Shown here piece after piece: positions 1-64,000 of a stretch of DNA of 64,000 bases. Below the pieces are notes generated by a model that saw only the letters and a list, made by a program, of their open reading frames with translations, made no database searches and was not told the DNA's origin. Source of the stretch: Asterochloris sp. CNOR1 (taxonomy: Eukaryota > Chlorophyta > Trebouxiophyceae > Trebouxiales > Trebouxiaceae); NCBI GenBank assembly GCA_963969365.1, contig OZ017762.1, positions 930,001-994,000 on the forward strand. Reading direction: 5' to 3'. Numbering within the stretch: position 1 is the stretch's first letter; each line of letters starts with the position of its first letter. A program made the translations under genes and the position numbers.

Positions 1-4
1 CAAA

Positions 5-310
5 GACCAAACTCTGTCTGCAGCAAGTATCCTCAACCTGATGGTGACAGGGTTCGAGCCAGGCAAAAAGTGAGCATCCAAATCCTGGAGAGAGTTCAGC
101 AGGAGCATCAGAGCCGCAGGCGCGCCATGGCTGCTGCTGCAGGGAGTTACCGGTAAAAACGGTCATCATGTGGATAGCACCATGAGATCATCTTGTTTGT
201 CAAACAGCAAGTGTCCAAGATCAGTACATGTGCCCTTCAAGACTTTTTGAGCGGAAGTCCTGGCGGCCAAGATTGACGTTGGTGGCGAAAACAGCAACTG
301 TGAATTGGTG
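5..310. repeat. Diverged direct repeat, copy 1 (partner at 1560-1860)
   Basis: This stretch matches 1560-1860 in the same orientation. Shared blocks include CTGGAGAGAGTT followed by AGCAGGAGCATCAGAGCC, then CACCATGAGATCATCTTG and AAACAGCAAGTGT, and finally GCAACTGTGA next to TTGGTGGCAA. On the minus strand both copies can be read as a short peptide around LLFD(K/N)QDDLMVL, so the unit may come from an exon of a minus-strand gene lying off the left edge. Stops break both copies. I see no terminal inverted repeats, so I do not call a transposon. Confidence 0.6.
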
Positions 311-598
311 GCAATGTCCAAGCCCTAACCCTGCACATTGCAATCCCCGCTGTTGGCCGCATAAGCTGCCAAGAGTTGCTTCGGGAGGTGACTTTCGCAG
401 CAGCAGACCCTGCAGGCTCATTCACCACAGAGGCAGAACCATGGCTGCCAGAGGGTGAGAAGCATTACACGCTATCTAGCTGTGGCCTGAGACAGTATGC
501 TTCCTGTGATGACTTGGCTGGGCATCAGGGCCATCACAAGGCTTGCTGTGAATTGTGCCTGCTGCAGGAGCATGCAAGCGGGAGCGGGATGTCAACAG

Positions 599-2498
599 CT
601 GATCAGAAAAGCCCTTCAGTTGGGTGATGCCGCCCCCAAGCAGCGCAGCCGGGCAGGCAACTTGATAACGCAGTGGGGCGTGGTCCTCATGGCAGTCAGT
701 GAGGAAGCTGGGTCTGATCCTGCAGCAGACTTGTGGATGTGTTGTCAGCTGCTGCTGCTGCTTGCCTGCCTGTGCCAGCTGGGTTCGGTTAGCGCTGGCA
801 GAAGTATGGCCTATTCTCTCTCACACTCTGCCACCCCTGCATGGTTGCAGGCCTGTTTCCACTTGCATTGCCAGAACTTGGACTCAAGGCAGCAGGGGCC
901 GACCCAGTGTCTGCAATCCATCTTTTGGGTCAGTTGGGTACTGCTTTCTACCTGCAGGCCGCTCTCTGGCCCTGTGACACTTGGTCTGAGCTGCAGCTGT
1001 TGGCATTGCACACACCCTGGGCCTGGTGACATGTGGGATTGGCTAATTCACCTACCTGGGTGGGAAGGCGGATGCAGAGTGGTGTCTCTGTGGTAGGCTG
1101 CTTGCGTTCCTCGGCTGCCTCCCACAAGAGAGCATGCACAGCAGTGTGGGGCACTGCAAGATCTCAACTCCTGTGTAGATGAATCTTGTGCATGTGTATA
1201 CCACTCGTGTGCACGCTGCATTGTGCGAGCTCAGAGCTGCATGCAACTCAGCTTTGTGCAGCCTCCTCCTGCGCAACAAGCCAGCGCGCTGCCTGGCAAC
1301 CCAAAAGTCATGCCAGACCAAGCCCCTCCCCTGTCCAAGGGCATGTCTGCTGCCTGCAGCTGGGATTCTACATCGCCTTGCAGCGTGGCTTGTTGTGGTG
1401 CCCCTGGCCCTGCTGGGCCGCATCCCAATGTCCCAACTTCTGGTACAGACGGATTTTGATCTTGGGGGTGCCCTTTACACCTGGAAGCTGGATCTGAGGA
1501 TCAGGCAAGACGGGACTGAGTGCCTCTGTCAGTTATCGTAGCCAGCTACCAGACCCCGGCTGCAGCAAATATCTTCAAGATGACATTGACAAGCCAGGCA
1601 CAAAATACACTTTGAATCCTGGAGAGAGTTTAGCAGGAGCATCAGAGCCCCAGGCGTGCCAGGGTTGTTGCAACAGAGATAGTGGCCGTTCTACCTCACG
1701 TGATCCATCTGTGTAGCACCATGAGATCATCTTGATTGTCAAACAGCAAGTGTTCCAAATCTGTAGAGGCGCGTTTCGATTTTTGTGAATTGAATTTCTG
1801 GCTGCCAGGATTGACATTGGCGGCGGAAAAAGCAACTGTGAGTTGGTGGCAAACAATCCTGTGGTCAGGTTCTCCCATAGGGTTTGAGATGCATTTCGAG
1901 ACCTGCTGTGCATGCACAGGAGATGTCCTTCCTCAGGGATTCTGGAGGTCGGTATCATCCGAGCTGCATGCTCGATTCAAATTTTTGCTTAACCTTGTTA
2001 CATTGCTGTGATGCAGCCAGATTGATCAGGCAGGCTGTTCAGCAGGCCAGGTGTGATCATCTAACCTTTCAGCCCTTATTCGAAAATCTTGAACACCTGG
2101 TTTTCATCACAACTTCAGTGGAGGATTGCCTTTGCCTGCAGAGCCTTGGAGAGTGACATTCAAAAGGTGGTGGAGATCATCGCTCCTGGGCCACAGGGGG
2201 TGGGTGGGCTGGTTTCCTTCACGCCGTACCGTTTCATGAAGGAGTTGTCAGTGCCTCAACTGGCTGCTGCTAGGGGCCTTTGCTGCTTCGTTTGTGTCTG
2301 TGCACCTTCCTGGCCTTGACAGGCTGACGGTGCTGCATGCAACCTTGCCCAGAAGATATGTGTGCCCTGCAGACCTCTGCGAAGGCGTGGGACCAGGCCA
2401 AGCGCCAAGCCTCTGCAGACCGCGTCAGGGCAGCCATTCAGAACTGGAAGGCTCAGCACCAGGAGCATGACCACACAGCCTACACGCGAAAGCCATGA
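599..2498 (+). CDS. Unrecognised membrane protein, partly resolved exons
   Basis: I do not recognise this family. Coding exons are clear but the start is not. A possible exon at 599-690 contains IRKALQLGDAAPK. An exon from about 850 contains LALPELGLKAAGADP and ends near 940. It joins in phase to an exon from about 1360 that carries a hydrophobic helix (LAAWLVVVPLALLG) followed by DFDLGGALYTWKL. The latter appears to end at 1504 with a GC donor (ATCAG/GCAAGA). A further exon starts at 2119 (RALESDIQKVVEIIAPG, then VSFTPYRFMKEL), and the last exon runs 2373-2498 with a basic helical tail ending in YTRKP before TGA. At least one transmembrane segment is expected. The intron 1505-2118 contains copy 2 of the left-end repeat. 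The phase between 1504 and 2119 does not close with simple sites, so an exon is probably missing from this model. Confidence 0.5.
1560..1860. repeat. Diverged direct repeat, copy 2 (partner at 5-310)
   Basis: This is the second copy of the left-end repeat and lies in an intron of the plus-strand gene at 599-2498. The minus-strand reading keeps a short open peptide (HLLFDNQDDLMVLH) that parallels copy 1. The part equivalent to the open stretch of copy 1 around 47-90 is interrupted here by stops, so copy 2 is the more decayed in that half. Confidence 0.6.
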
Positions 2499-2623
2499 GT
2501 CGACAGGCGCTGGCAGGCTGTGAGGCTGCTGGTGCAGCACTGACACAGGAGGAGGTCTGAGGCCTCTTGGCCCTCATTTGGTAGCGTCACGAGTCAACAC
2601 AGCATTGCGCAGTTTCTGACATC

Positions 2624-5600
2624 ATGGACAGCACCTCTACAAGACATCTGCTCCCTGGCCAGAGAGCTTTGTGGCTACCGTGTATGCCAGTCTGTTGCCA
2701 GACAAAGTGCCACAGCCGCCCCTTGCCCTCATGTACCTCCGTCAGAAGACTCTGTAAAGCAGCACGCGTGGAGCAGCCCCGCGCTGCCCACAGCACACCG
2801 ACGTGCTGCTCCACAAGCAACTCTGCCCCCACCCAGGCACCGATCAGCTCCACCCCCCTGGCACTGCCACAATGGCCTGAAGAAGCACACCAGGGTGCTC
2901 ACGACCAGCACAGTGCACATGGAGGCAGCCAGATGCCACGCCGGCAGCTACTGCTGTGCCTGTCTGCGGCTGCAGCCGGCTGGACCATCCCAGCTGCCGG
3001 CGGCAGTGTCCTTTCTCTGGGGCCAGCTGGGGCCGCTGAGGCATTGGCAGCGCGGTTGGAGGGCAGCAGCCTCAAGCAGCTCGGCAGCTCCCCCTTCACG
3101 TGGACGCCCAAGCAGGTGGGCCCCATCAGCTGTACTCAAAAGGTATGTGGCTTCTCAGCAGGAAGAAGCAAATCACGTGCGCAGTTTCAGGCAGCAATGG
3201 GCAACTTGACCTGTGCGCATACTGCGTGGGTAGACCGCTGGAGGTCAACAGCCGAAAGCAGTTAAGGAGCTCATTTTTATCTGCACGGCCAAGCAGGTGA
3301 TGTCCTGCTGGCTGCCCTGATGCAATGTTGGGGCAGCACAGCCTCTGGGCGTTGCAGAGCACCTCTGTGGGCAGTACCTTGCCCTAGCCCAGTGTGCAGT
3401 CTGTGATGGTAGCCAGGCGGAGGCAGCAGCCTCCAGCAGTCAGCAGCTTCACCTGGGCGCCCAAGCAGGTAATTTCTTACTGGCTGCCCTTAGGCCTATG
3501 ACTTCAGAGAAGTGCAGGACTTAAAGAGTGTTGCACAGTGTGGTGGGCACCACCTTGCAAACAGGCGTGTGCGCAGTCCACCTCGTGCTGGTGGAGGCCA
3601 GCAGCTTCCAGCACATTGGGAGTCTGTTCTTCCCTGTATGAAGGTGACTGCCTGCTGGCTGCACTCAGGCCTGTGACCATCAGGTCGCACAAGCTTGAGG
3701 TGTGGCAGATCACCTCTGTGTGCAGCACTTTGCAAGCAGTCTTCTGCGCAGGCTGTGTTAGAGGCGACGCAGGTGGGTAAGACCCTCCAGCAGTTAGGAC
3801 CCTGCCCTTCATCTGGTCGCCACCAAATGGGGGTATGATCGGATGGGCTGCCAACGGCACCGCACCACCTAAGCAGGGCAGCATCACGGATCTATGCAGG
3901 CTGGCCAGTGGTGGCAACATCCGCCTGAGCGAGGACAGGGCCTTCCTAGAGACAACAACCTGCAGTTGCATGAATGCTCTGCCCAGAGATGCTGTACGAC
4001 ACCTAGGGGACAGTGTCTTGGCAGCCATATGCGCAGCAACAATTACTGAGTGGTGCCTGCAACTGCTGACCCCACACACCTGCAGGCTTACTTCCCCAAG
4101 TGGCTGTTTGGGGAGTGGGACGTCAAAGCCAAGCTAAAGGCTGCACAGACACCCCTGGGGCATGAGGCCCTGCCAAAGTCCCTTGAGCAGGTGGGGCTTG
4201 CAGTGGCAGTCTGTGCTGCGGGCTCTGCAGCATGCCTTAGGCAATGCCATTGCGAAGCTGTCCTACATTTTGTGACATGCTCCCATTGCGGCTGGTTGTG
4301 TACGTTGCATGGTCCATGTACAATTCAGATCAAACATCACGACCTTCTTGCATCTCAGCTGCATAGGAAGCTTTGCGCTTGCCTTACAGCCCTCATAGCT
4401 GCCCCACATTGCTCAACCTTTTGGGTCTGCTTTCGCAGCTACGTGCCAGAGCTGCTGGCTGGCATCCTTGCAGACCATCATGCATCTGCTACAGACCTAG
4501 GTGCAGTTTGTGGCTCTGTGGCTACAGGGTCTGGAGCCACTGCTTGGCGTCCCTTCTGGGGCCATCCTGCAGTTCAGGCAGCGATGGTATTCCACCCTGC
4601 CTGACACTTTTGCAAATAATCTCAAGGTGCGCACTGCCAATCCTAGTGCTTGGTCCTGGTGTAGTACCCTGTGACCAATGGCAAATTGCTGCTGATGTGC
4701 CCCCCTCTGTGCCTTGTGCATGACTATTGCTGATTGTATGCCCGAACGCTGGTCGTGCGTGGCTCGCGCTTGGCACACACTAAGCTGCTCTGTGCGTGCG
4801 TGGCTCTGCAGCTGTTGTCCTTGAAGTCATCTGCTTGCGCTGCGGCTTGGCACCCTGAGTGTGTGACTGCTTGCCCACTCATGGCTGCAGGTGCAGGTGG
4901 GCATCCTGCCCAATGATGCTATCATTGCAGACACTGCCTTCAACACAAAAGTGGGCAGGCTGAGTAGGCTGACAGGGCAGCTGCCTGCACTTGGGCTGCT
5001 GCTTGCACTTGGGCCATGCACAGGGGCTTCCTGCATGCACGGTGCCTCCTGTCCCTTCACCACGCGGGTGAGCTTGTGTAGGTCAGGCAGCCCTAGCTCT
5101 TGCACAGCAATTCGGCAGGGATGTTGGCAGGGGTGCCCTGCCTGCACATTCAACGCAGCAATTATATGCATCTCAGTCCCTTTGATCAAGGACTTGAGCA
5201 GCTGACAAGCAGCCTGCAAAGCCATCAGGCTGAACAGCATGAGAGCATGTTTCGCCGCCGACACCAATGGCCGCAGCATAGATCAGGTGCAAGGTGCTCA
5301 GCAGTCATCGAAACAACCAAGGCATTCTACACTTTGTGCGATCCATCATGCAGGCCTCGCTGGCTGCCCTAGCAGGCTTCCGAGGCCAGCAGAGAGAGAC
5401 TGGGCTGAATATAAATCTAATTTGCTGATTCTGACTGCCCTGCTGCAGGCCTGGCTGAACGCCCTGGCAGGCTTTGAGGCTGTGACAGAGGTTGACTTCA
5501 GCCCCCGCGAGCCTGACCGCATCACCGTCAACTTCTCAAACAGGGGCGCTGATGAGGAGCAGCTGCCTCCCCACCGGGAGGAGCTGTATCTGCAGCAGCT

Positions 5601-6275
5601 GCACACGCAGGGCGAAGGGGATGAGTTTGTGCTGAGCAGATGCTTCCGCAAGGTGCGCTGGAGTGCATGTGCAGCCCTATTGGGCTGTGATGGGCTTGGT
5701 GCGGCAGGCACAGCAGCTGCCAAAGCAGACTGCTGGGCAAGGTGATCCTTTCAAGGTGGGCAGGAGATCCTGTGCAGTGCCTTGCTTGGCCCTCTGGTGC
5801 GCTTGCTGCTGAGGAGGTGGGGCCAACAGCTGGACACGCGCACTCTCTGGCGCGCATTCCTTCCAGCACCTGGTTTTGCAAGGTGGGCAGCAGCCATGTG
5901 CCTGATTGTCTGAAGGCACATCAAAGCCAACTTGCAGCCCCTGTTGGTGGTCCTTTGTTAGAGAGTGCACGCTTCCTCGCAGCTGTCTTCACTGCCATTC
6001 TGAATCTGCAGGTGGTCTTAGGCGTGAGGGCTGTGGATGCAGTTGACTATGAAGTGGTAACCCGACACACACGCACAGCAGAGGACGCTGTGGCAGTTAC
6101 ACAGCGAGTGGCAGGTTATCTGCAGCCCCAGCAGAAGAATTACTTCAAGGCCAAGGGGCAAGCAGTGTACTTGAGAGACAGCAGCTGGGACATGCTGCGA
6201 GTCCCACCACCTGTGGACGCCACCGGGGCTGCTGCCTGCGTGGAGACCCCAAAGGGCTTCACACAGTGCCTGTAG
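2624..6275 (+). CDS. Thylakoid-lumen protein, DUF6816-like, Tat-targeted
   Basis: Six exons (2624-3115, 4086-4190, 4573-4626, 4891-4950, 5449-5652, 6012-6275) join in one frame of 392 residues. The N-terminal 100 residues are poor in acidic residues, as expected of a plastid transit peptide. They are followed by a twin-arginine signal: MPRRQLLLCLSAAAAGW at about 104-120, a hydrophobic stretch and a GAAEA cleavage-like site near 136-140. The mature part contains FPKWLFGEWDV, IIADTAFNTK, a segment ending EPDRITVNF, and AGYLQPQQKNYF. This order matches what I know of the cyanobacterial and chloroplast DUF6816 family, whose biochemical function is not known. The start was taken at the first ATG after the upstream gene's stop (about 125 bp away). 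Intron 1 holds decayed copies of the exon 1 end. The coding call is strong; the family name is from memory of motif order. Confidence 0.75.
3040..3640 (+). repeat. Decayed tandem copies of exon 1 donor region
   Basis: The end of exon 1 (GGGCAGCAGCCTCAAGCAGC, then TGGACGCCCAAGCAGGTGGG, about 3060-3120) recurs at about 3420-3475 as GGAGGCAGCAGCCTCCAGCA followed by GGGCGCCCAAGCAGGTAATT. It recurs more weakly near 3285-3320 (GCCAAGCAGGTGATG followed by CTGGCTGCCCTGA) and 3590-3660. Each clear copy retains the AGCAG/GT donor. They lie in intron 1 and read as direct, diverged duplications of the junction. Confidence 0.65.
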
Positions 6276-6561
6276 CTGGGTGCTTGACTTTGCAAATGTG
6301 TTGCCCAAAGGAAGCTGAAGTAGCTTGGGCCTTGAGCTGCAACTGGTACCTTCTGAACATTGGTAGGTACTTGTAAAGTTCAGATGACAAATGCACATGC
6401 AGCTTGATTTCACAGCCATGTGTTCAGTTTCTGCGACACAGCAGCAAGGAGGGGAACACAAAAGTGCCCCTCCATACAGGGTTCAGACAATCTTACAAAA
6501 AGCATAAGACGCTGCTGTGGGTTGAGCGGGGCGTAAACATGCTCTGCATGCCGTCACGGAT

Positions 6562-9500
6562 TCAGAGTTCAACTGACCGGCTGTATTCATTCAGGTCCTC
6601 CTGTATTGCGTAGAACTCTGTCTCCAGAGTTGTGAGTTTGGACATGAGCATACGCGATTTTGCTTTCTCCTGAGTCAGGCTTCCCTGCAGGTGGCATGTC
6701 TGGCTATCGGCAGATGTGTATGTGTCATGCGAGATGAGATTAGACCAACATCTCCAGGGCTGCAGGGTTAAGATAATCAGCAGCGGCTTGCAAATACCCG
6801 CCAAAAGCTGTGCTGCAGTGAGGTGGCTGCATTTCGCTTCCCCTAGGCAGATGTGCCAACACCATAGTGAGAGGACTGCCAGCCTGCGATACAAGCATAC
6901 ATGTTGACGTTGGCTGGCAGTCACCCCACACCAAGCAGCTGCTGCCACTACTTCAGCAACCCTCAAGCCGCAGCCCCTCTCACAGACACACCAGGTACTG
7001 ACCTGCATTTCCAGCAGCTTGAAGTCGGCCTGGGCTGCCTCCAGCTTGACTGTAACCAGCTCATCCATCACCTCATTGTGAGCCATTTGTAGCAGCTTTT
7101 CCTCACTCACTGCCAGCCGCTCTGTCAGCATGGCCTTGGCGCGCACTGCAGGCACATCATTGCAATGTCAGGCGCTGGGTCATTACTGCACATGAGAGTC
7201 TGAGGGGCACCTCTGCAGCAGCTTCTCCACCCTCACCGCCAGCTGCTTTGTCAGCATGGCCTTGGCATGCACTGCAGGCACGTGGATATCATCCATGCAC
7301 ATTGCCGGCCACATGCCTGTGGTAAGACACAACAACAGGCCTCACCTGACGCTCTTGCCATCTACAGAGCATTTCTTTGGCATGCACTGCAGGCAAGTGG
7401 ATATCATCCATGCACATTGCTGGCCACATGCCTGTGGTAAGACCCAACAACAGGCCTCACCTGATGCTCTTGCCATCTACAGAGCATTTCGTTGGCATGC
7501 ACTGCAGGCAAGTGGGTATCATCCATGCACATTGCCGGCCACATCCCCATAGTAAGACACAGCAGTAGGCCTCACCTGATGCTCTCGCCATCTACAATGC
7601 ATTTCTTTGTCCGCCCTGCCAGGCAACAGGCCACATGTCAACTTTGCCAGTGATGGTCCTGGAATGCCCTCACAGACCAACCAATGCCATCAAGCAAGCA
7701 TCTGGCTGGCGACGCCACCCAGGAAATGGCTGCCCCAACATCAGCAGACCCCCAGACTCACCCAGAGCATCATTCTCCAGCTGGAGGCGCCCAGCCTGCC
7801 TCTCTGCCTGCTGCCTGCCAGCCCGCTCTGAGTCCCGTTCTCTGAGCAAAACAATGCAGCGCTCCCTGAGAGCTTCGCAGTCCTCCTCCCTGCAGGGGTC
7901 GCAGGACTGCCAATTGGGAAGAGAAGTACGAAAGGGGGTTCTGAGAGCTGCAAGCCAGAGGAAGAGTGGCACTCTGCAGACATACGTGCTAGATTAGCAG
8001 AAGGTGCAGAAAGGTGCAGCCTGCTGGCCGAATCTGGTCGGTTCGACAGGTGATCAACCCAGGGAGTGCACCAACAGGGAGTGCAGGAGACAGGAACAGC
8101 TAGTCAAATGGTGGCCCAGAGAAGATGCTGGACCAATGTGAGGGCCCTGACAGCTCACTGTGCCCACAGACCGGCGCTGAATGCAGGGCGTACAGCACAC
8201 TCAGCAAGCAAAGGGCAATGGCAGCTGCTGGCTTTGGAGAAGCAGGAGAAGCAGATCATGCAGTCACAGGCGCCTACCTGCTGAGAGCTACCAGCTCATC
8301 TTCTGTGGTGGGCCCTGCTGCTGGCTGGACAGCATCGCCGCTGCTGTGAGCTGGCACAAGGTCCTCTGGTCTGCAATTGAGGAAAGCCAGCAGGGTGACC
8401 AAAAGGCTGCAGACAGATAACAAGCCTCGGAGAGCTTGAGGAGCTGCAACAACAACCCCCAGCAGCACAAAAGCAGCATGGGAAGCAAAGGATCCACAGA
8501 GGGCGGCAGTGGCAGTTCAAACTTGACTTTGAGTGCTGCAGTTAGCTGCTGACTCCCACCGTTTCCTGCCCCACACAGCGCTCTTGCAGCTGGCTGCCGT
8601 CTCTGAGCAAGATGAAAGAACAGACGCCATCCAGCAGCACTGTCCCTGCTATTGCCTGCCTCAAGAAGCAGGCCTGCGTCATGCAGCGGGCCTTCATCAT
8701 GCAGCAACCTGGCCACTTTTGGCTGGCTGCAAGTGAGGACCGCTCTGGGACCAAGCCACACAAGCAGTGGGAGGTCCCTCACCCTGGGATGAGGGCGCTG
8801 CCTTTCCTGCTGGCCCCGGCCAACCAGCGCTTGGCACTGGCAACAATCCCCACGCCCTCCTCCTCGGAATCGGAGTTGGCCAGCGTAGCATAGCTCTGCA
8901 ACGGGGGACGGCAGGTTTGGGCGTAGCGCTGCACAGGTGCCAGGCCCAGCAAGCTGTGCTGGCAGCGAGGAGGACATGCCTGCCCATCAGGTCTTCTGCA
9001 GGCTGTGGTAATACAACACACTAGAGGTGCGCAAATTGGCGTCCACAGCAGCGGCAACCTTCCAACAGTTCACAGGCAGGCCCCCATGACATACATGTCA
9101 GCAATCCTGCTGGAGGCGCTATCAGTGCCCCACCTCTGCCACAGTCTTCTCATAGTCCTCAGGGATGGGGGAGGCGGGGCCCTTGCTGTTGGGGGTGAAA
9201 TCTGAGGGCAGGTCCAGCGCCAGAGGGGTGCTGCGGCTGCGCCGGTGTGCAGGAATGGTGCCCTTGCTCCTGCAGGGACATGAGGGTGCTCATGCTGATC
9301 TTGCTGCTTTGTGTGGCCACTGCAGAAGGTGGCGCCTCGCTCTGTCATGGCATGCATATGCGCCTTTGCTTCTGCAGAGGGTGAGGCATGCGTGTGATGC
9401 TGTTGTTCTTGTGTGCGGTCCTCAGAAGGCAGGGTCTTGCCCTGCTGGCCGCCTGGGCGTGCCGCTGCGAACATGTTGGTGGGCAAAGGTTGTACCCTTC

Positions 9501-12500
9501 TTGCTACACAGGCTTGGGGACATCTCAGCCCTGCTGTGCTTGTGCGTGCTCTACAGAAGGCAGGGCCTTGAACTTGCAACCCGTCTGGGCATGCAGCTTG
9601 CACACCGCAGGCCTCATCTGCTGTGAACCAAATGTTATGCCCAGCCCCGGGCATGCTGTGTAGCCACTTGGCCTGCTAGGCAGGCTGCTCTCACATGTTT
9701 ACACAGGAGGCTTGCTGGAACAAAGGTGTCAGTGCAATCACCTCTGTGAGTCAATGCCAGCCTGACACACAGCGTGGCCTTGCAGGTGTGCAGCGCCTGC
9801 CCCACACCATACTAGGGGTGCCCTTCAACACGTGCAGGCACCCCACCTGGTGTGCAGGCACATGGTTGCTGTGCAGCGCCTGCCCCAGATGCTGCTGTCA
9901 GGACACCAGCCAGTGCAGGCAGCCCACCTGGAGTGTGCGCGCGCACTGTTGGGCGTGGGCGCCTGCAGCGGTGTGGCAAAGGGGGTGGTCATCTTGCGGT
10001 CGCTCCACAGCCGAGGGGTGACCTGCACGGCCGGGGAGGCACCACCCAGGGCACTGCCCCTGGCTGAGGCCGTCCTCTGCAGGCAGGGGTGGCGCATGTG
10101 AGTGACTCCAGAGGGCCATGGAACGGTGTCAAGCGCCCAGCTGCTGCCCTGTGTTGAGCTGGCCCTCTGCATGGTCAGAAGCGCCTGCAGGAAGGTCGAC
10201 GCTCATAGGATTGTGACGTGACAGGACCAGAGCACTGGCCCTGGCTGTGGGATGTGAACTGGCTACTCAGCAATGGAGCGCTGTCCCCGGCTGTCTCCTC
10301 CCTGCAGCGGCTGCAGGGTCATCTGCAGGCAGGGCAACGCTTGTGAGGGACGGTCCAAACCCTCAGTCTGGTGTGAACAGCACAGACGGCTTGCCGCCGG
10401 GCCACTGTCCCTGGCTGACCACCAACTCCATAAGAGGGGAACTCTTGGCAGCTCACCAGGGCGAGCTGCTCAGGCTGCAGCATGATGTGATGCTGAGCAG
10501 ACTGGCTTCGCGCGGGTTGAGCCACCTCATGCAGTGGTTATCAATGACGCAGCTCAGAGGGGCTCTCCTGGCTGCAGAACTGTCTGCCACCAAGCAGACT
10601 GCAAACCCATGCATCGCAGCACCTGCTGCTTGCAGATCACCAGGCTGGGATCTCCTGGCTGCAGCAAATAAGACTGAGCCTGACTGGCAGCTATGAACAC
10701 ACAGGGATTCAGCCCGCACCCTACCCACTACAGGACATGTTCATGACAGCTCACCAGGGCCTCCTGGCTGCGGCACTAGCTGCCAGCAAGTACAGTGGTA
10801 CCTAGCAGCCAAATCGACTAGTCACAGCACCTCTCACTTGCGGCTCACCAGGGTAGGTATTCTTGGCTGCAGGAATTTCTGCCCCCCAAGCAAAGCGGCT
10901 GTCACACCTGTGCCCAGACCTCGTAGCAACTGTTGTTTGCAGTCTACCAGGCTGACCTAGCTGCTGGCAGCTCACGCTCATTGTGCACAGCATACATCCC
11001 TGGCGACCTACCCGGGCGAGGTCTCCCGGCTGCGCCACCTGCGACGATGGGGGGAGCCCCGAGGCTGATGATAATCTCTTCAGCATGGGCTGCACCAACT
11101 CGCCCTGCTCCAAGGGCCCTGGCTGCCTGTCTGCACCATGATCAGGGCTGGCCTGCACAAGGGGTAAGGGAATGCTTACAAATAAGGCTTGCAGGGCCTG
11201 GCCCTTGCCCTCGTTTCCCTTGTGCAGGGCAGCCAGCCCCTGCCTGCAGTCACTGGCTGGGATGTCTCCTGAGCTGCCGCTGCGAAGCTGGCGGTTGACA
11301 TGCGCACAGACCCTGCACTGAAATGCACCTAGTCTGGCCGATGTAGCCATTGCTACAGGTGAGAGGATGGAACATCCTGATCACAGGGCGTCTGAGCTGG
11401 GACATTCACTCGATCACAGCAGGCTGCTAGAGGGAGGTTGGAGGAACAGGCACTCCTCACGCATCATGTTGCTTGCGGAGCATCCATCCTGCAGCAGCAC
11501 CTGTTCCATTGTGACCCACCTGGCAACAACAGATGCAAGGACACCCGGTGTTGTCAGAGCTGTCGGTGCACCTCCTTCAGCTGGGCATGACCCACATGCG
11601 ATGGCGACACCTGATGGCCGCACCTGTCTTGCGCCTTTGGCGGGGCTGCCTGGCAACAGGCTGCCACCTGACAGGGGCAAAGAGAAGCCCATCCTCTTCT
11701 TGGAGGGCGTCCCAGTGACTGACAGGCCTGACGCCAGGGGGCCTGCCATGGATATGGACGCCTGCCTGCCGCTGGCTGAGCTGTCATCAAAACCTTCCAG
11801 GTCCTGCAAAAGGGCAGGCACAGCACTCTGTGAAAAGCTTCACCATGTCATGGCTGGGACGGCTGTCCGATGTCATGTCCCAACTTGCCCAGCCCTTGAG
11901 GCCAAGCTGGCGGGCACACAGGTCGGGGGCTTTGCCCGCTGCAGACTGAAAGGGCTGCCTGGAACTGGTGACTGACAGGACATGTGGTGCTGTCCTGTAG
12001 AGCCTGCTTGAGCCCTATGGCCTGCTGCCTGGCAATGGCCCTGCACAGTGGTACAGCACTGCTGCTGTGAGGCGTTGATGTCCAGCATGAGCTGCAGGCG
12101 GCCCTCCCCGGACCACTCAGCTCACCTGCTCAGCCATGACCAGGTCGCTGGAGGCTGCCGACTTGCCCATGGACATGCAGCTCAGGTCTGTCATGCCATC
12201 CAGCTCTGGCTGTACATGCTGCAGCCACACTGCACGGATGCTGCAGCGCAGGGTGCCCTGCGGCCTGCAGAGCACGACGCAGCGTTCAAGCTGGGGCCTG
12301 CAAGCATGCAGGTGCTGCCAGTCAGGGCGCCGGCAGAGTCCCTGCTTCACCTTTGCTGGGGGGTTCATATGAGGGCACGGTTGACTGCAATGGATGTAGC
12401 ACTACACAGGCACCCTCCTCCTGCTTCTCAGCATTTCTCAAATCATGCTTGAGCATGATGACCAATATTGACGCCATACATGGAGGGATTGCTTGCTCAT

Positions 12501-14211
12501 CTATTATTGCACCATATTTCACAGTGACAGGAGGTTCTGTCGAGCCAGCCCTGGCTGCACATAAGCTGCCAGACGCTGTGACAGACGAAGGCCGGTGCCA
12601 GGTGTCCAAACACCTGCAAGAGCTGCCTCGATCGAGATTCAGCACACACAATGACCCGCTTGCAGCTGCATTGCACACAGCAGGTTGCTCTGCCTGGGAG
12701 TCAGGCACAGCGAACTGGCTCACTTGAGTTCCAGTGTGACCTCCTGCGCAAACACCTGGTCGCAGCTGCAGTAGCGTGCCAGGTCCAGGCGGCACTTGGC
12801 AATGGTCTGGCGCTGCTCGCCGCCCTTGCCCTGGCCCACTGCTTGCAGCTTGAGGCTGTACTCCTTGGGCAGGAAGCGGTGCCCGTCCTTCACCATGCTG
12901 GTGCTCTGCAGAGCAGCATGAGAGATGGTGTCAGTGTTGTGGAAGCAGCACAAGGCATTGTGATCGTCAGCACTGTTGACAAACCACCTGCATGAAAGTG
13001 CCCATGCTTGACAGAGCTGGCGTTCTGCAGCCTTAAGGTGAGCAGGTAAGCTGAGCCTTGTTGTGGACCCTTTTGTGGTTGATGCAGCAATTGTTCTGCC
13101 ACACTTGTGGTCTCCAGACAGCCTGGTCACCAACCATGCATCCCAGCAGAATGAGCAAGGAACTACCTGCAGAATGGGTTCTCCTAAAGCTGTTTTTGTG
13201 GCAGGGAGGACACTTGAGATGTCACATAGCTGTCTGCCATGCAGGCCCCTCAGCCTTACAGGGATCCAACAGCAGCCCCAGCAATACACGTCCATGAGGA
13301 AGCTCCCCAAAGATTGCTCCCTCAAGGGTATGCCCCTGACCTGCTTCAGCGTTTCGTCCCAGTACACAACATGCTCCTGCCCATCCACGAAGGCTGCTGC
13401 AGTGTACTGCAGCTTGGCTCCGCGCTGCCAGGCCAGGGAGCACTTGCTGGGACGTCCGGGCAGGTCACCTGCAGGTACCAGCATGAAATGCTTAAATGTA
13501 AAAACTGCTGTAGCTAATGGAAGAGCAGATGTATGACTTGCAGAACCAGCTGAACAAGTGTTCGAAGGCTTGCTGGGAGGCTCAGGCGGATGACATCTGG
13601 GCACCAGTGGGTAGAGTGTGGTGCCTGGCATCACTGGGGTGTTGCCATGCTTGGAAGCGCTGCGATACGGCTCTTTTGTCTGCCTGCATCCGCACGTTGC
13701 CATCCATGTTGCTTGGGGTTGTTAGACCTGTGCCAGCCAGACATTGCTTGCAGACAGCCAGTTGTCCACTTTGCTGTGAGGGGCGCCTGCCAATGATATC
13801 TCACCTGCCACACTGCGCCCAATGCAGTCTGCTTCCCTGCACAGCATCTGGCAGCATTCAGTTGACTCACCTTGCCATGCCTGCACTGAGCAAGCCTCCT
13901 GCTTGTGGCCTGAACCAAGCAAAGCGCCGCGGCATGCGCGAACAGGAAAGTGTGGGCGGAGCTATGGCATGCAGCAAGCGGAGAGATTCCAATGGGACCA
14001 GCAAATGCAATGAGAGCATGCCCGCCTGACACAACAGCCACCAGCAAAATAGATGATAGCATGCCAGTCTGGCATAATGCTATGTTCTGCTACTAGCAGA
14101 ACACTCACTGACTGAGTAGGGTACCAGCTCAAACTGGAAGCGCAGGGGCCTCCTGCCCAGTGCGCGCTGCTTGTAGTCCTTCAACCTCCTCCCCAAGGCC
14201 CGGCTGGACAT
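6562..14211 (-). CDS. NT-C2 domain and coiled-coil protein
   Basis: Exon 1 (14211-14109) and exon 2 (13468-13341) join as a GRRLKDYKQRALGRRPLRF start followed by SDLPGRPSKCSLAWQRGAK. With exon 3 (12905-12724; LPKEYSLKLQ, RYCSCDQVFAQEVTLEL) and exon 4 (12264-12126; LDGMTDLSCMS) they form an N-terminal C2 (NT-C2/EEIG1-EHBP1) domain of about 180 residues. This fold is known for membrane or cytoskeletal contact. Low-complexity exons follow at 11803-11624, 11152-11039, 10076-9928, 9269-9134, 8895-8783, 8726-about 8665 and 8370-8278. The C-terminus is coiled coil: 7889-7762 (REEDCEALRERCIVLLRERD), 7145-7003 and 6684-6562 (LTTLETEFYAIQEDL). Phases agree at most junctions; the link between 8665 and 8370 and possible microexons near 10460 remain open. 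Upstream in-frame ATGs at 14235 and 14337 are alternatives. The organisation resembles plant NT-C2 proteins with long coiled coils; the exact role is unknown. Confidence 0.75.
7225..7650 (-). repeat. Tandem repeat of about 116 bp seeded by an exon acceptor
   Basis: Units begin with TTGGCATGCACTGCAGGCA at about 7262, 7376 and 7492, giving a period near 116 bp, with a degraded fourth unit after 7606. Each unit also carries ATCATCCATGCACATTG and CAGGCCTCACCTGA. The first unit is preceded by a copy (7218-7262) of the 5' end of the coiled-coil exon at 7145 (AGCAGCTT, then GTCAGCATGGCCTTGG). The array therefore seems to have started from that exon's acceptor junction. Confidence 0.85.
9300..9640 (-). 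repeat. Three diverged tandem units of about 120 bp in an intron
   Basis: Units are recognised by GTGGCCACTGCAGAAG at about 9315, GTGCGGTCCTCAGAAG at about 9413 and GCGTGCTCTACAGAAG at about 9544, each followed by a GGGC(A/C)TG(C)-type block. They lie immediately upstream, in gene direction, of the exon 9269-9134. No ORF shared by the three units was found. Confidence 0.55.
10280..11040 (-). repeat. Array of diverged units of about 100 bp, each with a donor-like site
   Basis: On the minus strand, units share GCAGCC..., a short variable stretch, then CCTGGTGAG or a close variant. They occur near 11020, 10945, 10845, 10750, 10635, 10545 and 10455, with possible further ones near 10415 and 10300. 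Each looks like an acceptor, a piece of 15-25 nt and a donor, i.e. a microexon-like cassette. They lie between exon 11152-11039 and exon 10076-9928, which are already in phase with each other. Any cassette whose length is a multiple of three could be included without a frame change. Confidence 0.6.
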
Positions 14212-15285
14212 GCTGCGTTCTGCTGCCTGTGGCATATGTGCCTGGGCTGGGGTGTCTGCACCTGGGGGGCCTGGACCGGCAGACTCAACTGACACTCTCA
14301 GCTCTGCGTGCTGCAAGGGTGCACGTGATCTGCGCAAATTCCTTCTGCCCTTGTGCTGAGTCAGTGCTGTGCGGAGTAAGCATCAAGAAAGCTGGATAAT
14401 CTGTGCGCTTGTAACAGATCTGGAGTGCTCCACAGGACCGCTTTTCTGAGGTCTTCTCACGCTGTTGGATGGGCTAGGCGGGAGACCATGGCATGAAGCG
14501 TTCTTTGTTATGGGCTGCATGCTGGATCTGGCTGGGGATGCATGACTCCCCTCATCCGATCAAAGCCTGGATGCCTGTTCGTCCCCTGCTTAGTGAGAGC
14601 ACTGTACAGCTCTCCCACTAGGAGTCGGCAATGCCAGAGCGCGTCCAACATTCAACGGCTCTGCAGTTGACTAATCATGCCAAGACTTGGAGCTAGTGAC
14701 GCCGGCTTCACCTCATATGACCTTCTGCAGCCGTCTGGGCACGCCTTGCTGGGCTACTTTCGCTGGTGTTCATTGTCTCCCTTGGAGATAATGTGCAGCT
14801 TCACACATCTGTTGGACGAGGAGGGCTAGAGGAGCAGACTCATGTGTAGTAGAAGAGGGGAAGGGCAGTTCACAGGGCAGTTCACAGAGGGGCACTCCTC
14901 ATGTCATGTGCACACTGCATGAGCACTCCCAAGTACTGTGACTTGGGGATTTGTACGTCTGCAAGTGCGCTTGCAGCCTTTTATGAATGGATCTAAGTTT
15001 CTAGCTGTCAACAGCAAACATATTGGGTTCAAGATTTGGCATCGCCATCAATTTGGGTGGCACCACCACACCTTGCACCTGACGCACACAGCATGCGAGC
15101 TGCTGGCTGTGGGGGGTGACGAGGGATGAGCTGCTGCTGCTGCAACGTGCGCAGTAGAGAGGTGCAGCCGCAGCTGGATTGCCTGCAAGGCGCCCACCAC
15201 AGCTGAGGATGCACTGCACTGCTGAGCACGACGCTTGGGGCTGTTGCTGCTGCTGTTCTGCACGCCCAGCGCAGACTGGCGCAAA
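14212..15285. other. Intergenic region between two minus-strand genes
   Basis: This stretch should hold the 3' UTR of the protein kinase gene (high side) and the promoter and 5' UTR of the NT-C2 gene (low side). The only visible structure is a short tandem duplication of GGGCAGTTCACAG at about 14865-14887. I found no further coding exon, tRNA or conserved element. Confidence 0.6.
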
Positions 15286-27560
<12,275 letters not shown>

Positions 27561-28289
27561 GCCCCAGCGCTTGCAGTGCCCTCAGGCAGCTGTCCTGCGC
27601 CTCTGAGATGGGCTGTGTGCGTTCAGATTGGTGCAGTGGCCTGCTGCCGGGTGCACAGTGAGCTGCCTGCGGCAATGCAGCATGAAAAGGTCAGAAAGGT
27701 CGGCAGGTGCCGCACCAATCCTGGCGGGAGCCAGGGCGCGCAGTGCTGCTGGTGGAGCATTTTGCCTGCCATGCCACAGCAGATTAATCATGACGCCAGG
27801 TCTAAACGATGCGCTCTGTGCTGGGGCAGCATGTGACTGCCGCACCTGCCCTGTGCTTGATGGAGTGATTAGGGCAGTGCTGGTGCTGCCTCTGGCTGAA
27901 TTAAGGGATTGGGCCTGGGACAGGCCTGCACAACTGTTTTAGGTGGGCAACCCCGAATGGGGACTGCAGATGCACAGCTGATGCCGGCAAGCTTGTGATG
28001 CCGCGGCAATGCCGTAGCTAGCCCGGTCTGGACTCCGGGCACCTCGGTTCACCAGTGACACTCCATGCAGGAGCTCCTTTACGTGCTGCCTACCATCCCA
28101 ATCAGGCTGATTTGGCAGCGCGAAATGGCAGGAGCTCAAACCCTATAGAAACCCGGGCAGAAAGAAAGCATTCATCCACGCATTTCATCAGGAGAGGACT
28201 GCCTACGTTGCTTTCACGACTGCAACTGTACTTGCAGCCCCCTTTCCAGAGAGCTTTTCCGAGAGAGCAGCTCACAGATTGTGTGAGAT
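27561..28289. promoter_or_regulatory. Shared upstream region of PKG (-) and sufB (+)
   Basis: The two start codons are head-to-head, 729 bp apart, so both promoters and both 5' UTRs should lie here. I do not see a clear TATA box or a recognisable operator. A G/C-rich partly self-complementary stretch lies around 28000-28050 (CCGGTCTGGACTCCGGG). Coordinated expression is possible but not shown by the sequence. Confidence 0.6.
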
Positions 28290-31200
28290 ATGCATCTGCC
28301 CAGCTCCACTCGCCTCAGCAGCAACAGCAGCAGGAGCAGTGCATATGCCCTGCCTGCACCCCAACAGCACAGCCTGCCCAGCACGCAGCTGCCTGGGCGC
28401 AGCTGCCGAGGCCGGCCAGGGCGCAGTTGCTGCCTGCATGTGGCAGCTGCTGCTGCCACGCTGGAGCAGGAGGTCCTGAGAGAGGATCCTGTACTGCGGC
28501 AGAAGAAGGAGCTGCAGCAGATGATGGACAGGGACTACAAGGTGCGCGGTGACGCAATGCAGATATACATGCGTGGCTGCTTGCTGCAGCCTGCTGTGAC
28601 TGCCCTTAGCAAGACCCTGACTCTGATTCATCGTCCCATCTTTTGGGACTGTATATCGTCGCAGCTTGCCTTGCGTAGGTGGCGACTGCAATGCATCAGG
28701 CCATAAACGCCTTCCTGCTTGCCTGCCATGCAACCCCCCAGTGGGCATCACGCGTTAACGCAACAAAATTGCTTGCCGTGATGACAGTCGGCCATCAAGT
28801 CATCACAAGTGCGAGACCTCTGGTTGCTGCTGCTCATCTGTCCAGGTGACTCTGCCTGCAGGATGGATGGAAGACTATCATCGAGTCAGAGACCTTTGCC
28901 AAGGGCCTGAACGAGGAGGTGGTGCGGGCCATCTCAGCCAAGAAGGAGGAGCCAGAGTGGCTGCTGGACTTCAGATTGAAGGCCTACAAGTGAGGCTGCT
29001 GGTGCTTGCCCAGCGCCTATTGTGATGTGGATGGTAGCTGCAGTGGCCCCTGCACTGGGCACTGTGCCACCGGCTGGCTGCTGGATCTGGGAACAAAGAT
29101 GTTCAACCGGGGCTCCTAGTGTACGCTGAATGTCTCTTTGCCTGTGGATTGCAGCTGCGGAGGGCATGGCATAATGCTCTGCAATGGCCATTGTGCCACT
29201 CAATGCCTGCAGCCCTGGCCATACAGTTGCGTCTGGAGGCCTGCACATGTGTAGCTGCAGCCCAGGTCGCTCGCAGATCTTGTGTATCGTCTCTAGGCTA
29301 GATCAGCTTCCTGCTTTGAAGGTATGTGCTGTGCTTGGTAGACATTGGGCTTGGCCTGTTCCCCAAGCTAGCATTCATGCCCTCTGCAGGCGATGGTTGA
29401 CGATGTATGAGCCCCGCTGGAGCGACAATTCTTACCCCGACTTTGACTATCAAAACATCAGCTACTACAGCGCCCCCAAGCGCCGCCCTCAGCTCGACTC
29501 CATTGAGGAGGTGGACCCAGCACTCAGGCAGACATGGGAGCGCTTGAACATCCCAGTGGAAGAGCAGAAGAGGCTGGCCAATGTCAAGCCAGTAAGGCTG
29601 TTTGTTTTGCTATCTGTCTTATTACCTGACGTCCTTGCTGCAGATGGCCGGTGTCGCAGTTCTGTTTTGGCAGCTTTCTGTGTGGGCATGTGAAGTGCTG
29701 CTGCTCAGCAGTGCAACGTGCATTTTGCAGGTGGCCAAGCAGCCTGCATTTGGACTCAGTTCCTGTGGCTTCCGGGCTGCGATGTTGTGCTCGCCACTTT
29801 TGGCAGTAATCTGCTTCTTGCAGGATGCGCACACTTTCGTCCAGTGCACGCTGTGATGCAGCATGATGGCTTCTGGAGTGCCCCTCATCACAACTTTTTG
29901 GTCTTCGCAGGTGGCGCGTGATCTGGTGTTTGACTCGGTCTCGGTGGCCACCACCTTCAAGGAGGAGCTGGGCAGGGCCGGCGTGTTGTTCATGAGCATC
30001 AGCGAGGCCGTGCACAAGTTCCCTGAGCTGGTCAAGAAGCACCTGGGGACAGTGGTGAGCCTGGCTGCAAAAAACAAAGCACTACGGTTGTGGGGAATAA
30101 CCCAATAGCTTGTTATACACGAAGTAGCCTTTCTGGTCATAAAAAAGGATATCAAGCAAACCATTAGCTGCAATACCTACAACAGTGCCCAACAAGCCAT
30201 GAAGGAATTTGTCCAGTAGTTCCAGTACTGGGGGACAGTGGTGAGCCTGGCTTCAGTAGAACATGAAGCACTGGGGGACAGTGGTGAGCCTGGCTGCTGA
30301 GAGTGTTGGGGTGCATGCTACATGAGGGGCCAGCAGTGCTGTCTCCGGACCACTTGCCTGTCCTGTGTGTGGGTCCTCCTCCAGGGCAAGAATGACCCGG
30401 TGGTGTGCCTCTGTGTGTGCAGCAGCTTCTGTCCTGGTGTGCTGCATCTTGCGTGCAGTACATGAGTTGGGCAGGTGAAGGCCGGCCCATGTGACACTGC
30501 ACAGCCATCTGGCTGCCAAGCGGCACTGCTGAGCCCTGACTTCAGCAATGTTCACTGCTGCGGTCACCCTGCTCCTGTAGGTTCCTCCAGCAGACAACTA
30601 CTTTGCCGCCCTTAACTCGGCCGTCTTCACTGACGGGTCGTTTGTGTACATCCCCAAGGGGGTGGACTGCCCCATGGAGCTGTCCACCTACTTCCGCATC
30701 AATGCAGAGGAGAGTGGGCAGGTGAGCCGCCTCTTGCAGCCCAAGTGTCTGCAGCCCAAGCGGTCGTGGGGAGTAGGGTGCAGAGGGTAGACATGTATGT
30801 GGATTCTGTTTGACAGTACTGTTTGTCAACTTGCAAATCAATGCAGAGTTGTGCAGGTAGGTGAGGTGCTGCATACAACTGGTCTGGTGTGATCTCATCA
30901 AGGCAGAGGGGACATGCAAGCGGTCCCTGCTATCTGTAGGGTCTGCAGGTTTGATGCTTGAGAATGCTGTCCACCTGTGTTGCATCAAACCAGAGGGGAC
31001 CGGGCTCAGTCTTCTCAGGCCCCAAACGTCAGCAGGGCCTGAGCTGGCAACTGGGGCAATATTGGAGACAGTCCCCTTTCTGGGAGCAGCTTCTGAGGCT
31101 CCGTAGAATGTTGGGCAACTGCTGTTTGTGGACCATCATCTGCTGAAACATCTGCAGGGACAGCCTGGATTGCAACACATGCTGGCATGCTGCGGGGGCA

Positions 31201-33512
31201 ATCCTGTGCACCATGTCTTGCTGCCGTGAAGGGCCAGCGCCCAGGAGGGCTGCAGGCCCACTGCTACGTGGACACGCCTTGAGCACGGATGCCTGACCTG
31301 CAATGCTGTGTGAGATGCCCTCTGACCTGTTTCCTTCTGTGTGGTGCAGTTTGAGCGCACTCTGATTGTGGCAGATGAGGGCGCCAAAGTGAGCTACCTG
31401 GAGGGCTGCACAGCGCCTTCATACGACAAAAACCAGGTGAGGGTTGGCCTGGAGCTGGTGGTGCTGCATCGCATTTGCCCAGCTGTCAGCTGCAGTGACG
31501 CTGGCACATGGCAATGCTGCGCCAAGACATCGTGCACTACCGTAGCAGCACCGGGCTTGGAGTGACTGCTGTGCAGAAGGATAGCACTTCGTGTGCCCCT
31601 ACCTGCGCGGGATGCTCAGCCAGCGCGCAGCCTGTGTACCTGAGGCAGCCTCTCAACTTCCAGGCTCTTCCTGCAGCTGCATGCTGCGGTGTGGGAGCTT
31701 TGCGCTGCCTGCGCCACAGGCTTCATTGCTTGACTTCGAGCTGTTGTGCCTTCGTGCAGCTGCACGCCGCTGTGGTGGAGCTCTCGGCTGCCAAGGACTC
31801 GGAGATCAAGTACAGCACCGTCCAGAACTGGTACCCCGGCGATGCTGAGGGCAAGGGCGGGATCTACAACTTTGTGACCAAAAGGGCACTGTGCCATGGG
31901 GCCAACTCCAAGGTCTCCTGGACGCAGGTGAGCAGGCTGTGTTGGGGCTCGGTGGGTGCGGAGAAGGCTGATGTGTGCAGGGGAGCATGGAAGTCTAAAC
32001 CTTTGCATGCGAGCCCTGCTGGGCTGACACGCTGCGCTTGTGCGCTGTCAGGAGGCCAGGGCAAGCTGGGCAGCACTTTGCGACTTGCCAGTGAGGTGCA
32101 AAGCATGCTACCACCTGAAGAAAAGTGCTAGTTCTCAGGTGGTGCACAAATGCCGTGTCAACTTAGGCAACATTGCGGCATGCCGGGGCCCTGCAGGAGT
32201 GTTTGCACTTGCATGCTTGTTGTTGAGGTGACTGGGCAGCTGCGACTGGCAGATGCAGGCTCGGTTGTGCCTCAAGGGCTCCTCAGATCTGGCAGCAACT
32301 TTGCCTAAGCAACTACCTGAATTTCGTGATGTTCATGTATGCTGCGGTTGTACAGACCAGCTTCAGCCAGCACAGCTCCAAGATGCTCTCTGATGGCCGC
32401 CTGTTGGATGCCCTTGGCATGGCTGCTGCAGGTGGAGACGGGATCGGCCATCACCTGGAAGTACCCCAGCTGCATCCTCAAGGGTGACAACTCCGCAGGG
32501 GAGTTCTTCAGCGTAGCGCTGACCAACAACATGCAGCAGGCCGACACAGGCACCAAAATGGTGCACATCGGCAAGAACACGCGCAGCCGCATCGTCAGCA
32601 AAGGCATCTCTGCTGGCAAGTCCAGGAATGCGTACAGGTGAGCACGGCTTGCTGCGGCTGCAAAGTGAGGGTTTGTCCATGTCAGACAGCTGCTTTGGTG
32701 TGTAGCCGCCCATGAGCCGCATCGTCAGCATGGGCCACTCCGCTATCTTCCCCAGACGCCTGTTGGACACAGTATGAGGCTCCCCAGCAAACGAGGCTGT
32801 GGCTGCTCAGCTGAACATGCTGCACCTTCCTCACGACAGCTGCTGGCTGTTACCAGGCTTTGTCCACATGCCTAGACCAGGCGGTCGGTATCATTACAGG
32901 TCGTGCCCCACACCATCATCGTGGGACATGTCAGGTTGCCTATGACAGGCCCTCAGGTCCAGACCATTGGGACAATGTTCTGATGCTTGCTCTCATGGCT
33001 GCAGGGGACAGGTGCAGATCCAGCCCACAGCAGTTGGTGCCCGCAACCACTCCCAGTGTGACAGCATGCTCATTGGGGACACAGCGCAGGCCAACACATA
33101 CCCTTACATCCAGGTGAGCTGCGCTCTTGTGTATCTGCTGCAGCTGCCTGTTCAGTGCGAGTGAGGTGGTTCTGGTTGGCATCTGCTGCTTCTTGAGCAG
33201 TCTCAGACTGACTGGTGAAGCAAACTGCTGGTTTTGAGCAGTACTTCTTGGGCATTCATTGTATGAATCAGCAAGCAATTGCTCCTGACGCAGGTGAGGG
33301 ATCCTTCTGCCAGAGTGGAGCATGAGGCATCCACCTCAAAGATTGGGGAGGACCAGCTGTTCTACTTTCAGCAGAGGGGCATTGAGGCAGAGGAGGCAGT
33401 CAGCCTCATTATTGGCGGCTTCTGCAGAGAGGTGTTCGATGAGCTGCCACAGGAGTTTGCATCAGAGGTTAGCGGCCTGATGAGCCTGAAGTTGGAAGGC
33501 TCAGTGGGCTGA
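28290..33512 (+). CDS. sufB: Plastid Fe-S cluster scaffold protein SufB
   Basis: Ten exons (28290-28541, 28862-28989, 29390-29591, 29911-30054, 30581-30721, 31350-31436, 31760-31927, 32432-32637, 33005-33113, 33294-33512) give 551 residues in one frame, close to plant SufB length. The first 60 residues are Ser/Arg/Ala/Gln-rich, as in a chloroplast transit peptide. Hallmarks in order: [134 protein letters not shown] and [17 protein letters not shown]. In the SUF system SufB works with SufC and SufD as the scaffold on which plastid clusters are assembled; the Cys of QCDS and the HE pair are known functional positions and are kept. A segment usually written GAHTFPY reads QANTYPY here. Introns contain several decayed junction copies. 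Confidence 0.97.
30226..30298 (+). repeat. Two copies of sufB exon 4 donor
   Basis: The junction CTGGGGACAGTG/GTGAGCCTGGC at 30043-30064 recurs as CTGGGGGACAGTGGTGAGCC at 30228-30248 and again at 30271-30291, in each case continuing TGGCT. Both copies are inside the next intron, retain the GTGAGC donor and are very similar to each other. Confidence 0.9.
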
Positions 33513-34080
33513 GAACATATGCCGTGCTGCCTGCCACCAGACAGATAACCTTTCATGTACTCCTGACGTGAGACTGAGGCACACTGATTTTGTTTGAATA
33601 CTCATCCTGCTGATGATGACATTTGACAGGAATGCCCTGTTGTTGATGCAGCACATTGCTGGCCTCCGTCCTGCTGCTGCTTGTGGCTATCTGCCTACTC
33701 TCCTCCCAACCATGAATTCCGACCCTCACTCCTGTTGGGGTCAAGACTGGGGTGACCCAAACACTTCCAGCCTGTGCAAATCCCGAGTGACGGTGTGAAC
33801 GTCTGCCTGGCTTGCTGGTGTCTGCCGACTGGCTGCTCTGGTTCCTGAGGAGCCCATCTGGGGAGTTCGAGGCGGGACTTCACGCAGGACAAACGAGGGG
33901 CTAGAAGCTGTGTGGGCTTGCATGTCGCCAGCTGCTGGAACATCGTTGAATGCCATCCTGATGCGCTCATCCTACAGGCCAGCAGCTACATGTGTGAAGG
34001 CAGCACTATTGCACTGATGTGTGACTGCATGGCAAGGCTACCAGGTGGGCGCCATGCACAGACACTAGCAGCATGACCCG
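33513..34080. other. Convergent intergenic region
   Basis: This stretch lies between the sufB stop and the stop of the minus-strand gene at 34081. It should hold both 3' UTRs. I see no open exon with recognisable motifs, no repeat and no RNA gene here. Confidence 0.55.
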
Positions 34081-37000
34081 CTAGGTTGAAAAGTCTCTGG
34101 TTGAGAAGAGGAGCATTTCATTGAGCCACAAGGTGGCCGCAATAATTGGCCTTCCTCCTGACAATCCCCCATGTACAGCCAGCTCGGTCATGACCGCTCA
34201 GCTGTTCTTACGTAAGCTCCTGCTTGCAGCTTTGCTGACAACGGGACGCTGGATCAATGCCTGCACTGAGACATTGCTACAAAATGCTCCCTCTCCAGCC
34301 CATGAGGCAATGCCATGCTCACCGCCACGAGGTGGTGAGCCTTCTCTTCCCTCGCCTCCAGCATGCACAACTGCAGGGCATACTCAAAGCCGCTCAGCTG
34401 CTCCCACTGCTCAGAATGGGTCAGGTCTGGCTTCTGCTCCTCCTCCTCCCCTGCTGCTGTGCTGATTTGGATGGCAAACTTCAGCAGGTCCTCTTGCGCT
34501 TTGCTGGCTGGGTCCCTGGCGCTGCTGGCACGCTGCACTGCAGACAGCAGGCGCAGAGGTTGCTCATCGGTGCCATCTGCAGGAGATGCTGACAGGCACT
34601 AGCCTGTGTGCTGCACTGCAGGCAGGGGCATGACAGCATGAGTGTCCATGCTGCAGGAGACACCTGCCCGCAGTCAGTTGGTGCTGCTGGGACGGTGTTG
34701 TCGCCAGCAGGGGAACAGAATTGCAGCTTCTGCAAATGCTATTCAGCTCACAGAATAAATGAAAACATTGCAGTGGATTGAAAGGACAGCTAAAGGCAGC
34801 TAACGAATGAACAAGCATGGCAGCAATTGGCTGCCCCTTTGCACTGTCCTTTATGCATGTGGAAAATGATCACAAGTGTTTTACAAGTTCCATCAGCGCC
34901 CGCAGGACCCGCACCTAGCCTACTTGCGCTGCTGCCTGCTGGGCCGCTGCTGGGCGAGGCTGCGCTGCTGCTGTGCTGAGCAGGGGTGCATGCGCCGCTT
35001 GCCTCGATGGTGGAGCCTGCAGCACCGCAAGCAGGACTTAGCTATCTGTATGACAAGGCTTTGCCACACATGGAGAGGTCCTGCTTGCACGCATGAGGAT
35101 GCCCGCAATGCCTGCCCAGCCCCACTGACAGGCACCCATCACTGCTTCCTGCATGATGCACTGACGCAGTAAAGATGCCAGGCAAGACACAAGGTGATGC
35201 AAGCAACAACAGCTGCTTGAGCGACCAGCTGCCACCAAATCCGGCAATACCAGGCTACACATGAGCAAGTCGTGCACTTGAGGACCCGGCAGGACCCCAG
35301 AGTTGCATACAGCGCAATCTCACCTGCTTTGACGGCGAAGATGACCAGAGCAGGCTGCATGTCGCTGTCGCCCAGTCCCAGGCTCTGCAGAAACCAAATT
35401 AGCATCAATGAGGTCCAAGCCAACATGGGGCACCCTGCTGTTTGCAGCAACAGGTTGCACCCATGTTGATGCATCTGTTCTGTGACTGTGGGTAAGCTTG
35501 TTTGCACCATTGCCCCTGGTTGCTGCAGCGCGTTTGGCAATCATGGCGACACCAGCGCTGGGTGCATCAGCTGTCTTGAGCATAGCTATGTGCAACAGAA
35601 AGTCACGAGATGTTTCACAACTGGGAGTTGGACCCGTCAAGTCTCAAAAACCTAAGGCCTGAAAAATTCGAGACGTGCTGCATCTGCAGAGTGCAGCTGC
35701 GCCCATGCTTGGGCGTGCCCAGAAACCACACAGGTGCTGCTCAGCTCTCCCTCTGTGTCGACAGTATGTGCGCTCGAGCAGACGTCATGCCAAGGCACCA
35801 AATATGTGTGGCCACTTCTCCCCTTGTTTGTGAAGGACGTGCACATGAGCACATCAGAGTAGCAAGTATGGTCTGGGCAGGCCAACTTGCGCCAGCTTCT
35901 GGATTCCTCTCACCTGCAAGTTGGACCAGTCCCGGCCGATGACATCCTGCATCTGCCACGTGTAGCTGTGCCCATGCTGTGTGGTGCTTAGGCATCCCGC
36001 CCTGTGCCCCTTAGCTGGTCAGCAATGCTGCCAACAATGCATTTGTGCACTGCGTATGGGTACCTTCACAGACTTTCACTGCACCTGAGAGGTGGCCCAG
36101 TCCAGTCCAATGATGTCCTGCATCTGCAGCGTGTGGCTGCCTGCCACCTCGTCGTCCTCATGGTAGGTGCCATCATCCAGGACCTGCAATGCACATGGGC
36201 TTGCCATGAGTTGAACTTCATGAGCAGTGGCAGGGTCGCCATAGCCAAGGCCAACTTGGGTCTACCGCCGGAACCTTGCCTGCTGTGCTGCACAGCTGGT
36301 TGGCTATGGGTCAGCAGGCTAAGGGACATCAATAAATGCATGCACTTGGAGCTGGCGCCTGACTCCAAGTAGGACGGCTTTCTATATGAGGCATGTATAG
36401 CAATCTTCCCATGATGTGCAGCCTGCTGCAGGGGGCCAGTTCTCAGGGCCTCGCATGGGCACCACTGCTTGGAGAGCTGACGCTTGCTGGTCTAGTGGGG
36501 GTACCACACTGCAAATGCTGCAGAGGGCATTGTTGAGCTCACAGAAACTGTGCCTGCCACACCTGGCAGGTATGGGGGGCCCCGGCTTCTAGATGGGACC
36601 TGCTTCTCATGACAGATGCCAGCGATCAGATTGTGCAGGGGACCTGACACTGCACAAAGCTACCCGGACTGTGTCCTGCACATCATACCCTCAGCAGCAG
36701 GTTGCATGCTCATAACTCACGCAGCGTACTGCATAACATAAGACGCCGGCAGGGGTAGCATCTGGTCCGCAGCCCAGATCATGCTGAACCGCTGCTGCCT
36801 GGTGGCCAGCGCACCCCTGTCACCAGCCTGGTCAGCAGCCAGCTCGTGAGCCAGCGCGCATGCACAGCATGCCACGAGTGGCATAAGGCCCCATACCTCT
36901 GGTGACCCCAGAGATCAACCTGGTGCGTAAGCCCACCACCAGTCCACCCTGACTCTTGCTGGGCTGCCAGCGCTGAGTTGCCTGCTCACCGCCAAGCTCC

Positions 37001-39634
37001 TCTGTGTCTCGAAACCACAAACAAGCAAGCCCACTGCCCCACACCTGCTTGACTGCCACCTCCCAGGCTCCCGGCAGGGCCTGTGCCTCCGCCCCACTGT
37101 CAGCTTCATCGCTGCTGCAGCTGCGCTGCAGGCTGACCGAGGCCAGCATGAACTCGGTCTTCATGGGCCTGACAGGCACCTTGGTGGCGGTCAGGCCCTG
37201 CTTCAGCCAGGCAGCGCTGCCCAGGGTGATCACTGCGGCCCCAGGGTTAGTGCAGGACCTGCAGGGGGACATCAGGGTGAACTTGCTGGCAGATGAGTGG
37301 TTGTGGATGCACCACAGACAAGAACGCCGTCAGGCGGGGAAGCACGCACGGCTTTGGTGGAGGCTGTTTGCTGCCAGCAACAGGCCAGGCCAAACTGCGG
37401 CATTTTGGGTTCCAGGCAGAGGACACAGCTGTGAGCGGTGTGCATGACACATGCCGCTTATGCTTTGGTGCAAGCATGTCTTGCTTCCCAAAGCCCAGTT
37501 GGTGACGCCGGCCTGCTGCAGCGGGCTGCTGACGACTGTAGTGAGCTTGGCAGAGCAGGACTTGCCTGACTCTCCAGGAGGCTGCCATCAGTCGGCTAAG
37601 GGATGGCCCGCTGCTGTCCACACCTGCATCAATGCACAGCCACAGCTGCATCCCCTGCAAAAGCAGAGTGTCTTCTGGCGGTGTGTGGGTGCACAATGCT
37701 GTAGTGGGGCTCGATGCAGCCCTGCAGTTTGTAGCGTTTTGGCAGCCTGAGCAGCGCCTGTGCACCTCTGCCCTGCATGCCTCTTCTGCACGCAGCTCAT
37801 CTAGAGTCCTGGAGTCCTGCACTGTCCTGCAGCCCTAGACACTCTGCGCTGTACTCCACCCATGCAGATCCTACAGCCCTAGGACTCCTGGGGCAGTATC
37901 CAGCTCAAGCTGGCATACCCTGCAGACCACTAACAGCACAGGGCCTCACCCACCCATGCTGGCATCCAAGGTCCAAGTTGGTCTGCACAGCCTGACACAA
38001 AAGATGGCCACCCCCTGAAGGGGCAGCAGCCGCTAATTCTGCGCACGCACACTGAAGCATGCAACCCACAGGTTCCCTGGTACACATCCAGAGACAGGTC
38101 CCGGACCCATACAAAGGCCCAGTCGGTTTGAACAGCCTGACCCAAACGATGGCCGCCCCCTGAAGGGGCAGCAATGGCTATTCTGCACACGTACGCTGGA
38201 GCATGCAGTGGGGTCCCCTGGTACACATCCAGAGACGGGTTGCGCACGCCCCGCTCATCTGCACCCACCAGCCCCACAGAGTTACGCACCTCCAGCAGCC
38301 CCTGCATGGCGCTACACTGAAGACATCTGATCCACAAGACTCCCTCACACTCTCAGGTGCATGTCCAGTAGCCCCACCTGCATCCAGCAGCCCCACCGAG
38401 CTGATGGTCACCCCCAGGTAAGGCAGCAGCCCGTCCAGCTGCCTCAGCAGCCCTTCCAGCTGCCTCGCCGTGCTGGCGGCCCTCTCAGGCGTGGTCCGAT
38501 CGCCGCGAGCCTGCAGATGGCAAATGGAGGCTCAGCCTGGTGTGCGTGTGGAGTGTGCTTTGGGGCTTAAATTGACATTGCATATCACTGAAGACAAGGA
38601 CACTTTGTTCGCTTTCCCCCTCTCCCTCACAGACTGCTGCTGGTGCGCTGAGTTCCCTCCAATTGCTGGCTGCTGCATCCAGAGACACAAAGCCAGTGTT
38701 ACAGCTGATGCCTGCACACAAGGCAACGCCTGTCTGCAGCCCAAAACCAAGCAATCTCACCACGTCAATGGCATTGGGTCGCTGAAAGATTGGCTGCTAG
38801 TGGATATGTAAGTGGTCAACAAAGGGAACCCAAAGGACAATGTCAGCCCTTCTTGCGACGATGGCCTGGTGCATCAGGAACTGCTTCAGGGGCAGAATGG
38901 GGATGCATTTGTGTATACGCACGAAGCCCATCTGCCACAAAGATCTGCGCTCACCGCGCCAATAGCTTGCCGCTGCAGGGCCTGCTCGAAGGTCTCAATG
39001 TCCTGCAGCACCTTGAGCGCGAGGTCCAGGGCGCCCTGCAGCGCTGTGTTGCCGCGGACAGCCTGCCGGACGCACAGGTCAATCGGCAGGCTGACCACCT
39101 GCAGGCAGGGCAGGGTCAACAATACCGCTGTCCTGAGGAGCATAAGCAGGTCGGGGCAGTATCAGACTTGCTGTAACTGCAGCGAAGGAGCCAACTGCCA
39201 TGGGCTCGGCTTGAGCCAGTTCAGAGTTGCTGGGCAGCTGGTTTGTGACCAGCATGCAGCCTGACCTTGAGCTTCATTTCGAGACTATCGCGCAGCCTCA
39301 GCACCTGCAGGTGAGAGGCAAGAGGGCACGTCATGTGACTGGTATTGGGTTCCCAAATCATGCAGTGAGCTGCCTTGCATGGTCCACCTCTTTGTCTCCC
39401 TGGAAAGAGTCTGTGATCAGTACGCTGATGTTGCTGACTGATTTGCGTGCCACAGCCTCAAAGGCTTTCTTTGCCACCTGGAAGGCACCACTTCATCTAA
39501 TACTAGCCTGTGCGTTCTGCATGTTTGCTGATCAGAGCAGCAGAGGCAGATCAGGTAGATGGCGCCCATGTCATACGCACTGTGGAGGCTGCATGAACTA
39601 TGAATGGGTTTGTTGTGAGCGCCAGCAGTGCCAT
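34081..39634 (-). CDS. Unrecognised multi-exon protein
   Basis: I do not recognise the family. Supported exons, in gene order: about 39480-39398 (KKAFEAVARKSVSNISVLIT), about 39303-39265 (LRLRDSLEMKLK), 39098-38955 (LCVRQAVRGNTALQGALDLA, then KVLQDIETFEQAL), 38510-38412 (TARQLEGLLRQLDGLLPYLG), a segment near 38310-38220 (NSVGLVGADERGVRNPSLDV), 37654-37562 (DAGVDSSGPSLSRLMAASW), about 37269-37046 (LTATKVPVRPMKTEFMLASV), 36183-36085 (HTLQMQDIIGLDW), about 35384-35325 (LGDSDMQPALVIFAVKA) and about 34591-34330 (SEQWEQLSGFEYALQLCML). The last exon probably ends at TAG 34081. The start at 39634 (ATGGCACTGCTGGC) is a guess. The protein looks mostly helical and soluble. It is divergently arranged with the CSTPP1-like gene, 76 bp away if both starts are right. 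Introns hold junction duplications at 35650-36150 and 37965-38245. Confidence 0.6.
35650..36150 (-). repeat. Three diverged copies of an exon end
   Basis: The exon 36183-36085 contains, on the plus strand, CAGTCCAGTCCAATGATGTC followed by CTGCATCTGCAGCGTG. Related blocks lie at about 35928-35962 (CAGTCCCGGCCGATGACATC, then CTGCATCTGCCACGTG) and about 35672-35700 (GTGCTGCATCTGCAGAGTG). The reading frame around the exon closes without the two copies, so they are judged intronic. Confidence 0.65.
37965..38250 (-). repeat. Tandem direct repeat of about 140 bp, two units
   Basis: Both units carry CTGGTACACATCCAGAGAC followed by GG, CCCCCTGAAGGGGCAGCA and TTCTGC(G/A)CAC. Unit 1 spans about 37965-38105 and unit 2 about 38106-38246, and they are clearly related along their full length. 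On the minus strand both read SLDVYQGT. The unit nearest the exon at 38310 is probably the original. Confidence 0.85.
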
Positions 39635-39710
39635 AGCCTTTCTGAGGAGCGGCAATGCAGCGCTGCCTGATCTAGCGTTAACAGGTCATGGTCAACTGGT
39701 TGACTCCGCC

Positions 39711-41518
39711 ATGATGGCAGCACCTGAGCATGAGATCTCAGCAGTGCTCCGACCTGTGAGCTCTGAAGGCTTCCTGAAGACTCAGCATCTGAAACATTAC
39801 TTCTGCGACCTTTGCAAGTGGGTCTCTTTCCATGCTGGCAGCAGCTATGCTGCACAAATCATCATGGCCAGGGTGATTGTGATGCTGGCACTGCCATGCA
39901 TTAACATCTGTTCTGCATTGCTGCAGGCTATACCTCACCAGCGATGGCACCCAGCCTGCTGCAGACTTTGCTCTGGAGTATTTTCAGGCCGTGCAGGCAG
40001 GGACGCATGTCATTGGCAGGCGATTTGAGATCGTGGCAGCCACACCGCACAACAGGCGCTGCTTTCTGAGGCTGGCCTGGCAGGCATTCGCGCCGCTTGC
40101 CAGAGCAGAGTGAGTCTGTTGTCCTTTGCAAGTGAGATGCATCCCTGCTTGCAGTGCGGGCAAGCTGACCCTGCATGATGTTTGCCAGCTGCACCCCCTG
40201 TGTGCCCTGCTGACTTTGCGCTTGTCTGCTCGCAGCATGGATGAGTTGACCCTGCACGACTTACACAGCCTGCTGCAGCTGGTGTGCGCAGACTGCCCCC
40301 AGCGGGTGGGCAAGTCGGCCTTCAAAGCCGCCATGCCACTCAGCAACCAGGGCCAGCTGCCACGCCTGCCCCTGGAAGCCATGTGGCTGAGCCTGGAGGT
40401 CACGTTCCTGTACGAGAAGGTGAGTGCTGCTGGTGGCAGGTCTGAATGCAGGTGGCTTCATGTGGTACCCTGCCTAGGCTGCTGCCAGTGGCTCATGCAA
40501 AGATTGTCAAGTGCATTATCAGAAGCAAGGTGTGGCGGCCTGGCTAGAGAACCATTTGCTGATGTCGATTCTTGGGGTGAGGTAGCCTTCGCATTGTGCT
40601 GCCAGGATTGTCCATGCACAATACCAATTGCTGTCAGCATGACTCTGCAAAAGCACAATGAGTGATTTGAGCCCCACATGTGAGGTGCTTTCGGGTGATG
40701 TGCATGTCCTGATGCAGGTGACTGCAGGCTGCCAGCGCAGGCAGGGATCTGAGCTGCAGTCCTGTGCCTGCAGTTCTTCTTGGAGTTGAGACAAGTTGCC
40801 TTTGAGGGAAGAAGCCACACAGGTGAGCGGTGCCGGCCTGTGCTTGCACCGGTCTGCAATTGCTTTGTTCAGCTTCTTTGGCGGTTATCTGTGTGCAAGT
40901 GCATGCATGTGCATATGCAAAGCGGTGTGCATGTTGATTCTGCATACACTACATAGCTATGTGCAACGGACTACTTGAGAGAAAGTCTCGATGCCACCTG
41001 GCCTGCAGCCAAGACAGCTGCGCAAGTGGAGACTGTGCTGCCCTCAGTGGAAGCCAGGCTCCAGCTGGCTGGGTGGCCTGTGCCACCAACAAGTATCCTG
41101 CAGGCAAGCGCAGCTGACCTGCTGGCAGTAGCTGCTCGGCATGCCAACCACAGCTGTGGGGTGCCTGGCACGCAGCATTCTTGAGTGTGCTTTGTTACTG
41201 CAAGCTTGCATGCTGCCGGTGCACTCAGGTCAGGCTTGTCAGTGGCCCTGTACTCTGCCTCTGCAGGACTGCATGCAGTCTGCAGCCAAGCAGCTTAAGG
41301 ATGGCAGCTTCCATTTTGATGGTCTGGTCAGGGTCCTGTGCAGCAGTCCAGTAATGAAAAAGGTGTTGAGGGAGGAAGACACAGCATTCCAGCAGCAGCA
41401 GCAGCACACGCTGCGCATGCAGGGCAGGCAGGCCAAGCCAGAACCAGCACAGCCTGCAGCGCTATCAGCACTTGACAGGCCACGTCAGGAAGAGATAGTG
41501 GCTGTCGTAGTCAGCTGA
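39711..41518 (+). CDS. CSTPP1/C11orf49-like tubulin polyglutamylase-complex regulator
   Basis: Six exons (39711-39817, 39927-40109, 40236-40419, 40774-40822, 41009-41103, 41267-41518) give 289 residues in one frame. The signature is FALEYFQAVQAGTHVIGRRF, then ATPHNRRCFLRLAWQAF, followed by LTLHDLHSLLQLVCADCPQR and a helical segment ending FLELRQVAFEG. This order and the TPHNR motif match what I know of human C11orf49/CSTPP1 (331 aa). That protein is associated with centriolar satellites and the tubulin polyglutamylase complex, which modifies ciliary and centriolar tubulin. The C-terminus has a short polyglutamine (QQQQQ) from a CAG run. Exon 5 ends with a GC donor (CTGCAG/GCAAGC); using it keeps the frame into exon 6. 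Two adjacent ATGs (39711, 39714) could start the protein. Confidence 0.7.
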
Positions 41519-41720
41519 CTGTTGGCCATAATGAGTTCTGTTATCATCAGATTCTCCAGCTGGATGCAGTACCTGAGATGCTTTGAGAGCAGACCGCATC
41601 ACATGTACACTTGAGATCAATGTCTGGGCTGAAGATGGCAGACACGGGTGCAGTGGAAGCAGCAGACATACATTGCATTACAACCTTGCACTGACATGCA
41701 TTGACGATCTGATCATGCTA

Positions 41721-43629
41721 TCACAGCTTGGCCTGCTGCTGCTGCGCCTTCACAAAGGACTTCAGAGTCTCCAGAGAGGCCCCTTCTAGCTTAGGAATGA
41801 CATGCCCTGCAGCATGACCCAATTGAGCTCAGGCTTGCCTCAAGCTCAACTCAGATGTGAGGCAGTGGCAGTAAGACCTGCCTTTGGGATGCCTGATGAT
41901 GACCGGGTTCTCATATCGTGTCAACAGAAACTCGCTCATGGGCTTGACATAGTCCTGCATTTGAATGAAAGCTGCACGCTACATAGGATTGCCCTTGAAG
42001 AGCCGAGAGTATTTAGCCATGCTGCCAGTTCTGTCTGCTAGCTACTTGCAGGAGTCTCTGCCCTCAGCTGCCAAGCAGTGCACCCCTTGAGGCAAGCACC
42101 TCTCACCTTCTCGCCTATGATGTGGATGGACGGTGTGTCAATGTGCTGCTCATAGATGTGCCTGAGGTGCACGTCACGATTGAGGGCGCCAGCAAAAAAT
42201 ATACAGAACTTGAATTGCGGTTCATCCTGCAGGAGCCAGGCGAAGCCAAATAAGGGTGCAACAGCAACCTAGCGGTTCCCCGTGCGCGCAGGAGCACTTC
42301 AAGTCAGTGCTGCCATACCCCGGCATGCCTAGACTGCTTGGCAGGGCGCCTGCCTGCAGGCGAGTTGGGAGCTGCCTGCTCAACTGGAGAGCTCACCTGC
42401 AGCATCCTGCCCTGGCGCTGCAGTGCCACCACAGTGGATGCGCACGCTGCCCCCTGCAGCCATGGCACCTCCTCACATTGATGCAGCTCAGCTCATGGCA
42501 GCCTGCTCGTGAGACTGCTGCCTGACAAGAGCAGCACAAATGGTAGACTGACTGTGATATGTAGGCCCCAGACCAAAAATGTGCTGCAAAGCATGTCTAA
42601 ACATGAGCGGCGCGAGGCACATTACAGTTTAAAAAGGGTGACTTATGCGGAGCCACCTCTCACCAACCAATACTGACCTGAGAGAATCCCATGATGCCAT
42701 TAAATGGGCCCAGCTCCTTAATCTTCTTGCCAAGGTAGGCAGCTGTGCGGTCCCAGCCCATGTACACAATCCTCTGCCTCTCCTCATCCTGAAGGCATCC
42801 TCGGGCAGCATGTGGGTGCCAAATGAAGCGAGCCAGGCTTGCAAGTGGCATACATCAGGCTGTCAATCGACTGCCAGAGGCAGCGTGTCAGTCCTGCCCT
42901 TTCAAGTGCCACATGACAGGCGGATCTTGGGGCAGCCGGCACACTTCCAAGTGCAGCTTACAGGTCCCAACCTACGAACAAAGCAGGCATTGCAGTAAGC
43001 CACAGGCAGTCTTAGGATAGCCCTAGCCTCTGTGACATGCAGCTTGCAGGCCCTGCCATTGCCAGAGAGCTGACACACTGCGTGCTTTCAGACTTGTGTG
43101 CAGGGAGGCTGCTGTAGGGAGTCTGTGGTGCTATTGACCCCGCCAGATGGTAGCTATGTTCTGCCAAACATGGCGCAGAGGTTGCTGCATGTGGCTCAGC
43201 ACAAGCTGGTGCAGAGCGCAGTGGCTGACCTGCTGTGCGCTCCACCACTCTTTGTAAGGGCCCTGCAGGCACGACATCAGTGGGTCCCACAGGGCTCAGC
43301 TATACTTGCCAGCCAACATATGGCTTTGCTGCCAGTCCCTCTGTGAAGGCTGCACCTGAAAGAATGGCTTCACGTCCTCTGGCGGTGGTCCAGAAGCATC
43401 ATTGGGAGCATCCACATATGTAATCTCTACCATATCAGCAAGAGCTTTGTCCAGGCCTGCCCGCCTCATCTGCGGCGTGAATCACGGACATGTGAGGCTA
43501 AGCAGTGAGGCGGCTGCTTCCCTTATCATAGCCATGGAGCACAGCACGAACCTGCTCAATAAAGATGGATCCGCTGGTGCGCCAGCTGTGCAGGGCAAGG
43601 ATGCGCAGCTTGCCCCCAGCCTCTGGCAT
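41721..43629 (-). CDS. FSH1-family serine hydrolase
   Basis: Seven exons (43629-43552, 43469-43356, 42788-42678, 42453-42397, 42226-42107, 41954-41882, 41806-41721) sum to 639 nt, i.e. 212 residues, close to FSH1/OVCA2 family size. Motifs in order: KLRILALHSWRTSGSIF, VEITYVDAPND, ELGPFNGIMGFSQGAACAS with the nucleophile Ser in GFSQG, FKFCIFFAGAL, TPSIHIIGEK and RHPKGHVIPKL with the catalytic His. The acidic residue probably lies in the DYVKPMSEF region. The family contains alpha/beta-hydrolases acting on short esters; the natural substrate here is unknown. The His motif is only formed if intron 6 uses a GC donor (CCCAAAG/GCAGGT); the nearby GT gives an early stop. The gene converges on the CSTPP1-like gene, with about 200 bp between stops. 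Confidence 0.9.
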
Positions 43630-44313
43630 GCTCGACCTGACACACAATCTGGACTTGCTGCGGCTTGTCTGGTGCACTGCTGTGCTGAGTCTGCTCTGAT
43701 GCAATGAATGTGTTGTGTGGCCTTTCAACGGCAGGTGTTGCAGCTCCAGCACGGGCTTAGTGCGTAGGTCTGCATGCACATAGCACACAGAAACAAGCCA
43801 TGGCTCCTGGCAGTGAAACAGGAGCTCACAGGCAGATGATTGCAGGCACACTGGTAACAGTCGGATACTGCACAGGCACTGCTGCATAAGGGCTACATGA
43901 GGCCTGCCAGCAATTGCATACAATTGTGCTCTGAAAGGTGCTGGCGGGAAGCAGCACTTCAAGCATGACAGTAGAAGCCTGCTGATGAGTCTGGCACCAG
44001 CAGTGCAGCCAGAGAAGATTGGCAGCATGCCATGGCAGTCACGCACAGTAAACCAGATGAGGCTGGGGTTGCGTGCTGAGATCCTCTCACATTTGAGCCT
44101 CCTGATGTCGCTCAGCGAACCTCTTAGGCAGCAGCTCCTCTCTCCTCGAGTGCTGAATCGGATAGGTGACTAATTTCACTAGACTCCGCCATGTGATTCC
44201 GAGACAGGACTTGCCGCTGCAAGGTATCTGGCTGCACGCAGTGCTGCTGCCACACTGCAAGCCCTGTAACGTTACACTGCAAACCTTGACCTGCAGGCTG
44301 GCTGCAGCCTGGA

Positions 44314-45117
44314 ATGGGCTCAGGAACGCTTTGCCAGCACAGGCTGCGGAGCAGTGACAACAGCTTAGATTCAAATACAGAGCAAGAAGAGCTCTCGTGC
44401 AGCATGCCATCACAGCTGAAAAACCAATTGAGGGGCACAGCACATCAGCGGCTCGTGGCAAAGCTCACAGCCAAGCAGCAAAGGAGGCCACAGTCTGCTG
44501 TGCTCATTGGGGCAGCTGCCACAGCAAGCCTCTCTGGTCACTCAGCCGGGCCAGTAAGCGGCACAGGTGGCACGCTCAGGCATCACAGCTACAGGGCCAG
44601 CAGCAGCATCAGGCTGCCAAGGACCCAGCACGCAGGCCTCAGCCATAGCCTGGTGCAGCCTGGCAGCATGCCACATGTCAGCACAGGCAGCCGTTCTTTT
44701 TACAAGCCTCCTCAATTGGACGTGGCCAGCAGGCTGCGCCGTTCAGGTGGTTGTCTAGGCAATGCTGGTGGCAGTCCAGCAGTTTTGATTGGGGCAGCCG
44801 CCGGCGAGGGCAGAGTCTTGCAGGGCTCTGGCGGCTGGACACAGACTGCCCTGATTGGAGCAGCTGCAGTTGCAGAGGAGGGACCTAAGGAGCAGTCTAC
44901 AGGCTGGAATGCAGTGACAGGCTGCCTGCCTGTGAGGGTGCACCCTCAAGAGTCCCGCAGGCAGCGGGTGCAGCACCATGCCCTGCTGGTGACTGCTGAG
45001 CTGCGGCATAGGGCTGAGAGGTGGGCAGGGCCAGAAGGGTGCAGTACTGTCCCATGTGCTCTTGAGAATGCATCACACCCAGTTGCTGGTTGGTACTTTT
45101 GCTCCTGGCAAGGATGA
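44314..45117 (+). CDS. Hypothetical low-complexity protein, uncertain
   Basis: An 800-bp open frame lies in the gap between the hydrolase start (43629) and the MRS2 start (45872). It is rich in Ser, Gly, Ala, Gln and Arg and contains three spaced copies of (V)LIGAAA near residues 64, 157 and 180. A possible upstream exon is at 43985-44170 (LRAEILSHLSLLMSL, then EPLRQQL). A possible downstream continuation is at about 45450-45581. Phases between these pieces do not close clearly. It may be a real fast-evolving gene or chance open sequence in a G/C-rich region. No homologue is recognised. The rest of 43630-45871 shows nothing else I can support. Confidence 0.35.
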   Translation: MGSGTLCQHRLRSSDNSLDSNTEQEELSCSMPSQLKNQLRGTAHQRLVAKLTAKQQRRPQSAVLIGAAATASLSGHSAGPVSGTGGTLRHHSYRASSSIRLPRTQHAGLSHSLVQPGSMPHVSTGSRSFYKPPQLDVASRLRRSGGCLGNAGGSPAVLIGAAAGEGRVLQGSGGWTQTALIGAAAVAEEGPKEQSTGWNAVTGCLPVRVHPQESRRQRVQHHALLVTAELRHRAERWAGPEGCSTVPCALENASHPVAGWYFCSWQG

Positions 45118-45871
45118 CCCTGCTAGATGCCTGCTCGCACCAGACGTTACCTCTCTTGCACCTGAGTCACGCTTCACAATACCTGGTCTGATGCAGGGGT
45201 CTGCTGCTGGCGAGGCATGCAGCTCCGCTAAGCATGCAGCAACGTCAACATCACCAGACAGCCTGCCTGAGTCGGTACAAGGCGGCCCGGCAGCACAGTC
45301 GGTGCCCGGCCCTGGAGCCTTGCCCCTCGTACTGCGTGCAGCCCTGCAATACAGCTGACTGGCAGTTCTGCCGTCCCAGCTGCACCTGCTGCATGCTGGA
45401 CGGTCATCATCAGCCAGGCAGCAGCTTTTCACCCAACAGGCCAGTCATTGGCCATGCAGAAGGCTGTGCAGCCCTTGTGCACTGGCAGATGCAGAGGCGC
45501 CCTGCCAGGAAGAACCGGCTCTGCAGCAATACTTTCAGCAGACAGATGCAGGCACGGCAGCATGCAGGTGAGGATTTCTAGAGCATGACTCAAGTTGCTT
45601 GGCACTGCAGTCACTTAAACTATCTAGGCTGACAGCTGTGTATTCTGCTGCAGGGGTGGCGCCCAATCATTAGCCAGTGCATCGAGGATAATGTCCATTG
45701 TTATGCACATCCTGCACGTCCAGTCCTTCATCAGTATGCTTTAGGTCACCTTTGATGGATCATGACAAAGAAAGCAAGTGGGCCATGCAACTGAGCAAGC
45801 TAGAGCCCCGAATGTACACCTGATGTTATCTTGGGACGCCCAGACATAGGCAACACTGACCTGTGCCAGGC

Positions 45872-48800
45872 ATGGCGGAGATTCGCCTGTTGGCCTCGGA
45901 TGGTCACTCAGATGGCGGGACACTTACACCAGGCGCTGCAAAAGGTGATGAGGCAGTGCTGCCGATGCAAATGCTGACAATGTGCCATGAACATGAGCAG
46001 CTAAATGTTAGTCCTTCTGCTGCAGGAATCAGCAAACCCCGCTTTGGCAATGTCACGGCTAGCAGGAAATGGCTACGCGTGGATGACAGCGGCATCATTA
46101 ACTATATCACAGTGAGCTGCATGAGAAGCAGCTCACAGGCTTGGCTCTGCAGACATGACTTAGCAGGGGGCCACCCTCATACTGGTTCAATGCTCTAAAA
46201 GTTGCAAACCCATGTCTGCCCTGGCTTCAGTTGGCCTGGCTGCTGACAGCTGATTCCTCTGAGCTGAATCAGGGATTGAGTACCGCCCCAAATTGCCCTG
46301 CTGTGTCCTGGCCTGCATACACAGGACACAGCTGGGAGCCTTGCTAACAGCAGCGGCTTCTGCATGCTGTAGGCTGACAAGCACAGCCTGGTGGAGACGC
46401 TGAACATCCCATACCGGGACCTGAGGATCCTGGACCCTCTGGTGAGGCACTCATCTGTTCATTGCCGGCCTGCTGCTGCTCACAGAAAGAGTCGCCTGTC
46501 ATTGCCAGCCGCTGTGGGATCAGCCAGACAGCACAGCAGCATAGGCGATGCAGCAGCTGCAGGTGCTGCACGTCTTGTCAGACAGCTGCCTGATCCTCAG
46601 ACCGGCCACATCACGTCTGTCTCCATCGCGCACAGGCATTCTGCTGCTGAACATCCAGTAGAGTGTGTTGCAATGTGCTGCCCGAAAGCACTGGCCACCT
46701 GTGCAGCATCGCCACCTTATCACGGCTGCATGGGCTGCACGCCACTTCGAACAGCTGCCTGCTGAGGCTGCCACAGCCTAATATACTTCATCACGCATGA
46801 GCCCCTTATGCTTTACATGCACAGGTCAAGAATCATTGCCCTGCCTGCAATCAGTGGCGACATGATGATGCTGTTATTGCAGGTACTTGTTCTGCAACCC
46901 TCAGGACGCTCATGCAGTCCCAGTGCTGGCCAGATTGATTGCCTGCCAGCTGGTATCAAGGGAGCACGCTAATGGACAGGAGCGCCCCAAGACTGGACGT
47001 GTGTCTGTTACCAACAATGCTGGCCTCTGCGCTGCCTTCAGGTGCCCATGCCCTACCCCACAGCCATCTTCATTCGGGAGAAGGCGCTGGTGGTCAACCT
47101 GGAGAGCATCCGCCTGATCATCTGCCAGGATGAGGTGCTGGTGCTCAGCGTGCCCTCAGCCCAGCAGCCGCAGACGCCTGCTTTTCCCACGCCAGATCAT
47201 GCCTTTGTCAAGTGAGTCTGCAGGCAACTCCAGGCTTGCACACAACTTCTGCCTATAGGCTTGCCCTCAGCTCAGCAGTCGCAGATGCTGGTTTTCCCCA
47301 TGGCCCACAATGCTGTTGTCAGGCAAGTCTCCAGGCACATTAGGACTGCGATCATGGATTCTGCTGATGGGCATGCCCTCTGCTCAGCAGCTCATGCTGA
47401 TATGCCTTCTCCACGCGCGACCATGCCTCTGTCAGGTGAGCTTGGCATGACTGTTGTGGGGGGTTGTTGGCAGAGGGCACCTCTGCCCAGCCACCACAGG
47501 CTTCCTGCTACACATGCATTGGTCACCCCTCAAGATTGTGTCCCGTGGTTAAAAGCACTGCTGTTCATGCAAGTATCCATTGCTTGGCCACGATGGCATC
47601 ACTATCAGGATTCCAAGTGTCGAATCCTTCTGCTGGGCCCGCCAGACCAGGTCTCCCTTGGCCAGCACCCTGCCATTTGCAGCTGCTCTAACGATACAGC
47701 CTGTATGCTTGGGCTCGTCAACAGGGTTGGCAATGCCATTTACAAATTTGCAAATGAGGACAGCTGCCCTTTGTGAAGCGTCACCCACAGCTTGGCCCCT
47801 GGTCTCATGCAATGGTCGAACAGAGTCAGCCAGGCTGGCCTGCCCTGGCCACTGCACAGCTTGCTAAGAAGCTTATAACAATTCCACTGCTCTGATGCCC
47901 TCATGTCGATTGGGTCGAGCACCACATCTTGGTCATAAGCCAGCACTGCTGAGCCTGCCAAACGTGCCAGGTCCCACACACTGCCCCCCTGGGAGATGCC
48001 ACGTAAGCAAGGAAACTTGCTCGTGTCACCCTCATGCAAGCCACTGTCAAAAACAAATGTCTTGCATTCCATGCAGGGAGCTGGTCAACCGTGTCAGTCA
48101 GGCCAGCCTGCCCATGGTCAGCAATCACAACCTGCATGTGGACCAGACGCTGCCCTTCGAGCTGAAGGCGCTGGAGGCGGCGTTGGCTGCCGGGATGAAG
48201 CTGCTGGACATAGAGACGGGGGCTCTGGAGGGCAGGCTGCAGCCCTCGCTGGACAGGCTGTCAGTCAGGGTGAGCAGGGGCCACGATGTGGCTACACAGG
48301 CTGTGCACCTGATGCATGCCGTACTGTGTCTTAGGCGACCGGTGACAATGCCTGGACAGCTTCCTTGGCTGCTGGGTCAGGCCGCGGAGAAAGACATGGG
48401 GGTGGTGTGGGGGAAGCTGCAGCCCTCACTGGAACGCATGTCAGTCAGGATGAGGGGGATCAGGGCTAGGTTGTGCAGGAGTGGGTTTCCATTGAGAGGC
48501 ACGCCTGGGAAGGAAGGAGGCCAGGTACTGCATGCAGAGACGAGGGCGCAGGAAAGACATCTGCAACCCTTGCTGGACAGGCTCCGAACATCAGGAACTG
48601 ATGGGGAAAGGGGGGTCAGGCCAACCCAGGGGAGCCGTTTGAGCGGAGGGCAGTGCACAACCAGGGCCTTGTAGCTGCTGACTGCTGCTCAATGCTGGCA
48701 ATGGGCAGCGGGCTGGATGGACTGGAGGCTAGGGCCTTGCTGGAATGACTGTCTCGGCATGTTTTCATGATTACCCTGCAGCTCAGGGCCATGCTGCACT

Positions 48801-51800
48801 GTCCAAAGCTGCAGTGCAAGATGATGTTGATGGCAGTGGGATGCCTTGCTCAGGCCACTGCATGGGCTCCAAAGCATGCACACGTCCAAGCGGCACAATA
48901 AGAAGCTGAGCCTTAGTGGCGGTGCAACCCCTTTGCTGCATTGCCTCGCACCCTGTGCAGGCATGAGCTGGAAATCATGAGGCAGTGCAAGAGCATGCTG
49001 AGGCTTTTAGTTCCAAGCACCCATCTGCACGCCTGCAGGACTGCCAGAGCCATGTCTTGTGCTCGGCCCTGTGAAGATATCGAAACAAGCTGGACACCTT
49101 GCAGCGATGCAGGCATGCTCTGAGCTGCCTGCTGATGCTGAAGCCAGATGACTGTGCCCCGCACAGGTGTCCAAGCGCGAGCTGGAGAATGTAAAGCAGT
49201 GCAAGAGCGCTCTGAATCGCCTACTCACACGTGTGGGCAAGATGCGGCAGACCCTGGAGGACATTCTGGACGATGATCAGGACATGCAGGACTGCTACCT
49301 GGGGCGACGCGCAGGCGAGAAGAATGCTTGGCTCTGGTGACAAAGCTCCTGCAAGCTGTAGGCAAGCTGCTTCTGCCAGATATATGAGTAGTGTAGGCAG
49401 CATAGGGCGGGCGTGCAGGTGAGGTTGGTACCATGGCATGTCTAGGCTGGCGGGACGATGGGCCCAAGCAAATCCTCTGCTGCCTGTATGTTGTGCTGTG
49501 TAGGCAGTGCAGGGTCAGAGATTGGCGAGCAAGACACACATGACTGCTGCCCGGTCAGGCGCGCAGGTCAGGGCGGGACGCGAGCCTGCTGTCTGCGCAG
49601 GCTAGCACCAGATCTGCAGTATGCCTCCCATGACCCAGAGATAAGTGCTATAGGCAGTGGAGGTTTCCCCAGCCTCAGCTGGGCCTCTTGACGTTACTGG
49701 TCAGGGCTTGTAGACCTGCAATCTGGGCAGGTGCGCAGGTGAGCTTCAGGCTGGCATGCTGGAAAGGGGCTTCAGAGAAGTCGAGAGAGGGAGCATGGCA
49801 AGGGCATGTCTGCATGCTGCGCTCCAACGCCGTCCAGGCAAGCTGGACGCAAGTACAGACTGCAGCAGGGCTGATGTGGCCAACGACCAGTTTGAACAGG
49901 GCTGCTACCTGGGCAAGCTTGCAGATGCTCAGCGTCCAGGGGGGGCCTGCGCCGGGTGGGTGCTGCATGCAGGGTGCTTCAGACCCACACCGTGAGTGCT
50001 GTGCAGCTGTTGGCATGCACGACTCCTGCTTGGCTTTGCTGAGCAGGCAGGCTCATGGCGCAAGCACCCTGCGGGCCTGCACGCCTCATTATTTTGTGAG
50101 GTGCAAGCTTTGCCCATGGCATGAAACCACCTACCTGCAGAGATGGCGGCAGCCAATGCGCAGCACGAGGCCGGCAATGACAATGGCGACACTGGTGGCA
50201 ATCCTGACCAAGATGTTGGCGACGCTGAGGCAGCAGGTGCAGTCCCCACATCATGGCTGGCAGGTGGGGCCTTGGCAGTGCCATGCACACTTAGTCAGTG
50301 ACCAGAATGTTAGGGTTGCTGAGACATCAGGTACAGCTGCTGCATCTGCGCAACCTCTGTTGGAACAGCACCAGAGCCAGACCCCCTGGCCGTAGGTGCA
50401 GGCTCTGTGCCATTGCCACCCGCTGCTGTGTCTCCTGATATCATGCTGCGGAATATTTGCTGTGAGCTGCAGGTGTGCCAGCATTGCTGGCCTCGATCTG
50501 AGGCAGCAGGTGCAGCTGCTGTACCTTCCTTGGCTGTGTTGTGGGCTTTGACGGTGAAGTTTAACATGGACAAGTCTGCAGTCCTGATTGTATCTCCGCC
50601 GTTCCTGGCATCACTGCAAGCTACCATGTGCTTAGCTTACAGACCTGCCACTTGTGGAGCATCAAGAACTCATCAGCCTGCTGCTGCTGGCCGGAACCTG
50701 AGCGCTGCAGGGTGCATCACCACTTACACTCAGTGATCCTGCTGTAAGGACTGTGGCATGCAGGACTGTATCTGACTGGAGCCGAGAAAAGCTACTGCAC
50801 CTCTGCTGCGCAGGCAGCACTGAGGAGCAGCCTGCTGCGGAGCTGCAGCAGCAGCAGTCCCTGGCTGAGGCTGGGCGCCGCAGAAGCTCAAAGGAGGCTC
50901 GCCGTGCAGCAGCTGTCACTGCTGCAGCTGTCGCCGAGGCAGGCCAGCAGCTGAGGCGTGCCAGCGGCAGCGGTGGCGGCGCCCCCGAGGGTTCTGTGGG
51001 CTCGCAGTCTCGCCCCCCGTTGAGGCGAGGCAGCGGCAGCGGGACCCCCGCAAATTCTGCCGGCTTCCAGGGCTGGGACAGTGCGCCAGGGCAGCACAGG
51101 CCAGAGGGCGACCTCTGGAGGCTGGCCACGGTGCCGGAGGGGGATGGGGCCTCCTCCCTGGCTGCCTCTATATCGAGGCCGCAGGGTCAGCAGGAGGGGC
51201 AGCGGGAGGCGGCTCAGCACCCACATGCACGCTTTGCCAATGCGGCTTCAGATGATGGGGGCGTCCGCCCCAACTGGCGCTTCAGTGACAGCAATGCAGA
51301 TGCAAGTGGGTGTGGGCTGTGGGCCGTGGATGCATCCATCTGTCTGCATCAAAGCTACGGCTCTGCAGCCCCTCAAGTCCTTGTGGGCAACATTTCTTAG
51401 CGCAGCATCTGTGGAGGGGGCGGTCTGCCCTGACCAGCTGTTCAGCGACAGCAACGAGATCCAGATGGGTTGAGGCTGTGTTGGTGGCCTGCAGGCCGGT
51501 CAGCCACAGGTGTAGATGCAATGGCTGTGAGTCCGTCAGCTCTCAGACACCATGTAACATGTGCGCAGACTGGTGCTGCAGCGGTAGAAGCGCAGAGATG
51601 CAGGTGTGTGTCGGTGGGACTGCAGCATGTACAGGCCCTTCTGCAGAGGCGCCAAAGAGGGGCCAATCTGGCCTGAGATGCTTGCAGATGCCCTGCACAC
51701 CCTGAAGTGAGGTTGCGTGCAGAGAGGGCCTGCAGAGCGCAGCAGGCAGGGGGCTGATGTACACAGGGATCAAGGGTAGCCCTAGTGATGCTGTGAACAG

Positions 51801-54571
51801 AGGCGGGCGGAGCAGTCCCGCTTTCTGCCTTCCCCTCATGAACACAGCACTTCTCAGAAGCTGTTCGTGAACATTGTAGCAGGCTCCGTTCTGCGTGCAG
51901 CCCCCTGCCTAGGGGAAGCTTTAGTGACCCAATATACAAGGTCATCATGTCTTTCTGCTGTGCAGAGGGGCAGGTAGAGCGCTCCACCTCCCTGCCGTCA
52001 CGGCCCCACGACAATACCGAGCGCCTAATGGCGCACCTCAGCCGCGCCAACTCAGCCAAGTCGGCCTCCACCAGCAGCAGCAGCAGCAGTTCAGAGGAGG
52101 GCGACGCAAAGTCGCTGGGGGTTCGTTCAGGGAAGAGCATGACGTCCCAGCGGGGCAGGTCAGCCTTCTGTGTGAGGCTCATCTTAGCCTGAACAGCTGC
52201 TCATGGCTGAGCCACGGCGTGGCTGACAGCGTGTTCATTGCAAAGGCAGATCCACTGAGGACAGGGAAGCAGAATCACTTGACAGCTCTGCAGCCCTCTA
52301 CAGACTGACTGTCGCTGGCCCAGTACTTTGTGCTGGGCCTGCAGCCCTCTGCACACTGGCTATTGCCAGCCCAGTCCTTTGTGCCAGGCGTGTAGCCAAG
52401 GTCAGCAGCTTTCCCCGCGGCCACGGTCAGCAGCTTCCCCTGCGGCCTTCCAGACCACCAAGCTCTGCCAGCTCCTGCAGATGTTGCACACCATCTGAAG
52501 TTTGTCACAAAGAGCCACCGCAACACTGCGCAGCCGGTCCAATGCCTGCTGTGGCAACACCTGTCACCAGCCCAGCCAACTCTTGTGCCTTGGCCTGCAG
52601 GTCATTGACAGCTATTCAGTATGTCACGATGCGCCAGCGCAGCAATGCGCAGCGCATTCAGCACCTGCTGCAGTCACAGCTGAGTGCTCTGCAGTCCCCT
52701 GCAGGTCGTTCACGTCCCAAAAGTCAGTCACCGAGCGCCAGCGCAGCATTGCGCAGCGCATTCGGCGCCTGTTGCGGCGGCAGTCCACCAACATGGCAGC
52801 ACGGGGCCGGGCTAACCTGCTGGGCCTGGCAGCCACTGCAGAGGACATGGAGGGTGAGTGCGGGCCGAAGGCTTATGATGCGAAGCTGCTCACATATGAA
52901 AAGGCCCTATGAGAGTGCATGCACGGCAGGGACAGTAGCAGCTGCTGCCAAGGACATGAGAGTAAGCCTGCTGATGACAGTTTCAAATGTTGAATGACCT
53001 ACAACAAGCTTGGGGAAATCATGACTTGGGGTTGAGTGTTTGAGCAGCTATGTGCAGCATGGGCAGCATGGCCGTGACTCTGCTGCAGGCCCCAGTGTTG
53101 GTGCCCTTCCTAGATGCGACAGATTCCTCTCTGTTCAGCTACACTCTGTCCTGCCAGGCCCTGAAGGCTGAATCCAGCGCCACTAATAGCTCTGCACTCC
53201 AGCATGAAGTGTCCTGCCCTTACCCTGCAGAACAGCACAGCAGCATAGAGTGCCACAAAACGCTGAGCATGATGACACAGGGAGCTCAAACACCTGGTCC
53301 ACTGCCTGCAGATGACGAGGCAGCCATGACCTGGCTGCAGACCCTGAATGTAGTGGACCCCCACCACATCGAGGAGTGTGAGGCGTTATTTGAGGCCTAC
53401 TTCATGCAGGTGGCCCTATGTTGATTGCCCAGCAGGCTGGCAGGAGCATGTAGGCTTGAGCAAAAGGGCTGTGCGTGCATGCCGCAGCATCCTGTGCAGA
53501 AGGAGCTATCTTAGAGTACTGTGCAGCCTTGTTTAGCATATGTGCTTGGCCTGCTAGTCCACCAGATGTCATTGATGCAGCCAGTTGTCGGAACGTGCTG
53601 GAGCAGCTCATACTGTGTGCGTGAGAGGTCTCCAGCATGCAGCCAGCTCTGGAATTCGACAAGGTCGCAAAACAAGCAGCCAGCCTGATGAGGCAGTTGT
53701 AGCTGGATCCGCCCACTCGGGCCAGCTTTATCTGTTCAAGGCAGCACAGCAAGGGTGGAGCAGCAGAGGGGTGCCTGCACAGACTGGCACCCTTTCCACC
53801 AGCCACCAAGACGAGCTGATGGCATCAGTATCTGGTGTATGTACCGGCAGCCCGCAGCTTTTGCTAGAGGGGCGTACGCAGCTGTGTCCCTGTAAGTAGG
53901 GGCCAGGCCGGTCAAGGAAAAGGGGCCTCTGCCTGCAGGTGGACTTCCTGCTGAGCAGGCTGTCTGTTATGAAGGAGAGGGTGGAGGCCACCCAGGCCCT
54001 GGTGGCCATTGACTTGGATCAGAGACGAAATGAGCTTGTGGCCTTCGACCTGGTGTGATTGGGTCTGCGTCAAGAGCAGCAGTGCGTGGCATGTAGGGCA
54101 GGCACCTTGCCATACTTTGCAGGCAGGGCAGTGAGGCCTGCAACCTGCACAGTGTGGCCCTCTGTCTGGCGGTCTCCCACCTGCCGCAGCACCTGCAAGT
54201 CGGCTTCAGGGACTGGTGGCCTGCCTGGCACTGATCCCGTGGGCTCGCCTGCCCTGCAGGTTCTGACCATCATCACAGTCGCGCTGGCGTCTGTGAGCGC
54301 CTTCTCGGGCCTGATGGGCATGAACTTGTAAGTGGTGGCGGCTGTTGTAGGGCAGCCTTAACCCTGCCATGCCAATGTGCATCCCCCTCTTTTCTGCAGG
54401 TATTTCAATTCTCAGGCCACGACCACGCAAGACTTCTACTCAACATTTTCTGCCATCATAGCTTTTGGAGTTGTGATGCTGGTGGCAATCCTGTGGCTTG
54501 CTGTGTACAAGAGGGTGCTGAGTACCCCTCCTTTGCTCCACAAGCTGCTGATGGCTCCCTTCAGTCTCTGA
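45872..54571 (+). CDS. MRS2/CorA-type magnesium transporter
   Basis: Thirteen exons (45872-45944, 46026-46111, 46373-46441, 47042-47211, 48077-48269, 49167-49314, 50814-51305, 51966-52158, 52705-52853, 53312-53409, 53939-54052, 54260-54327, 54400-54571) give 674 residues in one frame. The N-terminal domain has RKWLRVDDSG, YRDLRILDP, YPTAIFIREKALVVNLESIR and LPFELKALEAAL. Helices LLTRVGKMRQTLEDILDDDQ and IEECEALFEAYFMQ flank the insert. The first membrane helix (VLTIITVALASVSAFSGLMG) ends in the GMN signature, followed by YFN and a second helix (FGVVMLVAILWLAVYK). MRS2 proteins form Mg2+ channels in mitochondrial, plastid or other membranes; no clear transit peptide is visible. Residues about 247-524 (exons 7-9) are a Ser/Ala/Gln/Arg-rich insert with a polyserine run, far longer than the linker in usual 400-450 aa members. 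Exon 6 uses a GC donor. The 81-nt intron 1 is in frame and stop-free. Confidence 0.93.
47262..47450 (+). repeat. Two decayed copies of MRS2 exon 4 end
   Basis: Exon 4 ends GCCCTCAGCCCAGCAGCCGC, then AGACGCCTGCTTTTCCCAC, with the donor TCAA/GTGAGT. A copy at about 47269-47335 reads GCCCTCAGCTCAGCAGTCGC, then AGATGCTGGTTTTCCCCAT and GTCAGGCAAGTC. Another at about 47376-47440 reads GCCCTCTGCTCAGCAGCTCA and ends GTCAGGTGAGC. Order, orientation and donor position are kept. Confidence 0.9.
48412..48600 (+). repeat. Two decayed copies of MRS2 exon 5 end
   Basis: Exon 5 ends with GGCTGCAGCCCTCGCTGGAC then AGGCTGTCAGTCAGG/GTGAGC. Copies lie at about 48414-48455 (AGCTGCAGCCCTCACTGGAA, then CGCATGTCAGTCAGGATGAG) and about 48557-48600 (TCTGCAACCCTTGCTGGACA). 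The first copy has lost its GT (GGATGAG). Both sit in the following intron. Confidence 0.9.
48955..49010 (+). repeat. Decayed copy of MRS2 exon 6 acceptor end
   Basis: The block GTGCAGGCATGAGCTGGAAA, then TCATGAGGCAGTGCAAGAGC, mirrors the exon 6 start at 49161-49212 (CACAGGTGTCCAAGCGCGAG, then GAATGTAAAGCAGTGCAAGA). The acceptor AG position is preserved, and the copy lies upstream in the same intron. Confidence 0.85.
49405..49930 (+). repeat. Several copies of MRS2 exon 6 donor region
   Basis: Exon 6 ends CTGCTACCTGGGGCGACGCG, then CAG/GCGAGA. Downstream blocks resembling the donor side occur at about 49409-49430 (GGGCGTGCAGGTGAGGTTGG), 49557-49575 (AGGCGCGCAGGTCAGGGCGG) and 49727-49750 (GGTGCGCAGGTGAGC). 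A block resembling the exon side lies at about 49900-49925 (GCTGCTACCTGGGCAAGC). The copies have GT where the used site has GC. Confidence 0.65.
51415..51480 (+). repeat. Decayed copy of MRS2 exon 7 end
   Basis: GGGGGCGGTCTGCCCTGACC, then AGCTGTTCAGCGACAGCAAC and GAGATCCAGATGGGTTGAGG, mirrors exon 7's end at about 51257-51320 (GGGGGCGTCCGCCCCAACTG, then GCGCTTCAGTGACAGCAATG and the donor AA/GTGGGT). The copy's donor is weakened. Confidence 0.8.
52500..52690 (+). repeat. Two copies of MRS2 exon 9 start, upstream of the exon
   Basis: Exon 9 starts GCAGGTCGTTCACGTCCCAA and continues with GCGCCAGCGCAGCATTGCGC. A copy at about 52598-52685 reads GCAGGTCATTGACAGCTATT and then GCGCCAGCGCAGCAATGCGC, followed by the same AGCGCATTC. 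A weaker copy lies at about 52500-52550 (AAGAGCCACCGCAACACTGC followed by GCAGCCGGTCCA). The nearer copy keeps a CTGCAG/GTCA acceptor. Confidence 0.88.
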
Positions 54572-54695
54572 AGCCGCTGAGAATCTGACATTGGTCTGGA
54601 ACCACTGGGAAGGAATCTGAAAGCCTCAGCTCTTATCGCTTTCTTGAGCTGTACACTCCGCTCAGCTACCCCGCAGCACACACAGCATCGCCACC

Positions 54696-55576
54696 ATGCA
54701 GAACGCCTTCTCCAGCCGTACAATGGCACCACACTTCCGGGCTCCTGCCCAGCGCCCAGCAGTGATCGTGCGGAGCCTGGTCGGTGACACTGGTCCTGGA
54801 GCAGGTAAAATTTGCCTCTCAGCACTGGCAGGCAACTGCAGAGGCAGCTGTGGCAGTGCGCGCATGCGTGTGGCCACAAATTGATCCCATCCTCAGGACT
54901 GCTGTCTTTGTATGAAACTTGCAGACCGCATTGCCTGATCAGTCTACAAACGACACATGCTTGCCCTTTCAGCCAGAATGCCCTGCAAAAATGTAGCTTA
55001 TCCGTGAGTAGCAAGGGTTCTGACAGTATATGCCTCGTTTGTTGCAGGCAATTCTGACCCAGAGAAGGTGGGTCGTGCCTTGTGGCTGTGCAGAAGCGTT
55101 GTAGATTGCAGTGTCTGCAACATGATTTCTTGTTTCTTGCTGTTCCCACTCAACACATCCACCCCTCTCGGCAGGTGAGGCAGCAGAAGGAGAAGAAGCA
55201 CTCTGAGGGTCAGTGGGCTGAGCCACACAACAAGGTCAGGAGCCTGCCAATCTTGGATTGAGTCAGCCACTTGTTGAGCCAATCTGGTTGTCTTGTGCTG
55301 AAGGCACACTTCACTGCCTCACTGGCTGACAAAACCTTGTTGCCTGCCTGTAGAACAAGCTAGAGAAGAAGACTCTGGTACACGGTGACCACCAGAGCGC
55401 TACAGGCAGCAATCATGCTGCTCATTACTGGCCTTAGAAACTGTCAAGCGCAGGTGAGAAGACACATTCCCTGTCGTGCAGGTGTTGGCAGCGAAGCCAC
55501 TGACACCAAGGGTGCCGCTGACGCCATTAAGGAGGGAGCCAAGAAGATCGCAGATGCTGTGAACCCCAAGAAGTGA
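54696..55576 (+). CDS. Small hydrophilic LEA-like protein, possibly plastid-targeted
   Basis: Five exons (54696-54804, 55048-55067, 55175-55234, 55354-55384, 55482-55576) encode 104 residues in one frame. Two exons are very short (20 and 31 nt). The start has a good context (CCACCATG). The N-terminus (MQNAFSSRTMAPHFRAPAQR, then PAVIVRSLVG) is basic and Ser-rich, like a chloroplast transit peptide. The rest is charged: RQQKEKKHSEGQWAEPHNK, then KLEKKTLVHGVG, ending with an amphipathic GAADAIKEGAKKIADAVNPK tail. Lys/Ala/Glu-rich repeats of this kind are common in late-embryogenesis-abundant and other stress proteins, but no exact family was recognised. The gene follows MRS2 on the same strand, 124 bp after its stop. 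It needs the donor CACG/GTGACC for exon 4; an earlier GT (CTG/GTACAC) breaks the frame. Confidence 0.75.
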
Positions 55577-55717
55577 TTCTCTGGCCCAGCGTCCAGCAGA
55601 GGCACACTTCAAGACTTTTGATGCCAGAGAGAATTGTGAGCTCAGCTTTGTGAAGAGATACATCTTTCATTTAAGAACATCATGCATGTGCCTGATAGTT
55701 GAACCGCCCTGATCCAT

Positions 55718-58700
55718 TCACTTGGTGATGCCAGCTTTGGTGACACATGGGCCCCATACACTGATGAGGCTGGAGGGCTGTGCTGCTGCCCAGGCTGCTG
55801 CTGCCGAGGTGCTGCCACTGCTGATGCCCCTCAACAGGCTGGTACAACACTGCACATTGGCAGCTGGCGTCGACGGCAGCACATTGCTGACCACTGCTGC
55901 AGCACCACGCAGGGACAGGAGAGCAGCGGTGCATGCTGGCTTTATCAGCTGCCTGCCCTCCACGTCTTGTCTGCAATTGACGGGGCTGCAACATCAACAA
56001 GTACTGCAACTGCTGCAAGCGCATGCATTGAAGCCCCCACATTCAGGTGGACCTGAAGGCACAGATGGCACAATGTGTGCGCCAGATTGGCCATGACAAC
56101 ATGCGAGCATGTGCCGACCTGCTTTCCAGGTAGCCCTGCCTGCGCAGCGACTCCTTAGTGTGCGCGTGCCCAAGCAGCAGGGCAAGGCTGCTCTGCCTGA
56201 GGTCGGCGGTAGCCACAGCCTCAGCGGAGACATAGTTGAGGAAGGCGCCCATGCCGCAGTACAGCAGGCCAGGGGCTGCAGTCAGCACTTGCTGCAGCTC
56301 TGCATCGCCTGCACAGGGAACAAGCTGGTGTCAACATGTACTGGCAGTGTCTCAGGCTCGCACACCATGGCCAGCCGCAAGATCTGGAAACACACCTGTT
56401 GCAACTGTGGCCTTGATGACAATGCCTGTCCTGCCAAGCTGATTTGCAGCCCTTGGCTTGAACGATAGGCACGCCATAAGACTTTACCAAAGCCACGCAC
56501 ACAGACTCCCACAAGCTCACGCAGAGCCACACCTGCGCAACTCTGCCCGCTCCCGGCCACCCCTGTCCACTCCTTGCCCCACTGCTGCAACACCCCCTGC
56601 TGGAAGACTCCCACCAGATCAGCAGGGGGCCCAGCGGAAGCAGCCGCCTTGGCCCCCTGGGGGCCTCCCTTTGCTGGGGGGTGAGGCTGTGCTGCAGGAG
56701 TTGCTGGGCCCGGGGTGTGCTCCTTGCGGGGGTCGACAATGTAAGCCATGTTGGCTGTGCTGGGCGCCTGCACCATTTGGAGCAGACGTATGAGAGTCAC
56801 CTTGATTATGATGTCTGCAGGGCTGGACAGCCAACGTGATGCCATACATTGCACTGGGAGTGCGATCACAGAGCAGGGATGCCTCCCGTCATCTCCGTGG
56901 GTTCAGGCTGCTCGTCGCCTCCCGCTGTCTGGAAGGCACCTTACCTGTTGGGCGGCGGGTGACTGCAGCCTGCTGTGCTGCACATGCAGCGAGAAGTCCC
57001 TGACGACTGCTGCCTGCTGCAATGCCTGCAGGCACCGAGGCAGCAAGGCTTGAGGTGGTGCAGGGAGGCAGGCCAGAGCAGCTGCAACATGCCAGGCAGC
57101 AGTGCAGTTCCCCGCTACAGCACGGCAGTGCAGGCGCTGATGCTGCAGTGCAGCGCTGCAAGCTGAGCAGCCTTGCCAGGTGCAGGTTTGCTTGTGCTTG
57201 CCTGCAATGCCTCCAAGGGCAGGCCCTCCAGCAGAGGGTCCGCGAGCAGCAGCACAGGCTGCAGGCCGCCGCCTACGTCCTGCTGATTCTGAGTGCGCCC
57301 CTTGGGCACAGGGGTGCCGCCAGGGGGTGTGGTGGTGCGGTGCTGCAAGCCTTGCTGTATCATGGGCAGCAGTGGCCCCAGCGCTGCCTGCTGTGATTGC
57401 AGAAGAGCCTGCAGGGCAAGGGCGAGCCGCGGCTGCAAGACGCAGGTCGTGGGCATTTGTAATGTTTTGGCGACGTGCAGGGGTAGCAGGCTGCCTGCTG
57501 CGACTGCAGCAGAGCCTGCAGCCGGGCAGGGTCTGCCCCAAAGGTTCGTCAGCCGTGACAACCTCAAGGTGAGCAATGGAGAAACCTTGGAGCAGATCTT
57601 AGATCCCACATGTGGTCCTGCGTCTGTGTCAAAGCCCATGGCTGGTTCTGACATAGGCATGAACAGCTCGCTGCCTGGGTGCATGGCGCCAGTCGCCCAG
57701 TTGTTCCGCTATAAGTGTCAGCGCACGGGGCTGATGCTAAAGCTAGCAGGCACGCCAGTGGCTGTGCAGAAATAATGGCAGCCCAGAGCATGCCAGGCAT
57801 CCCTCAGCCCCCGCTCCTGAGCAGCCAGCAATGCATGTTGAGCCCCACACGCACCTCCCACTGCTGCATGAGGGTGCTCGCCTCAGCGGCAGCACCACCT
57901 GCTCCCTCACCCCCCGGCCTGTCTGGAGCGGCAGCCAGCCTGGCTGCGCCCCTCTCCCCAGCCTCAGCCTCCGCCACCAGGTGGCGCTGCTTGCGGCACT
58001 TCCAAGCCTCCACCTGCTCCAGCAGACTCTCAAGGGCAGGAGCATTCAGGGGCATGTGCGCAACATAGCTGGGTGGCAGGGGCTCTGGCGGTGGCGGCTG
58101 CTCCCCTGCAATCCGACAAGTCATGTGTTCATACACAGTCCAGGGCTGCGAATGTCAGAGTCCTGAAAATTGGGGGGCTTCGGCAACATATCATGCCCCC
58201 CTGCAAATTATCAAGGACCACAGTCAGTGCAGGGCTTCAGGTTGCAGGTGTATGTATGCCCCATTTGGGGGGGGAGGGGGGCAGGGGGGGCAGTGGCTAT
58301 CGTGATTGGGATTGCTCCTCTGCAGAAGGGCAGTGGGCCAGTGCTACATAACACTGGCTCAGGTAGCAGCGGCCACTCCCTGCACAAGGTTGAGCCAGCA
58401 TTCACGGCGTATGTGGGAGGCAGCAGGAGTCCATGCACATCGGACTGCTGCTTCCTCCCACCCAGCCGGCCACTCAGGGAACCCCAGCCGGAGGCTCAGG
58501 GAACCCCACCGAGCGTGTCAGGAAGATGCAGCGAGCCTCTATAGACAGGGGGACCCTCAGACATGCTGCAGACCAGCAGGAAGGCCCAGACACCGACGGG
58601 CAGACCTGTGCCGCTCACCTGGCTTCAGCTTGGGGGCTGCTGCACCAGGTGGTGCTGCCTGACGGCCTGTTGTGCTGGCACACCACAGCCTGCCCCTGCT

Positions 58701-61700
58701 GGCATCGGTGTGCAGCACCAGCACGCGCACAGAGCGTGGCAGCAGCTGCAGTGGAGAAGCACCATTGAGTCGCACTTCTGTGAGTTTGGGAGTAGCTAGC
58801 ATCGGCGCGCAGCACCAGCACGCAGAGAGCGGGGCAGCAGCTGCAGTGAAGAAGCACCGTCGAGTCACAACTCTGAACTCACAGCAGGGGCAACTGGGCA
58901 GGCATCAAGAATTGGCTGCAGGCAGGTGCACTTGTTGAGCATGTAGCACCCCCTGCTGCCTCATCTGTTGCACCAGTTGTTGCAGGCACGGAGCTGGTGC
59001 AATCTTTCGCTGCTGTGGCCAAGCTACGATGCACAGATTGCAGGCTGCAGACCCTCGTGCTGGGCTGTGCAGGGGCAGTACAGGCTCATGACAGGGCAAG
59101 CTGTGGAAGCAGCACAAGCACAATCACCCAGCGGAGCAAGGCGTGCGGGCCAGTTACTCCACCAGGCAAGCAGCTGACCCTTGGTGCAGCGCAGATAAGC
59201 TGCAAGGGAAGCAGAGAGGCGACAGCTGACAGCAGCAAGTTGCCTTCTGAGCAGGCACAGCAGCAGCCATGAGTTGAGGCAGCGATCACCTGCAGGATGT
59301 CAGGTACAGGAGCCTCCACCGCCAGCACGCTTGCCAGGGGCCCAGCCGCCTGTAGCTGTTGCAGGCACTGCTGGTAGGTGGCGTGGGAGGGCCAGGCAGG
59401 CTGGCTCAGTCTCAGAGCATCTCGCAGGCGCAGCAGCAGGACCTCGGGTGCCTACAGGGCAGAATGAGCAGGCCTGAACGAGGCTTGACCTTTGCGTAGC
59501 ATGTCGATGCAGCTCTGCGGGTACAGCATATTGCAAGTGCCACATCTATGGCCATGCACGCATGCTGAAGCAGCCCTGTCAGCTGAATGAATCAAATTGG
59601 TCCATCAGCATACCTGTGCAGGTGCAGCAGCCCTGTAGACTCCCTCCAGGCGCCTGACTGCAGCACAGCTCTGTGCAGCCGCCACCCACTCAGCCGCCTC
59701 TGTCAGCTGTTGCAGGTGCAGGTGGCTTGCAGCAGCCTCCTCAGCTGCAGCCCGAGCTGTCTGTAGGTCCCCAGCTGTGATGGCTGCCCTGTACACTGGG
59801 TGGAGGGCCTGGACGGCCTCCTGCAGGCTGGCCTGCGCCTACAGGCAACAGGCAGCGTGAGGCATTCAGTGCGGGCTGCTTTGCATCCCTGGTCAAGGAG
59901 TGCCGGCAAGTGCCATGTGCTACACGGGGGGTCATCTCTGGCTCAGTGCCGGCATTCCTTTCAGCAGTGATGTGAAGGAGCATCATTGATGTGTGGGGGG
60001 TGACAGGTAATCTGTCGGGGCAATGCTGGCCGCCCGCATGCAGGACAGTGTGAGAGCGACACACCATGTTTCTGCAGCCCTGTGATGCACCACAGCAGCT
60101 GCCTGCCCAGACAGCAGTAAGAGCCGAGGCATATTTTGCACAGGAACACGTGCTGCATATTGTCAGTCGGTCTGTACTGTCATCACACCATTGCAATGTG
60201 GCCTGTGTTTGATCGTCCATTCACCTGCACCTCCTTGCTGGACAGCTCTGCAGGCGGCGCCTCTGCAATCTGTTGGGCCCCAGCGCCGCCCACAGCTGCT
60301 GCCCCCGCTGCAGGGGCTTGCGGGGCTGCTGCAGCATTTGCGCCGGACCGTGAGGGGGGTCTGGAGCCTGCTCCTGTCCTGGATGGTGGCCTCGCACCTG
60401 CAGAGTGAGGTGCATGCAGCAGCAGCTGAACGGAGGTGGCGCAACGCACCGAGGGTCACTACAAACGCCAAGATGGCAGCACAGCACATGCAGGCAGGCC
60501 GACCATGCCTGGCTTGGTTGACAGACAAGGCAACACCATATGTCAAGCCAACATTTGAACCAATTGAGCAGCAGCCTGTACACTGCTTCCATCAGCCAAC
60601 CTGTTCCTGGTGCTGCAGCAGCAGCGTTCACACTGCCTGCAGCCGAAGGCGGCCTGATGAAAGCTGCTGGTGCCGCAACAGAGTTTGCAGCTGGTGTGCT
60701 GCCCAGGGGATCAAGCCGCTTCTGCTGCCTTGCAACCTCGGCCTGCGCCTGTGCAGCAGACAGCTGCTGCCGAGCCAGAAACTGTCGCGCACAGCAGGCT
60801 GCCAGCTGAGAAGCCAGCTGCAAAACTGGTGCCTGCGACAGGGCTCCTGCAGCCTGGGCTGCATCGAGCGCCTGCTGTGCTAGGCTTGGCCCCGATGCCT
60901 GTAATGAAAGTCATGCTGGTTGGCTCTGTACTGACAGGCTGCTGCTCTCTTTGGATTGCAAGTGGAATCTAAGCAACTTGTGGTTGCTTTTGAGCAGTAG
61001 CGCTGGCACACATCAGGGCCCTGAAGCTTTCTTGGGACCGTGCCTAATGTACAAATTGCAGCTGCCTTGGCCAAGTTGCCCACCCTTGCAAATCATCATA
61101 ACACCACAACAAGCCTGCTGCTTGCAAGGATACTCACCTTGCCGGTAGCCTGGCTGTCTAGATACCTCTCCACCGCCGAAGCTGGCCGCCCCTCGATTCG
61201 TGGGAAGCTGGGCCGCCTCTGCTCCCTGTCACTTTCATCAAATTGCGCATCAGCCTCTGCCAGGGCGAGCAGCACACGGCTCCTGGCAGACAATGTATGG
61301 GCCAGCAGCCGGGCTGCAAGCGTGGTGCCTGCACAAGATGATATGCAGCCGATCAGTAACAAAGCAAGCTGTACTGCATGATGTCTTGCCTTTGTTGATG
61401 TCCTGTCAAGGTGTACCCCTGCTAGCATGCAGCATACGCAGAGCACACTCCCACTGCCTGCTTGAAGATGTGGTGTGACCCCTGTGCCACACTGGCCATC
61501 TAACCTTCTGCAGGTGAGGGACTAGCCTCGCTTCCCTCCTTGACATCCCGAGGGGTGGCAGCGGCACTGACAGTGGCACTGGCAGCAGCACTGGCAGCGG
61601 CACTGGTAGCACCGCTGCCAGCCGCTGCTGCCCCCTTGACCGGGCTGGCACGCCTGGCACCTGCCTCAGCAGGCTTGCCCGGGCTGGGCAGCGGCTGAGC

Positions 61701-64000
61701 AGCAACAGGCACAGGGCTGACAGGGCGGCTCTGAATGAGCCGGAGGGGAGGCAGGCCAGCTGCCCTGCGAGCCCCTGAGCCGTTGTCTGCACTCACATGC
61801 ATCTCTCGTGCCTGAACCTCTGCCACCTGCACCCCAACCTCGATTGCATCATCTTGCAGGCTTGTCACCGGTCCTGCTGGCGCAAGTGTTTCAGGACCCA
61901 GATGATTGAAAAGCATGCACATGCTCCAGCACACTTGGACACCTTTCACATGCTGCAATCAGCAGTCATACAGGGTACAGCATAGCGCTCAGGCTCAGGC
62001 CATGATGCATGTTGCCTATGCTGCCAGCGCAGTACCTGCAGGATGTTGAGAGCCTCCTTCAGCATCAAGCGTGTGTCGCTGCTGCCCTCTTGTGCCTCTG
62101 TGCAGGCCTGACGACGAAGCAAGTCAGCCTGAGCTAACAGGGCTTGCACATGAATCGGGACCGAGCCTGCAGCACACCAATGTCACCATGTGACTTGCCT
62201 ATATCAAAGGCCCTGAATATATGCAATGCCAGTGGATTTGAGCAGAAACAGCAGGAGTGCGCTGCAGCATAGCCTCACCATACTGAGACACTGTATTTAC
62301 TGCAGTACGCAGGCTGATCAGGGCTGTATCTGCACTGCTGCTAGCAGCTGTGAGTGATTCCTGGCCCAGCATCAGCTGCAGCTGAGCAACTGCCATGGCA
62401 GCATCTGCGCTGGCAGGGCTGTCCCTGCACCAAAGACCACAAACATTCAGGCACAGCTCGAGCAGTGCTCCTGTCTGCTGTTGCATGCAGGCACCTGGCG
62501 CCTGGGCCTTGGCCGCCCTGCAGGCCACAGCAGCCCACTGACAATGACCCAAGACACTGTGCTGCCATGCGCACAGCATGGGTGTCATTGCTGGCAGCCC
62601 TGTGAGGCGGACAGCAGGGGTGCAGCAACACACATCAAACCCCAGGGCTGCTCTGTCCACGGCCACCGCTGGGGGGCAGGTCGAGTAAGCAGGTCATTGC
62701 TCATCGAACCAGCTGCTGGCAGAATCTTGCAGCACAGCACATCAACTGTGTTTTGCTGCAGAGGTGTGGAAGGCAGTTGCTGTACTATTACCATGCTGCT
62801 CATGCACTACATTGGCATCTCAATCTTCCGGCTGAAGCAATGCAGCTGTCAAGATGATCCTATAAGAGAGGAAATCAGAAGATTTCAGCCTCGCTCCTGT
62901 ATCTGAGATACTCCAAGAAGCTTACCTGGCTATCTGATGGAGCATGGCGGCAGCCCCCTCAAGGGCCTGCTTCGCATCCAGCAAGCCTCCCCTCATCTGC
63001 AGCCGAGCCTGAGCGTACAGCTCAGCTGATTGCTGCCAGAAGGCCGCATCCCCTCCCTGCTGCTGTGCGTCCTGAACAAGCAGCACTGCTGCCCCTGGGC
63101 TGTTGGCCAGCACCTCCAAGCGGGCCAGGGACAGCAGGCATTCTGCCACAGATGTCGAGGCGCCTACTGCCTTGGCGTACCCCAAAGCCTCCGTCAGCAG
63201 CTCCTGTGTGTTCAGCAAGGGTTTGCAGGGGTTGGTATGCAAAGCCAAGTGCTGTGATTTGGTCAGTTACTTACAGCAGCTGTCCATGTCCAAACAGGGC
63301 ACACATTGGCTGCCAGATAATGTGCCAATGCTTGTGTGAGCAAACGATTGAGCACAGACGGCACAGAGTGTTCCTTCTTAAACAAAGAGGCACTAGGTGT
63401 CCAACGCGCTATGCCTCAAGCTATAGGGGTGGTCAGGTGGCTGTTCCTAGACACACCTGCAGCTGCCTCAAGCTATAAGGGTGGTCAGGTGGCTGTTTCT
63501 TAGACACCCCTGCAGCTGCCTCAAGCTTACAGGGTGGTCAGGTGGCTGTTTCTAAAACACACCAGCAACTGCCATGCTGGCTGACGCCAGGGGCTCTTAC
63601 CTTAGCTGCAGCATATTCGCCGTTGACTGCCAGGCTCATGCCCAGCTCCCTCCAGGCATCAGCGGCAGACAATGGCTGCACAACACCCAGGGCCTGCTGT
63701 ACCACAGTGGCAACTCCTGCGGCACAGCGCAAGCAATCAGGAGGAGCGCTGAAAGTGCCCAAGCTGGCAGTACCTTGGGGTGCTGCATGAACAATCCATG
63801 CAGAGTCTGAGTCTACGTCTCAGTGGACGATCACACACACTCACCATAACCAACACAAGGTGGCCTATTTGCGGTTGCTGTGCTGCCCTGTAGAAGAGGA
63901 TGTCTTTTACAGATACCACCTTAGACTACCTTGTTGTGGAGTTGCTGACTTCTGACTGCGCCTTGGGGCCCCAGTCACTGGGCGACCCCCGGGAGGTGCA
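55718..64000 (-). CDS. CFAP46-like ciliary helical-repeat protein (N-terminus beyond window)
   Basis: The gene runs off the right edge; only the C-terminal part is present. The last exons are phase-consistent: 57408-57202 (LQPVLLLADPLLEGLPLEAL), 57025-56945 (VVRDFSLHVQHSRL), 56767-56533 (NMAYIVDPRKE, then QQWGKEWTGVAG), 56308-56119 (LLYCGMGAFLNYVSAEA) and 55970-55718 (TAALLSLRGAAAVVSNVLPS, then TGA). From memory of the family, the order PLEAL, RDFSL, YIVDP, YGMxxFL and ALLSLxG...VxNxxP is the C-terminus of CFAP46 (FAP46), a TPR protein of the ciliary central-pair C1d projection. Upstream exons encode helical, Ala/Gln-rich repeats: about 63230-62925, 62590-62280, 62160-62035, 61330-61140, 60900-60590, 59840-59610 and 59455-59300 (EVLLLRLRDALRLSQPAW). 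Low-complexity linkers lie at 61860-61500 and 60410-60230. The 57202 junction uses a GC donor (TTGCAG/GCAAGC). The coding call is strong; the name needs a profile search. Confidence 0.72.
58261..58292 (+). repeat. G-rich tract, possible G-quadruplex
   Basis: Runs of 8, 6 and 7 G residues separated by single A or CA lie on the plus strand, inside an intron of the minus-strand CFAP46-like gene. The transcript would carry the C-rich strand, so any quadruplex would form on the non-template DNA rather than the RNA. Confidence 0.6.
58700..58885 (-). repeat. Two direct units of about 95 bp in the CFAP46-like gene
   Basis: GCAGCACCAGCACGC followed by AGCAGCTGCAGTG(G/A)AGAAGCACC and GAGTC occurs at about 58711-58775 and again at about 58807-58868. 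On the minus strand one unit reads LLPRSVRVLVLHTDAS, which may be the end of a true exon; the other is its duplicate. Confidence 0.8.
63413..63572 (-). repeat. Three tandem units of about 53 bp
   Basis: GCCTCAAGCTATAGGGGTGG, then TCAGGTGGCTGTT and AGACACACCTGCAGCT, repeats three times with few differences. It lies in an intron beside the exon at about 63720-63605, whose donor side (CTTACCTTAGC) is close by. The near identity points to recent expansion. Confidence 0.92.

Follow-up and report, generated by a model that had tools for sequence, protein, structure and literature searches.

Worn direct copies of splice junctions in Asterochloris introns, probably left by small local duplications

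Introduction

The window analyzed here, a 64,000-nucleotide stretch of contig OZ017762.1 from the chlorophyte Asterochloris sp. CNOR1, holds seven gene models, three on the plus strand and four on the minus strand. Among them are SufB, an MRS2-like gene, a DUF6816 gene, an NT-C2 gene, a cyclic-nucleotide-dependent-kinase-like gene, and an FSH1 model, while Rfam and tRNA scans of the 64-kb window returned no matches. Introns in all seven models (20 of the 53 window introns) carry diverged direct copies of their own exon-intron junctions (Table 1), in agreement with the initial annotation, which had noticed such copies in at least seven genes on both strands. To our knowledge, the growth of established introns without transposons is poorly documented.

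Table 1. Junction copies and associated features in the window. "Original" is the segment at the real splice site.
Feature	Position	Strand	Intron	Original	Score	Remarks
Donor-edge copy	3447-3470	+	3116-4085	3094-3117
Donor copy, DUF6816 gene	5731-5809	+	5653-6011		21
Acceptor copy, NT-C2 gene	7210-7281	-	7146-7761	7084-7155	44	runs into a 115 bp x 3 array, 7262-7609
Donor copy	9826-9854	-	9270-9927	9907-9935
Donor copy, kinase	18455-18499	-	18050-18658	18652-18696	26	junction compared with PKA
Donor copy, kinase	20612-20704	-	20092-20878		36
Donor copy and acceptor copy, kinase	22255-22313; 22096-22159	-	21981-22386		19; 20
Acceptor copy, kinase	22567-22616	-	22524-23032	22486-22535	21
Donor-edge copy, kinase	24291-24316	-	23981-24594	24592-24617
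Donor copy, kinase	26031-26104	-	25741-26384		29
Donor copy, SufB	29075-29156	+	28990-29389		20	GT lost
Real exon edge and donor, SufB	30033-30068	+	30055-30580			boundary fits the SufB protein alignment
Two joined plastid fragments, SufB	30085-30227	+				30085-30146 and 30138-30227, 9 bp shared
First copy, exon edge and GTGAGC, SufB	30224-30255	+	30055-30580			d = 186
Second copy, exon edge and GTGAGC, SufB	30262-30297	+			30 (gapped)	d = 229
Donor copy, SufB	30966-31035	+	30722-31349		22	exon-edge score 19 at 31008
Acceptor copy, SufB	31667-31709	+	31437-31759	31750-31792	25	CTGCAG kept
Donor-edge copy, FSH1 model	35911-35968	-	35385-36084	36082-36139	25 (exon edge)
Predicted intron of 119 bp	38259-38377	-				end resembles upstream exon end; repeat period 119; gene model doubtful
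Two successive donor copies, MRS2-like gene	47259-47440 (47259-47330, 47403-47440)	+	47212-48076	47148-47219		distances 111 and 224
Donor copy, MRS2-like gene	51416-51480	+	51306-51965		28
Acceptor copy	52584-52671	+	52159-52704	52688-52775	31
Acceptor copy	57490-57521	-	57409-57854	57383-57414	28

Materials and Methods

The window and ten other contigs were sampled from the nuclear genome (56.4 Mb). A gene finder was trained on these 11 contigs (314 kb), and 237 well-supported introns from 42 genes were kept. The gene models are self-trained predictions, two of which were checked by homology, one being SufB and the other the cyclic-nucleotide-dependent-kinase-like gene, for part of its length. 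An early, unpenalized model gave 200 of 832 exons shorter than 30 bp, some of them junction copies, and the penalized model was used for the counts.

In the junction scan, each junction ±50 bp was aligned with gaps to its own intron, with a score of at least 18 and at least 6 bp spanned on each side; the controls were inverted sequence, other introns, and the exon-side neighborhood of the same junction. A second scan used exon letters only (45 bp of exon edge, score at least 16, no intron letters required). Local direct repeats were sought across the 314 kb as copies 20-600 bp apart with an ungapped score of at least 18. Neutral expectations for repeat placement came from simulations in which tandem units were placed uniformly at random while exons were conserved, with eight settings for the excess at junctions. 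The genome search for introners scored the best candidates only and skipped very common words.

Results

Worn direct copies of splice junctions inside introns are confirmed as a real observation. The junction scan found an own-junction direct copy in 46 of 237 introns, from 21 of the 42 genes, with 29/237 donors and 21/237 acceptors positive. At the same threshold, inverted sequence gave 0/237 donors and 0/237 acceptors, and other introns gave 0/1185 per side; at a score of at least 16 these controls rose to 1 and 2 for inverted sequence and to 2 donors and 5 acceptors for other introns. The exon-side neighborhood yielded 2/237 upstream of donors and 1/237 downstream of acceptors, so that intron-side copies stand to exon-side copies as 50 to 3. 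The result holds across five filter settings (45/230, 46/237, 47/242, 20/82, and 10/34 introns positive), with no inverted matches throughout and 2, 3, 3, 0, and 0 on the wrong side. With exon letters alone, donor-side copies were found at 25/237 junctions and acceptor-side copies at 14/237; the corresponding control gave none in about 1185 tries per side at a score of at least 16, and 5 donors and 2 acceptors at a score of at least 14.

Together the two scans mark 59 of 237 introns, about one quarter, although one of these (38259-38377) is a different case, with its copy at the acceptor and a doubtful gene model. The ten other contigs contribute 39 of 184 introns, spread unevenly (2/37 on contig C1, 9/26 on C3, and 0/3 on C12). 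That the copies reflect mistaken gene prediction or low-complexity, GC-rich sequence is very improbable. The models are indeed predictions, and the early one made tiny false exons of some copies, but controls of the same letters fell to zero at the thresholds used. Moreover, alignments to solved relatives are gap-free at the copy-bearing SufB junctions and at one kinase junction, and agree with them.

The copied sites are preserved unequally. At the two bases corresponding to the junction, 13 of 25 donor copies have GT, below the neutral expectation of 16.5, and 13 of 14 acceptor copies have AG. Copies that score no lower than the tenth percentile of real sites number 9/25 for donors and 11/14 for acceptors. 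The acceptor copies are thus better kept than decay at the exon rate predicts (9.0 of 14). The difference in motif retention between donors and acceptors (Fisher p = 0.013, uncorrected) and the well-kept acceptor copies favor the idea that copies are retained as alternative or regulatory splice sites. This is nonetheless improbable given the eroded donors and the rarity of copies that keep the frame and are open as far as the copied site (1/14 acceptor and 3/25 donor copies, 4/39 in all); the earlier remark that the reading frame is lost is thus borne out. CTGCAG is in any case frequent in intron interiors (296 occurrences, 1.3 times the first-order expectation). Extra splice-motif retention in an earlier count was partly an artefact of demanding at least 6 bp beyond the junction, a demand later removed. 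By profile, donor-like sites on the sense strand are not enriched over all 237 introns (274 vs. 258). The exact word AGGTGAG, one of nine examined, is enriched (20 vs. 6, uncorrected p = 0.009), and the donor-profile count in the 59 introns with copies is 117 vs. 81 (p = 0.013), a comparison that is partly circular.

In SufB, two joined fragments match contig C21 (215,390 bp), which we take to be the plastid contig since one of its frames reads as PsbJ. They sit between the real junction and its copies, and the second match overlaps the start of the junction copy by 4 bp. A junction and its copy flanking fused plastid fragments point to end joining of staggered breaks, although the plastid DNA could have entered only after the duplication. 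Of 38 spacers of at least 45 bp (from 50 copies) compared with the whole genome, the SufB spacer alone has a clear outside source, so that no mobile element is needed.

Small duplications are not confined to junctions. The 314 kb hold 297 local direct repeats, vs. 20 inverted ones and 2 in one Markov-2 shuffle; the window alone has 81 direct, no inverted, and no shuffled repeats. Their number per offset is about 1.3 over 20-100 bp and has dropped to 0.02 by 600-1000 bp. The duplicated segments, tens of bp to about 100 bp long, are intronic, intergenic, or placed over an exon edge. Where both copies fall outside exons, in presumably neutral DNA, the density of pairs in intergenic sequence (21 in 58.9 kb, or 3.6 per 10 kb) is similar to that in introns (83 in 171 kb, or 4.8 per 10 kb). 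For copies of any kind, however, introns hold 16.0 and intergenic DNA 7.8 per 10 kb, which counts against a general duplication process.

The process might instead be directed at boundaries, as the initial annotation had proposed, with junctions breaking or duplicating preferentially, perhaps at nicks linked to transcription or R-loops; we consider this rather unlikely. Compared with random intron points, junctions are covered 2.39-fold, beyond the 1.07-1.89 of all eight neutral simulations. When exons are ignored, the first 45 intron bases are copied downstream in 5/139 cases and the last 45 upstream in 8/139, vs. 13/556 for the interior in each comparison (score at least 14); at a score of at least 16, the junctions give 5 and 6 of 139 and the interior 6 and 6 of 556. 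Seen from the intron side alone, copies are 1.5 to 4 times as frequent at junctions as in the interior. Exon edges are copied into their own intron (score at least 14) at 26/139 donors and 13/139 acceptors, and exon interiors at 3/114 and 2/120.

Other results speak against junctions as targets. Repeats divide into 48 intron-internal, 28 donor-spanning, and 20 acceptor-spanning cases, near what uniform placement gives; the ratio of junction-spanning to intron-internal repeats is 48/48, and simulated ratios are 0.64-1.01. Conservation of exons and splice motifs alone lifts the simulated ratio, duplicates occur between genes too, and not every match ends at the splice site. A first placement test (48 observed vs. 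20.6 expected, an apparent 2.3-fold enrichment) was based on aligned length; it was rejected in favor of simulation, since there are about d ways to place a tandem unit of length d over a junction. Random placement reproduces how the classes divide and much, though not all, of the surplus at junctions. The earlier idea of boundary targeting thus finds partial support: the intergenic density and the simulated split speak against it, and the 2.39-fold cover above every setting and the intron-side surplus speak for it.

No single simulation setting fits all rates and intron lengths together. The median ratio of length to distance is 0.30, vs. 0.61-0.84 simulated, the intron extent of matches 11.5 bp vs. 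28-39 bp, and identity 0.78 vs. 0.82-0.87; at donors there are 32 exon-only pairs per 28 spanning ones, vs. 0.29-0.67 per spanning pair simulated. Matches shorter and more diverged than simulated suggest that many pairs no longer have the form of simple tandem copies, and filler was identified in 1 of 38 spacers; both points count against the duplication reading. Tandem residue after both copies (p ≤ 0.05) is present in 11/25 donor-spanning events and in 3/18 acceptor events, two of these from one array. Ten near-identical tandem pairs (identity at least 0.93, period at least 15), a small sample that by this test includes no junction copy of the 59 introns, all have at most 1 bp of extra end homology.

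Could the copies be marks of intron birth, by tandem duplication of an AGGT-containing exon segment or by mobile introners? The predicted intron at 38259-38377, whose length equals the repeat period, is a candidate for an intron born by duplication. It is the single such case: the exon end matches the intron end in 1/237 introns, and the next exon start matches the intron start in 0/237. Copies also lie at a median of 155 bp (donor) or 123 bp (acceptor) from the real site. Within the search used, dispersed relatives of the spacers were not found; the 38 spacers and one triplicated junction matched their own place only, except for the SufB plastid matches, a local match at 76%, and a 77-bp match at 80% on C9. 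The genome search of the spacers thus leaves the transposon and introner readings unsupported, and an origin of the copies in intron birth is the least probable explanation weighed here; the initial annotation had likewise set the process apart from the AGGT model.

Discussion

The copies are probably neutral fossils of small local duplications that arose during repair of broken DNA, the repair being read from its scars. Fill-in at a staggered break, or at two close nicks, followed by end joining would duplicate the overhang and sometimes capture filler such as plastid DNA. For segments that contain a splice junction, the copy is on the intron side of the site predicted to function. Splicing from the outer donor to the outer acceptor would leave the mRNA unchanged, so that the duplication survives and the intron grows. 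The availability of the outer site to splicing may explain why junction-spanning duplications are tolerated. Since the exon half is conserved while the intron copy decays, junction copies may be what shows most readily of a process that is general. The proposal that boundary duplication lengthens introns survives in part: copies add length, and introns with copies have a median of 550 bp vs. 317 bp for those without (longer introns are also easier to score), but a process aimed at boundaries need not follow. Slightly more doubtful than junction-directed breakage by itself is the wider conjecture that junctions are hot spots of break-and-fill duplication in this lineage, that splice sites thereby generate decoys of themselves, that introns grow chiefly from their edges, and that intact acceptor copies buffer or tune splicing.

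Related cases have been published for Daphnia and potato. In Daphnia pulex, direct repeats also occur inside introns; those of new introns are described as scars of staggered double-strand breaks, with passive lengthening, internal repeats in 16.2% of established introns vs. 61.1% of new ones, and one neointron resembling mitochondrial DNA (PMC4202315). The exon-edge repeats reported there are 4-12 bp and lie at the opposite end of the new intron, whereas the copies here span tens of bp, include their own intron's donor or acceptor, and sit in introns that are not known to have arisen recently. In the potato RdRp case, too, a tandem duplication spans an exon-intron boundary and takes the acceptor with it, but it is a single case that made a new intron, where here an existing one would grow and none is created (PMC4974935). 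Intron gain from AGGT exon segments likewise draws its splice sites from local tandem duplication, yet it requires that the unit be exonic and that an intron be newly formed (PMC3443670), a signature seen here in the single intron noted above.

Rogers and Bendich (2025) also find direct repeats around splice sites and invoke break repair; their data concern 213 introns with a mean repeat of 11.4 bp, in which the 5' border is paired with the 3' border and the repeats are interpreted as scars of insertion (PMC11782384). Here, by comparison, the intron contains longer copies of a single junction, set against matched controls. Small tandem duplications are reported to arise at breaks with complementary 3' overhangs, and the fill-in and end-joining products resemble the present ones in being direct, local, and of similar size class (PMC8355091). 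That system is experimental, in mouse embryonic stem cells, whereas the process here is deduced from old scars.

With about one quarter of the sampled introns carrying decayed junction copies, these introns hold a countable and datable record of small duplications. They also allow a test of how the splicing machinery ignores near-perfect decoys about 100 bases from the real site. Such scars can mislead gene predictors, as in the early model with its tiny exons. A preliminary ungapped scan under that unpenalized model (165 introns, score at least 18) marked donors at 11/165, acceptors at 9/165, interior points at 16/489, and exon points at 31/765.

Junction Copies Within Introns

Introns of Asterochloris sp. 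CNOR1 carry worn direct copies of their own exon edge together with its donor or acceptor, as the initial annotation had proposed. At a score of at least 18, such a copy lies inside the same intron for 29/237 donor junctions and 21/237 acceptor junctions, counts that are stable over five filter settings. The inverted control gives 0/237 donors and 0/237 acceptors, comparison with other introns 0/1185 and 0/1185, and the exon-side neighbourhood 2/237 and 1/237. Queries made of exon letters alone (score at least 16) recover donor-side copies in 25/237 and acceptor-side copies in 14/237, with controls at 0. The union of both searches marks 59/237 introns, with inverted and other-intron controls at 0 at the same scores: 20/53 in the window and 39/184 on the ten other contigs. 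The claim that the reading frame is not preserved also holds. Just 4/39 copies are frame-keeping and open, and the copy distance is divisible by three in 5/25 donor and 6/14 acceptor copies.

The copied splice sites differ in their fate. GT stands at the expected position in 13/25 donor-side copies vs 16.5 expected, decaying no slower than the exon part, and AG in 13/14 acceptor-side copies vs 9.0 expected (Fisher p=0.013 for donor vs acceptor, uncorrected and one among several comparisons). CTGCAG is frequent in introns, with 296 in interiors, and this abundance may contribute to the retention of AG. Judged from the sequence, most copied sites would disrupt the frame.

Origin of the Junction Signal

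Duplication in this genome is local and direct. Across the 314 kb sample (the window and ten other contigs), ungapped matches 20-600 bp apart with a score of at least 18 number 297 in direct and 20 in inverted orientation, and one shuffle yields 2; direct matches per offset drop ~65-fold from 20-100 bp to 600-1000 bp. Local direct duplicates at this score cover 8494 of 98,818 intron bases. Copies of any kind per 10 kb are 26.5 in exons, 16.0 in introns, and 7.8 in intergenic DNA. At a score of at least 20, local duplicates are also present in other contigs, but their density differs several-fold: the window (64 kb) has 61, C3 (L012-L015, 40 kb) 44, C1 (L004-L007, 40 kb) 6, and C12 (10 kb) 0.

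Sorted by place, 48 duplications lie within introns, 28 span a donor and 20 an acceptor, 45 pair stretches of exon, and 1 links an exon to the next one; exon letters alone pair with the intron in 32 on the donor side and 10 on the acceptor side. Single tandem duplications were simulated with uniform placement, conserved exons, and decaying introns, giving a ratio of donor plus acceptor to internal of 0.64-1.01 over twelve settings vs 1.0 observed. Per point, the coverage of junctions is 2.39 times that of random intron points (29/237 + 21/237 vs 90/2360 + 118/2360), and the simulated excess of 1.07-1.89 over eight settings is below this value. Queries without any exon sequence still show copying more often at the intron ends than in the interior: for the first and last 45 bases of the intron, 5/139 and 8/139 at a score of at least 14 (interior stretches 13/556 and 13/556), and 5/139 and 6/139 at a score of at least 16 (interior 6/556 and 6/556).

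Random duplication, splicing tolerance, and a conserved exon partner together produce much of the junction signal. Beyond these an excess remains, neither accounted for nor dismissed. The proposed process acting on boundaries is upheld only in part: the residual excess and the exon-blind test favor it, but the class split is close to uniform placement, and where both members of a pair lie in presumably neutral DNA, their density is similar in intergenic stretches (21 in 58.9 kb) and in introns (83 in 171 kb).

Shape of the Scars

The median ratio of matched length to distance is 0.30, vs 0.61-0.84 for simulated tandem units. Similarity continues beyond the copies, the pattern of a true tandem unit, in 11/25 donor, 3/18 acceptor, and 9/32 intron-internal cases. 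Real extents are 34 bp of exon and 22.5 bp of intron at a junction ratio of 2.39. Simulated short copies plus filler (27-32 bp, 23-28.5 bp, ratio 1.32-1.89) come closer than pure tandem units (46-48 bp, 37.5-43 bp, ratio 1.07-1.32), but give junction rates that are too low and introns that are too long.

Spacers of at least 45 bp occur in 38/50 copies. A search with all 38 traced a single one, in the SufB intron, to a clear source elsewhere; weaker matches are one of 77 bp (80%, contig C9) and one local (76%). This intron is the clearest single scar of the set. Its plastid fragments have 9 bp in common, the match of the second runs 4 bp into the start of the first edge copy (30224), and a second edge copy follows 43 bp further on. 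Organelle DNA captured between duplicated ends would be the expected remnant of a staggered break repaired by end joining. The SufB protein itself acts in the plastid in plants.

Features of the window (C21, plastid-like contig; L030, stretch carrying the frame)
Feature	Position	Detail
Tandem array, gene region	7262-7609	115 bp x 3; sought genome-wide, found at no place but its own
Tandem duplication, kinase-gene intron	17677-17725	perfect, 25 bp; among few very young events sampled
SufB exon edge (real)	30033-30068	followed by two plastid fragments
SufB intron	30055-30580	
Plastid-like DNA, SufB intron	30085-30227	two fused fragments
Plastid fragment 1	30085-30146	89% to C21:61540-61601
Plastid fragment 2	30138-30227	87-88% to C21:79749-79837, opposite strand; within presumably PsbJ-like frame of L030
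Single gene model	33741-43629	FSH1 hydrolase and Ran-binding domains
Doubtful exons, same model	around 38050-38510	
Tandem array, gene region	63412-63573	53 bp x 3

Comparison With Published Systems

Related duplications and repeats are already published. Daphnia neointrons bear direct repeats interpreted as staggered-break scars that lengthen introns, one being similar to mitochondrial DNA (PMC4202315); a new intron in a potato gene was made by tandem duplication over an intron-exon boundary (PMC4974935); 213 introns have direct repeats close to their borders, with a mean of 11.4 bp (PMC11782384); fill-in of 3' overhangs produces small tandem duplications (PMC8355091); and intragenic tandem repeats in human paralogs can activate cryptic splice sites (PMC2812944). 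Among the open-licence matches listed, no title or abstract describes decayed own-junction copies genome-wide.

Genome and Gene Models

The sampled genome spans 56.4 Mb in 21 contigs, the window being C17:930001-994000. Its size, GC (55.8-62.1% per 4 kb in the window), long and frequent introns, and plastid-like contig of 215,390 bp are similar to those published for Asterochloris glomerata, with 56 Mb, nuclear GC of 56-62% across 98% of the genome, 9 introns per gene, and a plastid of 217,546 bp (PMC6652019).

Gene models come from our own hidden Markov gene finder, trained unsupervised on the 314 kb, which settled on the donor (C/A)AG|GTGAGC and the acceptor (C)TGCAG|G. The acceptor is nearly invariant as TGCAG (T 91%, G 94%, C 97%, AG required), with C before it in 62%; this makes an unusually rigid 3' splice site, though self-training may sharpen it. 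With weak exons penalised, 467 exons were predicted, 11 of them <30 bp. Of 423 introns, the 237 kept are 100-1500 bp long, have coding support and fair splice scores, and lie between exons of at least 40 bp each.

Seven gene models span the greater part of the window, and the five submitted to Pfam match SufBD, FSH1 with a Ran-binding domain, MRS2-like, NT-C2, and DUF6816; the FSH1 model is probably two adjacent genes merged by the predictor. Predicted SufB aligns with solved SufB over residues 82-548 (E=4.8e-193), gap-free at the junctions of introns 30055, 30722, and 31437, and a kinase-domain piece assembled by hand is gap-free against PKA at junction 18659/18049.
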